Assembly: GCF_021278965.1 (NCBI RefSeq)
Contig: NZ_CP065589.1
Coordinates: forward strand, 4,841,001-4,905,000
Origin: Chryseobacterium capnotolerans
GTDB lineage: Bacteria > Bacteroidota > Bacteroidia > Flavobacteriales > Weeksellaceae
DNA length: 64,000 bases
Direction of reading: 5' to 3'
Below are positions 1-64,000 of this stretch, piece after piece. The notes under the pieces were generated by a model, which had not been told where the DNA came from, ran no database searches, and saw nothing but the letters and a program-made list of their open reading frames with translations. How positions within the stretch are numbered: the first letter of the stretch is position 1; each line of letters begins with the position of its first letter. The translations under genes and the position numbers were made by a program.

Positions 1-288
1 TTTTGAAAGTGTCCTTCCATTCATTACCATGAGGCGAGATTCTTCTTCCGTATTTTTCAAAAGCGATAAGGTGTGCCAGCTCGTGAGTAAGTACAAAGAA
101 AAAAGTTGTGGGGTAAGCGTAGAGTTTACCGTAATTTCATGAGAATTATCCGGAAGTTTTCTATAATCTCCCAGTTTAGAATTTCTGTTCCTTGTGACTT
201 TTATATGAATATAATAATCCGAAAACCAAATTCTTAGATACTTAAGCGTGTTTTGTGGTAAATATTTTTCTAATGATTGGATAGACAT
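1..288 (-). CDS. SprT-like zinc-metalloprotease-fold protein, 3' part cut by window start, one frameshift
   Basis: The reading frame starts at the ATG at 288, one base past the TolC stop codon, so the two genes are probably co-transcribed. It begins MSIQSLEKYLPQNTLKYLRI and later carries THELAHLIAFEKYG followed by HGNEW. An HExxH helix plus a downstream His is the zinc-binding signature of SprT-like proteins. The HELAH part is reached only by adding one base to the A6 run at 99-104 (plus strand); A7 restores the frame. The C-terminus lies outside the window. Family members are small cytoplasmic proteins whose bacterial role is poorly known. The identification rests on the HELAH motif and the N-terminal pattern. 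Confidence 0.7.
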   Translation of the reverse strand, partial: MSIQSLEKYLPQNTLKYLRIWFSDYYIHIKVTRNRNSKLGDYRKLPDNSHEITVNSTLTPQLFSLYLLTSWHTLSLLKNTEEESRLMVMNGRTLSK

Positions 289-289
289 T

Positions 290-1630
290 TTACAAACTTA
301 GTGGAATTCCTGCATAGAAATTCAATAATTTAAGGCTGAAAAGATAATTATATTTCGCCTGTGCTACTGATCCCTGTGCATTTGCATAATTATTTCTTGC
401 AACATTAACGTCGTAAATGGTTGTTTTTCCCGCAGCATAACTTTTATCTGCAAAATCAAGAGCCAGCTTGGAGCTCTTTGCTGCTTCTACCGCTGCCAGG
501 TATGATTCATAGTTGGCATCAGCATCAAACTGAGCTTTCTGTACATTTTGTCTTACTGTTTGTTTCTGTTGTTCTAAGGTATTTTTAGCAATACTTTCAT
601 TAATTCTGGACTGCTCTACCTGTAATTTTGTAATCCCTTTATTAAAAATAGGAATATTTACAGAAAGACTGGCCTGCTGTCCGAAGTTATCACTATACTG
701 TTCGAAAAAACCTTTTTCTTTAACATAAACAAGAGCGTTACCAATATTATCGGTATTCAAAAGGTTGTTATAGAAAGTTCCAATTCCAGCATTGGCTGTT
801 ATAGTAGGCCAATAAGCCGTTTTAGAAACCTCTGTCTGAGCTTCTGCAGAATGTATTCTGCTTTCTGCTGCTTTAATCTGAGGCTGAGACTCATAGGCAA
901 TAGACAAGACATCATCTACAGATTTAAGTTCCGGAGACAGCTGGTCCGAAACAGCAACATCTTCCACATCGAAATCTTTATAATCAGACAGTTGTAAAAG
1001 CTGTACCATAGCAAATAAGCTTCGTCCTACATTGACTTCCGCTGTTTTCAGGTTTTGCTTTTCTCTTGCCAATGCGGCTTCTGCTTCTGCTAAAACAGTT
1101 TGTGCAGTTGTTCCTACTGTTGTTGTTATTTTAGCTCTGTCATATTGTTTCTTAGCATTCTCAACAGCACTTTCTGAGATTTTTACAATTTCTTTGTTCA
1201 ACAATGTAGTCAAATATTGTTGTGCAATTTGTAATGAAATATCATTTTTAATGGTTTCCACATCATACAAACTTGCCTGCAGATCAAACTCGGTTTTTCT
1301 AACTGTTTTTTCTAGCCTGCCGTTGTTATATACCAAGATGTCTGCTCCAACACTTGCATTGTTACTGAATCTGTCATTTCTTAAACTTCCCGTTCCAAAA
1401 GAGGTTTGTCCAAAACTGACAGTATTTCCTATGCTTGCTGAAACAGAAGGTAAATATCCTTTCTTAGCAATTTTAAGATTGGCATCTTGAGACTGTTTGT
1501 TATATTTATTTTGGATGACCTGAAGATTATGCTCCACTGCATAGCTTACACATTCTTTTAAGGACCATTTCTTCTGAGCATTTAAACTCAGACAGCCTAA
1601 TCCCAAAACGATAATCCAAACTTTTTTCAT
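290..1630 (-). CDS. TolC-family outer membrane efflux protein
   Basis: This 446-residue protein has an N-terminal signal peptide (MKKVWIIVLGLGCLSLNAQ) followed by a typical TolC start, WSLKECVSYAVEHN. Two long Ala/Gln/Lys-rich helical repeats follow, around residues 120-230 and 250-430, as in TolC-type trimeric channels that span the outer membrane and periplasm in tripartite pumps. The second half repeats the layout of the first (YDVNVARNNYANAQGSVAQA near the end). No periplasmic adaptor or inner-membrane pump is adjacent; the neighbours are a SprT-like gene just downstream and divergent folC. The substrate cannot be told from the sequence. Length is normal for the family. Confidence 0.9.
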   Translation of the reverse strand: MKKVWIIVLGLGCLSLNAQKKWSLKECVSYAVEHNLQVIQNKYNKQSQDANLKIAKKGYLPSVSASIGNTVSFGQTSFGTGSLRNDRFSNNASVGADILVYNNGRLEKTVRKTEFDLQASLYDVETIKNDISLQIAQQYLTTLLNKEIVKISESAVENAKKQYDRAKITTTVGTTAQTVLAEAEAALAREKQNLKTAEVNVGRSLFAMVQLLQLSDYKDFDVEDVAVSDQLSPELKSVDDVLSIAYESQPQIKAAESRIHSAEAQTEVSKTAYWPTITANAGIGTFYNNLLNTDNIGNALVYVKEKGFFEQYSDNFGQQASLSVNIPIFNKGITKLQVEQSRINESIAKNTLEQQKQTVRQNVQKAQFDADANYESYLAAVEAAKSSKLALDFADKSYAAGKTTIYDVNVARNNYANAQGSVAQAKYNYLFSLKLLNFYAGIPLSL

Positions 1631-1815
1631 ATTATGTAGATGTTTATTTGTTTTTAATGGTCATATGGAATCGTATCATCTTCATCAGTATTTGTACCAG
1701 CAAATCATGACGATTTCATATGAAGATTTTTCCCTATTAGACGAAGTAAATATAAAAAAGTTACAGATTGAAAAAAATAGTTTCATTTTAATAAAACTTT
1801 TGAGAATTTTGTATC

Positions 1816-3054
1816 ATGACAAACGAACAATATCAGGAAGCTATTGACTGGCTTTTCGTACAAATGCCCAACTACCAGATAGATGGACAAAAGGCTTATA
1901 AACCAGGACTTGACAATATTACCAAACTTTGTGCTTACTTTGGAAATCCGCAGGAAAGAATAAAGTGCATCCACATTGGCGGAACCAATGGAAAGGGATC
2001 TTCGAGCAATATGCTTGCCTCCATCCTTCAAGAAGCAGGTTATAAAGTAGGTTTATATAATTCCCCCCATCTTATCGATTTTACAGAACGTATTAAAGTA
2101 AATGGCCAAAATTGTAATAAAGAGTTTGTCTTTGATTTTATTCAGAAACTTAGAAATATTCCGGAAGATATCCGGCCTTCATTTTTTGAGTTTACCACTA
2201 TTATGGCTTTTGAATATTTCTATCAGCAACATGTAGATTACGCAATTATTGAAGTTGGATTAGGCGGAAGACTGGATTCTACTAATATTATTAAGCCATT
2301 AGTTTCTGCAATTACCAATGTCCAGCTTGATCATCAGAATATATTAGGAGATACGATTGAAGAAATTGCCGGTGAGAAAGCAGGGATTATCAAAAAGAAT
2401 ATTCCAATTATTTCAGGCGATGAGAATGAAATGGTAAAAACAATCATCAGAGAAAAAGCGATTAAAGAAGAAGCTCCATTTATAGATGCTACTCTACTCC
2501 ATACTGACCTTACTTCTGATCTGAAAGGAAATTATCAGCAAAAAAATCTCCGTGTCGTTTTAGCCATTGTTGAGGAATTAAGAAAACTGCAGGTTACTAT
2601 TCCCGATAAGGACCTTGAGAACGGTCTATTGAATGTTCATCAAAATACAGGATTCATTGGCCGCTGGTTTGAATTCTCTAAGGAGCCGCTTACCATTTGT
2701 GATACCGGGCATAATCAGGCAGGTCTGGAGCATGTTTTTTCACAATTAAATTCTATTGACAAGCACAAGCATATCATTTTGGGGTTCGTTAATGATAAAA
2801 AGATAGATGAAGTAATGAATCTGCTTCCTGAAAATTCTGAGTTTTATTTTGCCAAACCATCCATCAATAGGGGAAGACATCCCGAAGATTATGAATATTT
2901 ACTTAAGGAGGCGAAAATTTTTTATAAAATTTTCAATTCTGTACAGGAAGCGTATCTATCTGCAAAAGAACGATGTACAAACGAAGAAATGATTTTTATT
3001 GGTGGAAGCAACTTTGTTGTTGGAGATTTTTTAGAAAAAAAATTTAGAGTTTAA
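1816..3054 (+). CDS. folC: Bifunctional dihydrofolate synthase / folylpolyglutamate synthase
   Basis: The 412-residue protein belongs to the Mur-ligase superfamily. The ATP-binding P-loop is HIGGTNGKGSSSNMLASIL near residue 55, followed by the FolC-typical YNSPHLIDFTERIKVNG. Further family marks are EVGLGGRLDSTNII, ITNVQLDHQNILG, GEKAGIIKK and, in the C-terminal domain, DTGHNQAG. The enzyme adds glutamate to dihydropteroate and then to folates in the cytoplasm. It is transcribed divergently from tolC across a 185-bp gap and is followed 56 bp later by a tRNA array. Length and motif order are complete. The start is the first ATG in frame, and no alternative looks better. Confidence 0.95.
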   Translation: MTNEQYQEAIDWLFVQMPNYQIDGQKAYKPGLDNITKLCAYFGNPQERIKCIHIGGTNGKGSSSNMLASILQEAGYKVGLYNSPHLIDFTERIKVNGQNCNKEFVFDFIQKLRNIPEDIRPSFFEFTTIMAFEYFYQQHVDYAIIEVGLGGRLDSTNIIKPLVSAITNVQLDHQNILGDTIEEIAGEKAGIIKKNIPIISGDENEMVKTIIREKAIKEEAPFIDATLLHTDLTSDLKGNYQQKNLRVVLAIVEELRKLQVTIPDKDLENGLLNVHQNTGFIGRWFEFSKEPLTICDTGHNQAGLEHVFSQLNSIDKHKHIILGFVNDKKIDEVMNLLPENSEFYFAKPSINRGRHPEDYEYLLKEAKIFYKIFNSVQEAYLSAKERCTNEEMIFIGGSNFVVGDFLEKKFRV

Positions 3055-3065
3055 AGAATAAGTTG

Positions 3066-3073
3066 TATATTTG
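3066..3073 (+). promoter_or_regulatory. Bacteroidota-type -7 box for the tRNA-Val array
   Basis: TATATTTG matches the TAnnTTTG -7 consensus known for Bacteroidota sigma factors. It lies 38 bp before the first tRNA and just after the folC stop. A clear TTG -33 element at the expected distance is not obvious, so the call rests on the -7 box and its position. Confidence 0.5.
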
Positions 3074-3110
3074 CACCACTCTAAACGAGAAAACAATAAA
3101 AAAGTCTAGA

Positions 3111-3185
3111 GGGTTCTTAGCTCAGTTGGTTCAGAGCATCTGGTTTACACCCAGAGGGTCGGGGGTTCGAATCCCTCAGGACCCA
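3111..3185 (+). tRNA. tRNA-Val (anticodon TAC), copy 1
   Basis: The cloverleaf can be drawn by eye. The acceptor strands GGGTTCT and AGGACCC are followed by discriminator A. The D arm is in TAGCTCAGTTGGTTCAGAGC, the anticodon arm in CTGGTTTACACCCAG with anticodon TAC, and the T arm contains GGGTTCGAATCCC. The 3' CCA is not fully encoded. Confidence 0.95.
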
Positions 3186-3218
3186 CAGAAAAGGAAACGA
3201 AACCTTTAAAAAAAATTC

Positions 3219-3293
3219 GGGTTCTTAGCTCAGTTGGTTCAGAGCATCTGGTTTACACCCAGAGGGTCGGGGGTTCGAATCCCTCAGGACCCA
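3219..3293 (+). tRNA. tRNA-Val (anticodon TAC), copy 2
   Basis: This copy has the same 75-nt sequence as the first. It begins 108 bp further on, within a tandem repeat that also includes the spacer. The spacer holds a short AAAGG/CCTTT hairpin between the copies. Confidence 0.95.
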
Positions 3294-3325
3294 CAGAAAG
3301 GAAACGAAACCTTTAAAAAAAATTC

Positions 3326-3400
3326 GGGTTCTTAGCTCAGTTGGTTCAGAGCATCTGGTTTACACCCAGAGGGTCGGGGGTTCGAATCCCTCAGGACCCA
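3326..3400 (+). tRNA. tRNA-Val (anticodon TAC), copy 3
   Basis: This is the third identical copy, 107 bp after the second. The preceding spacer differs from the first spacer by one A in a homopolymer. A strong terminator follows directly, closing a three-tRNA transcript. Confidence 0.95.
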
Positions 3401-3403
3401 CAA

Positions 3404-3434
3404 AAAATCTCTCAGATTTCTGAGAGATTTTTTT
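3404..3434. terminator. Bidirectional terminator after the tRNA array
   Basis: A perfect 12-bp stem (AAAATCTCTCAG at 3404-3415 with CTGAGAGATTTT at 3420-3431) has a 4-nt loop. A T-run follows on the plus strand and an equally good T-run on the minus strand. It can end both the tRNA transcript and the convergent glycosyltransferase group. Confidence 0.9.
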
Positions 3435-3494
3435 ATTTATAATACATTCACAAAATCAGTGAGATAAATCAAATAATAAACATTCTATCACTCT

Positions 3495-4394
3495 CTAATT
3501 CATCTTCCTGGAAAGGAGTCCAAGCTTATAGATATCCAGATAACGAAGATTCACATTCCCTTCAGAGAGCTTTCTTTTGATACTTCTCTCCCCTATGTTG
3601 AATAAAAGGTTAAAAACAGCTTTAAAAGGTGTATTTTTAAGTACAGTATATAATTTAACGAGTTTCACTTCTGCTAATTTTGAACTCAGCGTCTCATCTT
3701 TAAGCATATTAGACAAACTTTCCACAGACTCTTCTACTTTCTCCAGATAAACAATGTTGCTTTCCAAATCATTATTAAGAATAGGATTATCAATATGATC
3801 TATCTTTATATTTGCAGCTTTTAAATCCATGGCAAAAAGAAGATCTTCATATCCATATTTCTGGAATTCAGGATTGAAGCCGACTTTATTGAGTACCTCT
3901 TTGCAAATTACAAAATTATTGGTCTGAAAACTTAAATAGGGTTTTTCTTTACGTAATTCTACAGGAAGGTTTTCTCTCTCAACGGAAAACTTCCATCGTA
4001 AATAATGATCAGAATCTGCTGCTGCCTCTAAAACCCTGCGACCTCCATACATAATCTGGGAGCCTGGATTCTTCTGTATAAATTGTATATATTTTTTTAA
4101 GAAATCCCTGCCTACAATTTTCCCATCGCAATCAAGGAACAAAAGATACTCTCCCTCTGCATATTGTAAAAACAGATTACGGATCCGTGAACGGCCGATA
4201 TTTTTTTCAAGAAAAATAAATTGGTGTACAAGATTCTGAATCTCCTTGTTGACCTGCTTACATTCATCTTTCGAAGCGTCATCTATCAATATAATTTCAA
4301 CATCAATATGTTGGTCATCAATTTCTTTTTTTAAATCAAAAACCAATTCACGGACATCAAAATTATAGACAGGAATGCATACCGAAAGTTTCAT
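3495..4394 (-). CDS. Family 2 glycosyltransferase
   Basis: The protein starts at MKLSVCIPVYNFDVREL, the usual GT2 N-terminus. A longer frame open to 4478 exists, but the first 28 residues overlap the upstream gene and lack any GT character. The GT-A fold marks are the nucleotide-binding IILIDDASKD and the metal-binding YLLFLDCDGK, with a YGYEDLLFAMDL acceptor/base region near residue 200. It is probably cytoplasmic or membrane-associated and adds a sugar to a surface glycan. The start lies 4 bp after the GT9 gene stop, and together with sufE the three genes read as one operon. The sugar and acceptor are not predictable. Confidence 0.85.
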   Translation of the reverse strand: MKLSVCIPVYNFDVRELVFDLKKEIDDQHIDVEIILIDDASKDECKQVNKEIQNLVHQFIFLEKNIGRSRIRNLFLQYAEGEYLLFLDCDGKIVGRDFLKKYIQFIQKNPGSQIMYGGRRVLEAAADSDHYLRWKFSVERENLPVELRKEKPYLSFQTNNFVICKEVLNKVGFNPEFQKYGYEDLLFAMDLKAANIKIDHIDNPILNNDLESNIVYLEKVEESVESLSNMLKDETLSSKLAEVKLVKLYTVLKNTPFKAVFNLLFNIGERSIKRKLSEGNVNLRYLDIYKLGLLSRKMN

Positions 4395-4398
4395 GATA

Positions 4399-5364
4399 TC
4401 AGATTTTCTCAACAACTTTCTGAATACTAAATTCTTCAAGGCAGGCCCAGTCTCCCCTGTAACACTCTTTATCTCCAAAAACCGAACAAGGCCTGCAGGA
4501 AAGGTCTTTTACCTGTACTACATCATCTTCACTCTGACCAAATCCTAAAAATCCCGCGTAAGGGTGTGTTGCACACCATATGGAAACACATCGGGTTCCC
4601 ATAAGACTTGCCAAATGCATGTTGGCAGAGTCCATAGAGATCATTACTTCCAGTTCAGAAATTTTCTGAAGTTCTTCAGTCAGGCTTAGTTTTCCTGAAA
4701 GACTTTTTGTATTTGGAATCTGGCTTTCCCAGGATTCAAGGGTTTCTGTTTCCTTTTTCCCACCACCAAAAAAGTATATGGTATGTTTCTGAGCCAAAAG
4801 TCTGGCCAGCTCAAATGACTTTTCCAATGGCAGCATCTTCCCTTTATGCTGGGCAAAAGGCGCAAAACCAATTCCTGACTTATGGGCTGAAACAGGTCTC
4901 AGTTTATGGGAAAGCTCTACTTTAAAACCCATTTCCCGGAAAACATCAGCATAACGTTCCACTGTTTTCTTCAATTGAACTTTATCCAGATTCCAAACAT
5001 CAGTAAGATGTTCTTTTTCTTCTTTTCCTTTATTTATTTTAAAGACTTTTAAGCCCTTTCTCCTGTAGATTCTGTCCAAAATTTTGGTTCTGATCACATC
5101 ATGAAGGTTGGCAATATAATCTGGTTTGAATTCTTTAATCAATTCATTCCCCAGCCTTCTCAATCCAAATAACCCTTTGTAATCATCCACATTTATTCCT
5201 TTAAATATAACATTAGGAATGCCTGCAAACAATGCTTCAAAATTCTTTCTGGAAACCATGATAATCTCCACATCTGGATTTTGCTCTAGAAATTCCTTAA
5301 AAACAGGAACTGTCATCGCAACATCTCCAAATGCAGAAAAACGATATGCTAAAATTCTGGTCAC
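4399..5364 (-). CDS. Family 9 glycosyltransferase (heptosyltransferase-like)
   Basis: The 321-residue protein begins MTRILAYRFSAFGDVAMTVP, matching the N-terminus of ADP-heptose:LPS heptosyltransferases (RxxxxGDxxMtxP). The C-terminal donor-binding half contains GIGFAPFAQHKGKMLP, YFFGGGKKE and the conserved MISMDSANMHLASLMGT. It ends with a Cys-containing segment (LSCRPCSVFGDKECYRGDWA) often seen in Bacteroidota members. Family members build LPS inner core or similar glycans on the cytoplasmic membrane face. It starts 2 bp after the sufE stop and is followed 4 bp later by the GT2 gene. The actual sugar donor is not proven by sequence. Confidence 0.88.
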   Translation of the reverse strand: MTRILAYRFSAFGDVAMTVPVFKEFLEQNPDVEIIMVSRKNFEALFAGIPNVIFKGINVDDYKGLFGLRRLGNELIKEFKPDYIANLHDVIRTKILDRIYRRKGLKVFKINKGKEEKEHLTDVWNLDKVQLKKTVERYADVFREMGFKVELSHKLRPVSAHKSGIGFAPFAQHKGKMLPLEKSFELARLLAQKHTIYFFGGGKKETETLESWESQIPNTKSLSGKLSLTEELQKISELEVMISMDSANMHLASLMGTRCVSIWCATHPYAGFLGFGQSEDDVVQVKDLSCRPCSVFGDKECYRGDWACLEEFSIQKVVEKI

Positions 5365-5366
5365 AA

Positions 5367-5786
5367 TTATGATTTCAGCTGGTAAGCGACTGCGTAAAAT
5401 TTGATCTGTTTCGTCATGGCCATCAACCCATTAGCTCTGGATGGTGAAAGAAATTCCTGTAATCCGATCTCTGAGATAAATTCAAAATCAGAATCTAAGA
5501 TTTCCTGTGTACTATGGCCACTGTAAATGCTCACCAAAAGAGAAACAATACCTTTGGGTAAAATTCCATCAGAATCGGCATTAAAGAATAGTTTACCCTC
5601 CTTAAATTCAGCATCTATCCAAACTTTACTCTGACAGCCTTTGATGAGATTGTCTTCTGTTTTCTTATCTTCCGGGAGTCCTTTCAATTCTTTTCCAAGA
5701 TCAATGATGTACTCATATTTCTGCTCCCAATCGTCAAGAAATGCAAATTCGTCGATTATTTCCTGCTGTTTTTCTTTAATGGTCAT
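5367..5786 (-). CDS. sufE: SufE-family Fe-S cluster sulfur acceptor
   Basis: Starting at MTIKEKQQEIIDEF, the protein is 139 residues long, a usual SufE length; a frame opening 8 codons earlier is less likely. The signature LIKGCQSKVWI places the sulfur-accepting cysteine at residue 51, the same number as in E. coli SufE. Known family members take persulfide sulfur from SufS and pass it to the SufBCD scaffold in the cytoplasm. No other suf gene is in the window. The gene heads a tight group with two glycosyltransferases, an arrangement that says nothing obvious about function. Confidence 0.92.
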   Translation of the reverse strand: MTIKEKQQEIIDEFAFLDDWEQKYEYIIDLGKELKGLPEDKKTEDNLIKGCQSKVWIDAEFKEGKLFFNADSDGILPKGIVSLLVSIYSGHSTQEILDSDFEFISEIGLQEFLSPSRANGLMAMTKQIKFYAVAYQLKS

Positions 5787-5887
5787 TTTAAATCCAATTT
5801 CTTTGTGCAAAGATAGTAAATTATGCTTTAGGCCTAAATTGGTAAGTCATAAGCTAATAGTAGAAATATGATGCCATTAGGAATAGC

Positions 5888-6999
5888 CTATTGCTTAAAC
5901 CCTAATGTATTAGAAGCGTTCTGGAAAACCTGCAGCAGCTTTATTTCTTCGTTTTCCCAACAAAGCATTTTGGATGCTTTTTCAAGCTCTGGCAGATAAT
6001 TCTTTCTTCCTTTGGCTAAAACTTTCTTTACAGCAGCAGCTATATTTTCCGATTGGTGATCTTCGATTAATTCCCCTATATCAAATTGATTTTTAATATT
6101 CTCAAGTTCAGGAAGGTTCGACAAGATCAAAGGAACTCGGCCCTGAATACAGTCTAACACTTTATTAGGTAAGGAATATAGGTAACTGTCTCCCCCGTTT
6201 TCTTCAATACTCATTCCACAATCTGCAGCGATGGTAATTTTTCTTAAATCTTCCGGCTTTAATTTTCCAAGAAACTCAACTTTATGCTGAAGTTTTTCTT
6301 TCATTACTAATTCTTCGTATTCTTTTTTCTCGGACCATCTCCAGCAATTTTCAATTTCACATGATCCATATGATGCATGGCAAGAATCACTTTATCAATT
6401 CCTCTGAATGGATTGATAGCGCCCTGGTACAGCAATATTTTAGGATCATTTTCAGGAATTTCACCACTAAAGTCTAACCTTCTGGGTGCATTTTGTACTA
6501 CTACAGCACTTATTCCATATTTTTTTCTGAAACCATTTGGCATAACTTCCACTCGCCGTAATCATCCATGTCAGCTTCGGAATGACAGTCTTTTCCACAT
6601 AACGCCATAATTTTTGTGACATTTTGCCTTGCACAGCAGGCATTTCTGAAAAAATTTCATGACTATCAAAAACCAATGGAATATTTAATTTTTGGGCAAT
6701 AAGATAATTGGGGTACAACGCATCGATATCGTTGGCATGAAGAATTGTATTTTGATCCGCCTTTTTTTAAGCTCATGGTACAGCTTCCAGTTAAATTCAA
6801 AGTAAGCTGTTTTCAGACTTTTTGAAGCTAAGTGGATTCTTGAGAAGGGATAAGGACGCTGCATTTCTTCTGCTCCGTTCCAATCATTGCCTATCAGCTC
6901 AATCTCATATCCGTTTTCATATAAGGTACGGCATACTTTCTCAATACGTTGGTCCGTATACAAATTACTGAAGGCTGATGTGATTATTTTTTTCTTCAT
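5888..6999 (-). CDS. Family 4 glycosyltransferase, split by three single-base frameshifts
   Basis: Four overlapping frames join into one protein of about 370 residues. Segments in order are MKKKIITSAFSNLYTDQRIE, LYPNYLIAQKLNIPLVFDSH, KYGISAVVVQNAPRRLDF with ILLYQGAINPFRGIDKVI, and VEFLGKLKPEDLRKITIAAD with GMSIEENGGDSYLYSLPNK. This is the GT-B layout of GT4 enzymes, with the donor-site Glu-rich region near the C-terminus. Breaks are at T7 6762-6768 (one base short), T7 6530-6536 (one extra) and T6 6323-6328 (one short); correcting all three gives an uninterrupted frame. The ATG overlaps the upstream gene stop (TAATG), so translation is probably coupled. Three breaks in 1.1 kb could be decay, but the coding content is fully conserved, which favours sequencing error. 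Confidence 0.82.
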
Positions 7000-7223
7000 T
7001 ACGCTTTTTTTCCAAGCAGTAAATGATAGATCTGAATAAAACAAATAAGTCCGTTCGGGATAATAACCGGCCATAATGGTCCGCTAAAGAAACCATAAAT
7101 GACAAAACAGGCACAACCGATCATATTAACAATTCTGATTTTTCTTACATCTTTCAATATGAAACTCAATACGATAAAAACTGAGGCTGAGTATCCGACG
7201 TAAGTGATAATTTCAGGATTCAT
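6999..7223 (-). CDS. Small multi-pass membrane protein (YgjV/SemiSWEET-like)
   Basis: The 74-residue protein has three hydrophobic stretches: IITYVGYSASVFIVLSFIL, IVNMIGCACFVIYGFFSG and PVIIPNGLICFIQIYHLLL. A short KDVRKIRIVN basic loop follows the first. The pattern GY...LSF..KD..K.......G...F..YG resembles the YgjV and half-SWEET type of small membrane proteins; this is a resemblance, not a proven assignment. The stop codon overlaps the start of the downstream glycosyltransferase by one base, implying co-expression. It is transcribed divergently from clpC. Confidence 0.7.
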   Translation of the reverse strand: MNPEIITYVGYSASVFIVLSFILKDVRKIRIVNMIGCACFVIYGFFSGPLWPVIIPNGLICFIQIYHLLLGKKA

Positions 7224-7374
7224 TGGGAAATTTTAAAGATAACAAACTTAATCATTTTCAATAAGATAATAAAATTTTTCATGACATAAAGTCATTAATT
7301 GATTTTTGGTAAAATATTTGTAATTTAGATAATGGATAAATGGTAATGTTGCCTTTATTCTAATGAGATATATT

Positions 7375-9918
7375 ATGGATTATAAGTTTTCACAAGGTTT
7401 GAGCCAAGTGTTCAAACAAAGCAAAAGCGAAGCTAAGAGGCTGAAAAGTGAATTTCTTAATACAGAACATCTACTTTTAGGTATTATAAAAACGGAAAAC
7501 TCTGCTAAAGAAATCCTTCAAAACCTCAATGCGGATTTAACACAAATCAGAAGAAAAATTGAAACTCTAAATACAGCAAGTCTTAATCCTATTTCTGAGG
7601 AGGTTACCAATATTTCTTTCACCAAAATGGCTGATCATGCTATTAAACGTGCAGAGCTGGAATGCCGACAATACAAAAGCAATGAAATTAATACCGTTCA
7701 CCTGCTTTTAGGTATTCTATATAAATATGAGGACCCTACTTCAAATATTTTGGGAGCTTATGACATCGATTATGAAGGTGTTTCAAGAGAGTACCAGACT
7801 ATGCTTAAAAATTCCGGGCAGTCACCACAAATGAGTGCTTACGATGACGATGATGAGAGAGAGGAATTCGAGCAAATGAGAAAGCCTACAGGAAACTTAG
7901 GCTCAGCAAAAAGCAAAACCCCTACATTGGACAACTTTGGTAGAGACTTAACGTCTTTGGCCAGAGATGGAAAACTGGACCCGGTAATCGGACGTGAAAA
8001 AGAAATTGAGAGAGTATCTCAGATCTTATCCCGCAGAAAGAAAAACAATCCGCTTCTTATTGGAGAACCGGGTGTGGGTAAATCTGCAATTGCGGAAGGG
8101 TTAGCTTTAAGAATTCAACAGAAAAAAGTATCAAGAGTTCTTTACGGAAAACGTGTCATCACATTAGACCTTGCCAGCTTAGTGGCGGGAACTAAATACC
8201 GTGGCCAGTTTGAAGAAAGAATGAAAGCCATCATGACTGAACTGGAGAAAAACAGAGATGTCATCTTATTTATTGATGAGCTTCATACGATTGTAGGTGC
8301 AGGAAGTTCTACCGGAAGTTTAGATGCCTCCAATATGTTCAAACCGGCGCTGGCAAGAGGTGAAATTCAATGCATCGGAGCGACTACTCTGGATGAATAC
8401 CGTCAGTATATTGAAAAAGATGGAGCTTTAGAAAGAAGATTCCAGAAAGTAATGGTGGAACCTACTTCTATTGATGAAACCATTCAGATCTTGAATCAGA
8501 TTAAGGATAAGTATGAAGAGCATCACAATGTAATTTATACCCCTGAAGCGATTGCTGCGTGTGTCAATCTGACATCGAGATATATTACAGACCGTTTCTT
8601 ACCAGACAAAGCTATTGATGCGATGGACGAAGCAGGATCAAGAGTGTACATTAAGAACATGAAAGTTCCGACTGAAATCATTGATTTTGAAAAGAAAATC
8701 GAAGATATTAAAGAACTGAAACAAAAAGCCGTAAAAGCACAGGATTATCTTGAAGCCAGAAAGCTTAAGGATGAAGAGGAACGTCTTCAGATGGAACTGA
8801 ATGCTGCTCAGGAAAAATGGGATAAGGATGTAAAAGAGAAAAAAGAAACCGTAACTGAAGAGAATGTTGCAGAAGTGGTTTCTATGATGAGTGGAGTTCC
8901 TGTAACGAAAGTGGGCAAAAATGAGCTTGATAAATTAGCTCAGATGGATGAGAAACTGAACGGAAAAGTTATTGGACAGGAAGACGCTGTGAAGAAGGTA
9001 GTGAAAGCTATTCAAAGAAACAGAGCAGGTCTTAAAGATCCAAACCGCCCAATCGGGACCTTTATCTTCCTTGGTACAACCGGGGTTGGTAAAACGGAGC
9101 TGGCTAAAGTAATGGCTAGAGAACTTTTTGAATCCGATGAGTCTCTTATCCGAATTGATATGAGTGAATACATGGAGAAATTTGCCGTTTCGAGATTGGT
9201 TGGAGCGCCTCCAGGATACGTTGGATATGAAGAAGGAGGTCAATTGACCGAGGCAGTAAGAAGAAAACCTTATGCTGTGGTTCTTTTGGATGAGATTGAA
9301 AAAGCTCACCCGGATGTATTCAATATTCTATTACAGATCCTTGATGAAGGACATGTTACAGATAGCTTAGGTAGAAAAATTGACTTTAGAAATACGATCA
9401 TCATCCTTACATCCAACATCGGAACAAGAGATCTTAAGGATTTCGGAGATGGTGTAGGATTTGGAACTTCAGCTAAGAAAACAACTTCAGACTCCAGAGC
9501 TAGAAGCACGATTGAAAATGCACTTAAAAAAGCATTTGCTCCAGAATTCTTAAACAGAATTGATGATATTGTGATCTTCAACTCTCTTGTACAGGATGAT
9601 ATCAAAAAAATCATTGATATTGAACTGAACAAATTGTATGGCAGACTTGAAAAATTAGGTTATAAAGTAGAATTAACTGAAGAAGCGAAAGACTTTATTT
9701 CTGAAAAAGGATGGGATAAAGACTTCGGGGCAAGACCACTGAAGAGAGCTATCCAGAAGTATATTGAGGATTTATTGGCAGAAATGCTTGTGAATAAACA
9801 ACTGAACGAAGGTGAAACTGTAGTTCTTGAGCTTAATGAAGCAAAAGACGGTTTAGTAGGCGGAAAAACTTCAAAGTCTAAGAAGTCTTCAGCTGCTGAG
9901 AAATCTTCTCAATCTTAA
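7375..9918 (+). CDS. clpC: ATP-dependent Clp protease ATP-binding subunit ClpC
   Basis: I chose the start at MDYKFSQGLSQVFKQSK because the family begins there; an upstream in-frame ATG at 7363 would add four residues. The 847-residue protein has an N-terminal double Clp-N repeat (to about residue 145) and AAA module 1 with Walker A GEPGVGKSA and Walker B VILFIDELH. A UVR-like coiled middle region (around 415-475, DYLEARKLKDEEERLQ) follows, then AAA module 2 with GTTGVGKTE and VVLLDEIEKAHPDVFNILLQ, and a C-terminal D2-small domain (GARPLKRAIQKYIEDLLAEM). The tail is Lys/Ser-rich. ClpC unfolds substrates for ClpP in the cytoplasm. A strong terminator follows. Confidence 0.97.
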   Translation: MDYKFSQGLSQVFKQSKSEAKRLKSEFLNTEHLLLGIIKTENSAKEILQNLNADLTQIRRKIETLNTASLNPISEEVTNISFTKMADHAIKRAELECRQYKSNEINTVHLLLGILYKYEDPTSNILGAYDIDYEGVSREYQTMLKNSGQSPQMSAYDDDDEREEFEQMRKPTGNLGSAKSKTPTLDNFGRDLTSLARDGKLDPVIGREKEIERVSQILSRRKKNNPLLIGEPGVGKSAIAEGLALRIQQKKVSRVLYGKRVITLDLASLVAGTKYRGQFEERMKAIMTELEKNRDVILFIDELHTIVGAGSSTGSLDASNMFKPALARGEIQCIGATTLDEYRQYIEKDGALERRFQKVMVEPTSIDETIQILNQIKDKYEEHHNVIYTPEAIAACVNLTSRYITDRFLPDKAIDAMDEAGSRVYIKNMKVPTEIIDFEKKIEDIKELKQKAVKAQDYLEARKLKDEEERLQMELNAAQEKWDKDVKEKKETVTEENVAEVVSMMSGVPVTKVGKNELDKLAQMDEKLNGKVIGQEDAVKKVVKAIQRNRAGLKDPNRPIGTFIFLGTTGVGKTELAKVMARELFESDESLIRIDMSEYMEKFAVSRLVGAPPGYVGYEEGGQLTEAVRRKPYAVVLLDEIEKAHPDVFNILLQILDEGHVTDSLGRKIDFRNTIIILTSNIGTRDLKDFGDGVGFGTSAKKTTSDSRARSTIENALKKAFAPEFLNRIDDIVIFNSLVQDDIKKIIDIELNKLYGRLEKLGYKVELTEEAKDFISEKGWDKDFGARPLKRAIQKYIEDLLAEMLVNKQLNEGETVVLELNEAKDGLVGGKTSKSKKSSAAEKSSQS

Positions 9919-9940
9919 ATAAATAATTTAATTTCAATAA

Positions 9941-9974
9941 AAAAGCACCGGGAATTTTCCTGGTGCTTTTTGCT
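9941..9974 (+). terminator. Rho-independent terminator after clpC
   Basis: AAAAGCACCGGG (9941-9952) pairs with CCTGGTGCTTTT (9959-9970) across a 6-nt loop, with one G-T wobble, and runs into Ts. It begins 22 bp after the clpC stop. Confidence 0.88.
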
Positions 9975-9984
9975 TTTTATAGGT

Positions 9985-10038
9985 TTTGGCTAAAGCCAAA
10001 GTGATTTTAATGTTCTTATTATATGGGCTAAAGCCCAT
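9985..10038. repeat. Two short palindromes with TAAA loops in the clpC downstream spacer
   Basis: TTTGGC-TAAA-GCCAAA (9985-10000) and ATGGGC-TAAA-GCCCAT (10023-10038) are two variants of the same GGC-TAAA-GCC hairpin. They lie in a non-coding stretch of about 310 bp between clpC and the beta-barrel gene. The rest of the gap (10060-10200) holds AT-rich sequence with ATCTGCG occurring twice and AAGGCGCAA-like words occurring twice, also repeat-like. I see no gene there. Confidence 0.6.
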
Positions 10039-10231
10039 CCCTATTGAATATTACTATTGCAATGTCTAAAATTATCTGCGTCAATCTGAAAAATCTGCGA
10101 GATTATATTTTGTTGGAAATCTCAAAGGCGCAAAAGGTTCTTATATATGATACGTTTTTAAGGCGCAAGATTTTTATCTTCGATAAAATTGAATGCTGCT
10201 GAGTCTTTTTCATTTTTCAAAGGATGACATA

Positions 10232-10759
10232 TTAAAGGCCTACTACAAATCCAATATTCGGGACTAAGCCATTGGAGAATACACTTGAACGCTCCTTCCA
10301 AAGTACGTTGTACATCAACCCGATCTGCATAAAAGAATTATTGCCGATTCTCTGCATGTATCCTCCTCCTAAATACAAGGCATTTTCTTCTCTATTGTAC
10401 TTATAATCGTAATATTTATCATTATAATTAATGAAATAATGCTGGAAGTTGGCACTTAAATAAAATGAGCGGGCAATATAATAGTTGACAAAGGGACCTA
10501 TTCCAAACATAGTAGATCTATAATAATCGGAAGTCTGCCAGGAAACACTTCCCACCGCTCCTGCTTCCAGGTCTTCAGTAAGACGGTATCCTACTCTTGG
10601 AGAAGCCTGCAGATAGAATGAACTGTTGCTTCCAAACCCAAGGCCTATTCCTCCACCAAAGGTCCATTTATTGCTTTCCTGCATCGGAGTACCTATTGAA
10701 ACCTGAGAAAATGAGAGTCCTGAAACCATCAACATCATGGAAATAATAAACTTTTTCAT
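10232..10759 (-). CDS. Small outer-membrane beta-barrel protein
   Basis: The 175-residue protein starts with a signal peptide (MKKFIISMMLMVSGLSFSQ). The mature part alternates short hydrophobic strands with turns: GGGIGLGFGSNSSFYLQASP, VGYRLTEDLEAGAV, MFGIGPFVNYYI, YLSANFQHYF, LYLGGGYMQRI. It ends VPNIGFVVGL with a hydrophobic last strand. This fits the OmpX/porin-like small barrels common in Flavobacteriales. No ligand or transport role can be derived. It is monocistronic on the minus strand. Confidence 0.8.
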   Translation of the reverse strand: MKKFIISMMLMVSGLSFSQVSIGTPMQESNKWTFGGGIGLGFGSNSSFYLQASPRVGYRLTEDLEAGAVGSVSWQTSDYYRSTMFGIGPFVNYYIARSFYLSANFQHYFINYNDKYYDYKYNREENALYLGGGYMQRIGNNSFMQIGLMYNVLWKERSSVFSNGLVPNIGFVVGL

Positions 10760-10906
10760 ATTTAAATATTTTATTTTGTTCTAAGGTATAATTAAACACA
10801 TTTTCATCTGTGCTGATCATTCAAAAACTTTATTAATGGTGTTTTATATTAACATCGTTTTTATCAATGTTTAAAATTATGGTTTTTTTACGAATTTATT
10901 TAGTTG

Positions 10907-10914
10907 TATTTTTG
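10907..10914 (+). promoter_or_regulatory. Bacteroidota-type -7 box upstream of mnmA
   Basis: TATTTTTG is a full match to TAnnTTTG and lies 50 bp before the mnmA ATG, leaving a plausible leader. The expected TTG -33 element is not clear (a T-rich GGTTTTTTT sits at about the right distance). Confidence 0.5.
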
Positions 10915-10964
10915 CCGGGTCAAACTAAGAACTCCCGTTAAGAGTTTCGTAAAATTGAAATACA

Positions 10965-12152
10965 ATGAAAGTAGTAGTAGGCCTCTCAGGAGGTGTAGAT
11001 TCAAGTGTTACAGCACATTTGCTACAACAGCAGGGTCATGAGGTAGTGGCTTTGTTTATGAGAAACTGGAATGATGCTTCGGTAACATTAGAAGATGAAT
11101 GTCCATGGATTGAGGACAGTAATGATGCCCTTATGGTGGCTCAAAAACTTGGAATACCTTTCCAGGTGATTGATATGAGTGAACTTTATAAGGAGCGCAT
11201 CGTTGATTATATGTTCGATGAATATCAGAAAGGAAGAACTCCCAATCCTGATGTTTTGTGTAACCGAGAAGTAAAATTCGATGTTTTTATGAAAACCGCA
11301 ATGTCTTTAGGTGCTGATAAGGTAGCTACAGGACATTATGCCAGAGTAGATTCTACTATTGATGAAAACGGAAAGGAAATTTTCCATCTTTTAGCAGGAA
11401 AGGATAATAATAAGGACCAGTCTTATTTTCTTTGCCAGCTAAGCCAGGATCAACTGTCAAAAGCTTTATTTCCTATTGGTGAACTTACCAAACCGCAGGT
11501 AAGGGAAATTGCTAAGGAAATCGGATTAGTAACTGCCGATAAAAAGGATTCTCAGGGATTATGTTTTATTGGAAAAGTAAGCCTTCCTCAGTTTTTGCAG
11601 CAGCAATTGAAACCCAATGAAGGGGAAATCGTAGAGATTTTCAAAGATTCTCCTTTATTTACTGAAGAAACTCCAGAATTTTCTACGAAGGAAGAGGAAC
11701 TTAATTTCTTATCCAGAAAGATCAATTATAAAAAAGCTGACGGAAAAGTGATTGGAAAGCACCAAGGTGCTCAATTTTTCACAATCGGACAAAGTAAAGG
11801 GTTAGGAATTGGCGGACACAAAGAAAGCTGTTTCATTGTTTCCAGAGATATGGAAAACAATATTCTTTTTGTAGGAGAAGGAAATCATTTCCCCGGGCTC
11901 TATAAAAAAGCTTTAAAAATAGATAACTCTGAACTTCACTGGGTTCGTGAAGACCTGAAGCTCCAAAATGGAGAATCTATGGAAGTAATGGCCAGATTCA
12001 GATACAGACAGCCTCTGCAAAAGGCAACTCTTTACCAGTTTGAGAATGCTTTCTATATTGAATTTGAAGAACCACAGTCTGCGATTGCCGAAGGACAGTT
12101 CGCTTCATGGTATATTGATGAAGAACTGATTGGAAGCGGGGTGATTTCGTAG
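10965..12152 (+). CDS. mnmA: tRNA-specific 2-thiouridylase MnmA
   Basis: The 395-residue protein has the N-type PP-loop [13 protein letters not shown] at residues 4-15, which binds ATP. The two family cysteines are Cys99 ([11 protein letters not shown]), the catalytic residue, and Cys200 (SQGLCFIGK), its persulfide partner. Substrate-recognition elements include VATGHYARV and [10 protein letters not shown]. The C-terminal beta-barrel region ends with the [19 protein letters not shown] pattern. MnmA adds sulfur to U34 of tRNA Lys/Glu/Gln in the cytoplasm. The length is slightly longer than in E. coli because of an insert around residues 225-260. A terminator follows. Confidence 0.96.
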
Positions 12153-12251
12153 TGAGTTCGAGAATCGGAATACTAATCCCTGCATTCAGGAATTTCCATT
12201 CATTACACCGGAAATTGAACACAATTAATAGCAAGACTTAATGATATTATA

Positions 12252-12286
12252 AAGCCCGAAGCAGTTTTTGTTTCGGGTTTGTTTTT
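12252..12286 (+). terminator. Terminator downstream of mnmA
   Basis: AAGCCCGAA (12252-12260) pairs with TTCGGGTTT (12272-12280), with one G-T wobble, and is followed by GTTTTT. It lies about 100 bp after the mnmA stop and just before the convergent gene end. Confidence 0.7.
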
Positions 12287-12290
12287 GAAA

Positions 12291-12650
12291 TTATTTACTG
12301 ATGTCCTTCTTTGACTTAAATGTTATTAGCAAGAGTATTACAATCAACTCTAAGATTAAGATTATAGTTAAGAATCCAATAGGTTTTCCCAGCATAATTC
12401 CCCGGATGAGTTTGGAAATTCCCAAGACTCCAATAAGCATTAAAATATAAAAAGTGGTATTTGAAATGGTTTCTCCTAATGATTTTAAAATAAAAATAGA
12501 GAGGTAAAATCCAAGAACCAGGATCAGATAGAATTTTAAAAAGTCCGGCCCTTTCAATGATATTGGGTTCAATGTCTGACATTCCGCAATAAGCCATACA
12601 AAACTTATCACAATCGGTATAGAATGAATGATTAGCTTTTTCATGTTCAT
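12291..12650 (-). CDS. Small membrane protein of unknown function
   Basis: The 119-residue, strongly hydrophobic protein has about four membrane segments: IIHSIPIVISFVWLIAE, FLKFYLILVLGFYLSIFIL, TTFYILMLIGVLGISKLI and IGFLTIILILELIVILLLI. A short Lys-rich tail ends the protein. The start may be the third codon (MKKLIIHS). It begins 15 bp after the stop of the glycine-rich Cys-tailed protein gene and is probably its operon partner. I do not recognise the family. Confidence 0.65.
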   Translation of the reverse strand: MNMKKLIIHSIPIVISFVWLIAECQTLNPISLKGPDFLKFYLILVLGFYLSIFILKSLGETISNTTFYILMLIGVLGISKLIRGIMLGKPIGFLTIILILELIVILLLITFKSKKDISK

Positions 12651-12665
12651 TATTATTTAAAAATT

Positions 12666-13433
12666 TTATCCACCACAACCTCCGCAACCGCCACATCCTC
12701 CGCCGCAGCCTCCTCCACAACTGCTTCCTCCACCGCTACAACTACTCCCACCGCTGCAACTGCTTCCCTCATTACTTGAGTTGGATTTTCCTCCCTTATT
12801 ATCTTTAGTACTTGAAATAGCAGCAATGATACCTCCAAAAATCATAATTCCCAAGAAAGAAAAGAAGATAGAACCAATAGTCGTTATTACTTCTCCAAGG
12901 CAGGAACTTAACATTAAGATTAATACCAAAAATGGAATCCATCTCCATATTCGTGATTTGTTTTTTATATTTTCAAAAATATTCTCTTTGATCCAGATCT
13001 CCTGAGGGGCTTCAGACTGGAAAACATCTTTATAGCTTTTCAATGTATCTGCAAACCAATTCTGATGTTTAAGTTTTTCATTTCCACCTCCTTTTGAAGG
13101 ATGATGATGCAGGGCTCTTTTTAAAATATTCGGACAGAAATCTTCCCAATAATTCTGAGTATAGATCAAATGCATATGCCAGACTTTATCTACCACTTCA
13201 CTTGGTGAGGCTCCTTTGGGAAGGATGCAGCAGAGATAGACAAACTTTTTATATTCTTCGATGGCTTTTCTGGTGAACTCCAGGCTCCAGTTCTCTTCTT
13301 TTGCCAGTTTTTTCGAAAAAGGAAAAACTGCATCGGAAGCATCTAATGAAAATCCTTGGATTCTTTCCCAAAGGGTTTCGTCTTTTACGATCATTTTTGT
13401 TTCCATTGTTTTATCTTTTGTTTTTCTACTCAA
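12666..13433 (-). CDS. Glycine-rich-domain-like membrane protein with a Cys/Gly-rich tail
   Basis: The 255-residue frame may start at codon 10 (METKMIVKDETLWERI, ATG at 13406). The soluble N-terminal half contains EVVDKVWHMHLIYTQNYWED and RALHHHPSKGG. This Trp-His-x-His plus HH arrangement resembles the GRDP (DUF1399-type) domain. Two hydrophobic segments follow (WIPFLVLILMLSSCLG and the IGSIFFSFLGIMIFGGIIAA region), then a tail of Ser, Gly and seven Cys that ends the protein with repeated GGC units. The tail recalls other bacterial membrane proteins with C-terminal CGG repeats and could bind metal or be modified; this is inference. It precedes a small membrane protein gene. Confidence 0.75.
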   Translation of the reverse strand: MSRKTKDKTMETKMIVKDETLWERIQGFSLDASDAVFPFSKKLAKEENWSLEFTRKAIEEYKKFVYLCCILPKGASPSEVVDKVWHMHLIYTQNYWEDFCPNILKRALHHHPSKGGGNEKLKHQNWFADTLKSYKDVFQSEAPQEIWIKENIFENIKNKSRIWRWIPFLVLILMLSSCLGEVITTIGSIFFSFLGIMIFGGIIAAISSTKDNKGGKSNSSNEGSSCSGGSSCSGGGSSCGGGCGGGCGGCGGCGG

Positions 13434-13520
13434 ATATCAATGGATTTTACAATATAAAAGTCTTTCAAAAATCTTATTTGGTTTGATAAAAATCTTAAAT
13501 TAGTCTTACAAAACCATACT

Positions 13521-14417
13521 ATGAAAAAGGAAGATATTCTACATCTTGAGAAATTAATGAATTTTCTAAGCAGGCAATTTCTAAAGAAAAATCATTGGGA
13601 AGATGTTACTAAAACCGAATGGTCTTATATCTGTGCCGAACTTAATGATCTTATCCTCAGTGAACATTCTGAAAAGGGAATCAAAAAGGATCCTGAAATC
13701 CTGGGAACAAACTATCTCTATGAGCATCTGATTATCAACAAACTGAAAAAATTCAATCAGAATGAAAATGCTGTTTTAAGCCGTCCCAATCTCGCTAAAT
13801 TAAGTTTGATTGTCAAAGTTTTAGGGTACTCCAATTATATTGACTTTATCAATTCTAATACGGAAGCCTTCAACTTTAATGATCTTAAGATTGATATGAA
13901 TAATGTAAACCAGAATACAGCTCTTTTAGACCGTCTTGTGGGCTGTTGGTATTCTTATAACAGAAATCTTCCGGAGAATCCTACACAGGCCCGGGAAGAC
14001 AGAATCTGGCGTTCTGCGATGGAAATCTATAAGGCTGAAACCACCGGAGAATATTTTATAGAAAGGAGCGGCGGCGATCACCATAAGTATTTCGGAAAGG
14101 TAACTGCTTATTCTGATTACGTTTTTATCATCATGAACAGCAATACTTTTATCCGTCAAAGACATTTTATATCCAGAATCAAAGACAGTAAGGAAAAACT
14201 CAAAAATCCGGATTACAAGCTGCATGAACTTCACTTCATCAGCACCTGCATCAGCTTCAATCAGGAGCCTATTGCCTTATTTGAAATATTCCGGAAAGCA
14301 GACCGAAAAAGTTTTATTTCGGACTCTATCAGTTTTCCTATTGACAGTGATGAGATTCCGGAATCGATTCTTAAACAGCTTGAGGATACAGAGTCTAACA
14401 GGATTGATTATAGGTAA
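13521..14417 (+). CDS. Conserved-looking protein of unknown function
   Basis: The 298-residue soluble protein is not recognised. The N-terminal third is helical and Leu/Lys-rich (MKKEDILHLEKLMNFLSRQF), with LSRPNLAKLSLIVKVLGYSN near residue 90, which has the look of a small DNA-binding or protein-binding helix set. The C-terminal part is strand-rich: RLVGCWYSYNRNLP, GEYFIERSGGDHHKYFGKVT and YVFIIMNSNTFIRQRHFISR, like a beta sandwich or ligand-binding domain. No signal peptide or membrane segment is visible. It is divergent from the glycine-rich protein gene (87-bp gap). The function is unassigned. Confidence 0.75.
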   Translation: MKKEDILHLEKLMNFLSRQFLKKNHWEDVTKTEWSYICAELNDLILSEHSEKGIKKDPEILGTNYLYEHLIINKLKKFNQNENAVLSRPNLAKLSLIVKVLGYSNYIDFINSNTEAFNFNDLKIDMNNVNQNTALLDRLVGCWYSYNRNLPENPTQAREDRIWRSAMEIYKAETTGEYFIERSGGDHHKYFGKVTAYSDYVFIIMNSNTFIRQRHFISRIKDSKEKLKNPDYKLHELHFISTCISFNQEPIALFEIFRKADRKSFISDSISFPIDSDEIPESILKQLEDTESNRIDYR

Positions 14418-14521
14418 TTAGGGCTCAAAGTGAATATAGAAAAGATATTTTTTATTTTTTCAAATTTTTCTGTAACGTATGCTAAGTTATCATACTTACT
14501 GAGTAAAGAACAATAAAAAAT

Positions 14522-14716
14522 ATGATTATGAAAACCTCTACTTCAAACAATCAGTATGCTTCAGCCAACAGTGTTTTGATTTTTATCGTATCAATGCTTT
14601 TAGGCTATAATATTTATCAGGCGATCTATCATCCGGAAAAATCAGATCTTTTTATTTGCATTATTCTGGCAGCCCTTACTTCAGTGATGGTTCAAAAAAT
14701 ATGGAACCAAAACTGA
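14522..14716 (+). CDS. Small two-segment membrane protein
   Basis: A 64-residue frame (start possibly at codon 3, MKTSTSNNQYASANS) with two hydrophobic stretches, VLIFIVSMLLGYNIYQAIY and LFICIILAALTSVMVQ, separated by a charged HPEKSD turn. The function is unknown. The region from 14717 to 14895 after it has no supported gene. Confidence 0.55.
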   Translation: MIMKTSTSNNQYASANSVLIFIVSMLLGYNIYQAIYHPEKSDLFICIILAALTSVMVQKIWNQN

Positions 14717-14895
14717 TGAGAAAAATAAAATATAAACATCTCCATCTGTCATCATATATATCCGGAGCAATTTTGTTCCGGGTTTATTTTTACAGACCTT
14801 ATGCCTGGAATACTTTTACCCTTTAAATATCAGCTATTTACCACAATAATTCCATAATTTAATAGTTCTAAATATGAATCCTCAATGCTCTTGTT

Positions 14896-16130
14896 ATGGA
14901 ATATTATGAATTGTATGAAGTTTTGAAAAGTCATTTTGATTCCAGAAAAGAGATTGTGGAGGTAAAAGATTTGAATCTAACTATTGAATCTATTCCTTTT
15001 GAATCTAAGGTTTCAGACCTTCTGTATGGTTCTGAAAATCTGAATTGCCCTAAACATCATCATCCTCTAAAGATCAATCAAAATGCCTACCTGCACTATA
15101 ATCACCCTTCCATAGATAGCAAAGATTTTGATATTGAATGCAATAAAAAATTTGAATATCACATTCTCAAAAGGGCTGATGTTACAACAGCCAATGGCTG
15201 CATTATCTTTTTCATGGACTGAATGAAAAGAAATGGGATAAATATCTTCCCTGGGCCTATGAATTGGCTCAAAAAAGCCGTAAAGCCGTTTTATTGTTCC
15301 CCATTGCTTTCCACATGGATCGTGCAGAAACCATGTGGAGTGACCGCCATGAAATGACGGAAATCGTGAAATTCAGAAAGGAAAGATATCCTGAAAACAC
15401 TCATTTTTCTTATGTAAACGCTGCAACAAGTTCCAGACTGGAAGCTCATCCGCAACGTGTTTTCTGGTCAGGATTACAAACCTATTCGGATATTATTGAG
15501 GTAGTAAAGGAAATTAAAGATGATAAGATTAAAAGCATTGCTCCGGATGCCAGCCTGGATCTGTTTGGATATTCAATAGGTTCATTTCTTTCCATGATTA
15601 TTAAAATGGCTGATCCACATCATTTTTTTTCCCAGTCCAAAGTTTTTTGTTTTTGTGGCGGAATGACTATTGACCGGATGTTCCCTATCTCCAAATACAT
15701 TATGGATTCTCAGGCTACGGTTAAAATGCAGTCTGTTTTTACAGAATTATTAAGCTCTGATTTTAAGTTTGACAATAGGCTGAAACATTATCAGGATGAT
15801 GAGCTTCATCCGCAAGAAAGCTGGTTCAAAAAGATGCTTAGATATAATTACTTCCAAAAAGAAAGGGAGGAACGAATTCAAGAGATCCAGTCCCAGCTAA
15901 AAGCTTATGTCTTAGAAAAAGATACTGTAGCTCCTCCTATAGAAGCCTTAAATACATTGCAAGGCGGCTATAGAAATATCAATGTAGAGGTAGAAATAAA
16001 GGATTTCCCTTTTGATTATTCCCACATGGTTCCTTTTCCATTAACCCATAAACACAAGACTGAAATAACGGAAGCTTTTCATCAGTTTACAAAGTCTGCC
16101 TGTGATTTTTATTCTCAGTCATCAGGATGA
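14896..16130 (+). CDS. Alpha/beta-hydrolase-like protein, one frameshift
   Basis: Two frames join into a protein of about 411 residues when one T is added to the T5 run at 15208-15212. The junction then reads CIIFFHGLNEKKWDKYLPWA. HGLN matches the oxyanion-hole loop of alpha/beta hydrolases, and the later LDLFGYSIGSFLSMI supplies the GxSxG nucleophile elbow. A candidate catalytic His is in DYSHMVPFP near the C-terminus. The N-terminal ~100 residues have NCPKHHHPLKINQ, which I cannot place. I infer a cytoplasmic hydrolase-fold protein of unknown substrate, possibly of a DUF family common in Bacteroidota. Confidence 0.72.
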
Positions 16131-16228
16131 GAAAATGGAGAGGAGAAGTCTGAAGAGTAAAAGAATGAGATCCATAGTTATGTTTTTTGGTGATTTGAGG
16201 GGTAAATTTCGGTTGCTATCCGATTACT

Positions 16229-16972
16229 TTAGCTTACAAGCCAGTCTTTGAAGTCTTTGACACGGTCCCGGCTTACGGTAATTTCTTCCTGGGGCTGAAA
16301 TTCGAGATCTACTTTGTAATAAGGTGAGGTATGAATGTTTTTGATATAATCTGAATTGATAATAAACTGCCTGTTAACACGGAAAAATTTTTTGTCATCC
16401 AATATATCATCCAGTTCATCCAATGTAAAATCTGATGGATAAGAACGCTCTTCTGTCTGAAGATAAACAATCTTATTCTCACTAAAAAAACAAGTTATTT
16501 CATGGGTCTGAACAATTTTCAAATTGTACCCAATTTTCACTAAAATTCTTGACAGAATAGACTTTTCTTTTCTTATCAACTGCTTAATATCCTGCGATCC
16601 AATGTCATTATTGGAAGGAAGAAAAGACTTGAATTTCTCAATAGCTCCTGCAAGATCTTCTTCAAGAATAGGTTTCAACAGGTAGTCTATACTATTTAAT
16701 TTAAAGGCTTTTAAGGTATACTGATCAAACGCTGTTGTATAAATGATAAACCCTTTGGTAGGAGCTTTTTCAAAGATATCGAATGACAGCCCGTCTCCAA
16801 GAACAATATCAGAAAAAATCAGCTGCGGATGTTCATTTTCAGAAAACCAGGCAACACCTTCCTCTACAGATTCTATTTTAGCAACTACTTCAATATCAGG
16901 AAAAACACTTAACATTCTTTCTAATTTCCTTGAAGCAGGCTTTTCGTCTTCGATAATAACGGTCTTGATCAT
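16229..16972 (-). CDS. LytTR-family response regulator
   Basis: The 247-residue protein has an N-terminal receiver domain with the acidic pocket IIEDE (residues 6-10), the phosphoacceptor Asp55 in LIFSDIVLGDG, and the conserved Thr/Lys region YTTAFDQYTLKAFKLNSIDY LLKP split across the alpha4-beta5 face. The C-terminal LytTR DNA-binding domain spans about 140-247, with FFRVNRQFIINSDYIKNIH and the final VSRDRVKDFKDWL. Such proteins bind two direct repeats about 21 bp apart; repeats with exactly that period lie upstream of three genes nearby. It is the last gene of a minus-strand group that begins with a LytS-type kinase, its likely partner. Confidence 0.93.
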   Translation of the reverse strand: MIKTVIIEDEKPASRKLERMLSVFPDIEVVAKIESVEEGVAWFSENEHPQLIFSDIVLGDGLSFDIFEKAPTKGFIIYTTAFDQYTLKAFKLNSIDYLLKPILEEDLAGAIEKFKSFLPSNNDIGSQDIKQLIRKEKSILSRILVKIGYNLKIVQTHEITCFFSENKIVYLQTEERSYPSDFTLDELDDILDDKKFFRVNRQFIINSDYIKNIHTSPYYKVDLEFQPQEEITVSRDRVKDFKDWLVS

Positions 16973-17029
16973 TAAGCTAATAGTTTTAGTTATAAAATTG
17001 GAAAATAAAATTAGGTAAAATAATCAGAT

Positions 17030-17302
17030 TTAATAATTTATAGTTTTTTTATTTTTTCCCACTTCTTTTTCGATAGTTTCCTTTTCCCATTCATCATTAA
17101 AAATAAATAAAGAAACGCCTTTCATCACCAGAATTAATGCCCAAACCCCTAAAAACAGGTGTCCGCCAAATATTTGGTAATGCATTTCATCATTAAACCA
17201 ATCATTTCCGATCATTATTACTGATATAATTCCAAACCACATCAGGTGTTTATAAAACTTTTTCAATTGCTTAACTCTCTCGTATGCTCTGTTGTAATCC
17301 AT
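17030..17302 (-). CDS. 2TM domain-containing protein
   Basis: The 90-residue protein has the 2TM layout: a basic amphipathic start (YNRAYERVKQLKKFYKHLMW), two membrane helices (WFGIISVIMIGNDWF and HLFLGVWALILVMKGVSLF), then NDEWEKETIEKE. It is one of four 2TM units in this locus. It lies 21 bp after the upstream 2TM gene and 57 bp before the LytTR regulator. The molecular function of the family is unknown; location with LytS/LytTR genes suggests a role in the same membrane signalling unit. Confidence 0.85.
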   Translation of the reverse strand: MDYNRAYERVKQLKKFYKHLMWFGIISVIMIGNDWFNDEMHYQIFGGHLFLGVWALILVMKGVSLFIFNDEWEKETIEKEVGKNKKTINY

Positions 17303-17323
17303 GATATATTATTTTTAAAGTTA

Positions 17324-17611
17324 TTATAATGTTTTAGTTTTTCCTTTCTCTTCTTCCATCAATTCTTTAATCTTCTTCTCTTCCCAACTTTTCCCAATTC
17401 CAAATACATTTACAGCGTGAAACGTGATACCGATTCCCCATCCCAGCATTGGCCATAAAAACCATAAATAACCAGGAGCTGTCATAAGATTTAAAAAGGC
17501 AAGAAAAGGGATGACAATACAAAAGGAGGTAAGATTTCCGTAGAATTCTTTTAATTCTTTTACTCTTCTTGATGCTCTTTCATAAGCGGTTGTGTCTTTA
17601 CTAAAAGTTTC
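17324..17611 (-). CDS. 2TM domain-containing protein
   Basis: I start this at METFSKDTTAYERASRRVKE; a longer frame to 17656 would overlap no gene but runs past the 2TM domain start. The pattern is R(R/V)KELKEFYGNL, two helices (VIPFLAFLNLMTAPGYLWFL and WGIGITFHAVNVFGIG), then SWEEKKIKELMEEE. The C-terminal half closely resembles the 2TM segment fused to the histidine kinase in this locus. A 21-bp-period direct repeat lies 84 bp upstream, so this gene likely has its own regulated promoter. Confidence 0.85.
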   Translation of the reverse strand, partial: ETFSKDTTAYERASRRVKELKEFYGNLTSFCIVIPFLAFLNLMTAPGYLWFLWPMLGWGIGITFHAVNVFGIGKSWEEKKIKELMEEEKGKTKTL

Positions 17612-17694
17612 CATATTTTTATTTTTTAAGGTTAATTTGTCTTTTTCTTGATTCAAAGGTATGGCGGAAAAGACCCTCCAATCAATTTTATATG

Positions 17695-17724
17695 ACTGAG
17701 CGGTAGATTATGCTTCCCGAATGG
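17695..17724 (-). promoter_or_regulatory. Candidate LytTR binding site (direct repeat, 21-bp period) upstream of a 2TM gene
   Basis: On the plus strand ACTGAGCGG (17695-17703) and CCCGAATGG (17716-17724) lie exactly 21 bp apart, 84 bp before the 2TM start. Read with the gene, the halves are CCATTCGGG and CCGCTCAGT. It is the most degenerate of three such sites in the window. Confidence 0.5.
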
Positions 17725-17826
17725 TAAAAAATAAAGGAGTAATGAATTTTATGAAATTGAATGGGTTACAGAAAATCAAAAATTAGTTGATCAGCAAACA
17801 CTTATTTAAGAACCATATATGCTATG

Positions 17827-17948
17827 TGGCTGTAATCAAACGAAAACAGCCATTTTTTTCCAAAAGAAGAATTTTTATCAATAAAAATGCTTAGAATATT
17901 TGCTTATTAACATAGAAATCTATGTGGTTTATTTTTTTAACCACATAG
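17827..17948. repeat. Two hairpins in the spacer between the methyltransferase-like and 2TM genes
   Basis: The gene-free stretch 17612-17975 contains TGGCTGT (17827-17833) paired with ACAGCCA (17846-17852) and followed by T7. A 10-bp perfect stem, CTATGTGGTT (17920-17929) with AACCACATAG (17939-17948), follows. The second may help end the upstream operon on the minus strand, 27 bp past its last stop, though it lacks a good T-run there. CTATGTGG also occurs at 17822, suggesting an interspersed repeat. Confidence 0.5.
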
Positions 17949-17975
17949 GTATTGTAAACCGGATTTTTAATAAAG

Positions 17976-18545
17976 TTAATAGATAAACGGGATGAGTTTC
18001 TTTGTGCCTTTTCTGTATCGAATATATTCTTCTCCAAATTGTTCTATGAGAGCCTGTTCTTCTATTTTGATTCTATAGGCAAAGGCTAAAAACGGAGGTA
18101 CAAAGGCTAAGATCAGAGACAGCCAATTATTCAGGTATAATCCAAGGCCCAAAGAGGTCAGCAGGGAAAAGGCATATGATGGATGTCTTAAATATTTATA
18201 AAAGCCTTCTTTCTTGATCTTATGATCTTCTTTAATGGTAACGTCTACCGTAAAATATTTTCCCAAGGACCTGATAATAACAAATCTGAAAATAATTCCG
18301 ATAAGAATAAATGCTTCTCCAACGTACATCATCCAGCTCCCAGTTGTAATCGGGAGTGTTGACAGGTTGGAAATCGTTACTGCAGCTGCAATTGAAAAAG
18401 GAATGGCCAGCCAAAGAATATTAAGGGTAGATCTATCCTTTCCTTTTTTATCATCTTTACCGGATTTCAGCATATTTTTATACAGAAACTCACTGAGAAA
18501 CCACGCCATCATAGATATTACGAAGAGAATTTGTAAAGCTTTCAT
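17976..18545 (-). CDS. Isoprenylcysteine carboxyl methyltransferase-like membrane protein
   Basis: The 189-residue protein has about five membrane segments. The C-terminal ICMT-like signature runs from FTVDVTIKEDHKIKKEGFYK to YLRHPSYAFSLLTSLGLGL, then the EEQALIEQFGEEYIRYRKGT cofactor-binding tail. Bacterial members of this family methylate small or unknown substrates using S-adenosylmethionine; the actual substrate is not inferable. It lies between 2TM genes in the signalling locus, 66 bp after the upstream 2TM gene, and may be part of the kinase-led operon. Confidence 0.85.
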   Translation of the reverse strand: MKALQILFVISMMAWFLSEFLYKNMLKSGKDDKKGKDRSTLNILWLAIPFSIAAAVTISNLSTLPITTGSWMMYVGEAFILIGIIFRFVIIRSLGKYFTVDVTIKEDHKIKKEGFYKYLRHPSYAFSLLTSLGLGLYLNNWLSLILAFVPPFLAFAYRIKIEEQALIEQFGEEYIRYRKGTKKLIPFIY

Positions 18546-18611
18546 TTTGATACTATTTAAAAGGTTTTCAATTCAAAATTCAAGGAAAAATAAGGAGAGC
18601 TTATGCTTTTT

Positions 18612-18921
18612 CTACAAATCTTTCTTCTCTTTTTTCATCAGTTCCTGAATTTTTTTTTTCTTCCCAATTGTGCAGATAACCGCTTTTTGACAAGAAAACA
18701 GTTGCGGCATGAGCTAATAGTCCGATGCCCCAGAATGTGAGTGTAAAGAAGTTTTTAAATTCAAAATAGCTCTCTCCAGGTTTTAGATGAGAATAATTGT
18801 AAAAGACAATCATCACATTAATGGCGATATACACAAATAAATGCGCATAAAAGCCTCTCAACTTCTCAACATATCTTTTTGCTTTCTGATATTGAATATC
18901 ATTTTCATCAAATCTTTCCAT
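18612..18921 (-). CDS. 2TM domain-containing protein, C-terminus frameshifted
   Basis: The protein begins MERFDENDIQYQKAKRYVEK and has the helices LFVYIAINVMIVFYNYSHL and FFTLTFWGIGLLAHAATVFL, then WEEKK. As sequenced the frame runs to 18601 with an unrelated tail. Removing one base from the T10 run at 18650-18659 gives EEKKIQELMKKEKKDL and a stop at 18612. This matches the EEKKIKELM and EKKIREIM ends of the two paralogues in this locus. I therefore prefer the 102-residue version. The start overlaps the histidine kinase end by 14 bp, implying coupled translation. Confidence 0.8.
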
Positions 18922-20209
18922 CGTTATTATTTTTTTGATTGTTCATAATTTCACGAATTTTCTTTTCCTGCCAGGATTCCCCCACTCCAAATACCTGAAA
19001 GGCATGAGTAGCCAGCCCAATTCCCCATCCAAACACCGGAAACCAGAACCAGTGAAATGAACTTTTGGTGAAAAGGTTAATAAAGATCAAAAAAGGAATT
19101 ACAATACAGTAAGAAATCAGATTCATATAGAAATCTTTGATCTCTTTCATCCTTTTCTGGGCTTTCTTATAAGCTTTAAGATCATCATCCGGTTTTTCAC
19201 TGACAATATTAGGCTTATTAATAAGCATCGGAAGTTTTACTTTAAAATAATCGTCAGATTTTTCAATGAATACATTCCTTTTTGTAAGCAGCGAATACCG
19301 CTGTACAATATTTGCCAATCCGATCCCTGAGCTTTCTTTAATCTGCTCTCTTACCTGTAAATTGTTCTCAATGCAAAGGATATCATTTTCTGAAAAAATT
19401 CTGATGACCAAAGGCTTTGATGATGTAGCAAAATTGTGTTTGATACAGTTTTCCAACAGAAGCTGCAGCGACAAAGGCACAACATACTTCCGGTAGTCTT
19501 CCTGCTTCACATCAAAAATAAAATCAACACTGTCTTCGAATCTTGTTTTTAAAAGATCGCAATAGGTTTTGGCAAATTCTATTTCATCTTCCACTGTCAC
19601 CAGCTCTTTATCTTTCTGTTCAAGTACATATCGGTAAATCTTTGACATTGAGGCTGTAAACTTCTGTGCCTGATTAGGGTTTTCATCAATTAATGAGCTT
19701 AAAACATTTAAAGAATTAAAAAGAAAATGAGGATCCAGCTGGTTTTTTAAACTTTCAAATTGTGCATTGGCTGATTTTGCAATAAGCTTTTGCTCCACCA
19801 CTTCTTTCCTGGAAGTTTTCTTCAGTTCCTGCATAAAATTCTTTGCATGAAGAAAAGCAGAAACAAGCAGGGCAATATTGATGGTAAACCAGTTGGCGAA
19901 GTTGTATTTCCCAGAAAAGTACTCTTCTGTAGTAGCCGCGTTCTGAATCAATACAAAATTGATATAATTACAAAAGTAGACTAATATAATATTGACAATA
20001 ATAACGGAGATAATACTGATCACTGCTCTTTTGGATGTTTCTTCAGACCAGGGAAACTTTTTGTTGAGAAAGCTGTTCAGCAATCCGTTTCCACCTCCTA
20101 ATACAAAAGTGTATAGCAGAGAAATAAATATAGTCAATACAAAGTTTTCCAGGTTCTTCTCTCCTGTAAAGGCAAAAAGAAAAACATAGAGACTATGAAT
20201 GAGATCCAA
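18908..20209 (-). CDS. LytS/YehU-type sensor histidine kinase with fused C-terminal 2TM domain
   Basis: The 433-residue protein starts with about four membrane segments (residues 1-125, e.g. IISVIIVNIILVYFCNYI). A dimerisation/H-box follows with the typical LKNQLDPHFLFNSLNVLSSL, where His is the phosphorylation site. The ATPase domain shows LQLLLENCIKHN (N box) and SSGIGLANIVQRY (G box). After a short linker, residues ~340-433 form a complete 2TM domain (AQKRMKEIKDFYMNLISY ... GWGIGLATHAFQVFGVGESW). Fusion of kinase and 2TM supports a functional link with the free 2TM proteins downstream. It heads a six-gene minus-strand group ending in a LytTR regulator. A direct-repeat site lies 87 bp upstream. 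Confidence 0.92.
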   Translation of the reverse strand: MDLIHSLYVFLFAFTGEKNLENFVLTIFISLLYTFVLGGGNGLLNSFLNKKFPWSEETSKRAVISIISVIIVNIILVYFCNYINFVLIQNAATTEEYFSGKYNFANWFTINIALLVSAFLHAKNFMQELKKTSRKEVVEQKLIAKSANAQFESLKNQLDPHFLFNSLNVLSSLIDENPNQAQKFTASMSKIYRYVLEQKDKELVTVEDEIEFAKTYCDLLKTRFEDSVDFIFDVKQEDYRKYVVPLSLQLLLENCIKHNFATSSKPLVIRIFSENDILCIENNLQVREQIKESSGIGLANIVQRYSLLTKRNVFIEKSDDYFKVKLPMLINKPNIVSEKPDDDLKAYKKAQKRMKEIKDFYMNLISYCIVIPFLIFINLFTKSSFHWFWFPVFGWGIGLATHAFQVFGVGESWQEKKIREIMNNQKNNNDGKI

Positions 20210-20295
20210 AACATGGTTATAATTTCCTTACGCTTCATGACGGGTTTTCTTGATTCAAAAATAGTTTTTATTAAAGGTATCAAAAATTATTTCTT

Positions 20296-20325
20296 ACCGA
20301 AGGGTTAGTTTTAATTACTGAATGG
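20296..20325 (-). promoter_or_regulatory. Candidate LytTR binding site upstream of the histidine kinase
   Basis: On the plus strand ACCGAAGGG (20296-20304) and ACTGAATGG (20317-20325) start exactly 21 bp apart. Gene-sense halves are CCATTCAGT and CCCTTCGGT. It is placed 87 bp before the kinase ATG and suggests autoregulation of the kinase/regulator operon. Confidence 0.6.
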
Positions 20326-20447
20326 TATAGGGATATAAGATTGAATGAAACTTCCTTTAGCGGGCTAATATAAAATTAACAATTCAACATTAAAACAATA
20401 CATTTTAAAAACTATTCATTAAAAAACAAACATTTTAATGAAAATAA

Positions 20448-20479
20448 TTTTGCCAATTACAATATTTATCCTAATTTAG
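20448..20479 (+). promoter_or_regulatory. Promoter of the double-glycine peptide gene
   Basis: TTTTG (20448-20452) and TAATTTAG (20472-20479) are separated by 19 nt. They match the Bacteroidota -33 (TTTG) and -7 (TAnnTTTG, one mismatch) elements and spacing. The leader to the ATG at 20544 is about 60 nt. The remaining stretch 20210-20447 holds the kinase promoter region and no further gene. Confidence 0.55.
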
Positions 20480-20543
20480 GGAAATAACAAACAGCGTTAT
20501 CCGAAAAGCTTAAAGAGTAGGAACTATCAAAAAACAAACTAAA

Positions 20544-20705
20544 ATGAAAAAACAAATTAAGTTCAAAGCGTTAAAAAAACTGACAAGAGACGAGCAAAAG
20601 AGAGTTGGAGGTGGTTTACTTCCAAAAGACCCGTTTGAGGATGATGGATGTGGCTGGAATATGTGCAGAAATCAGTTTGGAAGATGCTCCGTTTTTGCAT
20701 GCTAA
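20544..20705 (+). CDS. Double-glycine leader peptide with four-Cys core (bacteriocin/RiPP-like precursor)
   Basis: This 53-residue gene starts MKKQIKFKALKKLTRDEQKR, a charged amphipathic leader ending in VGGG at residues 21-24, the double-glycine type recognised by C39 peptidase/ABC exporters. The predicted core is 29-30 residues, acidic then Cys-rich, with Cys at 36, 41, 48 and 53 (C-x4-C-x6-C-x4-C), the last being the C-terminal residue. Spacing suits two disulfides or thioether links. It has its own promoter and a strong terminator, so it is a monocistronic transcript. No modification enzyme or C39 transporter is in the window. The general type is known in Flavobacteriales as bacteriocin-like proteins; function here is inference. 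Confidence 0.75.
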   Translation: MKKQIKFKALKKLTRDEQKRVGGGLLPKDPFEDDGCGWNMCRNQFGRCSVFAC

Positions 20706-20775
20706 CCCCGAACGATTACCCCTAATTTTAGTTTAAAAGACTGAAATTTGTGTGAATAAGCTTAGTTTTTATATA

Positions 20776-20815
20776 AAAAAGGAAAAGTACCACGATGATG
20801 GTACTTTTCCTTTTT
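20776..20815 (+). terminator. Strong terminator after the peptide gene
   Basis: A perfect 17-bp stem, AAAAAGGAAAAGTACCA (20776-20792) with its complement at 20799-20815, has a 6-nt loop (CGATGA) and a T-run inside the 3' arm. It may act in both directions and also end the convergent receptor operon. Confidence 0.92.
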
Positions 20816-20905
20816 AGATTAAATGTTAGTTCTTGTTGTAAGGATGATGAATGATCCCTGAATGACAAAACTTATTTTTTTGCTTTTGAGATCAATTCAA
20901 TGAGA

Positions 20906-21566
20906 TTATTTTTTACTTTCTGCCGGTAAATTTATAAAATACTCAGCTTCTCCTCTACCCCAGTTTGGGTCTAAAGCTGTTTTAGGTTTATAAGCATTAA
21001 ATTTTGCGAGTGCATCTTTAAACATTTCTATTCCTTTGCTTTTACTTCCTCCGTATTGCTCAGGGGTAAAATAAACGTCTTCCGCTTTAATGAGAGCAAT
21101 TCTAGGATTGGCAGGGTCTAATTTTTCTGCTCTGCTCAATTCTTCGGAAGCTCTTGCGCCGTCTGTCATAAAACGTTGCTGCGGGTTGACCATCATTCTA
21201 AGTGAATATGCCATTTTTTTCAACAACCGGATCTCAGCATTATCAGCTCCTGCAAGGCTCTGAGCTGTTCCCAAATATTTTTCTGCCTGTTCAGCAACCC
21301 CATCCAGATCCTGCGTATTTCCATTTCTCATCATCACCCTTCCTTTTTGAATCTGGGACAATGCTGCGTAATATGGAGGAAGCCATTGTGTACTTTCTTT
21401 ACTTCCTATTCTCTCGGAAATCATTAGATAAGTTCTGAAAATCTTCCGGGGTCTTGCAGGATTCTATTTTGGCAATTTTTTCAGTCATTATTTTTTCGTA
21501 ATCAGCTTGAGCAAAAGCCGTTAAACTCACCAAAGCTAAAGCAAAGCTTAAAAGGTATTTTTTCAT
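20906..21566 (-). CDS. Small exported TPR-like protein, one frameshift
   Basis: The gene begins at 21566 with a signal peptide (MKKYLLSFALALVSLTAFAQ). The frame breaks at a GG pair at 21416-21417; removing one base joins FQNLSNDF to ERIGSKESTQWLPPYYAALS. The joined protein is about 219 residues with helical repeat-like segments (ALSQIQKGRVMM, AEQAEKYLGTAQSLAGADNA, RASEELSRAEKLDPANPRIA), the last TPR-like. It is predicted periplasmic. It lies 49 bp after the TonB-dependent receptor stop on the same strand, so a functional link with that receptor is likely. No enzymatic motif is seen. Confidence 0.75.
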
Positions 21567-21615
21567 GATATTAAATATTAAAAGTTAGTATGTTTGTTTA
21601 CCCTAAGGTATGTTT

Positions 21616-23862
21616 TTATAAATTATTATTGATGGCATCATCTGTTCTATCTACTCCGAAACTTATAAATGCTCCAATGAACACAAAGGTATTGACTGGC
21701 GGAACGATTGCAGAACTTCTGGATCCGTCTGTAGAGAAATTATAGCCGTATACATTCTTTGATCCTAAAATATTACTGATACTCAATACGAACACCGGAA
21801 AGGCTTTTGCATCTTTTTTACCTATATTCGGAAGATAATTAATGCTGAAATTCAAAGCATTATAATCTTTTAATCTTCCTTCATTTCTGGTATAATTAAT
21901 TGCGTTCCCATTCTCAAATGTTGAGGCAATATCATAATAAGGACGTCCTTTGGCGTAGGTATACGATAAGTTTACCCCAAGCTTCCATTCCGGGATAAAT
22001 CTTTTTGCCACTGCAGAAAGGGTGTGTTCTGCTGCAAAACCTGGCTGCAGGCTTACCGGATAATTAAGAAAGTCTCTTTTGGAATCCAGGTATGAGTAGC
22101 TGATCCAATAATCAATATTTTCAAATGTTTTTTTATTGTCTCTCCAGAAAAACTCTATCCCTTTTGCATATCCATATCCACTGTTGTTTAAAGCAGTCTG
22201 GATCTGCTGATTTTGCTCTTTATCCTGATTACCATTAAATGTTTTAATCAGCTGGTCATATTTTTTATAAAATGCCTCAAAGCGCAGTGTTCTACCTTCC
22301 GAAGCTCTCTGAACCTGAAAAATATAATGCTGAGACTTCTGGAAACCAAGATCTGCAGGCCCATTGATATATTTACTTTCCGGATTCTGATAAAAAAGAC
22401 CATAAGCAAAGGAAGTCGTCCAGTCTTTTGCCAGACGGTAAGCAATGGCAAAACGTGGGGCAATATTATTCTTTCCTAAAAAAGAAGAGTGCTCTGCTCT
22501 TACTCCTATTTTTGCTGACAGTGCATTACTGAACCCCAGATCTGTTTCAAGAAAGGCAGAAGAAATCAAATCTTTATAATGTTTCTGTACTGCTTCAAAG
22601 TTCAGGTTTTCATCTGTATTATTCAACTCAAATCCTCCTCTAAGAGCGCTGATTCTATTGATTTTTCTTTCAAGAACTGCTTTGAAATTCAAATAATTTC
22701 CGTTTGTAAGAAGCTGGCTTCTGTTGGATTCAACATCATTGGTTTCTGTAGAGAAATGAAGATCTGATGTATTGTAAGAGTAAGAACCTCCTACATTCAA
22801 AAGATATTTTCCAAATTTCTGTTTAAAAGAGAGATTATGAAAAGTATTTTTACCGTTAAGCTTTACCAGGCTGAAATCATATCCGGGTTCAAGACTTTCT
22901 GATCTTACTCCCATTTTATTGGAGTTGAACATCCCATAATATTTGAAAAAACCTCCTGATTTTGTTTTAAATCTGAAATTCAGATCTCCGTTAAGTCCCT
23001 GCGGTGCTTCAACAAAATCTGTATTAAAATTAAAAACTTTCTGCATCAGGCTTAAAATAGAATATCCTGCTGTAGCTCCGTAGGAATAGTTTTTATTATC
23101 TCCAAGCTTCTGAAACCCAGCACTCAGAAAAATAGGTGAAACGCCTAAACTGTAAGAACTCTGATCCGGCAGATCCACACTTTCTAACATCAAGACTCCT
23201 GAAAGAGCCTGCCCGTACAATGCAGAATATCCGCCGCTTGAAAATATATTTCCTTTGAAAAGTGAGGTATTGAACTGGTCTCTTCCTGCAATTCCCGGAA
23301 CAGAATTAGAAAAATAATTATTAATAAGACTTCCATCCATAAAAATTTTAGACTCTGTTCCTGTACCACCTCTGATAAAAAGGCCTTCAGTTCCGCCCAC
23401 CTTCTGTACTCCGGGAAGATAGGTTAAAGCTGAAGAAATCTGCCCGTCAGCTCCTGCTGTGGTGTAAATATCTATAGGAGAAAGCAATGCTGTTGCTCTT
23501 TTCTTATCACTTGCTTCAATAGACCCCGCAGAAACTACTACTGCATCAATCTCGCTGATCTGCTCTTTAAGGTCAACATTCAAAGAAACATTCTGATTTT
23601 CAATTGAAACTATTCTTTCTATATCTTCATATTTCGGATGGGTAAATGTTATTGTATGCTCTCCTTTTTCTGAAGTTTCAAAAGAAAAATTACCCTGGGC
23701 ATCTGTAGTCGTCCCGTCATAGGTATCTTTCAGCGTGACATTTACTTCACTTACTCCTTTATTTTTAAAGGAAACTTTTCCTGAGATCTTCACCTGCGAA
23801 TATCCCATTATGGAAGCAATCAATGCTATCAGAAAAAATATTTTATGTCCTTGTGTTTTCAT
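21616..23862 (-). CDS. TonB-dependent outer membrane receptor
   Basis: I start at MKTQGHKIFFLIALIASIMG (signal peptide); the frame is open to 23883 but the extra seven residues do not look natural. The ~748-residue protein has an N-terminal carboxypeptidase-like regulatory domain (VKISGKVSFKNKGVSEVNVT to about residue 100) and a plug with VVVSAGSIEASDKKRATALL and the GGTEGLFIRGGTGTESKIFM core. The beta-barrel ends with FVFIGAFISFGVDR and a short acidic tail. Family members import siderophores, vitamins or glycans, or respond to them; the ligand cannot be told. A small exported protein follows in the operon, and a 21-bp-period direct repeat lies upstream. Confidence 0.92.
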   Translation of the reverse strand: MKTQGHKIFFLIALIASIMGYSQVKISGKVSFKNKGVSEVNVTLKDTYDGTTTDAQGNFSFETSEKGEHTITFTHPKYEDIERIVSIENQNVSLNVDLKEQISEIDAVVVSAGSIEASDKKRATALLSPIDIYTTAGADGQISSALTYLPGVQKVGGTEGLFIRGGTGTESKIFMDGSLINNYFSNSVPGIAGRDQFNTSLFKGNIFSSGGYSALYGQALSGVLMLESVDLPDQSSYSLGVSPIFLSAGFQKLGDNKNYSYGATAGYSILSLMQKVFNFNTDFVEAPQGLNGDLNFRFKTKSGGFFKYYGMFNSNKMGVRSESLEPGYDFSLVKLNGKNTFHNLSFKQKFGKYLLNVGGSYSYNTSDLHFSTETNDVESNRSQLLTNGNYLNFKAVLERKINRISALRGGFELNNTDENLNFEAVQKHYKDLISSAFLETDLGFSNALSAKIGVRAEHSSFLGKNNIAPRFAIAYRLAKDWTTSFAYGLFYQNPESKYINGPADLGFQKSQHYIFQVQRASEGRTLRFEAFYKKYDQLIKTFNGNQDKEQNQQIQTALNNSGYGYAKGIEFFWRDNKKTFENIDYWISYSYLDSKRDFLNYPVSLQPGFAAEHTLSAVAKRFIPEWKLGVNLSYTYAKGRPYYDIASTFENGNAINYTRNEGRLKDYNALNFSINYLPNIGKKDAKAFPVFVLSISNILGSKNVYGYNFSTDGSRSSAIVPPVNTFVFIGAFISFGVDRTDDAINNNL

Positions 23863-23920
23863 GATTATTAATTTCTGAATCAAAAGTAATATGAAAATGT
23901 CCTCTTGTAAAAAAATTATT

Positions 23921-23950
23921 ACTGAAAGGCATTCTTTTGTTACTGAATGG
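23921..23950 (-). promoter_or_regulatory. Candidate LytTR binding site upstream of the TonB-dependent receptor
   Basis: ACTGAAAGG (23921-23929) and ACTGAATGG (23942-23950) are near-identical 9-mers exactly 21 bp apart on the plus strand; gene-sense CCATTCAGT and CCTTTCAGT. It lies 59 bp before the receptor ATG and is the cleanest of the three sites in the window. Confidence 0.6.
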
Positions 23951-23963
23951 TAAAAAGAGCGAG

Positions 23964-24103
23964 AAGCTGGAAGGAAGGAGGCTGGAAGTTACTTTTAGTT
24001 ATAGCCACTGATGTTCACTTTCAAATCAATTGCCTTTGAAAGGCAGATGCTTATTCATTATGACCTTCACGACTTCCTTCTTCTATCTCCCTGCTTCCAG
24101 CTT
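23964..24103. repeat. Intergenic inverted repeat (AAGCTGGAAG) with nested hairpin
   Basis: AAGCTGGAAG (23964-23973) is repeated inverted as CTTCCAGCTT (24094-24103), each followed outward or inward by GGAAGG/CTTCCTTC-type words. Between them is a small palindrome, TGCCTT-TGA-AAGGCA (24031-24045). It lies between the receptor and the AraC gene and carries no ORF. It looks like a REP/MITE-type interspersed element. Confidence 0.5.
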
Positions 24104-24125
24104 TGAGCTTTCTGCCTAAAATTAA

Positions 24126-25028
24126 TTACTGAATCGGGATACAGAAATCCACGATCATTTTTCCTTCCGGATGTTCTTTAAAGTTGGAATGATAAATCTC
24201 AAACGGGAAGGTTCTTCTTGTAGAATAGTGATGTTCGTTCATCCATAAAAACAATGAGACCCAGCATTGCTCAAAATCGTTAAGCGTAACTTCACCGCTT
24301 CCTACGATAAATTTCCCTGGTTCTATCGTTTCTGAAAAAACTTCCCCTGCTGGGTCTTCCAGCTTTTCATCCAATACCATACAGGCATGAATCCTGACTT
24401 TATCCGGAGGTGTTACTTTAAAACTGTCATGATACACAGAGATCATTTTTACATTTTCACGGGGAAACAGATGTTTCTTTTTCGCCCAGTCTATGAGCAC
24501 ATTATAAGAGGGTTCTACCCCAGCAATACCAAGGCTCATTACTGCCGCCAGATTCATTTTCGGCATTTCTTTTACTTCAATTTTTAAATTCATTGTTGTC
24601 CAATTTAATAGGTTTTCAATAGTGCAAATGTATTGGCTGAAAACTGTATCAACTTGTCCGTTCTTGCTTTGGGTTTGTAAAATCTTGTGAAATGCTTCTG
24701 GGGCTGCTCTGCGAAATTCGGAAGGGGGTAATCCGTAATATTTTTTAAAGGTTTTGCTGAAAACAGAGTGATTTGAAAATCCAAGGTCAAGATAGATTTC
24801 TTTAATTTCCACATCCTTCTTTACTGCCAGGAAAAAAGCACTTTTTTCTATTTTTTTTCTGATAATATAATTCTGGAGGGTTTCTCCTGTAATCAGTTTG
24901 AATATTCTGTGAAAATGGAAAGGCGAATAGGCACTGATCTCTGCCAGTTTTTCCAGAGAGAGATCAGCGTCAAGGTTCGTTTCTATATATTGTAAGGTTT
25001 TTACAATCCGTTTTTTGTATTCTTCCAA
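24126..25028 (-). CDS. AraC-family regulator with GyrI-like effector domain
   Basis: The 300-residue protein has the AraC double helix-turn-helix at its N-terminus: LSLEKLAEISAYSPFHFHRI and the second motif VEIKEIYLDLGFSNHSVFSK with TFKKYYGLPPSEFR. From about residue 145 a GyrI-like small-molecule binding domain follows (MNLKIEVKEMPKMNLAAVMS to MIVDFCIPIQ). This order is typical of Rob/SoxS-like regulators that sense drug-like compounds and control export. It is the last gene of the NRPS/TEII/MFS group (66 bp after MFS), so it may regulate the exporter or the cluster; that is inference from position. Confidence 0.88.
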   Translation of the reverse strand: MEEYKKRIVKTLQYIETNLDADLSLEKLAEISAYSPFHFHRIFKLITGETLQNYIIRKKIEKSAFFLAVKKDVEIKEIYLDLGFSNHSVFSKTFKKYYGLPPSEFRRAAPEAFHKILQTQSKNGQVDTVFSQYICTIENLLNWTTMNLKIEVKEMPKMNLAAVMSLGIAGVEPSYNVLIDWAKKKHLFPRENVKMISVYHDSFKVTPPDKVRIHACMVLDEKLEDPAGEVFSETIEPGKFIVGSGEVTLNDFEQCWVSLFLWMNEHHYSTRRTFPFEIYHSNFKEHPEGKMIVDFCIPIQ

Positions 25029-25094
25029 AATAAAGGTGTAGAATCACAAAGGTATTGATCCTAAGCGTACTTCTGTTGTCTTATATTGCTATTT

Positions 25095-26310
25095 TCAGGC
25101 CTTCTCATTTTTTAGGGCTGCATATACAAACACACTCCCTATCACGCCCAAAACAGAAGCCAGAACAAACGGAGCCCCACTGAAGATGAAAGGAGCATAT
25201 CCTGATGTAAAATAAGCAAATATATTGGTCATCAATAAAGGCCCAAAAACAGCGGTAATGCTTCCAATACTGGATAAACCTCCCTGTAATAATCCCTGTT
25301 TGTTATCAGGAACTTTTGATGATATCAGACTTTGAAGTATAGGAGTCGCCATTCCTCCCAATGCATAGGGAATCATAACCACAAAAGCCATCCATGACTG
25401 ATTGATGAGACTAAACAAAAACAAACTGACACAGTAAATAAGTAGGCAAATCATTATTGATTTCTTCTGTCCCAGTTTATTAATAAATAATCCAATGAGC
25501 AATCCCTGAGATATTACCATTAAAATGCCAAAAAAACCTAATGAATACCCGATCATATCTGCCTTCCAATTAAATTTTTCCATTCCATATACATTCCATG
25601 TACTCTGCATGGCATGTCCTGCCAAAGCAATAAATACAAATGCAAAGATCAGAGATGGTGCCAGTATTTCTTTTTTAATACTTCTCATTGCTCCTATAGG
25701 ATTGGCTGTTTTCCAGGAGAATGGTCTTCGGTTGCTCTTTTTCAATGATTCAGGTAAAACAAAAACGCCATACATAAAATTGATAATACTCAATCCTGCT
25801 GCAGCATAGAAAGGAATCCTTTCCCCATATTGTCCCAATACACCTCCAATTACAGGACCAATAATTAAGCCCAGCCCCGCAACAGCACTTATCATTCCAA
25901 AATTCTGACTCTTTTTTTTCAGGAGTACTGACGTCTGCTACATATGCAGTTGCTGTAGTTATACTGGAGCCCATAACTCCAGCAATTATTCTTCCTACAA
26001 AAAGCCAAATGAGATTGGGAGCCATCGCAAGAATGATATAATCTATTCCAAGTCCCAGCAGAGACCATAGCAACAAGGGACGACGGCCATATCGATCGCT
26101 AAGGCTTCCCAGAATAGGAGCAAATATAAACTGTATGAAAGCATATATGGATATAAACCACCCTATATATTGTGTTGTTGCACTTAAATCTCCTTTAGAT
26201 AATTTTAAAATGAGTGTAGGTAATACGGGAGCAACAATCCCTATTCCGATGATATCAATCAGAATAGTAATGTAAATAAAAACTAATGCGTAATTTTTTT
26301 CTTTAGCCAT
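25095..26310 (-). CDS. MFS transporter of the Tet(A)/multidrug type, one frameshift
   Basis: Two frames join into a ~404-residue, 12-segment transporter after removing one base from the T8 run at 25912-25919. The joined junction reads STPEKKSQNFGMISAVAGLG. The N-terminus (ILIDIIGIGIVAPVLPTLIL) and motif A GSLSDRYGRRPLLLWSLLGL are those of the TCR/Tet-type drug:H+ antiporters in the inner membrane. GRIIAGVMGSSITTATAYVA and GLIIGPVIGGVLGQYGERIP supply the usual motif B/C regions. It follows the type II thioesterase by 29 bp and is the best candidate exporter for the NRPS product. Substrate is inferred from position only. Confidence 0.86.
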
Positions 26311-26339
26311 GACATTTCGTTCGTTAGTAGTGAATAGAG

Positions 26340-27062
26340 CTATTTAGCCGTTGTTGCACTCATTAGATTCTTGATCACCTGTGACAGATAATTGAAATTC
26401 TGATTGATGAAGAAATGATTTCCATTCACAATCTGACATTCACATGCTGCTTCTGTATAATTGGCCCAATTTCTTATATTCAGTGCATATTTTTCACTTT
26501 TACCCATTACCGCATAGATTGGAGTCTGTATTTTTATATCAGGGGTCTGGTTATTTTTATTTTCCAAAAGTCCGAAATCTCCTCTCAATAAAGGTTCAAA
26601 GAAATCTAATAATTCTTCATACTGCATTACCTCATCAGAAATTCCTCCTAGTTTTCTTACTTCAGCAAAGAATTCTGTTTTGGGAAGGTCTGCAATAGGC
26701 GGAGTATCTTTTATTCCTGGTCCCGGATATCCTGTCGCTACAAAATGTACGGGGGCATCGTCCTCTTTTTCCATTGCATGGCAAATTTCAAATCCTAATA
26801 TGGCTCCCATGCTGTGACCGTAGATCAAGTAAGGAACGTCTTTCTGTCGGGTACGTTTTATTTGATCCAATATGTCTGAGACGGCTTCTTTTTTATCTTT
26901 TAAAGGAGGTTCTGACATTCGGTTTCCTCTTCCCGGGAGCTCCGGTGTTTCTATCTGAAATTGCGATCGTAATTCTTCTATTAAAGGGCGAAAGGAATTT
27001 CCGTCTCCGCCTGCATAGTGTAATAAAAATATCTGTGGTTTTGATGATGTGGTTCTGTTCAT
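26340..27062 (-). CDS. Type II thioesterase associated with the NRPS
   Basis: I start at MNRTTSSKPQIFLLHYAGGD (ATG at 27062); an in-frame ATG at 27104 lies in the loop of a stem-loop and is unlikely. The ~240-residue alpha/beta hydrolase has LLHYAGGDGNSF (oxyanion region), the ELPGRGNRMSEPP motif of GrsT-like enzymes, the nucleophile elbow YLIYGHSMGAILGFE and a C-terminal catalytic His in VNGNHFFINQ. Such enzymes clear misprimed or stalled acyl groups from carrier-protein arms. It lies 57 bp after the NRPS stop, and the MFS gene follows closely. Confidence 0.93.
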   Translation of the reverse strand: MNRTTSSKPQIFLLHYAGGDGNSFRPLIEELRSQFQIETPELPGRGNRMSEPPLKDKKEAVSDILDQIKRTRQKDVPYLIYGHSMGAILGFEICHAMEKEDDAPVHFVATGYPGPGIKDTPPIADLPKTEFFAEVRKLGGISDEVMQYEELLDFFEPLLRGDFGLLENKNNQTPDIKIQTPIYAVMGKSEKYALNIRNWANYTEAACECQIVNGNHFFINQNFNYLSQVIKNLMSATTAK

Positions 27063-27088
27063 AGGTTTTTTTTCGTTTTTACAGGAAA

Positions 27089-27114
27089 ACATGGGAGACA
27101 GCAATCTCCCATGT
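27089..27114. terminator. Stem-loop between the NRPS stop and the type II thioesterase
   Basis: ACATGGGAGA (27089-27098) pairs perfectly with TCTCCCATGT (27105-27114) around a 6-nt loop. The T-run is good on the plus strand (CTTTTTT); in the direction of transcription only TTTCC follows. It may be an attenuator or an mRNA 3'-stabilising element rather than a full terminator, allowing lower thioesterase expression. Confidence 0.6.
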
Positions 27115-27119
27115 CTTTT

Positions 27120-29138
27120 TTATTTTCCAACTGTTTGATTAATGATATCCAGGATCTGCTCTTCTTTCTCAAGTATCATCTGATGCGAAGCTTCAATAGG
27201 ATACACAGAAAGTAAATCTCTGTTGTCTACAATCGAGTCTATATTATTGTACATTGAATTTTTAATATGATTATTAAATGATTCATTGAATGTCTCCCCA
27301 CTCTGCATTGCTTTCAGTAATACCACCTGGGTAAAGTTCAGATTATTGGAAATAGGTTCTTTAGCAATCATAAATTCTGCTGACATGAAATTTTTGGTGG
27401 CTATAAAATGACCATCACCAATCGGGACCTCCAGCCTGTTACTTAATTCTTCATCTGTAGGGAATGAAAGAAAGTCTATTAATGTCTGATCTGATGCATA
27501 CAAAATGGTATCCAGCAAATAAACTTTAATTTTCTGATGTCCTCTTTTCTCCAGTTCAGAAGCGATTTCTAATGCAATATTTCCACCCAAAGACCAGCCC
27601 AGCAAAATGTATTCTTCCTGTTGGGTTTGCTCCTGTATGATATTCATGTGTTCCAGATAATAATTGGCCAGCCTGCTGAGATTATCAATTTTCTCTTCAT
27701 GGTATAGGTTGTAAGAATCTACCCCATAGCAATCATAATCTGACTTAAGCTGTTCTGCCAGAGACTGATATACTTCACTTCCTCCATTTCCTGGATGAAT
27801 AAGGAAAATATTAGGCTTGTTATTAATCCCGCCCAGCGTTGAAACCGTTTTATATTCTTTGCCATAGCTGCCAAGAATCACTGACAATTTATGAATGGTT
27901 CTTTCTTTGAAAATATCAATGATTTTGATCTGTACATCCAATAAAGCTCTTATTCTGCTTATCAGTTTGATGACCATAATACTATTTCCTCCTAATCTGA
28001 AGAAATCATCATGAATGCTTATCCTTTCAGAATCAATTTCTAAAACTTCAGCATAAATCTCTGCCAATTGTCTCTGAAGCTCATTCACAGGAGCTGCATA
28101 TTCTGAAATGCCTGTAAACTCAGGTTCAGGAAGCTGTCTTCTATCCAATTTACCGTTGATCGTTAAAGGAAGCCTATCAAGATGAACAAAAATATTCGGG
28201 ATCATATAATCCGGAAGAGACTCCATCAGAAATTCTGAAAGCTGCTGTGGATCAATTACAGGATCGGATACATAATATCCAACCAGATATTTTATTCCGC
28301 CTTTATTTTCTTTTACCAATACGGCAGCCTGGCGAACCCCTTCATAGTTGAGTACAGTATTTTCTATTTCTCCCAGCTCAATTCGGTGGCCCCGGATCTT
28401 CACCTGGAAGTCATTTCTTCCCATATATTCAAGATCTCCACTCGCTAATCTTCGTACTAAATCTCCTGTTTTGTATAAACGGCTGTTTTCTCCTCTTTCT
28501 TTCTGATCTCCTGTCTGGAATGGGTTTGCCATAAAACGTTCCTCAGTAAGTTCAGGTCTGTTCAGGTAACCTCTGGCGATACCAGCCCCACCAATATATA
28601 GCTCTCCTACCGCACCTGTTGGAACAGGGCGATATTGGTTATCAAGAATATATAAACTTGTATTCGCAATGGCTTTCCCAATGTTCAGCGGATTTTTATC
28701 TTCCTTGTAATGATGAAGCGTGGCACATACAGTTCCTTCTGTTGGACCATATTCATTGATCAAGGTAATGTTCTCTATATTTTTCTCCAGAGCAGGGAAG
28801 CTTTCTCCGCCGGCATGGATCAGTTGTAAGCTTGTTCCATTATCCACAATTTCTTTCAGCAGAACTGGCGGAATAAAGGAAACTTCTACAGTATTTTCTT
28901 TAATATAAGCATTAAGATCATTTACTGAAGTTCTCAAATCATTACTATACAGCCAAAGGGTATTTCCGTTACATAAAGACGGGAATATCTCATATACAAA
29001 GGCATCAAATACATAGTTGGAGTACACGCCTACATTCTGATATTTTTCAAGCTGATGAACTTTCGTCATGGCATCCATCAGATTGATCACTCCTTTATGC
29101 TCAATCATTACTCCTTTTTGGAAGTCCTGTGGTTCCAC
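27120..29138 (-). CDS. NRPS C-terminal piece: module 10 A domain (most), T domain, thioesterase
   Basis: This frame continues the giant NRPS after an extra base in the T5 run at 29115-29119; with T4 the previous frame reads through as YTSGTTGLPKGVMIEHKGVI. The apparent start (MEPQDFQK) is therefore an artefact. Domains: rest of A10 (NEYGPTEGTVCA, YKTGDLVRR, GRNDFQVKIRGHRIELGEIE, LTINGKLDRRQLPEPE), T10 (FFRLGGNSIMVIKL, Ser carries the phosphopantetheine arm) and a type I thioesterase (IFLIHPGNGGSEVY, LLGWSLGGNIALE nucleophile elbow, catalytic His in EASHQMILE). The thioesterase releases the peptide by hydrolysis or cyclisation. The protein ends at a TAA just before the stem-loop. Confidence 0.93.
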   Translation of the reverse strand: MEPQDFQKGVMIEHKGVINLMDAMTKVHQLEKYQNVGVYSNYVFDAFVYEIFPSLCNGNTLWLYSNDLRTSVNDLNAYIKENTVEVSFIPPVLLKEIVDNGTSLQLIHAGGESFPALEKNIENITLINEYGPTEGTVCATLHHYKEDKNPLNIGKAIANTSLYILDNQYRPVPTGAVGELYIGGAGIARGYLNRPELTEERFMANPFQTGDQKERGENSRLYKTGDLVRRLASGDLEYMGRNDFQVKIRGHRIELGEIENTVLNYEGVRQAAVLVKENKGGIKYLVGYYVSDPVIDPQQLSEFLMESLPDYMIPNIFVHLDRLPLTINGKLDRRQLPEPEFTGISEYAAPVNELQRQLAEIYAEVLEIDSERISIHDDFFRLGGNSIMVIKLISRIRALLDVQIKIIDIFKERTIHKLSVILGSYGKEYKTVSTLGGINNKPNIFLIHPGNGGSEVYQSLAEQLKSDYDCYGVDSYNLYHEEKIDNLSRLANYYLEHMNIIQEQTQQEEYILLGWSLGGNIALEIASELEKRGHQKIKVYLLDTILYASDQTLIDFLSFPTDEELSNRLEVPIGDGHFIATKNFMSAEFMIAKEPISNNLNFTQVVLLKAMQSGETFNESFNNHIKNSMYNNIDSIVDNRDLLSVYPIEASHQMILEKEEQILDIINQTVGK

Positions 29139-31020
29139 TGGTGTAAATCACATAAGCTAAATGGTCTGAAGATACATGAGTCGCAGGATTATGATCCTCT
29201 GCTGCCATCAGTTGATCAGCTACTTCTCTGCTGTTCAATGAAACCATATTTATATCCAAAGAAATCTCTCTTAATTTATGCTTTACTTCTTCATGAATAA
29301 GAATAACCTCAGCTGCTGTATCTTTTAAAATATGGGAGATTCTTTCTGCAGGATATGAAGGATCCATCGGAACGTAGCCTGCTCCAGCTTTTAATACAGC
29401 AAGAATGGCTATCAACATCTCTTCAGAACGTTCAAGGCATAGCGGAACCAAATCATCCGGCTGAAGCTGGTATTCTTTGATAAGGTAATTAGCCAACTGA
29501 TTAGCTCTGTCATTCAGCTCTTTATAAGATAATCTAACATTCTGATATACCAAAGCTGGAGCATCAGGGGTTTTAATAACCTGGGCTTCAAACTGCTGGT
29601 GAATAGTATTTTTATCCTGATATTCTTTTCTGTTATCATTCAATACTTCAATGATCTGTCTATTTTCTGTTTCTGACAGAAGGGATAACTCTCCTATTTT
29701 CAAATTCTTACTATCAGAGACTCCGGATTGTACAATCTGGCTCAACAGATATTGATAAGTATCAGCTATACGGTTTATCGTTTCTTTTTTAAATAAAGAT
29801 GTCGCGTAGTTGAAGGTCATCTGAATCCCGTCAGGATTTTCATTAATCATCGTTGTAAGATCAAACTTTGCTGCCTGATAGTCTACCTCACCATCAAAAG
29901 GCTGGAAAATAATGTCTTCTCCCTGAGCTACTGCTTCACCTCCATTGCTGGTCTGAAGCCCAAACATCACCTGGAACACAGGATGCCTTGAAGTATCCTG
30001 TTCTATTCCCAGCTCTTCCACCAGTTTTTCAAAAGGAAGATCCTGATGAGACTGTGCTTCTGTTACGGATTTTGACACCTGCAGGATGAAATCTCTGATA
30101 TCTTGTTTAGGATCAATTTTTTCTCTTAATGCCAATGTATTGACAAAGAATCCAATAAGGTCTTCAAGGCCTGCATAGTGACGGTTGGCAATCGGGCTTC
30201 CCACTATAATATCATCCTTACCTGAATAGGCAGAAAGGGTAAGATAGTAACCACTCAACATCACATTGTACAAGCTTACTCCAAGTTTTTTAGATACTTC
30301 TTTCAAGCCAAGTGCTGTTTCTTCCAGGATATTGAATCCTATGGTATCTCCTTCGTAAGAAATTTCCGCCGGCCTGTGGAAGTCTACCGGAAGATCTAAG
30401 CTCTGGTGGTCATCCAGTTTTGTTTTCCAGTAGTCAATTTGGCGATCAAGACGTTCTCCTGTAAGATAATTTCGCTGCCATAATGCAAAATCCTTGTATT
30501 GGATTGTTAATTCAAGAAGTTCAGGCTGTTGTCCTCCTGCAATAGCATAATAAGCAGCAGCTATTTCTTTCAGGAATATATCGGTAGACCAGCCATCAAA
30601 AGCAATGTGATGAATAACCACTGAAAGATAATGGGTATTATCTAATCTAAAAATGTTGATTTCAACAGGGGTTTCTTCTTCCAAACGAAATACTTTATGA
30701 GCAGCTTTGTTTACTAATTCTTCTAACCCTTCTCTATTTCCTGCTTCTATCGTTCTGATTTTCGGAAGGAGATCAGTCACTATCTGGTAGCCTACTCCAT
30801 TTTCTGTGGTCAGAATGAGTGTACGAAGAACTTCATGACGTTGAATTACTGTTTCTAAAGCCTTACATAAAGCAGGAATATCAGTTTTCGCACTCAAAGT
30901 AACGGTCATTGGAATATTATAAGCACTGCTTCCGCCTTCATATGACTCTATAAACCAAAGTCTTTCCTGAGCAAAAGACAAGCGCTGCTCTTCTGGTGAG
31001 CTAACCTCAACAGGAATTAT
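27120..31020 (-). other. NRPS module 10: C(LCL)-A-T-TE, crossing the indel at 29115-29119
   Basis: The code is D-A-Y-F-I-A-E-V-C-K, as in modules 3 and 8. T reads LGGNSIMVIKL. The terminal thioesterase (27850-27120) has GWSLGG and a C-terminal SHQM histidine, so this is the release module. Confidence 0.9.
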
Positions 31021-34000
31021 CTCAATGCTTTCAGCAGTAGTCTCTTCGGTTGCTAATGCGCCTTCTAATAAAGCAACTGTCTTATGGTTGAATACCATTG
31101 ATACACTGGCTTGTAGCCCTAGTTCCTGTTTGATTTTACCAATAAGCTTAATAGCCATGATACTGTTTCCGCCTAATCTGAAGAAGTCATCATGAATACT
31201 GATATATTCTGGATTTATTCCCAGTACTTGTCCATAAATAGTACAAAGCTTTTGCTGAAGATCATTGATCGGAGCTGTATATTCATTTCCTCCTATAAAT
31301 TCAGGTTCAGGTAACTGTTTTCTATCAAGCTTACCATTGATGGTTAATGGCAATGATTTTAAATGAATAAAGACAGAAGGAATCATATATTCCGGTAATG
31401 TTTCTGATAAAAATGCGGTAAGCTTTTCCAGCTCTAATGCGGTATCTGAAACATAGTACCCGGCAAGGTATTTCATTCCATTTGCATTATCCTTAGCCAA
31501 AACTACAGATTGTCTTACTTGTGAATATTCTGAAAGTCTGTTTTCTATTTCTCCCAGTTCAATTCTATATCCTCGAATTTTCACCTGGAAGTCGTTACGG
31601 CCAATGTATTCTATATTTCCATCCGCTAAGTATCGAACTAAATCTCCGGTTTTGTATAAGCGTGAGTTTTCACCGGTTTTCTTTTGCTCTTCAGTCTGAT
31701 AAGGATTATCAACAAATCTTTCTTCTGTAAGATCTTCTCTGTTCAGATAGCCTCTGGCAATACCCGCACCCCCTAGATAAAGTTCTCCAATAGCCCCTAC
31801 AGGAAGTAGGCGGGCGTAATCATCCAAAATATAAGCTGTGGAATTCCCTACAGGACGACCGATAAGCTGTACATCACCATGCTCTACTTTTTTATAGGTT
31901 GCATAAATGGTTGCTTCAGTTGGACCATACAGGTTATAAAGCTGGGTATATTCTGACCAGTATTTACCTGTTTCATAATCACACGGTTCTCCTGCATACA
32001 GTAATCCTTTAAGGTCCGGGTATTCTATACGCGGCAGTACGGAAAGCATTACAGGCGGTAAATAAGTATAATCAATTTTATGAGTTAACAGGTATCTGCT
32101 TATTGAATCTGCATCTTTCTTCGTTTCTTCGTCCAATAAATGAAGTTCGTTTCCGAATAACAGGGTGTTGAAAAATTCCGATACGGAAACGTCAAAAACA
32201 TATGAGGTATAAGCGGTTATCTTTCTTCCTTCACTGAAGCCATAAGCTTCCCTTACCTGATCAACCACATTGACTGCATTTCTATGCTCAATCATTACTC
32301 CTTTCGGAAGTCCCGTTGTTCCACTGGTGTAGATCACATATGCCAGATTTTCTGGAGTTACTGATGTAACGGGTGCTTTTGATACCATTTCATTGACAGT
32401 TAATTGTAAATCAACATCATCCAGAGAAATAACCTCAGCTTTATCCAGTATCTGTACTCTATCTTTTGTACTATTCTGGCTTATCATGATTCTTGCATTT
32501 GTATCTGTAAGAATATGTTCTATTCTTTCTATTGGATATGAAGGATCCATCGGAACATAGGCTGCTCCGGACTTTAATACTGCCAAAATAGCAATCAGCA
32601 TATTTTCTGAACGTTCCAGACATAAAGGAATAAGATCATCCGGCTGAATATCAAAGGTTTGAATTAGATAATTTGCTAAACGATTGGATCTTTCATTCAG
32701 TTCTTTATAAGATAGACGGATATCTTTGTACACCAATGCAATATGATCCGGTGTTTTGGCTGCCTGCTCTTCAAAACGCTGATGAAGAGTTGCATAATAT
32801 GAAGTATTTATATCTGCTGTATTATTCCAGGAGTTCAACAAATCAACATGGTTATCAGCAACATATGAAATATTATTTGAATTCATATCAGGATCTTTTA
32901 CGATCTGATCTAACATCAATTCCATTCCTTTTACCAGCTGTTTCATCGTTTCCGATTCAAAAATAAAGCCTTCGTAGTTGATTTTAAGAGTCACACGATC
33001 TCCCTGCTCTGAAGCCATTATGCTGAGCGGATAATCCAGTTTTTCAACGGAATCCCTAAAGGCAAAACCTAGTTCATTATTTCCACCACCTTTGGGTACA
33101 GGATAGTTTTCATACACAAATAAACTGCTGAAAATACGACGCCCATCATGATGAAGTTCTGCAAGGCTAATATCGCTATGAGAATTTAGTTCACTGATTC
33201 TGTTCTGGATTTCCATAATGCGATCTATCACACGTCCTTCTTCATGACTCACAATTAATGGCAAAGTGTTGATATACAAACCGGCTGAGGATTCTATCCC
33301 ATCAACAGGTAAGTTTCTTCCCGAAACAGTTGTTCCTACCACAGTTGTCTGCAATCCGCTATACAGTTTTAACTGGCTGTGCCATAAGTATTGCATTACG
33401 GCATTTACTGTTAATCCGTGAGCTTTCGTAAAGTCTTTCAGGCTGTCATATCTATTTCCGCTCACCAGCATTGTTACTTTCTGATGATCTTGAATGTGGC
33501 GATAAGTTCCTAAATCAATATGTCTCTGGTTTTCTTTTACAAGGCTTTTCAGGTCTTCCTGATCTTCAAGAAGGGTCATATACTGATTCCAGAAGCTACG
33601 TCCTGCTTGTTTATTGGCCTGTAAATATTTCTGACTCGCTGCATACGCGTGATCTGCCAATAAGGTGGGTTCCTGACCGTGAAGCTGGTGCAGATAAGCA
33701 TCATGAACACTATTCATAATGACAGGCATACTCCAGCCATCGAGAATAGCATGGTGATTACTGAACAGGCAGCTGTAATATTCTTCACTTCGTTTGAAAA
33801 GATAGACTCTGAACAGATTTCCTGCAGAAAGATCATATGCTTCAAAACGATCGTTATGAGTGATCTCTTTAATCCACTCTTCCTGAGCTTCTTCAGACAT
33901 CGCACTGATATCTTCATATCGCCAGTCTAATTGTCCTTCTTTATCGATGACCTGTACAATTTCTCCATTCCAATCGAATCTGACTCTTAAAGAAGGATAC

Positions 34001-37000
34001 TGTGCTTGGGTTAACTTCCAGGAGTTTTTAAGCTTTTCCGGATTTATTTTAGCCCTATACTCCCACATCAGCTGTACTCTGTAGGCATCATCTGTTTCTC
34101 CCTGATTCAGGGCATGGTATACGAATCCTTCCTGCAAGCTGTTCGCAAGATATACGCCTTCTATTTCTCCTTTCTCCTGAATGGCTGAAAGCTGAATTTT
34201 TTCTACTACATCATCTACATCCGATACAGTAAGATAGCTTCTGGTTTCTTCTGAAAGGGTCTTAATGACAGCTTCAAGGTTCTGTTTGAAGCTTTCGGCT
34301 AAAAGCGTAATTCTTTCATCAGAAAGGTATCCTGAGATTCCAAATCTAAGCTGTCCGTCAACCACTGCTCCATTAATGCTTACAAAATGGCTGTCACGAT
34401 TGGATGCTCCAACTCCGGCACCACTGTTTTCAGCAGCAATGAACCATGCTTTATCTCCAGATGCATCATCCTGATCAAGCTGTCCCAGATAGTTAAAGCT
34501 GATTTTTGGTAATTCACGGTTTATATATCCTACCAGGCTACCATAACCAATTCCATTATTTGGAATACTCCTTAAAGATTCTTTGGTTAGAACAATAGTC
34601 TCTTTTACTGATTTTCCTGTTTCCAGCTGTACCGGATACATGGTGGTGAACCAACCCATTGTTTCGGTAATATCTAACTGGCTGAATACTTCTTCACGTC
34701 CGTGTCCTTCCAATAAAATAGCATGACGCTGATCTCCAGTAACTTTAGTAAGAGCTGAAGCTAAAGCAGACAATAACAAATCATTGATCTGGGTGTGATA
34801 TACGTGATGTACTCCACGAATCAGGTTTCCTGTAGATTCTTTATCCAACTGAAGATGACCATGGTGATAACCTTCAGTAATCAGTTGAGATAGCGTTGAA
34901 TTGCTTTCCTCAACTGTATCAGCGATATGATTCCAATAGGTGGTTTCCTGATCTCTGGATTCCGGGTCTTCTTTTTTATAATTTCTTATGGCTTCTACCC
35001 ATTGACGGTAGCTGCTTCCTTTCTGAATCTGATAGTTTTCTCCTTTTTCAAGGGTTTGATAGATGTTTTTCAGGTCTTCGGTAAGGATTCTCCAGCTCAC
35101 CGCATCAATAATAATGTGATGGAACGCAAAGAATACTCTTGCACTTCCATCCTGATAGCCATTGATATATCCGATCTGATATAATGGTCCTTTTTCAATA
35201 TCGAAATTAGACTGCCAATCTGTGAATATATCAGCTAATTCTTCAGGATTCAAGCCAGAAGCATCAAGATATTTAATTTCAGGAGTTTTTTGACCTGTTT
35301 TATACTCTTGTGTATGGCCTGTATATCCTAATCTGAAAGCGTCATGCTTCGTTAACAATTGCTCTACAGCTTGTTCAAAAAGAACTTTGTCAAGTTCAGG
35401 AACATTGATTAAGAAAGCCTGGTTCCAATGATTGAATTCTGTAAGATAACCTGATTCTTTTTGTTCGAAGAACCATTCCTGCACTGGAAGAAGCGGCACT
35501 TCTCCTGTAAGAATACCCTGTTCGGTAAGGATAGTGGCTTCACTGCCATGTTTTTTATCTTCTATAAGCTGAGATAATGAAGCTACAGTTCGCGCTGTAA
35601 AGACTTCTTTTACACTTAATCTTACTTCTAACTGTTGGCGGATCTTTCCTACCAACTGAATGCTGATAATACTGTCCCCACCCAATCTGAAGAAATCATC
35701 ATGAATACTGATGGTCTCCGGATCAAGACCAAGTACATCGCCATAGATCTGGCAAAGTGCAGACTGAAGTTCTGTTTCGGCAGCTACATAATCTTTACCT
35801 GCTGTGAAGTCAGGTTCAGGTAATGCTCTTCTGTCTAATTTTCCGTTAATGGTAAGTGGAAGTTCAGTTAAGTGAACAAAAGCACCGGGAACCATGTACT
35901 CCGGAAGGAATTCTGATACGAATTCAGAAAGAAGATGGGTATCTATTGACAACTCAGAGACATAATAAGCTGCCAGGTATTTTAACCCTGCTTTATTTTC
36001 TCTTGCTAACACTGCTGTCTGACGAATACCTTCAAACTGAAGAAGGGTATTTTCAATCTCTCCCAATTCAATTCTATGACCACGGATCTTCACCTGGAAG
36101 TCATTTCTTCCTCTGTATTCAAGCTCTCCGTTTGGCAGCCAGCGAACTAAATCACCGGTTCTGTATAAACGGCTGTTTTCACCTCTATCCTTCTGATCTT
36201 TCGTCTGGAACGGGTTTACCATGAAACGTTCTTCTGTAAGCTCAGGTCTGTTCAGATACCCTCTGGCAATACCTGCTCCACCAATGAACAATTCTCCTAC
36301 GCCTCCTACAGGAACAGGACGATAGTGAGCATCCAGAACATATAAGGCTGTATTTGCAATGGCTCCCCCAATATTTAATGGGTTTTTATCGTCTTTGTAC
36401 TCATGGAGGGTAACACAGACGGTTCCTTCTGTTGGCCCATATTCGTTGACAAGGGTAATGTTTTCAATATTTTTATCTAAAGCCGGGAAGCTTTCCCCTC
36501 CCGCGAAGATCAGTTTTAAGCTTGTTCCGTTCTCCACAATCTCTCTCAATAAGACTGGTGGAATAAAGGAAACTTCTATCGCGTTTGTTTTAATATAATC
36601 ATTAAGCTCATTCACTGAAGTTCTAAGCTCATTGGTGTATAGCCATAAAGTATTTCCATTACACAATACAGGGAATGCTTCGTACACAAAGGCATCAAAT
36701 ACATAATTGGAATAGCATCCTACCTCCTGATATTCTTCAAGTCGGTGTGCCTTAATCATTGATATGATGAGGTTTATAACTCCTGCATGTTCAATCATTA
36801 CTCCTTTAGGAAGTCCTGTAGTTCCACTGGTGTAAATAACATAAGCCAGGTTTCGTGAATGAACTTCTGTAACAGGGTTGTTAATCACTTCCGTCTCAAG
36901 TGTTGCTTTAAGGGTAACATCATCCAATGAAATAACTTCTATATGCTGTAATTTCTCTCTTGTACTTTCCTGTGCAATGACCAGTTTTGCTTGGGTATCT

Positions 37001-38889
37001 TCTAAAATATGTCCTATTCTGTCCACTGGATATGAAGGATCCATTGGTACATAAGCAGCTCCTGCCTTTAATACGGCCAGGATGGCGATCAACATGTTTT
37101 CAGATCTTTCAAGACATAGCGGTACCAGATCATCCGGTTTCAATTGGTACTGATGAATCAGATGATTCGCTAAACGGTTTGACTGTTCATTGAGTTCACA
37201 ATATGAAAGTTTTACATCATTATACACCAAAGCTATAGTATCAGGATTTTTTTCAGCCTGATCTTCAAATAACTTGTGAATGGTCATTTCTGATGGATAA
37301 TCTTCATAGGTCTTATTCCAATCTGCAATGATCTGCTGTGTTTCTTTCTCTGATATCAATGAAAGGTTACGGATTGGCGTATGATCCGGATTGACTTCCA
37401 TCATCTGATCTAAAAGAAGTTGATAAGAGTCTGCCATTCGGGTAATGGTTTCTTCTTTAAACAAAGCTTTCGCATAATTGAACATGATGCGCATATTTTC
37501 TCCATCATCATCAATCATTGTGGTCAGATCGAATTTAGCCGCCTTATAATCTACTTCACCTGCAAAAGGATGGAATAGTATCTTTTCTTCGCTTGCTTTC
37601 ACCTCTTCATCAACGCTTTGAAGCCCGAACATAATCTGGAAAACAGGGTGTCTTGAGGTATCCTGCTCTACGCCAAGCTCATCTACCAGTTTTTCAAACG
37701 GAAGATCCTGATGGGATTGGGCTTCATTGACTGATTGTGATACCTGAAGAATAAAATCACTGATAGTCTGTGCAGGATCTATTTTTTCTCTTAATGCCAA
37801 GGTATTAACAAAGAAACCGATGATATCTTCAAGACCTGCATGGTGACGGTTAGCAATCGGGCTTCCCACCACAATATCATCCTGGCCTGAATAAGCAGAC
37901 AACATCAGATAATACCCTCCTAACATAAGGCTGTAAAGACTTACACCTAACTTTTGGGAAAGCGCTCTAAGCTTTTGTCCTTGTTCTGCATTCAGGTGGA
38001 AATACAGGTTTTCTCCTTCATAAGATATTTGCGCCGGTCTTTTGAAGTCTGAAGGCAATTCAAGATTCTGGAAATCATCCAGTTTATTTTTCCAATATCC
38101 AATCTGATGATCAAGGCGTTCTCCTGAAAGATAATTACGCTGCCACAATGCAAAGTCTTTGTACTGAACTTTTACAGGGGACAATTCGGCTTCTTTTCCT
38201 TCAATAAGAGCATAATAAATAGAAGCTACTTCTTTTAGGAAAACATCGGTAGACCATCCGTCAAAAGCAATGTGATGTATCACAATCGACAGATAAGCCT
38301 GCCCTTTCAGTGTAAAGATATTGATCTCTACGGGAAGTTCCTCATCCAGTCTGAAGATTTTATTTACACATTTATTGATTGAATTTTCTAGTTCTGTTTC
38401 ATTCCCCACTTCTGAAACTTTAATTTCAGGAATAAGATCCGTAACCATCTGATAGACTATTCCGTTTTCAGTAGTATGGATCATGGAACGGAGTATATCG
38501 TGTCGCATAACCACAGTTCTCAAAGATTTCTCAAAAAGACTGAGCTGAATGCTGTCATCCAACCTTGTAACGACAGGAATGTTATAGGCACTGCTTCCGC
38601 CTTCATAAGATTCTATAAACCAAAGTCTTTCCTGAGCAAAAGACAATCTTTGTTCTTCAGGGGAATTGATCTCCACCGGAGCAATACCTATTTGTTTCTC
38701 ATCATGATTGGCAAGAGATAAAGCATTGGCAAGAGAGGCCACGGTTTTATGATTAAATACCATTCCTACATTAACCTGTAGATCCAGATCCTGTCTGATT
38801 TTACTGATTAATTTAACAGCCATGATACTGTTTCCACCCAATCTAAAGATATCATCATGAATACTAATGCTTCCCGGATTGATTCCCAA
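29101..38889 (-). CDS. NRPS piece: module 7 T domain to module 10 A-domain start
   Basis: The piece covers T7 (FRLGGNSIMAVKL), C8-A8-T8-E8, C9-A9-T9, C10 and the first part of A10. Condensation sites: LCL-type HHIAFDGWS in modules 8 and 10 (with LSFAQERLWFIESYEGGSSA at domain start) and DCL-type HHAILDGWSMPV in module 9 (start ANSLQEGFVYHALNQGE). E8 shows HHIIIDAVSWR and FNYLGQLDQ. The start MGINPGSISI is not a real initiation site: adding one base to the T5 run at 38983-38987 fuses this frame to the upstream one. The frame ends artificially at LPKRSND where the next indel occurs. 3262 residues. Confidence 0.93.
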   Translation of the reverse strand: MGINPGSISIHDDIFRLGGNSIMAVKLISKIRQDLDLQVNVGMVFNHKTVASLANALSLANHDEKQIGIAPVEINSPEEQRLSFAQERLWFIESYEGGSSAYNIPVVTRLDDSIQLSLFEKSLRTVVMRHDILRSMIHTTENGIVYQMVTDLIPEIKVSEVGNETELENSINKCVNKIFRLDEELPVEINIFTLKGQAYLSIVIHHIAFDGWSTDVFLKEVASIYYALIEGKEAELSPVKVQYKDFALWQRNYLSGERLDHQIGYWKNKLDDFQNLELPSDFKRPAQISYEGENLYFHLNAEQGQKLRALSQKLGVSLYSLMLGGYYLMLSAYSGQDDIVVGSPIANRHHAGLEDIIGFFVNTLALREKIDPAQTISDFILQVSQSVNEAQSHQDLPFEKLVDELGVEQDTSRHPVFQIMFGLQSVDEEVKASEEKILFHPFAGEVDYKAAKFDLTTMIDDDGENMRIMFNYAKALFKEETITRMADSYQLLLDQMMEVNPDHTPIRNLSLISEKETQQIIADWNKTYEDYPSEMTIHKLFEDQAEKNPDTIALVYNDVKLSYCELNEQSNRLANHLIHQYQLKPDDLVPLCLERSENMLIAILAVLKAGAAYVPMDPSYPVDRIGHILEDTQAKLVIAQESTREKLQHIEVISLDDVTLKATLETEVINNPVTEVHSRNLAYVIYTSGTTGLPKGVMIEHAGVINLIISMIKAHRLEEYQEVGCYSNYVFDAFVYEAFPVLCNGNTLWLYTNELRTSVNELNDYIKTNAIEVSFIPPVLLREIVENGTSLKLIFAGGESFPALDKNIENITLVNEYGPTEGTVCVTLHEYKDDKNPLNIGGAIANTALYVLDAHYRPVPVGGVGELFIGGAGIARGYLNRPELTEERFMVNPFQTKDQKDRGENSRLYRTGDLVRWLPNGELEYRGRNDFQVKIRGHRIELGEIENTLLQFEGIRQTAVLARENKAGLKYLAAYYVSELSIDTHLLSEFVSEFLPEYMVPGAFVHLTELPLTINGKLDRRALPEPDFTAGKDYVAAETELQSALCQIYGDVLGLDPETISIHDDFFRLGGDSIISIQLVGKIRQQLEVRLSVKEVFTARTVASLSQLIEDKKHGSEATILTEQGILTGEVPLLPVQEWFFEQKESGYLTEFNHWNQAFLINVPELDKVLFEQAVEQLLTKHDAFRLGYTGHTQEYKTGQKTPEIKYLDASGLNPEELADIFTDWQSNFDIEKGPLYQIGYINGYQDGSARVFFAFHHIIIDAVSWRILTEDLKNIYQTLEKGENYQIQKGSSYRQWVEAIRNYKKEDPESRDQETTYWNHIADTVEESNSTLSQLITEGYHHGHLQLDKESTGNLIRGVHHVYHTQINDLLLSALASALTKVTGDQRHAILLEGHGREEVFSQLDITETMGWFTTMYPVQLETGKSVKETIVLTKESLRSIPNNGIGYGSLVGYINRELPKISFNYLGQLDQDDASGDKAWFIAAENSGAGVGASNRDSHFVSINGAVVDGQLRFGISGYLSDERITLLAESFKQNLEAVIKTLSEETRSYLTVSDVDDVVEKIQLSAIQEKGEIEGVYLANSLQEGFVYHALNQGETDDAYRVQLMWEYRAKINPEKLKNSWKLTQAQYPSLRVRFDWNGEIVQVIDKEGQLDWRYEDISAMSEEAQEEWIKEITHNDRFEAYDLSAGNLFRVYLFKRSEEYYSCLFSNHHAILDGWSMPVIMNSVHDAYLHQLHGQEPTLLADHAYAASQKYLQANKQAGRSFWNQYMTLLEDQEDLKSLVKENQRHIDLGTYRHIQDHQKVTMLVSGNRYDSLKDFTKAHGLTVNAVMQYLWHSQLKLYSGLQTTVVGTTVSGRNLPVDGIESSAGLYINTLPLIVSHEEGRVIDRIMEIQNRISELNSHSDISLAELHHDGRRIFSSLFVYENYPVPKGGGNNELGFAFRDSVEKLDYPLSIMASEQGDRVTLKINYEGFIFESETMKQLVKGMELMLDQIVKDPDMNSNNISYVADNHVDLLNSWNNTADINTSYYATLHQRFEEQAAKTPDHIALVYKDIRLSYKELNERSNRLANYLIQTFDIQPDDLIPLCLERSENMLIAILAVLKSGAAYVPMDPSYPIERIEHILTDTNARIMISQNSTKDRVQILDKAEVISLDDVDLQLTVNEMVSKAPVTSVTPENLAYVIYTSGTTGLPKGVMIEHRNAVNVVDQVREAYGFSEGRKITAYTSYVFDVSVSEFFNTLLFGNELHLLDEETKKDADSISRYLLTHKIDYTYLPPVMLSVLPRIEYPDLKGLLYAGEPCDYETGKYWSEYTQLYNLYGPTEATIYATYKKVEHGDVQLIGRPVGNSTAYILDDYARLLPVGAIGELYLGGAGIARGYLNREDLTEERFVDNPYQTEEQKKTGENSRLYKTGDLVRYLADGNIEYIGRNDFQVKIRGYRIELGEIENRLSEYSQVRQSVVLAKDNANGMKYLAGYYVSDTALELEKLTAFLSETLPEYMIPSVFIHLKSLPLTINGKLDRKQLPEPEFIGGNEYTAPINDLQQKLCTIYGQVLGINPEYISIHDDFFRLGGNSIMAIKLIGKIKQELGLQASVSMVFNHKTVALLEGALATEETTAESIEIIPVEVSSPEEQRLSFAQERLWFIESYEGGSSAYNIPMTVTLSAKTDIPALCKALETVIQRHEVLRTLILTTENGVGYQIVTDLLPKIRTIEAGNREGLEELVNKAAHKVFRLEEETPVEINIFRLDNTHYLSVVIHHIAFDGWSTDIFLKEIAAAYYAIAGGQQPELLELTIQYKDFALWQRNYLTGERLDRQIDYWKTKLDDHQSLDLPVDFHRPAEISYEGDTIGFNILEETALGLKEVSKKLGVSLYNVMLSGYYLTLSAYSGKDDIIVGSPIANRHYAGLEDLIGFFVNTLALREKIDPKQDIRDFILQVSKSVTEAQSHQDLPFEKLVEELGIEQDTSRHPVFQVMFGLQTSNGGEAVAQGEDIIFQPFDGEVDYQAAKFDLTTMINENPDGIQMTFNYATSLFKKETINRIADTYQYLLSQIVQSGVSDSKNLKIGELSLLSETENRQIIEVLNDNRKEYQDKNTIHQQFEAQVIKTPDAPALVYQNVRLSYKELNDRANQLANYLIKEYQLQPDDLVPLCLERSEEMLIAILAVLKAGAGYVPMDPSYPAERISHILKDTAAEVILIHEEVKHKLREISLDINMVSLNSREVADQLMAAEDHNPATHVSSDHLAYVIYTSGTTGLPKRSND
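31050..34170 (-). other. NRPS module 9: C(DCL)-A-T
   Basis: The code is D-V-S-Y-L-A-L-I-Y-K (FDVSVSEFF, TYLPP, LLYAGE, LYGPTEATIY). I do not recognise it, and no other A domain in the window resembles this pocket. T reads LGGNSI. Confidence 0.83.
34220..38690 (-). other. NRPS module 8: C(LCL)-A-T-E
   Basis: The code is D-A-Y-F-I-A-E-V-C-K, same as modules 3 and 10. T reads LGGDSI and E has HHIIIDAVSWR. The residue is the D form of the unknown amino acid X. Confidence 0.85.
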
Positions 38890-41830
38890 GACCTCCCCGT
38901 AAACCTTGCATAATTGTTCCTGTAATTCGTTTTCGGGGGCTATATAATTTTTACTTCCTGTAAATTCAGGTTCAGGTAATGCTTTTTATCCAGCTTACCA
39001 TTGATTGTCAACGGTAAAGAGGTCAAATGAATGTAGATTCCGGGAATCATATATTCCGGTAGTGATTCTGACAGATATTCTGATAGTAAGGATGATTCTA
39101 TTTCATTTTCAGAAACATAATAACCGGCAAGATATTTTAAGTCTGTATTATTTTCTTTAGCTAAAACAGCAACCTGGTTAATTCCGGGATATCCAAGTAA
39201 TCTATTTTCAATCTCACCAAGTTCGATTCTGTACCCACGGATCTTCACCTGGAAATCATTTCTTCCGATGTATTCAAGCTCGCCATTGGATAACCAGCGA
39301 ACCAAATCTCCGGTTTTGTATAAACGTCCGTTTTCACCTTTCTTTTTCTGATCTTCAGTCTGGAAAGGATTAATAATAAAGCGTTCTTCTGTAAGATCTG
39401 TTCTGTTCAGATAGCCTCTTGCAATTCCTGCTCCGCCTATGTATAGTTCTCCTACAGCTCCTGCCGGAACAATACGGTGATTGTTATCCAATACATAAAC
39501 GGTCATATTTCCGATTGGACCTCCTATATTCACTGGATTTTCATCTTCGTTATAATGATGCAGAGTAGCACATACTGTGGTTTCTGTTGGTCCGTAAGCA
39601 TTGATCAGGTCTACTCCATGCTCTTTATACATGGCCATCACCTGTGGATTGGTAACGTCTCCGGCTACGACAAGGATTTCCAATGGTAAAATATATTCCC
39701 TTGTTAAAAGTACAGGCGGAATAGTTGCAATACTGATGGTATTCTTTTCGATATAAGCACTTAAAGCAGACAGATCGGTTTGAAGGTCTTTTTCTAAAAT
39801 ATAGATTGCATGTCCATGAGTGATGGATGGATATAATTCCCAAACATGGGCATCAAATACATAATTCGCATACCATAAACAGTTCTTTTGAGTATCAGTT
39901 CCAAGCAGTCCGAATTCTTTAGCTTCCTGATGAATTAGGTTGGCCACATTTCTGTGTTCAACCATAACTCCTTTAGGCAATCCGGTGGTTCCACTGGTGA
40001 AAATAACGTAAGCTAAATGCTTTGATTTTGTATAAGTAACAGGATTGTTACCATCATACGTTTCAAGTATTGCTTTAAAGGTTACCTCATCTAATGAGAT
40101 CACCTCTGCACTTATATTTTCCAGCTTTTCTACCGTACTTTCCTGACCTAAAGCCAGTCTTGCTCTGGTATCCTGAAGGATGTGCTCTATTCTTTCCACA
40201 GGATAAGAAGGGTCCATCGGCACATAGGCTGCCCCGGATTTTAATACAGCTAACATTGCAATCAGCATATTTTCGGAACGGTCTAAACACAATGGAACTA
40301 ATTCATCCGGCTGAAGATCATGAGTATCTATCAAATAATTGGCTAGACGGTTTGATTTTTCATTCAGTTCTTTATATGTCAATACCCTTTCCTGATAGAC
40401 TAATGCTATGTTTTCCGGAGTTTTCTGTACCTGTTCTTCAAACAGCTGATGAATGGTTTTATCAGAAGGATAATCAGATTCCACGGCATTCCATAGCTGC
40501 ATTTGTTTCAATTGATTATCTGAAACATGTAAAAATTTATCGGAAGTGATTTGATCATTTTCAAGTATCTGAGCTAAAACGGCTTTCATTCCATCAATCA
40601 ACTGTTCCATCATCTGCTGTTCAAAAAGAACGCCTTCATAGTTAATCTTCAAGGTTACACTTTCCCCTTGTTCAAACGCCATAATTCCTAATGGATAATC
40701 CAGTTTTTCAACAGAATTCCGGAAGACAAATCCTAGCTCATTGTTATCATCTCCTCCTTGTGGTACAGGATAGTTTTCATAGACAAATAAACTGCTGAAA
40801 ATACGTCTTGCATCCTGATGAAGTTCTGCAAGGTTTACATCACTATGGGTATTAAGCTCACTGATTCTCTGCTGAATATCGGAGATAATATCCACCACTT
40901 TACCCTGAGTATGCTGTACAATTAATGGAAGTGTATTGATGAAAAGACCTGCTGAAGATTCAATATCATCCACAGGAAGGCTTCGTCCGGATACAGTAGT
41001 TCCTACCACCGTTGTTTCAACACCTCCGTATACACTCAGCTGGCTATGCCATAGATATTGAAGAACTGCATTAATGGTAAATCCGTTTTTGGCAGTAAAT
41101 TTTTTCAGTTGCTGATACTCTTCCTCAATAATCGTCATTTTTACAGCCTGATGATCTTTAATCTGACGATAGGTTCCCAAATCGATATGTTTTTGGGATT
41201 CTTTGATCAGGCTGCTAAGGTCTTCACGGTCTTCGAGAAGGTTCATATAAGCATTCCAGAAGCTTCGGCTGCCCTCTTTGTGCTGCTGAAGGTATTCCTG
41301 GGTTTTGATATAGGCATGATCTGTAGTAATATTCAGATCCTGTTTTTTGATAAGCTTCAGATAAATATCATGAATACTCGTTAATATGATAGGCATACTC
41401 CAGCCATCCAGCACCGCATGGTGGTTACTGAAAAGACAGGTATAATGCTTTTCGGAACGTTTAAACAGATATACTCTGAATAAACCCCCTTTTGATAAAT
41501 CATATACTTCAAATCTGTCTTTTTGAGTAGCTTCCCGGATCAATTCTTCCTGCATCTCCTCATTCATGGCACTCAGATCCAGATAACGCCAGTCTAAACT
41601 TCCTTTTTTATCAATAATCTGGATGATTTCTCCATTCCAGTCAAATCTAAGTCGTAGTGCCGGAAACTGTTGCTGGGTATAAGACCATGCCTCTTTAAGA
41701 GTCTCAATATTCATGTCAGAAAGATAATCCCATACCAATTGTACTCGATAAGCATCATCTGTATCTCCCTGGTTCAATGCATGATATACAAATCCTTCCT
41801 GAAGACTGTTTGCCAGATATATTTTTTCCA
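38720..41830 (-). other. NRPS module 7: C(DCL)-A(Phe-like)-T, crossing the indel at 38983-38987
   Basis: The code is D-A-W-T-V-A-A-V-C-K, identical to module 6. Core motif A3 reads IFTSGTTGLPKG. T reads DIFRLGGNSI. No epimerase, so an L aromatic residue. Confidence 0.87.
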
Positions 41831-42053
41831 CTTCTCCGGATTCCTGAACGGATGAGAGTTGTTTATCATCAATAATATAATCAACATCAGAGCGGGTCAA
41901 GAAGCTGTGGTTACTTTGAGAAAGCTCTTCCACCAAATGGATAATATGTTCTTTAAACAATTGAGTAAGCTGTTCTACCTCTTGTTGGGTAAGATAGGCT
42001 GAAATACTGAAACGAAGTTGCCCATTCAATACACCACCATTAATACTGATCAT
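38940..42053 (-). CDS. NRPS piece: end of E6, module 7 C and A domains
   Basis: This 1037-residue piece starts within E6 (MISINGGVLNGQLRFSISAY). It contains the DCL-type C7 (ANSLQEGFVYHALNQGDTDD, HHAVLDGWSMPI) and A7 (FTSGTTGLPKGVMVEH, INAYGPTETTVCA, YKTGDLVRWL, LTINGKLDKK). It ends out of frame after K-K because the T5 run at 38983-38987 is one base short. Restoring it gives LPEPEFTGSKNY and leads into T7. Upstream, one base removed from the T7 run at 42116-42122 joins it to the preceding piece. Neither end is a natural protein terminus. Confidence 0.92.
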   Translation of the reverse strand: MISINGGVLNGQLRFSISAYLTQQEVEQLTQLFKEHIIHLVEELSQSNHSFLTRSDVDYIIDDKQLSSVQESGEVEKIYLANSLQEGFVYHALNQGDTDDAYRVQLVWDYLSDMNIETLKEAWSYTQQQFPALRLRFDWNGEIIQIIDKKGSLDWRYLDLSAMNEEMQEELIREATQKDRFEVYDLSKGGLFRVYLFKRSEKHYTCLFSNHHAVLDGWSMPIILTSIHDIYLKLIKKQDLNITTDHAYIKTQEYLQQHKEGSRSFWNAYMNLLEDREDLSSLIKESQKHIDLGTYRQIKDHQAVKMTIIEEEYQQLKKFTAKNGFTINAVLQYLWHSQLSVYGGVETTVVGTTVSGRSLPVDDIESSAGLFINTLPLIVQHTQGKVVDIISDIQQRISELNTHSDVNLAELHQDARRIFSSLFVYENYPVPQGGDDNNELGFVFRNSVEKLDYPLGIMAFEQGESVTLKINYEGVLFEQQMMEQLIDGMKAVLAQILENDQITSDKFLHVSDNQLKQMQLWNAVESDYPSDKTIHQLFEEQVQKTPENIALVYQERVLTYKELNEKSNRLANYLIDTHDLQPDELVPLCLDRSENMLIAMLAVLKSGAAYVPMDPSYPVERIEHILQDTRARLALGQESTVEKLENISAEVISLDEVTFKAILETYDGNNPVTYTKSKHLAYVIFTSGTTGLPKGVMVEHRNVANLIHQEAKEFGLLGTDTQKNCLWYANYVFDAHVWELYPSITHGHAIYILEKDLQTDLSALSAYIEKNTISIATIPPVLLTREYILPLEILVVAGDVTNPQVMAMYKEHGVDLINAYGPTETTVCATLHHYNEDENPVNIGGPIGNMTVYVLDNNHRIVPAGAVGELYIGGAGIARGYLNRTDLTEERFIINPFQTEDQKKKGENGRLYKTGDLVRWLSNGELEYIGRNDFQVKIRGYRIELGEIENRLLGYPGINQVAVLAKENNTDLKYLAGYYVSENEIESSLLSEYLSESLPEYMIPGIYIHLTSLPLTINGKLDKKHYLNLNLQEVKII

Positions 42054-45000
42054 ATGACTGTCTCTGTTCCCTTTCCCTATTGAAAGACCTGTGTCTTCGG
42101 CGGCTATAAACCATGTTTTTTTCGCCGGAATGGTCTTCCTGATCTAGCTGTCCAAGATAATTAAATCCAATCTTTGGAAGGTCATAATTGGTGTATCCTA
42201 CAAGACCTCCATAACCAATACCGTGATCCGGAATTTCTCTTAGGGCTTCTTTAGTCAATATTACAGTATCACTCGCACTAATTCCTGCTTCCAGCAATAA
42301 CGGATACATGGAAGTAAACCAACCTACTGTTTCTGTAATATCAAGATTGTTGAATACATCTTCACGGCCATGGCCTTCCAATACAATTGCATGTCTGGAT
42401 TCGCCAGTGAAATCTGTAAGCGCAGATGCTAATGCAGCCAATAATAGGTCATTGATTTCGGTATGATATACGTGATGACTTCCTCTGATCAGTTTTTCTG
42501 TAATGTTTTGGTCTAAAAGAAGGATATCATGATGGTATTCCGCACCTGAAATTTCCTCAAGAACCTTATTGCTTCTATCCACCTGAGAGGCTATTCCATT
42601 CCAGTAAGCTAATTCTTTGTCTCTGGATTCTGCATTTTCAGACTTATAGTTTTTAATTGCCTGGACCCATTGACGGTAACTGCTTCCTTTTTGAGGGGTT
42701 GCTATATTTTCTCCTTTTTCAAGAGCCTGATAGATGTTTCTGAGGTCATCAAGAATAATTCTCCAGCTCACCGTATCAATAATAAGGTGATGGAAAGCAA
42801 AGAAAACCCTTGCCGTTTTATCCTTGTATCCTGTGATGTAACCGATATTGTATAGTGGTCCTTTTTCAATATCAAACTGCTCCTGCCATGTGGTGAATAT
42901 TTCAGGAATTTCTTTCTGACTCATTTTGGAAACATCAAGATAATTGATTTTTACCCCTGTATTCTGATCTCCATAATATTGACTGTAATTTCCGTTTTCA
43001 AAAGGATAATACAATCTGAAGACATCATGTTTTTCAATCAAAAGCTCAATACTTTTTTCTAAAATATAGGTATCAAGCTCAGGAACATTAATCAAGAATG
43101 CCTGATTCCAATGGTTCGAATCCGCTAGGTATCCCTTCTCTTTCTCGCTAAAGAACCATTCCTGAACTGGTAAAAGTGCAACTTCCCCGGTAAGAATTCC
43201 TTGCTCTGTTAGGATTTCAATTTGTGTTTCAGATTTTTTATTTTCCATCAGAATAGCAATTGCTGCTGCTGTTCTTGAGGAGAATATTTCTTTTACACTC
43301 AATCTTACTTCCAGGCGTTGTTTTATTTTTCCTACCAGCTGAATACTGATGATACTATCCCCTCCTAGTCTGAAGAAATCATCATGAATACTGATATTTT
43401 CGGCGTTGATCCCCAGTACTTCTCCATAAATTTCTACGAGACTTTTCTGAAGTACCGTTTCAGGTGCAAAATATTCTTTATTCCCTGTAAAATCAGGTTC
43501 CGGTAAGCCTCTTTTATCTAATTTTCCATTAATAGTTAACGGTAAAGCTTCTAAGTGAACAAAAGCTCCGGGAACCATATACTCTGGAAGCGTCTCAGAC
43601 AAATGCTCTGAAAGCAATGCTGAGTCGACCAGTGTATCAGAAACATAATAACCTGCGAGGTACTTAATTCCTGATTTATTTTCTTTTGCTACTACAGCAA
43701 CCTGACGAATGCCAGGATAGCTCAGTAAGGCATTTTCAATCTCGCCTAATTCAATACGATAGCCACGGATTTTCACCTGGAAGTCGTTTCTTCCGATATA
43801 TTCCAGTTGCCCGTTAGGCAGCCAACGCACTAAATCTCCTGTTCTATATAATCTCCCATTCTCTCCTTTTCCTTCTTGCTCAGGGGTTTGGAAAGGATTG
43901 GATATAAAACGTTCTTCTGTAAGCTCAGGACGGTTCAGATAGCCTCTGGCAATACCAGCACCCCCAATATAAAGTTCACCTGCAGCTCCTACAGGAACAG
44001 GACGTTGATGATTATCCAGAACATACACCGTCATATTACCAATTGCACCTCCGATATTCACCGGGTTACCATCTTCATTGTAATGGTGTAAAGTGGCACA
44101 TACTGTACTTTCTGTAGGCCCGTAAGCATTGATAAGATCTACTCCCTGTTCTTTATACAGCTTCATCACCTGAGGATTGGTAACATCTCCTGCCACCACC
44201 ATTTTTTCTAACGGAAGAACATAATCTTTTGTAAGAAGTACTGGTGGTATTGTTGCAATACTGATGTTATTTTCCTGGATATACTGTTGTAAAGCAGCAA
44301 GATCTGTCTGTTTGTCTTTTTCCAGGATGTAAATACTGTGGCCATGCGTAATAGATGGATACAATTCCCAAACATGCGCATCGAATACATAATTGGCGTA
44401 CCACAGGCAGTTTTTATGAACGGATTCTGATTTCAGCCCAAATTCTTTGGCTTCCTGCTCTATTAAGTTGGTGACACTTTTATGTTCAATCATTACTCCT
44501 TTTGGAAGTCCTGTAGTACCACTGGTATAAATGACATACGCCAGATTATCCGGTTGTACTTCTGTTACAGGATTTGCTGAAGACATCGTTTCCAGAATGG
44601 CCTGGAAGATCACTGTTTCCAATGAAAGAACCTTTGCGGATGCATTATTCAGTTTTTCAGCGGTATTTTCGTCTGCCAGAATAATTTTTGCTTTAGTATC
44701 CTTAAGAATATGCTCTATTCTGTCGGAAGGATAGGAAGGATCCATCGGAACATAGGCTGCACCGGATTTTAATACCGCAAGGATTGCTATAATCATTTGC
44801 TCAGAGCGGTTCAGGCATAACGGAACAATATCATCAGGCTGAAGACCGTAAGTTTCAATAAGATGATTTGCCAAACGGTTGGCACGTTCATTAAGCTCAC
44901 GGTAGGACAATCTTATGTCCTGATACACTGCTGCGATATTATTCGGTGTTTTTGCTACCTGTTTTTCGAATAATCCATGAATGGTTGTATCAGATGGGTA

Positions 45001-46390
45001 AAATACTTCTGTAGCATTCCATTCTTCTGTTATTTTTTTACCGGTGTCCTCAGATATCAAACGAAGATGATTCAGTTGGGTTGTTTCGAGGTTGATCTCT
45101 TTACCAAAGGCCTGTTCAAGAATATACAGATAAGAATAAATCATATTACTCACTGTTTCTCTTGCAAAAATTGCCTTGGCATAATTGAACATTCCCTGAA
45201 TGGTTTCTCCTCCATCATCGATCATAGTGGTCAGATCAAATTTAGCCACATCATAATCTGTATCTCCTTCATAAGGGTGGAATAGCATTTCTGCATCATC
45301 ATCGCTTCTTCCGAAACTCTGAAGCCCAAACATCACCTGGAATACCGGATGGCGGGACATATCCTGCTCTACTCCAAGCTCTTCCACCAATTTTTCAAAC
45401 GGAAGATCCTGATGAGACTGTGCTTCCATTACGGATTGGGATATCTGAAGAATAAATTCTTTAAGGTTTTGTTCTGCATCTATTGTTTCTCTCAGAGCCA
45501 ATGTATTCACAAAGAAACCGATCATATCTTCAAGACCTGCATGATGTCTGTTGGCAATAGGACTTCCTACTACAATATCATCCTGACCGGAATATGCTGA
45601 TAACATCAGATAATACCCTCCCAGCATTACACTGTATACACTTACACCCAGTTCTTTAGATGTTTTTCTCAATCCTTGAGCTACTTTAGGAGACAATACA
45701 AAATGAATCGTTTCCCCTTCATAAGAAACCTGGTTGGGTCTCTTGTAATCTGCAGGTAAGTTCAAGGTCTGGAAATCATCCAGTTTTGTTTTCCAATAGT
45801 CTACCTGACGATCAAGTCTTTCTCCGGAAAGATAATTTCTCTGCCACAATGCAAAGTCTTTATATTGTACCTTAACTTCAGGAAGTTGAGGTTCTTCCCC
45901 ATTGATAAGGGCATTGTAAATTGTTTGTATTTCTTTTAAGAAAATATCCGTTGACCAACCATCAAATGCAATGTGATGAATCACAACTGACAAATGATGG
46001 TGGTCTCCTAACCTAAAAATGCTAATTTCTATAGGAAGTTCTTCATCCAGACGGAAGATTTTATTGGATACTTTATTGATTTCTTTATCCAGCTCCTCTT
46101 TTGTATTTACTTCGTGTAAATGGATTGTCGGAACCTGGTCAAGAATCAACTGATATCCTTTTCCTTCGTCTGTTGAACGGATAATGGTTCGTAATACTTC
46201 ATGTCGCATTACGATTTTTTCGAGTGCCTTCCCTATTACTGAAATATCTGTTTTTTCATTCAGACGGACCGTCATAGGGACGTTATAGGCACTGCTTCCT
46301 CCTTCATAGGTTTCAATAAACCAAAGTCTTTCCTGAGCAAAGGATAATCTTTGCTCTTCAGGAGTGTTTACTTTTATTGGTATAATGGTA
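41880..46390 (-). other. NRPS module 6: C(LCL)-A(Phe-like)-T-E, crossing the indel at 42116-42122
   Basis: The code is D-A-W-T-V-A-A-V-C-K (FDAHVWELY, IATIPP, MVVAGD, AYGPTESTVC), close to the gramicidin synthetase phenylalanine code. T reads LGGDSI. The epimerase has HHLIIDTVSWR (Thr where the others have Ala). D-Phe-like residue. Confidence 0.88.
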
Positions 46391-49300
46391 ACCTCTTCAT
46401 CAATATTATTTTGATCATTTAATGCTTCTGAAAGTGAGCCTACTGTTTTATGCCCAAATATCACAGCTACCCCAACCTGCATATCCAGAGTTCGTTTGAT
46501 GGAGCTGATTAATTTGATGGCCATAATACTGTTTCCTCCAAGACTAAAGAAATCATCATGGATACCGATGCCCGAAGCATCCAATCCTAACACTTCACCA
46601 TAAATCTGGCATAATTTCTCCTGTAATTCGGTTTCCGGGGCGGTGTATTCTCTGCCTCCTGTAAATTCAGGTTCTGGTAAGGCTCTTCTGTCTAGTTTAC
46701 CATTGATGGTCAGCGGTAATGAGGTTAAGTGGACAAATGCTGCAGGAACCATATATTCTGGTAGTACCTCTGATAAGAATGCAGTAAGGTCAATTACTTC
46801 ATTTGCTTTTTCTGAGACATAATAGCCAACCAGATATTTCAGCCCAGCTTTGTTTTCTTTGGCCAAAACAACAGCTTGTTTTACTTCAGGATATTCCTGA
46901 AGTCTGTTTTCAATCTCTCCTAGCTCAATTCTGTAACCACGGATCTTCACCTGGAAGTCATTTCTTCCAATGTATTCTAATTCTCCGTCAGCAAGGTAAC
47001 GTACCAGGTCTCCGGTTTTGTACAGGATTCCATTACTTCCCTGGTTCTTTTCTTCCAAGGTCTGGAAAGGATTGCTGATAAAACGTTCTGCAGTGAGTTC
47101 TTCACGATTCAGATAGCCTCTGGCAATCCCGGCTCCTCCTACATACAATTCTCCTACAGCTCCTACAGGTACAGCACGAAGATGTTTATCAAGGATATAC
47201 ATCCCCTGATCCGGAATATTCTCCCCGATTAATGAAGCTTTATCCAAATCGGCTGCACTCAACTTCTTGTAGGTTACATGGACCGTTGTTTCGGTAATTC
47301 CATACATGTTAATCAGCGTTGGTGATTCAGAATAACGATCATACCAAGGTTTTAAAGAGGCCAGATTTAAGGCTTCTCCTCCGAAGACCACATAACGAAG
47401 GTCTGTTAACTGTTCTTCTCTCTGAAGTGCCGTATCAATAAACTGATAGAACGCCGTTGGGGTTTGGTTGAGTACCGTTAACCCTTCTTCTAAACATAAG
47501 CTGAAGAATAAATTCGTGTCTTTGGTTTGTTCAGATGATGGAACTAATAGCTTTCCACCATAGAATAAAGCCCCCCAGATTTCCCAGACACTAAAGTCAA
47601 ATACATAGGAATGGAATAAACTCCAGACATCTTTGTCATTGAACTGATACCAATGATCGGTGGCACTGAACAAACGGGCGACATTACGATGTTCCTGTAG
47701 TACTCCTTTCGGCATTCCGGTTGTTCCACTGGTGTAGATTACATACGCCAAATGATTAGAAGTCACAGACGTAACAGGGTTTTCAATACTGCTGCTTTTC
47801 AGAACTGTTTCCAACTCAGAACTGTTCAACATAAGCATTGAAGTTGTCTCTTCGCAAGCTTCGAAAACGTTCTGTTCAGAACCTTTCTGTGTAATCACAA
47901 TTTTTGCCCCTGTATCGGTTAGAATGTGTTTGATTCTGTCAGCAGGATATGATGGGTCCATCGGAACATAAGCCCCTCCGGATTTTAACACAGCTAAAAT
48001 AGCTACAAGCATTTCTTCGGAACGTTCCAAACACAAAGGAATGAGATCATCAGGCTGAATATCATACGTTTCAATAAGATAATTTGCCAAACGATTGGAG
48101 CGTTCATTAAGCTCACGGTAAGATAATCTAACGTCCTGATAGACGATTGCCGTATGATCAGGGGTTCTTTCAACCTGATTTTCAAACAACTTATGAATAG
48201 TTGTATCACTTGGATAATGAACTCCCGAAGACCACAGTTTGGAAACCGTTTTATATTCTTGCTGAGTCAGATAAGAAAGTTGATCGGATGAGATCTCTGA
48301 GTTTTCGAGAATCTGATTCAAAACAGTGTTCATTCCACTGATTAACTGCTGTATCATCGCTTTCTCAAACAGAAAGCCTTCATAGCTGATATTTAACCAT
48401 ACTTCATCACCCGCTTCATACGCCACAATTCCTAATGGATAATCCAGACGTTCTACTGAACCTTTGAAGACAAATGACAGTTCATTATCTTCATCTCCTT
48501 TTGGAGCCGGATAGTTTTCATACACAAACAAGCTGCTGAAAATTCTGCGTCCGTCATGCTGAAGACTCGCCAGATTTACACTACTGTGCGTATTGAGCTC
48601 ACTGATTCTGTTCTGAATTTCTGAGATCATATCTGCTACTTTACCCTCTGTATGACTAACAATTAATGGTAAAGTATTGATATACAAACCAACTGATGAC
48701 TCAATCCCATCTACCGGAATACTTCTTCCTGAAACTGTAGTTCCCACTACCGTAGACTGCGTTCCACTATAAACCGCCAATTGTTTATGCCACAGATATT
48801 GAAGGACGGCATTAATGGTAAATCCATTCTTGGCTGTAAATTTCTTCAACTGCTGGTATTGTTCTCCAACGATCGACATTTTTATCGAGCGGTGATCTAC
48901 AATCTGTTTGTATTCGGAAAGGTCAATATTTTTCTTAGATTCTTTGATCCAGCCACTTATGTCTTCACGGTCTTCAAGAAGTCCCATGTAGTCTTTCCAG
49001 AAGCCGGCATTTGAATCTTTATGGTTTTGTAAATACTTTTGTGCTTCTGCGTAGGCTGCATCCGGTGCCGGAGAAAGTTCCTGATTTTTAATTAATTTTA
49101 AATAAGCCTCATGAATAAGCGTCAGGAATATCGGCATACTCCATCCATCAAGAATGGCATGATGATTACTGAAAAGACAGGTATAATGCTGCTCTGAAAG
49201 TTTAAACAGATATATTCTGAAAAGGCTTCCTTTAGCAAGATCATATACTTCGAAACGGTCTTTATGAGTCATTTCGGAAATCAGTTCTTCCTGTTGATCC

Positions 49301-52300
49301 TTGTTCATTTCACTCAAATCGTGATAACGCCAGTCAAGGGTTCCTTTTTGATCAATAATCTGAACAATTTCTTCACTCCAGTCAAATCTTAATCTTAGCG
49401 TAGGAAGTTGATTTTGAGTATATATCCATGCTTTTTTCAATTGCTCAAGATTCATTTCTGAGCGATAATCCCATACCAATTGTACACGATAAGCATCATC
49501 TGTATCCCCCTGGTTCAATGCATGATATACAAATCCTTCCTGTAAGCTGTTGGCAAGGTATACACCTTCTACCGCTCCAGATTCCTGAATATACATCAGC
49601 TGATCTTTACCAACGATATTCTCTGTATCTGAAGGTGTTAACCAGGTTCTCTGTTCTGCTGTTAATTCATCAACAGTCTGTTTTATATACTCTTCAAATT
49701 TTTGAGTAAGCAGGTTCACCTGATCCTGTGAAAGGTATCCTGAGATTCCAAAGCGAAGCTGCCCATCAGCAATGGCTCCGTTGACACTAATGATATAACT
49801 GTCCCGGTTTTTATCCCCCATGGAGTTCCCACTATTTTCACCTGAGATATACCAGATTTTTTCACCGGTACTTTCTTCCTGGTCAAGCTGCCCAAGATAG
49901 TTGAAACTGATTTTCGGAAGGGCCTGTTCAGTATATCCTACAAGACTGCCATACCCAATTCCGTTATTTGGAATGCTTCTCAGCGATTCTTTGGTTACAA
50001 CAACAGTGTCTTTTACGTCTTTTCCGGTTTGCAGCAGTAATGGATACATGGAGGTAAACCACCCTACTGTTTCTGTAATATCCAGATTATTGAACACTTC
50101 TTCACGGCCGTGACCTTCCAGAAGAACGGCATGTCCTGATGTCCCGGTAAGGTCCGAAAGTGCAGAAGCAAGTGCAGATAACAGAATGTCATTGATTTGT
50201 GTATGGTATACATGATGAATCTCTCTGATCAGTTTTTCCGTATAGCTTTCTTCCAGACTAAGATTCGCAAAATGGTAGTCCTGAGAGGATATTTCCCTCA
50301 AAATATCATTGCTTTTCGTAATGTTTTCGGCTGTATGAGTCCAATATGTCAATTCTGTGGCTCTCTCTTCCGGTTGATCAAGAAGATATCCTTTTACAGC
50401 TTCAGTCCACTGACGGTAGCTGCTTCCTTTTATATAGGCTTCAGGCTGCTTTCCTTTTTCCAGTGTTTGATATATATTTTTCAGATCCTCTGTAATGATT
50501 CTCCAGCTTACAGCATCAATAATTAAGTGGTGTAATGCAAAGAATATTCTGGCACTACCATCTTCATATCCATGAACATAACCTATCTGGAATAAAGGTC
50601 CTTTTTCTATATCGAAATGAGACTGCCATTCTGTAAATACTTGGGAAAGCTCTTCTGATGACATTCCTGAAATATCAAGATCTTTAATTTCCGGAATATA
50701 TTCTATTCCGTACTGTTGAGTATAGGTATTATTTTCTTTTGGATAAAACATTCTGAAAGCATCATGCTTTTGAATAAGCAGCTTTATACTTTGCTTTAAT
50801 AGTTCTGTATTAAGCTCAGGAACTGTAATCAGGAAGGATTGATTCCAATGATTAAGATCTCCTACATATCCGTCTTCCACCAAATTAAAGAACCATTCCT
50901 GGATAGGAAGGAATGATAAACTTCCGGTAAGCTGACCTTGTTCCGTCAGAATCTGAGTTTGCTCTTCTTTGGCCTTGCTTTCCATTAATTCAGAAAGTTT
51001 CAGGACTGATCTGGAAGTAAAAATATCTTTAACGCTTACTCTTATGTCAAGCCTTTGTCTGATTCTGCTGACAAGCTGAATACTGATAATACTGTCTCCC
51101 CCTAGTCTAAAGAAATCATCATGGATACCGATGCCCGAAGCATCCAAACCTAACACTTCGCCATAAATCTGGCATAATTTCTCCTGTAATTCGGTTTCCG
51201 GGGCGGTGTATTCTCTGCCTCCTGTAAATTCAGGTTCTGGTAAGGCTCTTCTGTCTAATTTACCATTGATGGTCAGTGGCAATGAGGTTAAATGAACAAA
51301 AGCTGCCGGAACCATATATTCTGGTAATACTTCTGATAAAAATACCGTAAGAGCACTTACTTCATGTGCTTTTTCAGATACATAATAGCCAACCAGATAT
51401 TTCAGCCCGGCTTTGTTTTCTTTGGCCAAAACAACAGCTTGTTTTACTTCAGGATATTCCTGAAGTCTGTTTTCAATCTCTCCTAGCTCAATTCTGTAAC
51501 CACGGATCTTCACCTGGAAGTCATTTCTTCCAATGTATTCTAATTCTCCGTCAGCAAGGTAACGTACCAAGTCTCCGGTTTTGTACAAAATATCATTAGT
51601 TCCTTGCTTCTTTTCTTCCAAGGTCTGGAAAGGATTGCTGATAAAACGTTCTGCAGTGAGTTCTTCACGATTCAGATAGCCTCTGGCAATTCCCGCTCCA
51701 CCTACATACAATTCTCCTACAGCGCCTACCGGAACTGCCCGAAGATGTTTATCTAATATATACATACCCTGATCCGGAATATTCTCCCCGATTAATGAAG
51801 CTTTATCCAAATCTTCTGCACTCAGTTTCTTGTAGGTTACATGGACGGTTGTTTCGGTAATTCCATACATGTTAATCAGCGTTGGTGATTCAGAATAACG
51901 ATCATACCAAGGTTTTAAAGAGGCCAGGTTTAAGGCTTCTCCTCCGAAGATCACATAGCGAAGGTCTGTTAAATCCTCTTCTCTTTGAAGAGCCGTATCA
52001 ATAAACTGATAGAATGCCGTTGGGGTTTGGTTGAGTACCGTTAATCCTTCTTCTAAACATAGGCTGAAGAATAAATTCGTGTCTTTGGTCTGTTCAGAGG
52101 ATGGAACTAAGAGCTTTCCGCCATAGAATAAAGCCCCCCAGATTTCCCATACACTAAAGTCAAATACATAGGAGTGGAATAAACTCCAGACATCTTTGTC
52201 ATTGAACTGATACCAATGATCGGTGGCACTGAACAAACGGGCCACATTACGATGTTCCTGTAGTACTCCTTTCGGCATTCCGGTTGTTCCACTGGTGTAG

Positions 52301-54789
52301 ATTACATACGCCAAATGATTAGAAGCAACGGAAGTAATTGGATTTTCAATACTGCTGTTTTCCAGAACCTTTTCCAGTTCTGAATCGTTTAAAAGAAGCA
52401 TCGAAGTTGTATCTCCGCAAGCTTCAAGGACATTCAGCTCAGACCCTTTTTGAGTAATCACAATTTTTGCCCCTGTATCGGTTAGAATGTGTTTGATTCT
52501 GTCAGCAGGATATGATGGGTCCATCGGAACATAAGCTCCACCGGATTTTAACACGGCTAAAATAGCCACAAGCATTTCTTCGGAACGTTCCAAACACAAA
52601 GGAATGAGGTCATCAGGCTGAATATCATACGTTTCAATAAGATAATTTGCCAAACGATTGGAGCGTTCATTAAGCTCACGGTAAGATAATCTAACGTCCT
52701 GATAGACGATTGCCGTATGATCAGGGGTTCTTTCAACCTGATTTTCAAACAACTTATGAATAGTTGTATCACTTGGATAATGAATTCCCGAAGACCACAG
52801 TTTGGAAACCGTTTCATGCTGTTCATCAGGAATAAGATTCAGTTCTGATATCGCAAAACCTTTCTTATCATTAATTTCTGCGATCTGATCAAGCAGAAAA
52901 AGATAGGTATTCAGCATATTCTGAACTGTTTCTTTTGAGAAAACAGATTTCGCATAGTTGAACATTCCCTGTAGACTATGACCAATATCGTTAATCATCG
53001 TCGTCAGATCAAACTTAGCGACCTGGTAATCGACATTTCCATTGAAAGGATACAATAATGTTGTTTTGTTTTCCGGTTGAGAAACTTCTTCCCCAAAGCT
53101 CTGAAGACCAAACATTACCTGGAATACCGGATGTCGGGAAGTATCTTTCTCTACTCCAAGTTCTTCCACTAATTTTTCAAAAGGAAGATCCTGATAGGAC
53201 TGGGCTTCTGTTACTGATTGAGCGACCTGTAAAATAAAGTCTTTTATCTGCTGATTTGGATCAATATTTTCTCTGAGTGCCAGTGTATTGACAAAGAATC
53301 CGATCATGTCTTCAAGACCAGCATGATGACGGTTCGCAATCGGGCTTCCCACAATAATGTCGTCCTGTCCGGAATAGGCGGAAAGAGTCAGGTAATATCC
53401 TCCTAACAAAATACTGTACAAACTTACTCCAAGGTCTTTTGACAGGTTTTTCAGTTTTTGGGTTTGGTCTGCATCAAGGCCGAAATAGATATTTTCACCT
53501 TCATAGGATATCTGAGCCGGTCTCTTGAAATCTGTTGCCAGGTCAAGATTTTGGAATCCGCTAAGCTTATTTTTCCAGTAACCGATTTGTTGGTCAAGTC
53601 TTTCTCCGGTAAGATAATTACGCTGCCACAATGCAAAGTCTTTATATTGAATTTTTAAGGCAGGTAGCTCATGCGGTTGTTCCTCTTTAATGGCATCATA
53701 AATACTGATTAATTCTTTTAAGAAGATATCTGTGGACCATCCGTCAAATGCAATATGGTGAATGACTACCGATAAATAACGATTTTCTTCAAGCGTAAAG
53801 ATGCTGATATCAATTGGCAATTCTTCTTCCAAACGGAAGATTTTATTGGCGGCACGGCTTACTTTTTCTTCCAGTTCCTGCATCGTTTTCACCTCATATT
53901 GATGAATCGCAGGAATATCATCCATAACCAACTGCCAGCCTTTTCCTTCCTCCGTAATACGAATGACTGAACGAAGAACTTCGTGACGTATCACAATGGC
54001 ATCCAATGATTTACAAAGGACCGTAATATCTGTTTTTTCATCCAGAAGAAAGACCATTGGAATATTATAAGCACTGGTTCCGCCTTCATAATTTTCAATA
54101 AACCAAAGTCTTTCCTGAGCAAAAGATAAACTCTGTTCTTTAGGAGAATTTACTTTGACAGGGGTAATCATCACCTGCTCACTGCCATGGGTATCTTCTG
54201 ATAACACCACTGATAATAAAGCAATGGTCTTGTAATTGAATATTTTGGAAACTTCTACCTGTATCTGTAAAACCTGTTTAATCTTACTGATAAGCTTGAT
54301 GGCCATAATACTGTTTCCGCCCAACCTGAAGAAGTCATCATGAATACTGATCGTGTCTGCATCTACTCCGAGAACATCCCCATAAATCTGGCAAAGCTGC
54401 TTTTGAAGGCCTGTTTCCGGAGCTGTGTATTCTTTGCTGCCTGTAAAATCAGGTTCGGGCAAAGCTTTTCGGTCTAATTTTCCGTTGATTGTTACCGGTA
54501 AAGCTGTTAAATGCACAAAAGCACCGGGAACCATGTATTCAGGAAGAGACACTGATAGATATTCTATAAGCAATTCTGAATCTATAACTGAATCAGAAAC
54601 ATAATAAGCGGCCAGGTATTTCAGCCCGGATTTATTTTCTTTCGCCAATACAACCCCCTGACGAATATCGGAATATTCTAATAAGGTATTTTCAATTTCC
54701 CCTAATTCAATACGATGGCCACGGATTTTCACCTGGAAGTCATTTCTACCTGCATATTCCAGTTCTCCATTCGGTAACCAGCGTACCAA
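42040..54789 (-). CDS. NRPS piece: end of A3 through E6 (modules 4, 5 and most of 6)
   Basis: The largest intact frame, 4249 residues: A3 C-terminal part, T3, C4-A4-T4-E4, C5-A5-T5, C6-A6-T6-E6 (most). C4 and C6 are LCL-type (HHIAFDGWSTDIF); C5 is DCL-type (HHAILDGWSMPIF) and follows E4, as expected. T4 and T6, which precede E domains, read LGGDSI, while T3 and T5 read LGGNSI. A4 and A5 are near-duplicates. The frame ends in junk after NYLGQLDQEDHSGEK because of an extra base at 42116-42122. The apparent N-terminus MVRWLPNGELEY is internal to A3; the upstream join is at 55008. Confidence 0.95.
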   Translation of the reverse strand: MVRWLPNGELEYAGRNDFQVKIRGHRIELGEIENTLLEYSDIRQGVVLAKENKSGLKYLAAYYVSDSVIDSELLIEYLSVSLPEYMVPGAFVHLTALPVTINGKLDRKALPEPDFTGSKEYTAPETGLQKQLCQIYGDVLGVDADTISIHDDFFRLGGNSIMAIKLISKIKQVLQIQVEVSKIFNYKTIALLSVVLSEDTHGSEQVMITPVKVNSPKEQSLSFAQERLWFIENYEGGTSAYNIPMVFLLDEKTDITVLCKSLDAIVIRHEVLRSVIRITEEGKGWQLVMDDIPAIHQYEVKTMQELEEKVSRAANKIFRLEEELPIDISIFTLEENRYLSVVIHHIAFDGWSTDIFLKELISIYDAIKEEQPHELPALKIQYKDFALWQRNYLTGERLDQQIGYWKNKLSGFQNLDLATDFKRPAQISYEGENIYFGLDADQTQKLKNLSKDLGVSLYSILLGGYYLTLSAYSGQDDIIVGSPIANRHHAGLEDMIGFFVNTLALRENIDPNQQIKDFILQVAQSVTEAQSYQDLPFEKLVEELGVEKDTSRHPVFQVMFGLQSFGEEVSQPENKTTLLYPFNGNVDYQVAKFDLTTMINDIGHSLQGMFNYAKSVFSKETVQNMLNTYLFLLDQIAEINDKKGFAISELNLIPDEQHETVSKLWSSGIHYPSDTTIHKLFENQVERTPDHTAIVYQDVRLSYRELNERSNRLANYLIETYDIQPDDLIPLCLERSEEMLVAILAVLKSGGAYVPMDPSYPADRIKHILTDTGAKIVITQKGSELNVLEACGDTTSMLLLNDSELEKVLENSSIENPITSVASNHLAYVIYTSGTTGMPKGVLQEHRNVARLFSATDHWYQFNDKDVWSLFHSYVFDFSVWEIWGALFYGGKLLVPSSEQTKDTNLFFSLCLEEGLTVLNQTPTAFYQFIDTALQREEDLTDLRYVIFGGEALNLASLKPWYDRYSESPTLINMYGITETTVHVTYKKLSAEDLDKASLIGENIPDQGMYILDKHLRAVPVGAVGELYVGGAGIARGYLNREELTAERFISNPFQTLEEKKQGTNDILYKTGDLVRYLADGELEYIGRNDFQVKIRGYRIELGEIENRLQEYPEVKQAVVLAKENKAGLKYLVGYYVSEKAHEVSALTVFLSEVLPEYMVPAAFVHLTSLPLTINGKLDRRALPEPEFTGGREYTAPETELQEKLCQIYGEVLGLDASGIGIHDDFFRLGGDSIISIQLVSRIRQRLDIRVSVKDIFTSRSVLKLSELMESKAKEEQTQILTEQGQLTGSLSFLPIQEWFFNLVEDGYVGDLNHWNQSFLITVPELNTELLKQSIKLLIQKHDAFRMFYPKENNTYTQQYGIEYIPEIKDLDISGMSSEELSQVFTEWQSHFDIEKGPLFQIGYVHGYEDGSARIFFALHHLIIDAVSWRIITEDLKNIYQTLEKGKQPEAYIKGSSYRQWTEAVKGYLLDQPEERATELTYWTHTAENITKSNDILREISSQDYHFANLSLEESYTEKLIREIHHVYHTQINDILLSALASALSDLTGTSGHAVLLEGHGREEVFNNLDITETVGWFTSMYPLLLQTGKDVKDTVVVTKESLRSIPNNGIGYGSLVGYTEQALPKISFNYLGQLDQEESTGEKIWYISGENSGNSMGDKNRDSYIISVNGAIADGQLRFGISGYLSQDQVNLLTQKFEEYIKQTVDELTAEQRTWLTPSDTENIVGKDQLMYIQESGAVEGVYLANSLQEGFVYHALNQGDTDDAYRVQLVWDYRSEMNLEQLKKAWIYTQNQLPTLRLRFDWSEEIVQIIDQKGTLDWRYHDLSEMNKDQQEELISEMTHKDRFEVYDLAKGSLFRIYLFKLSEQHYTCLFSNHHAILDGWSMPIFLTLIHEAYLKLIKNQELSPAPDAAYAEAQKYLQNHKDSNAGFWKDYMGLLEDREDISGWIKESKKNIDLSEYKQIVDHRSIKMSIVGEQYQQLKKFTAKNGFTINAVLQYLWHKQLAVYSGTQSTVVGTTVSGRSIPVDGIESSVGLYINTLPLIVSHTEGKVADMISEIQNRISELNTHSSVNLASLQHDGRRIFSSLFVYENYPAPKGDEDNELSFVFKGSVERLDYPLGIVAYEAGDEVWLNISYEGFLFEKAMIQQLISGMNTVLNQILENSEISSDQLSYLTQQEYKTVSKLWSSGVHYPSDTTIHKLFENQVERTPDHTAIVYQDVRLSYRELNERSNRLANYLIETYDIQPDDLIPLCLERSEEMLVAILAVLKSGGAYVPMDPSYPADRIKHILTDTGAKIVITQKGSEQNVFEACEETTSMLMLNSSELETVLKSSSIENPVTSVTSNHLAYVIYTSGTTGMPKGVLQEHRNVARLFSATDHWYQFNDKDVWSLFHSYVFDFSVWEIWGALFYGGKLLVPSSEQTKDTNLFFSLCLEEGLTVLNQTPTAFYQFIDTALQREEQLTDLRYVVFGGEALNLASLKPWYDRYSESPTLINMYGITETTVHVTYKKLSAADLDKASLIGENIPDQGMYILDKHLRAVPVGAVGELYVGGAGIARGYLNREELTAERFISNPFQTLEEKNQGSNGILYKTGDLVRYLADGELEYIGRNDFQVKIRGYRIELGEIENRLQEYPEVKQAVVLAKENKAGLKYLVGYYVSEKANEVIDLTAFLSEVLPEYMVPAAFVHLTSLPLTINGKLDRRALPEPEFTGGREYTAPETELQEKLCQIYGEVLGLDASGIGIHDDFFSLGGNSIMAIKLISSIKRTLDMQVGVAVIFGHKTVGSLSEALNDQNNIDEEVTIIPIKVNTPEEQRLSFAQERLWFIETYEGGSSAYNVPMTVRLNEKTDISVIGKALEKIVMRHEVLRTIIRSTDEGKGYQLILDQVPTIHLHEVNTKEELDKEINKVSNKIFRLDEELPIEISIFRLGDHHHLSVVIHHIAFDGWSTDIFLKEIQTIYNALINGEEPQLPEVKVQYKDFALWQRNYLSGERLDRQVDYWKTKLDDFQTLNLPADYKRPNQVSYEGETIHFVLSPKVAQGLRKTSKELGVSVYSVMLGGYYLMLSAYSGQDDIVVGSPIANRHHAGLEDMIGFFVNTLALRETIDAEQNLKEFILQISQSVMEAQSHQDLPFEKLVEELGVEQDMSRHPVFQVMFGLQSFGRSDDDAEMLFHPYEGDTDYDVAKFDLTTMIDDGGETIQGMFNYAKAIFARETVSNMIYSYLYILEQAFGKEINLETTQLNHLRLISEDTGKKITEEWNATEVFYPSDTTIHGLFEKQVAKTPNNIAAVYQDIRLSYRELNERANRLANHLIETYGLQPDDIVPLCLNRSEQMIIAILAVLKSGAAYVPMDPSYPSDRIEHILKDTKAKIILADENTAEKLNNASAKVLSLETVIFQAILETMSSANPVTEVQPDNLAYVIYTSGTTGLPKGVMIEHKSVTNLIEQEAKEFGLKSESVHKNCLWYANYVFDAHVWELYPSITHGHSIYILEKDKQTDLAALQQYIQENNISIATIPPVLLTKDYVLPLEKMVVAGDVTNPQVMKLYKEQGVDLINAYGPTESTVCATLHHYNEDGNPVNIGGAIGNMTVYVLDNHQRPVPVGAAGELYIGGAGIARGYLNRPELTEERFISNPFQTPEQEGKGENGRLYRTGDLVRWLPNGQLEYIGRNDFQVKIRGYRIELGEIENALLSYPGIRQVAVVAKENKSGIKYLAGYYVSDTLVDSALLSEHLSETLPEYMVPGAFVHLEALPLTINGKLDKRGLPEPDFTGNKEYFAPETVLQKSLVEIYGEVLGINAENISIHDDFFRLGGDSIISIQLVGKIKQRLEVRLSVKEIFSSRTAAAIAILMENKKSETQIEILTEQGILTGEVALLPVQEWFFSEKEKGYLADSNHWNQAFLINVPELDTYILEKSIELLIEKHDVFRLYYPFENGNYSQYYGDQNTGVKINYLDVSKMSQKEIPEIFTTWQEQFDIEKGPLYNIGYITGYKDKTARVFFAFHHLIIDTVSWRIILDDLRNIYQALEKGENIATPQKGSSYRQWVQAIKNYKSENAESRDKELAYWNGIASQVDRSNKVLEEISGAEYHHDILLLDQNITEKLIRGSHHVYHTEINDLLLAALASALTDFTGESRHAIVLEGHGREDVFNNLDITETVGWFTSMYPLLLEAGISASDTVILTKEALREIPDHGIGYGGLVGYTNYDLPKIGFNYLGQLDQEDHSGEKNMVYSRRRHRSFNREREQRQSYDQY
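46420..49570 (-). other. NRPS module 5: C(DCL)-A(Thr)-T
   Basis: The code is D-F-W-N-V-G-M-V-H-K, the threonine signature with a conservative I-to-V change at position 299. T reads FFSLGGNSI, with Ser in place of the usual Arg before LGG. No epimerase, so L-Thr. Its side chain could serve in depsipeptide closure; the sequence does not show this. Confidence 0.92.
46544..48251 (-). repeat. Duplicated A-domain block, copy in module 5
   Basis: A 1708-bp block nearly identical in DNA to 51107-52814 and of exactly the same length. It runs from the C-A linker (TVSKLWSSG) through the whole threonine A domain to the start of the T-domain core (IGIHDDFF). Confidence 0.85.
49620..54170 (-). other. NRPS module 4: C(LCL)-A(Thr)-T-E
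   Basis: The code D-F-W-N-I-G-M-V-H-K (FDFSVWEIW, VLNQTP, VIFGGE, MYGITETTVH) is the established threonine signature. T reads LGGDSI and the following epimerase has HHLIIDAVSWR. The expected product residue is D-allo-Thr. The A domain is a near-copy of that in module 5. Confidence 0.92.
51107..52814 (-). repeat. Duplicated A-domain block, copy in module 4
   Basis: This is the partner of 46544-48251, with a 4563-bp offset. Differences are scattered and partly clustered (for example KGSELNVLEACGDTT versus KGSEQNVFEACEETT). Flanking C, T-core and E sequences diverge abruptly at both ends. Confidence 0.85.
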
Positions 54790-57360
54790 ATCTCCGGTTT
54801 TGTATAAACGTCCGTTTTCTCCTCTTTCTTTCTGAATAATTGTTTGGAAAGGATTTGAGACGAATCGTTCTTCGGTTAATTCAGGACGGTTCAGATATCC
54901 TCTTGCGATCCCAGCTCCTCCAATATACAGTTCCCCTACAGCCCCTACAGGAGCCAGGCGATTTTGCTCATCAAGAACATATACATAGGTGTTTTCAATC
55001 GGGCCACTCGATGTTCAATGGATTTCTATCTTCTTTATAATAATGCAGTGTTGCACAGACTGTTCCTTCTGTAGGACCATATTCATTTACAAAGATAATA
55101 TCGTCAATATTTTTATCTAAAGCAGGGAAGCTTTCTCCGCCGGCAAATATGAGTTTCAGACTCGTTCCATGTTCTACAACTTCTCTTAGCAGAACAGGTG
55201 GAATAAATGAAACTTCAATATTATTATTTTTAATATAATCATTAAGTTCTCCTACGGATGTTCTGAGATCATTGCTGTACAGCCACAACGTATTTCCATT
55301 ACAGAGTACCGGAAATGCTTCATACACAAAGGCATCAAATACATAGTTTGAGTAGCATCCGACCTCCTGATATTCTTGAAGTCGGTGAGCTTTTATCATT
55401 GATTCAATGAGGTTTATCACTCCTGAATGTTCAATCATTACTCCTTTTGGCAATCCTGTGGTTCCACTGGTGTAGATCACATAAGCAAGATTATCTGCAT
55501 TAACCTGTACAACAGGATTTTCAGTTGATGTTATTTCAAGTTCTGCTTTAAGACTGATATCATCTAAAGCAAGAACCTCAACAGATGCATTTTCCAGTTT
55601 TTCTGCTGTACTTTCCTGTCCGATCACCAGTTTTGCCTCAGTATCATTCAAAATATGCTGTATTCTGTCTGAAGGATAGGAAGGATCCATCGGAACATAG
55701 GCTGCTCCAGATTTTAAGATAGCAAGAATAGCGATCAATATATTTTCTGACCTTTCAAGGCATACCGGAACCAAATCATCTGGTTGAAGTCCATAGTTTT
55801 CGATCAGATAATGAGCCAGCTGATTGGCCTTTTGATTTAATTCCTGATAAGACAAGATGATATTCTGATATACCAATGCTGTCTGATCAGGAGTATTTTT
55901 CACCTGATTTTCAAAAAGATGGTGTATTGTTATTTCTGATGGATATGTTGTATAGGTTGCATTCCAATCTTCTGTTAATTTTTTATACTGATCATGAGTA
56001 ACAAGGTTTAAATCAGAAAGAGTAATTTCTCTTTGATCTTCATCTTTTGTCATTTGCTCCAGTAAAAATTCATAGGAACGGATCATATTCCCCACCGTTT
56101 CTTTAGAGAAAATGGCTTTAGCATAGTTGAACATTCCTTTAATCTCATCTCCGCCATCATCAATCATTGTCGTCAGATCGAATTTAGCCACTTGATAATC
56201 TATTTCTCCATCAAAAGGATAAAACAGTCTGTCCTGGTTATTTTGAGATAAAGCATCACCACCGAAGTTCTGAAGCCCAAACATCACCTGGAAAACCGGA
56301 TGTCTCGAGGTATCCTGTTCTACTCCAAGTTCTTCTACTAATTTTTCAAACGGCAGGTCCTGATGAGATTGAGCATCGGTCACTGATTTTGAAACCTGAA
56401 GAAGGAAGTCTTTAAGATTTTGCTTAGCATCCAGTTTCTCTCTCAATGCCAATGTGTTGACAAAAAATCCGATAATATCTTCCAGTCCTGCATGATGACG
56501 GTTGGCGATAGGGCTTCCTACCACAATATCATCCTGCCCTGAATATGCTGAAAGCATCAGATAATATCCGCCCAGCATTACAGAATACAGGCTTATTCCA
56601 AGATTTTTGGATAAAGCTCTCAGCTTTTCACTTTGTTCTTCATCCAAGCTGAAATATAGATTTTCTCCTTCGTAAGAAATTTGAGAAGGTCTTCTGAAAT
56701 CGGTCGGAAGATCCAGGTTTTGGAAATCCTCAAGCTGATCTTTCCAATAATTGATCTGCTGTTCAAGACGTTGTCCTGAAAGATATTCACGCTGCCATAA
56801 AGCATAGTCTTTGTACTGAATCTGTACGTCAGAAAGTTCTTCCGCTTTTTCGTTATTAAGAAGTGCTTTATAGATCGTCTGGATTTCTTTCAGGAATATA
56901 TCGGTAGACCACCCGTCAAAAGCAATGTGATGAATTACTGCTGACAGATAATGTCTGTTTTCAAACTTGAAAATATTAGTTGCAATAGGAATTTCTACCT
57001 CAAGTCGGAAGATTTTATTAGCACATTTGTTAAGCGCTTCATCTAAATCTTCTCTTGTGCTTACTTCCGTCATATTCCATTCAGGCAGATGATCTGTAAC
57101 CTGCTGATAACCGACTCCATCTTCTGTTGTTTTAATCACGGAACGAAGGATTTCATGACGTTTAATTACTTTTTCAAATGCTTTCTGCAATACTGAAATA
57201 TCTGTTTTTTCATCCAGAATTGCTGCCATTGGGATATTGTAGGCACTGCTTCCACCTTCGTAGGTTTCAATAAACCAAAGTCTTTCCTGGGCAAATGATA
57301 ATCTTTGTTCTTCCGGAGAATTTACTTTTGCAGGAGTAATGACAGTCTGCTCTTCAGTGT
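54210..57360 (-). other. NRPS module 3: C(LCL)-A-T, crossing the indel at 55008
   Basis: The code is D-A-Y-F-I-A-E-V-C-K from FDAFVYEAF, SFIPP, LIFAGGE and NEYGPTEGTVC. I do not recognise this code; modules 8 and 10 share it. The A-V-C end with Glu322 recalls histidine-type codes, but Tyr239 and Phe278 do not. T reads LGGNSI. Confidence 0.8.
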
Positions 57361-60300
57361 GTGTTTCGTTGCTTACAACTTCAGACAAAGAAGCCACTGT
57401 TTTATGACTGAAAATGGTTGCCACTTCTACCCTTACCTCCAATACTTGCTTAATTTTACTGATCAGTTTGATGGCCATAATACTATTTCCTCCTAATCTG
57501 AAGAAATCGTCATGAATACTGATTCGGCTGCTATCCAATCCTAAAACTTCTGCATAGACTTCAGCGAGTTTCTGCTGGAGTTCATTGACTGGAGCAGTAT
57601 AGGTCTCCATCCCTATAAATGTAGGTTCAGGCAGCTGCTTTCTATCGAGCTTACCATTGATAGAAATCGGAAGTTCAATAAGATGTACAAATGCTGCGGG
57701 AATCATGTATTCAGGTAAAGTCTCTGATAAAAATTCTGAAAGCAGATGTGAATCAATGGCTGAGTCTGCCACATAATATCCTGCAAGATATTTCATCCCT
57801 GCATTATTTTCTTTAGCTAAAACGGCCACCTGACGGATTTCCGGATGTTGAAGCAACCTGTTTTCTATTTCTTCCAGTTCAATACGATAACCCCGGATTT
57901 TTACCTGGAAATCGTTTCTTCCGATATATTCTATATTTCCGTCCGGAAGCCAACGAACAAGATCTCCGGTTTTATATAATTTCCCGTTTTTATTATTTTG
58001 CGCTGCAGTTTGAAAAGGGTTGAAAATAAAACGCTCATCTGTAAGATCAGGTCTGTTCAGATACCCTCTGGAAACCCCTGATCCTCCAATATAAAGTTCT
58101 CCTGCGGCTCCAACAGGTACAGGACGGAACTGAGCATCTAATACATAAACGCTTGTATTACCAATAGGGCGTCCTATACTGTTTGCTCTTCTATTATTAT
58201 TAACAATTGAGGTAACGGTAACTTCAGTGGGACCATAACAATTAAGAAAGTTGAAATGTTCCCCTTTTAATTTATTATAAAGATCTACAGTCAAAGCTTC
58301 TCCTCCTGAAGCCAGTTTACGCATTGTTTTCACTTGTGTGATATCAATATTCTGCAACACCGAAGGAGTAAGATTGATATAGGAAACTTTATGATCATTA
58401 AGCATTTTTATGAATGCTTCTTCATTTAAATAGCTTTTCTCTTCACTAAGAAGCATACTATTTCCATTCAGAAGAGCCAATAACATCTGCTCTACGGATG
58501 GGTCAAATACATAGTTGGCAAATTGAAGAATAACATCCTGATCATCCAGACCATAACGGGAATACAGGTCAGAGACAAGGTTCACTACATTTTTATGCTC
58601 TACCATTACCCCTTTTGGAAGCCCTGTTGTTCCACTCGTATAAATGGCATAGGCAAGATTGCCCGAGTTTATATTGATAGTAGGATTTACCGCAGGCATT
58701 CCCTCAATAGCATCTTTAAATAGAATATTATCAAGAGATACAATATTTACATTTTCAACCACTTGCACCTGATTCTCTGTGCTTTCCTGGGCAAGGACTA
58801 CCCTTGCACCTGTATCTGTCAGAATATGTTTTATTCTATCAGCAGGATAGGAAGGATCCATAGGAACATAAGCTGCTCCTGCTTTCCATACTGCCAAAAT
58901 AGCAATGATCATATTCTCCGAACGTTCTAAACATAAGGGTACTAATTCGTCAGGCTGAAGATTATATGTACTGATAAGATAATGAGCCAGACGGTTTGAG
59001 CGCGCATTCAGCTCACTATATAAGAGTTTTCTATCCTGAAATATCAGGGCTATATGATCTGGAGTTTTTGCAACCTGTTTTTCAAAAAGTTCATGGATGG
59101 TTTTCTCAGATGGGAAATCATACCAGGTATTATTCCAATCTTCTGTTATCTTTTTATACTTTTCTTGGGCAAGTAGCTGTAATCCGGATGATGTAATGTT
59201 TTCATTTTCAAGAACCTGATTAAGTGAAACCTGCATTCCTTCAATCACTTGAGCCATCATTTCATTATCAAACAGATAGCCTTCGTAGTTTAGGGTTAAT
59301 GAGACCTCGTTTCCTCTTTCAAAAGCGACAATACCTAGTGGATAATCCAGTTTCTCCACTGAATCCTTGAATACAAAACCAAGTTCATTTTGATCTTGTC
59401 CTTCCGTTACAGGGTAATTTTCAAATACAAATAAGCTGCTGAAAATCCTGCGTCCATCATGGTGAAGTTCTGCCAGATTAATGTCACTATGCGTATTAAT
59501 ATCACTAATTCTGTTCTGAATTTCTTTGATATGATCTACCACTCTTTCTTCTTCATGAGTAACAATCAATGGTAGTGTGTTGATGTAGAGTCCTGCTGAT
59601 GATTCTATTCCCTCTACCGGCAAGCTTCGTCCTGATACTGTTGTTCCTACAACTGTTGTACTCAACCCGCTATAAATCCTCAGCTGTTGATGCCACAAGT
59701 ATTGTAATATGGCATTTACGGTTAATCCATGAGATTTTATAAAGGCTTTAAGCAGATCATATTGATCTCCTGTTATCATCATTTTTACCTGTTGATGATC
59801 CTGGATATGGCGATAGGTAGCCAAATCAATAGATCTCTGAGATTCTTTAATTAATCCACTTAAATCTTCCTGATCTTCCAGAGACTTCATATAAGTATCC
59901 CAGAACTTTCTGCCTGTTTCTTTATGATCCCGAAGATATTTCTGAGTTTCTGTATAGGCTTGGTCCTGTACAACAGTAATATCCTTCCCTTTAGTAAGGT
60001 TCAGATAGTGGGTATGAATACTGTTAAGAACTACTGGGATGCTCCATCCATCCAAAATAGCATGATGGTTACTGAACAGGCAAGTATAATGATCTTTTGA
60101 ACGTTTAAACAGGTATACTCTGAAAAGATCGCCTTTAGAAAGATCATATCCTTCAAAACGGTCTTTTGTCGTAATTTCTTTAATGAATGTTTCCTGAGCA
60201 GAATCAGGTATCTCACTGATGTCCTGATAACGCCAGTCTACATTTCCATTTTTATTGATGACCTGAACAATCTCGCCATTCCAATCGAACCTCATCCTCA

Positions 60301-63300
60301 ATGAAGGATAAGCAGCTTGGGTAAGACTCCAGCCTTTCTTAAGGCTCTCAATATCAAGAGCTGTATGATAATCCCATAATAGCTGTACTCTGTAAGCATC
60401 GTCTTTTTCTCCCTGATTCAAGGCATGGTACACAAATCCTTCCTGCAAACTGTTCGCAAGGTATACACCTTCTATTTCTGCTGTCTTTTGGATCTCTGTA
60501 AGCTGCTCAAAGTCTACCACGTAGTCTACATCGGATGGAGTAAGATAACTTTGTGTTTCCTGAGAAAGAGTTTCTACAATGGTTTCAATACTGGTTTTAA
60601 AATCTTCTGTAAATAGTTTAATCTGTTCATCGGGTAGATATCCTTCAATTTCAAAACGTAATTGTCCATCCACAACAGCTCCGTTCATGCTGATATATTG
60701 GCTGTTTCGGTTGTTTTTTCTTATTCCTGATCCGGCATCTTCTGCTGCAATAAACCAGCTTTTCTCTTCTGTTTCCTGATCTAGTTGTCCTAAATAGTTG
60801 AAACTTATTTTTGGAAGATCGCGTTCTGTATATCCTACCAAACTTCCATAACCAATTCCGTTATGAGGAACTCTTCTTAAAGATTCTTTGGTCAAAATGA
60901 TGGTATCTGCCAGTCCTTTTCCGTTTTTCAGAAGTAAAGGGAACATCGTGGTAAACCATCCCATCGTTTCCGTGATATCAAGCTGTTGGAATACTTCTTC
61001 ACGGCCATGACTTTCTAAAAGAACAGCATGGGAATCTTCACCTGTTAACTTTGAAAGAGAAACTGACAAAGCAGACAATAGCAGATCATTAATCTGAGTC
61101 TGGTAAATATGATGAGTATTTCGGATTAAAGCTTCAGTTATTTCTTTATTTAAAATCAGACTACTGCGGTAAGAATCTTTTATGATGAACTGATCCAAAG
61201 CTTTATTCTGAACTTCTGTAGTATCTGCACATGTAGTCCAGTACAATAATTCCTGGGCTCTGGATTCTGCATACTCAGAACAATAATTTTTTACAGCATT
61301 CACCCATTGACGGTAGCTGCTTCCTTTTGTGTGGGAAAGAATTGTTTCTCTATCTCCTTTTTCAAGGGCCTGATAAATATTCTTTATATCTTCTGTAATA
61401 ATCCTCCAGCTTACTGCATCAATAATCAAATGATGAAAAGCAAAATAAAGTCTGGCACTTCCATCATTATATCCATAGATATACCCTATCTGATACAATG
61501 GGCCTTGCTCAATATCAAACCCGGATTGCCATTCTGTAAGTATTTTTGATAGTTCTTCTTTATTCAGAGCGGAAGCATCTAATTGTTTGATAGACGCGAA
61601 GATTTGAGTATTTCCATACGATTGAATATACCCCATATTGCTTTTTTCAAATTTTAATCTGAATGCATCATGTCTTTCTATCAAATGTCTGATAGATTCT
61701 TCCAGTAATTCTTTATCAAGTTCAGGAACATTCACAAGGAAAGCCTGATTCCAATGGTTGAAGTCTGCAAGATATCCCTGTTCTTTCTGGCTAAAGAACC
61801 ATTCCTGAACAGGAAGTAAGGAAACTTCTCCTGTAAGGAGTCCTTGTTCCGTTACAATTTGTGTTTGTTCGTTCTTTTTATTTTCTTCAATAAGTAAGGA
61901 CAATGCAGCCGGTGTTCTGGATGTAAAAATCTCTTTCACACTTACTTTTACATCAAGCTGTTGTCTGATTCTTCCTACCAGCTGAATACTGATAATACTA
62001 TCCCCTCCTAATCTGAAGAAATCATCGTGAATACTGATTGTTCCAGCATCAATTCCCAATACACTGCTATAAATCTGGCATAATCTGGATTGAAGTTCAG
62101 TCTCTGGAGCAATATAGTCTTTACTTCCTGTAAATTCAGGTTCAGGCAGCTGTTTTTTATCCAGTTTTCCGTTAATTGTAAGCGGTAAAGATTCTAAGTG
62201 AACAAAGGCTCCGGGAACCATATACTCTGGTAAAGATTCTGATACATATTCCGAAAGAAGCTGAGAATCTATTGCTGAATCAGCAACATAATATCCGGCC
62301 AGATATTTCAAACCGGTATTATTTTCTTTAGCCAGCACTGCTGTCTGGCGGATGTCCGGATAACGAACTAATGTATTTTCAATTTCTCCTAATTCAATTC
62401 TATAACCACGGATTTTCACCTGGAAATCATTTCTTCCCAGGTATTCCAGCTCTCCATTAGAAAGCCAGCGTACCAAATCCCCTGTTTTATATAATCGTCC
62501 ATTTTTATCTACTGCTTTTTCAGCTCTACTTTGGAAAGGATTGATCATAAAACGTTCTTCTGTAAGCTCCGGACGGTTCAGATATCCTCTGGTAATGCCT
62601 GCTCCGCCAATATAAAGCTCACCTATTGCTCCAACAGGAACCGGACGTAGCTTATCATCCAAAACATAAGAAGTCATATTTCCGATAGCCTTTCCTATAT
62701 TCAGTGGATTGTTGTCTTCTTTATAGTAATGAAGGGTGGCACAAACGGTTCCTTCTGTAGGACCATAAGCATTAATAATATCTATTCCCTGAGCCTGATA
62801 AAGGGCCATCAATTGAGGATTGGTAACATCTCCGGCAACCATAAGTTTCTCCAGTGGTAAAATATAATCTTTGGTAAGAAGTACCGGAGGGATTGTTGCA
62901 ATCCTGATATCATTTTCACGGATATAGTGCTGTAATGCTGCAATATCGGTTTGTCTTTCTTTATCCAGCAGATAAATGCTATGACCATGGGTAATAACAG
63001 GGAAAAGTTCTGCAACATGTGCATCAAAAACATAATTGGCATACCAAAGACAATTTTTCGTGGCACTTTCTCTGGTATTTAACTCCAGCTTTTCTGCAAA
63101 TTGGGTCACAAGGTTTGAAACTCCTCTATGTTCTACCATTACTCCTTTCGGAAGTCCTGTTGTTCCGCTGGTATAGATCACATACGCTAAATTTCCAGAC
63201 TTTGTTTCCGTAACAGGGTTATTTGAATCTGCAATCTCTAATTGTGCCTTATATTGAACCTCATCCAAAGAAATATATTCAGCATTTTGATCTTTTAATT

Positions 63301-64000
63301 TTTCAATTGTACTCTCCTGACCTATCACCAATCTGGCCTTGGTGTCTTTTATAATATGCCTGATTCTGTCTGAAGGATATGAAGGATCAATCGGCACATA
63401 GGCTCCTCCGGATTTCAGAACTCCCAGCATCGCAATCAACATATTTTCGGAACGGTCCAAACATAGGGGAATAATTTCGTCTGGTTGAATAGTATATTTT
63501 CCGATCAGATCATTGGCCAATTGATTTGCTTTTTCGTTTAATTCCTGATAGGAAAATTGAATATCCTGATATACTAAAGCAGTATGATCCGGAGTTTTTA
63601 CCACCTGATCTTCAAAAAGCTGATGGATGGTTTTATCAAATGGATATTCAGAAACCGTATTGTTCCAGTTTTCAATAACTGTTTTATAATCTGTATTTTT
63701 AAGGAGTTGGAAATCATTGATCTTAATATTCTCTGCATTTTCAGACCCTATTGCTGCAATTTGTTCCAACAACAGAACATAGGTATCTTTCATCCTCAAA
63801 ATGGTCTCCTTACTGAAAAGAGAAACGGCATAATTAAACATTCCTCTTATCTTTTCCTCTCCATCATCAATCATTGTGGTAAGGTCAAATTTTGCCGCCT
63901 GATAATCTATTTCGCCTTCAAAAAGAGAGAATACATTATCTTTTCCGGTTTCCCTACCAAAGCTTTGAACACCAAACATCACCTGAAATACCGGATGACG
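54995..64000 (-). CDS. NRPS N-terminal piece in this window: modules 1, 2 and most of 3, open at window end
   Basis: The frame is open at position 64000 (first visible residues RHPVFQVMFGVQSFG, inside a condensation domain), so the gene continues upstream. Order: end of C1 (LCL-type), A1, T1, E1 (HHLIIDAVSWR, FNYLGQLDQ), DCL-type C2 (HHAILDGWSIPV), A2, T2, LCL-type C3 (HHIAFDGWSTDIF), A3 to NPLNI. It stops because of one extra base at 55008 (GGCCACTCGATG instead of GGCCACCGATG on the plus strand). Corrected, it reads NPLNIGGPIENTYVYVLDEQ and continues in the next piece. No start codon or promoter of this gene is in the window. Confidence 0.95.
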   Translation of the reverse strand, partial: RHPVFQVMFGVQSFGRETGKDNVFSLFEGEIDYQAAKFDLTTMIDDGEEKIRGMFNYAVSLFSKETILRMKDTYVLLLEQIAAIGSENAENIKINDFQLLKNTDYKTVIENWNNTVSEYPFDKTIHQLFEDQVVKTPDHTALVYQDIQFSYQELNEKANQLANDLIGKYTIQPDEIIPLCLDRSENMLIAMLGVLKSGGAYVPIDPSYPSDRIRHIIKDTKARLVIGQESTIEKLKDQNAEYISLDEVQYKAQLEIADSNNPVTETKSGNLAYVIYTSGTTGLPKGVMVEHRGVSNLVTQFAEKLELNTRESATKNCLWYANYVFDAHVAELFPVITHGHSIYLLDKERQTDIAALQHYIRENDIRIATIPPVLLTKDYILPLEKLMVAGDVTNPQLMALYQAQGIDIINAYGPTEGTVCATLHYYKEDNNPLNIGKAIGNMTSYVLDDKLRPVPVGAIGELYIGGAGITRGYLNRPELTEERFMINPFQSRAEKAVDKNGRLYKTGDLVRWLSNGELEYLGRNDFQVKIRGYRIELGEIENTLVRYPDIRQTAVLAKENNTGLKYLAGYYVADSAIDSQLLSEYVSESLPEYMVPGAFVHLESLPLTINGKLDKKQLPEPEFTGSKDYIAPETELQSRLCQIYSSVLGIDAGTISIHDDFFRLGGDSIISIQLVGRIRQQLDVKVSVKEIFTSRTPAALSLLIEENKKNEQTQIVTEQGLLTGEVSLLPVQEWFFSQKEQGYLADFNHWNQAFLVNVPELDKELLEESIRHLIERHDAFRLKFEKSNMGYIQSYGNTQIFASIKQLDASALNKEELSKILTEWQSGFDIEQGPLYQIGYIYGYNDGSARLYFAFHHLIIDAVSWRIITEDIKNIYQALEKGDRETILSHTKGSSYRQWVNAVKNYCSEYAESRAQELLYWTTCADTTEVQNKALDQFIIKDSYRSSLILNKEITEALIRNTHHIYQTQINDLLLSALSVSLSKLTGEDSHAVLLESHGREEVFQQLDITETMGWFTTMFPLLLKNGKGLADTIILTKESLRRVPHNGIGYGSLVGYTERDLPKISFNYLGQLDQETEEKSWFIAAEDAGSGIRKNNRNSQYISMNGAVVDGQLRFEIEGYLPDEQIKLFTEDFKTSIETIVETLSQETQSYLTPSDVDYVVDFEQLTEIQKTAEIEGVYLANSLQEGFVYHALNQGEKDDAYRVQLLWDYHTALDIESLKKGWSLTQAAYPSLRMRFDWNGEIVQVINKNGNVDWRYQDISEIPDSAQETFIKEITTKDRFEGYDLSKGDLFRVYLFKRSKDHYTCLFSNHHAILDGWSIPVVLNSIHTHYLNLTKGKDITVVQDQAYTETQKYLRDHKETGRKFWDTYMKSLEDQEDLSGLIKESQRSIDLATYRHIQDHQQVKMMITGDQYDLLKAFIKSHGLTVNAILQYLWHQQLRIYSGLSTTVVGTTVSGRSLPVEGIESSAGLYINTLPLIVTHEEERVVDHIKEIQNRISDINTHSDINLAELHHDGRRIFSSLFVFENYPVTEGQDQNELGFVFKDSVEKLDYPLGIVAFERGNEVSLTLNYEGYLFDNEMMAQVIEGMQVSLNQVLENENITSSGLQLLAQEKYKKITEDWNNTWYDFPSEKTIHELFEKQVAKTPDHIALIFQDRKLLYSELNARSNRLAHYLISTYNLQPDELVPLCLERSENMIIAILAVWKAGAAYVPMDPSYPADRIKHILTDTGARVVLAQESTENQVQVVENVNIVSLDNILFKDAIEGMPAVNPTININSGNLAYAIYTSGTTGLPKGVMVEHKNVVNLVSDLYSRYGLDDQDVILQFANYVFDPSVEQMLLALLNGNSMLLSEEKSYLNEEAFIKMLNDHKVSYINLTPSVLQNIDITQVKTMRKLASGGEALTVDLYNKLKGEHFNFLNCYGPTEVTVTSIVNNNRRANSIGRPIGNTSVYVLDAQFRPVPVGAAGELYIGGSGVSRGYLNRPDLTDERFIFNPFQTAAQNNKNGKLYKTGDLVRWLPDGNIEYIGRNDFQVKIRGYRIELEEIENRLLQHPEIRQVAVLAKENNAGMKYLAGYYVADSAIDSHLLSEFLSETLPEYMIPAAFVHLIELPISINGKLDRKQLPEPTFIGMETYTAPVNELQQKLAEVYAEVLGLDSSRISIHDDFFRLGGNSIMAIKLISKIKQVLEVRVEVATIFSHKTVASLSEVVSNETHTEEQTVITPAKVNSPEEQRLSFAQERLWFIETYEGGSSAYNIPMAAILDEKTDISVLQKAFEKVIKRHEILRSVIKTTEDGVGYQQVTDHLPEWNMTEVSTREDLDEALNKCANKIFRLEVEIPIATNIFKFENRHYLSAVIHHIAFDGWSTDIFLKEIQTIYKALLNNEKAEELSDVQIQYKDYALWQREYLSGQRLEQQINYWKDQLEDFQNLDLPTDFRRPSQISYEGENLYFSLDEEQSEKLRALSKNLGISLYSVMLGGYYLMLSAYSGQDDIVVGSPIANRHHAGLEDIIGFFVNTLALREKLDAKQNLKDFLLQVSKSVTDAQSHQDLPFEKLVEELGVEQDTSRHPVFQVMFGLQNFGGDALSQNNQDRLFYPFDGEIDYQVAKFDLTTMIDDGGDEIKGMFNYAKAIFSKETVGNMIRSYEFLLEQMTKDEDQREITLSDLNLVTHDQYKKLTEDWNATYTTYPSEITIHHLFENQVKNTPDQTALVYQNIILSYQELNQKANQLAHYLIENYGLQPDDLVPVCLERSENILIAILAILKSGAAYVPMDPSYPSDRIQHILNDTEAKLVIGQESTAEKLENASVEVLALDDISLKAELEITSTENPVVQVNADNLAYVIYTSGTTGLPKGVMIEHSGVINLIESMIKAHRLQEYQEVGCYSNYVFDAFVYEAFPVLCNGNTLWLYSNDLRTSVGELNDYIKNNNIEVSFIPPVLLREVVEHGTSLKLIFAGGESFPALDKNIDDIIFVNEYGPTEGTVCATLHYYKEDRNPLNIEWPD
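57380..60500 (-). other. NRPS module 2: C(DCL)-A-T
   Basis: The condensation domain is of the type that follows epimerases (ANSLQEGFVYHALNQGEKDD). The adenylation code reads D-P-E-N-A-G-C-V-T-K. Glu239 and Asn278 resemble ornithine/hydroxyornithine-type codes, so a basic residue is a weak guess. Its core (FANYVFDPSVEQMLLALLNG) is unlike all other A domains here. T reads LGGNSI; no epimerase. Confidence 0.8.
60520..64000 (-). other. NRPS module 1: (C, LCL type, partial)-A-T-E
   Basis: The A domain has TSGTTGLPKGVMVEH, AYGPTEGTVCA and the specificity positions D-A-A-T-M-A-A-V-C-K (PheA numbering 235, 236, 239, 278, 299, 301, 322, 330, 331, 517). This is the phenylalanine-type pocket with Trp239 replaced by Ala, so I infer an aromatic and perhaps larger residue. 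T reads LGGDSI and is followed by an epimerase, giving a D residue. Boundaries approximate. Confidence 0.85.

Follow-up and report, generated by a model that had tools for sequence, protein, structure and literature searches.

A twelve-module nonribosomal peptide synthetase gene in Chryseobacterium, very likely fragmented by assembly errors in the Chryseobacterium capnotolerans genome

Introduction

Separate subunits are the usual form of bacterial nonribosomal peptide synthetase (NRPS) assembly lines, and the locus described here raises the question of whether five neighbouring open reading frames (ORFs) are such subunits or the remains of one gene. The window (the whole stretch of DNA that was analysed, 64,000 nucleotides of the Chryseobacterium capnotolerans genome) contains five ORFs on its minus strand (27120-29138, 29101-38889, 38940-42053, 42040-54789 and 54995-63982), and Pfam matches to NRPS domains are found in all of them. 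An initial annotation had proposed that they form a single gene of more than 12,290 codons, open at the window edge and interrupted by four frame changes. The source genome is a single contig of 5.36 Mb with 95.3% completeness and 3.1% contamination; completeness is 98-100% in 34 of 35 relatives of the same genus, and 90% in the remaining one (G021).

From the comparisons described below, and with a probability of about 0.95, the five ORFs would be pieces of one NRPS gene of around 14,760 codons that extends beyond the window, the four breaks being very likely single-base assembly errors. Indel errors are thus very likely the cause of the apparent multi-gene NRPS of the source genome, and anyone counting genes, ordering modules or comparing clusters from the source assembly would be misled.

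Extent of the gene and its intact form in relatives

When the last piece was used as query against 59 relatives, nearly full-length matches were obtained in G006, G005, G015 and G025, within stop-free frames of 14,763, 14,741, 14,738 and 14,334 codons, respectively. The protein of G006, the nearest relative found, was cut into pieces of 400 residues and aligned to the source genome with a threshold of 80%. These pieces match colinearly from position 71407 down to position 27123 (window coordinates) with 84-96% identity, the upstream end being 7.4 kb outside the window. Owing to this colinearity with the intact G006 frame, the minus-strand stretch 27120-64000 is described here as the 3' part, five sixths in length, of a single 12-module NRPS gene. 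Extension beyond position 64000, which had been suggested as a check, places the gene start, the initial C domain and modules 1 and 2 at around 64000-71407; the open end at the window edge is confirmed and the unity of the five ORFs is supported. Two parts of the G006 protein have no match in the source genome at the 80% threshold: codons 4001-4800, which span the fourth adenylation domain (A4), variable between species, and codons 14001-14098, which adjoin the last frame break.

In the G006 alignment the reading frame shifts four times: at 55001-55005, at 42118-42122, in the interval 39018-38985 and in the interval 29413-29117. These are the same places that had been named from the sequence of the window. 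According to the domain matches in window coordinates they interrupt A5, the epimerization domain E8, A9 and A12, so the claim that every ORF boundary falls inside an A or E domain also stands. All pieces are on the minus strand. Piece 1 (54995-64000 within the window; ORF list and domain matches) contains part of C3, then A3, T3, E3, C4, A4, T4, C5 and the first part of A5. Domain matches together with the G006 alignment define the next three: piece 2 (42040-55005) carries the rest of A5, T5, C6, A6, T6, E6, C7, A7, T7, C8, A8, T8 and most of E8; piece 3 (38940-42122) carries the end of E8, C9 and A9 up to its C-terminal part; and piece 4 (29101-38985) carries T9, C10, A10, T10, E10, C11, A11, T11, C12 and the first part of A12. 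Piece 5 (27120-29138) holds the rest of A12, T12 and the terminal thioesterase (AMP-binding, PP-binding and Thioesterase matches). The thioesterase match (PF00975, 66 bits) covers positions 2-101 of 226 only; it agrees with the earlier statement that the chain ends in a thioesterase.

To follow the distribution of the gene, 173 Chryseobacterium genomes were searched with the N-terminal domain from G006 (cut-off 1e-30); 25 of them, the source genome included, match at this level or better. A single frame of 14,334-15,234 codons is present in nine of the other 24 genomes with this domain (G006, G005, G015, G025, G073, G086, G138, G150 and G182). All modules are thus in one frame in nine relatives, and the source sequence is broken four times. 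The calculated mass of the protein, a chain known as an open frame, is 1.63-1.67 MDa in four relatives. In five further genomes (G117, G119, G120, G130 and G193) the frame is still open at the end of the contig. At the locus of G122 two frames, one of 6,316 and one of 8,597 codons, overlap, and judging from this sequence a split state may exist there. Merely two modules follow the same N-terminal domain in G133, the NRPS parts of G004 are spread over two contigs, and G034, G105, G129, G161 and G167 have frames of 494-3,880 codons. The N-terminal C domain occurs in nine copies and various frames in G029, which suggests several NRPSs beginning with this domain. As a separate observation, the same locus appears in six listed frames in G188 (C3:606001-666000; L112-L114), possibly another error-rich assembly.

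Origin of the frame changes

The frequency of frame breaks around the locus was estimated with G006 ORFs of 150-5,000 codons, taken from 363 kb and aligned to 400 kb around the source locus. ORFs of more than 5,000 codons were excluded as queries, so that the NRPS has no influence on its own expected number of breaks. The best match with at least 75% identity and at least 85% coverage was taken as the orthologue, a definition that leaves badly broken or divergent genes uncounted. Broken orthologues amount to 30 of 202, with 36 frame changes in 72,147 codons, which gives the conserved neighbouring genes a rate of 1.66 breaks in every 10 kb of coding sequence. With queries from G005 and G025 the numbers are 10 of 83 and 3 of 40. 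In the reverse comparison (source ORFs on G006) one of 211 is broken, and it is a fragment of a broken source gene; between relatives (G005, G006 and G025) no break was detected in 88, 88, 40 and 40 genes. At the rate of the neighbouring genes 7.4 breaks would be expected in the 44.3-kb NRPS gene and four are observed (probability of four or fewer, 0.14). Counting single-base indels directly in DNA alignments gave 135 within coding sequence, but compensating gap pairs in divergent stretches made this figure too noisy to use.

NCBIfam scans of the G006 orthologues covered 20 of the 30 broken genes, and a match at 1e-60 was obtained for ten of these twenty. The broken genes that exceed the curated NCBIfam cut-off include murF-alr, glmM, murG, murD, mraY and murE; the break in murG, near the start of the gene, is less clear and does not resolve to one gap. 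Cell-wall genes such as murD, mraY and glmM are needed by a walled bacterium. For these three, a search of the whole source genome returned the broken pieces and matches below the cut-off, and no other copy above it.

Each event (the 36 frame changes plus the four of the NRPS) was also examined in a 300-base alignment. Exactly one single-base gap explains 31 of the 40, and the other nine have no such resolution. Homopolymer runs of at least five bases hold 14 of the 31 resolved events; of 20,000 coding bases drawn at random from G006, 4.8% are in such runs. Three of the NRPS breaks fall within homopolymers of 5, 6 and 7 bases, and the fourth is outside any run. Related to the coding capacity of the pieces, dN/dS against G006, calculated for each of the five separately, is 0.070-0.116, and five pairs of intact relatives give 0.081-0.133; these ratios indicate that all five pieces are under purifying selection.

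Since nine relatives carry a single uninterrupted frame, and since essential cell-wall genes and other neighbours are broken in the same way, the four frame changes of the NRPS are very likely assembly errors. The alternative that best survives, improbable as it is, would be that the changes are real and that the NRPS gene has recently decayed into a pseudogene in the source strain. They are, in fact, present in the assembled sequence, and large secondary-metabolite genes are often lost. Nevertheless, cell-wall genes without another copy above the cut-off are broken too, the break rate of the NRPS (4 observed vs 7.4 expected) is not above that of ordinary genes, and a dN/dS of 0.07-0.12 in every piece is hardly what decay would leave.

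A true multi-protein NRPS, with the five ORFs as separate subunits, is more improbable still. Possible start codons exist in the five ORFs, and the locus of G122 in two frames could be taken as a precedent; however, the four junctions inside A or E domains would leave A5, E8, A9 and A12 incomplete, and nine relatives lack any break. Programmed frameshifting, which would link the frames during translation, can practically be set aside, for although homopolymers of 5-7 bases occur at three of the four sites, no shift is required in the relatives, and 30 of 202 other genes are broken, with both missing and additional bases.

Module organisation and predicted product

The organisation of the synthetase was read from the intact relatives, which have a C-like domain at the N-terminus, twelve A domains, twelve T domains, an E domain in four of the modules, and a thioesterase at the end. 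As in modular type I NRPSs, C-A-T units with the core motifs are repeated, and there is a terminal release domain (the PF00975 match of piece 5). By motif search the number of A domains is 12 in seven of the nine relatives with an intact frame; G025 has 11 and G150 has 13. The T motif has 12 matches in seven intact relatives and 11 in G005 and G015. The ten modules counted at first correspond to the ten A domains that the window holds, but the gene has twelve.

The 16 C-like domains of G006 form four classes by identity. The first is the N-terminal C-like domain alone, with 13-21% identity to the others. The second, LCL-like, has seven members (C2, C3, C5, C6, C8, C10 and C12; 56-66% mutual identity), and the third, DCL-like, has four (C4, C7, C9 and C11; 58-68%), each directly after an E domain, the placement expected for DCL. 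The four E domains (E3, E6, E8 and E10; 58-64%) constitute the last class. The HHxxxD motif is kept in all of them except the N-terminal domain (PF00668), where S-H-x3-D-G replaces H-H-x3-D-G in G006 and PHxxxDG is found in G025. A sequence search of the PDB with this domain gave weak matches, the best being bacitracin synthase 3 (5.8e-10). The domain probably has a starter role, acylating residue 1. Two motif readings were corrected: an HHxxxDG-like match within A domains was false, and the motif string of G138, which lacked E3 and had an additional early match, was amended because E3 is present by domain comparison.

In the window (minus strand throughout, located by domain matches, with C and E classes taken from the G006 orthologues), the E domains are E3 (60527-61831), E6 (49618-50913), E8 (42097-43188, broken near its end at 42118-42122) and E10 (34213-35505). 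The DCL-like C4 lies at 59147-60472 and the LCL-like C12 at 29653-30990. Binding-pocket codes were assigned for eight of the twelve A domains by alignment with a residue key, by which we take the codes to be Thr at modules 6 and 7, Phe-like at 8 and 9, aromatic-like at 3 and hydrophobic at 5, 10 and 12. These domains include A3 (61862-63151), A5 (54175-55450, broken by the frame change near 55005), A6 (50956-52275), A7 (46411-47712) and A9 (38979-39977, with the frame change 39018/38985 at this end).

Reading the domain order with established NRPS rules, the predicted product is a dodecapeptide of configuration L-L-D-L-L-D-L-D-L-D-L-L, with D-residues at positions 3, 6, 8 and 10. The divergent N-terminal C domain would begin the chain by acylating residue 1, and the twelve modules would add one residue each in gene order. 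The E domains of modules 3, 6, 8 and 10 would convert their residues to the D form, which the DCL-like C domains next in line (modules 4, 7, 9 and 11) would accept. The completed dodecapeptide would then be released or cyclised by the thioesterase at the end of the chain.

Variation of adenylation domains between species

The length of the gene is nearly constant between species, and the code of A4 (57317-58618 in the window, minus strand; strongly variable in the species comparison) is of three types: one in the source genome, G073 and G182, another in G006, G025, G086, G138 and G150, and the third in G005 and G015. In the last two genomes A7 and A11 also differ from the remaining ones. Comparison in windows of 60 residues gives a median identity of 92% between G006 and G073, with only two windows below 60% (58% and 35%), near or in A4. 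Between G006 and G005 the median is 75% and 36 windows are below 60%; the two lowest, with 22% each, are in A7 and A11, and others are in linkers and in A4. No 60-residue window below 60% was found between G006 and either G086 or G138.

The A4 of the source genome shares 93% identity with A4 of G073 and only 66% with A4 of G182, despite the same code, which indicates that part of the variation is old. The A7 of G005 is closest, after its G015 orthologue, to A4 domains (67% to A4 of G006). In G150 (C28, L094-L096; a genome 89% complete) module 4 contains tandem A domains with no carrier between them and 38% mutual identity, the first of which has the code DFLCIGIVF and most resembles the Thr-like A6/A7 cores (70%). 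In G025 (C1, L064-L066) the A core of module 11 has been lost and C, an A remnant and T are left, so this module would not load its own residue.

From the dips in identity we infer exchange of A domains, fast divergence being the alternative. A tentative proposal, somewhat less probable than its converse, is that the locus may be a natural system of A-domain exchange on a fixed 12-module chain of 1.67 MDa, in which the backbone of C, T, E and thioesterase domains is under purifying selection, the A cores 4, 7 and 11 are swapped, and the tandem A-A of module 4 and the deleted A of module 11 are captured intermediates of remodelling. Localised A-domain differences in a conserved backbone could offer boundaries tested by evolution for understanding the diversification of NRPSs.

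Comparison with known synthetases

Giant single-chain bacterial NRPSs are a known kind of enzyme, to which the Chryseobacterium locus adds a new example. Huge bacterial proteins are often NRPSs (PMC11573180, whose main text does not mention Chryseobacterium). It was fair to call a single-polypeptide NRPS of this size unusual, but it is not unique: SypC, of the syringopeptin synthetase of Pseudomonas syringae, is described with 12 modules, in sypA-sypB-sypC lines of 5-5-12 and 8-5-12 modules (PMC9769872). Both have 12 NRPS modules in one bacterial polypeptide, known here as an open frame. SypC shares its assembly line with two other proteins, whereas all 12 modules and the inferred start are in one protein here; the phylum and the module order are also different.

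The kolossin A synthetase, whose host is Photorhabdus, is likewise a giant NRPS for a peptide of D- and L-residues. Its product is a pentadecapeptide and its initiation module is reported to carry a formylation domain (PMC8949500), unlike the 12 modules and N-terminal C-like domain found here.

Within the genus, 19 non-singleton Chryseobacterium-specific NRPS families have been reported (PMC10734526), and the present locus may be one of them; in the available portion of that paper, neither a single gene of 14.7 kcodons nor its modules or product is described. Other NRPS clusters of Chryseobacterium appear there and in PMC8151938, and the available portions do not include this gene. Among the titles and abstracts on NRPSs and lipopeptides of Chryseobacterium, a search whose scope leaves out most subscription papers and preprints, none describes the enzyme or its product, and no paper on an NRPS size record was found. 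To our knowledge, the intact locus would rank among the larger single-chain bacterial NRPSs.

Neighbouring genes

The order of the genes beside the NRPS is common to the source genome, G005, G006, G015 and G025. Upstream, around 3 kb from the NRPS start and syntenic in the five genomes, there is a putative phosphopantetheinyl transferase gene (PF01648), whose product would arm the twelve carrier domains. The absence of an MbtH-like gene, a phosphopantetheinyl transferase and a starter module had been remarked for the window. It holds for MbtH, with no family match in ten genomes (source and nine relatives; controls positive in E. coli and B. subtilis), and MbtH is predicted not to be required; the transferase gene and the N-terminal C domain lie beyond the edge.

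Downstream, on the minus strand, a separate gene for a type II-like thioesterase (26340-27104; PF00975, 108 bits), also beside the NRPS in four relatives, probably serves to clear misloaded carriers. The adjacent gene of an MFS exporter (25095-26310), which may export the product, is in two frames here and in one in relatives (404 codons in G006), and a gene for an AraC-type regulator (24126-25028; GyrI-like domain in the G006 orthologue) is kept beside the cluster. Elsewhere in the window, 14896-16130 and 20906-21566 are also in two frames here and in one in G006 (408 and 218 codons). The breaks of these two and of the exporter gene are of the same kind as those of the NRPS, and two of the three have no one-gap resolution.

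Between the transferase gene and the NRPS, the five genomes share two genes of about 586-589 and 188-189 codons (window coordinates 71783-74343), which resemble each other with 48-57% identity in cross-genome matches. In their G006 orthologues, the 188-codon gene has no family match and the 586-codon gene has a weak Fib_succ_major match below the cut-off. Directly 5' of the NRPS start, the leaders of G005, G006, G015 and G025 resemble one another in their ACCTAAACCTAACC-like stretches, and the unit CCTAA is repeated there.
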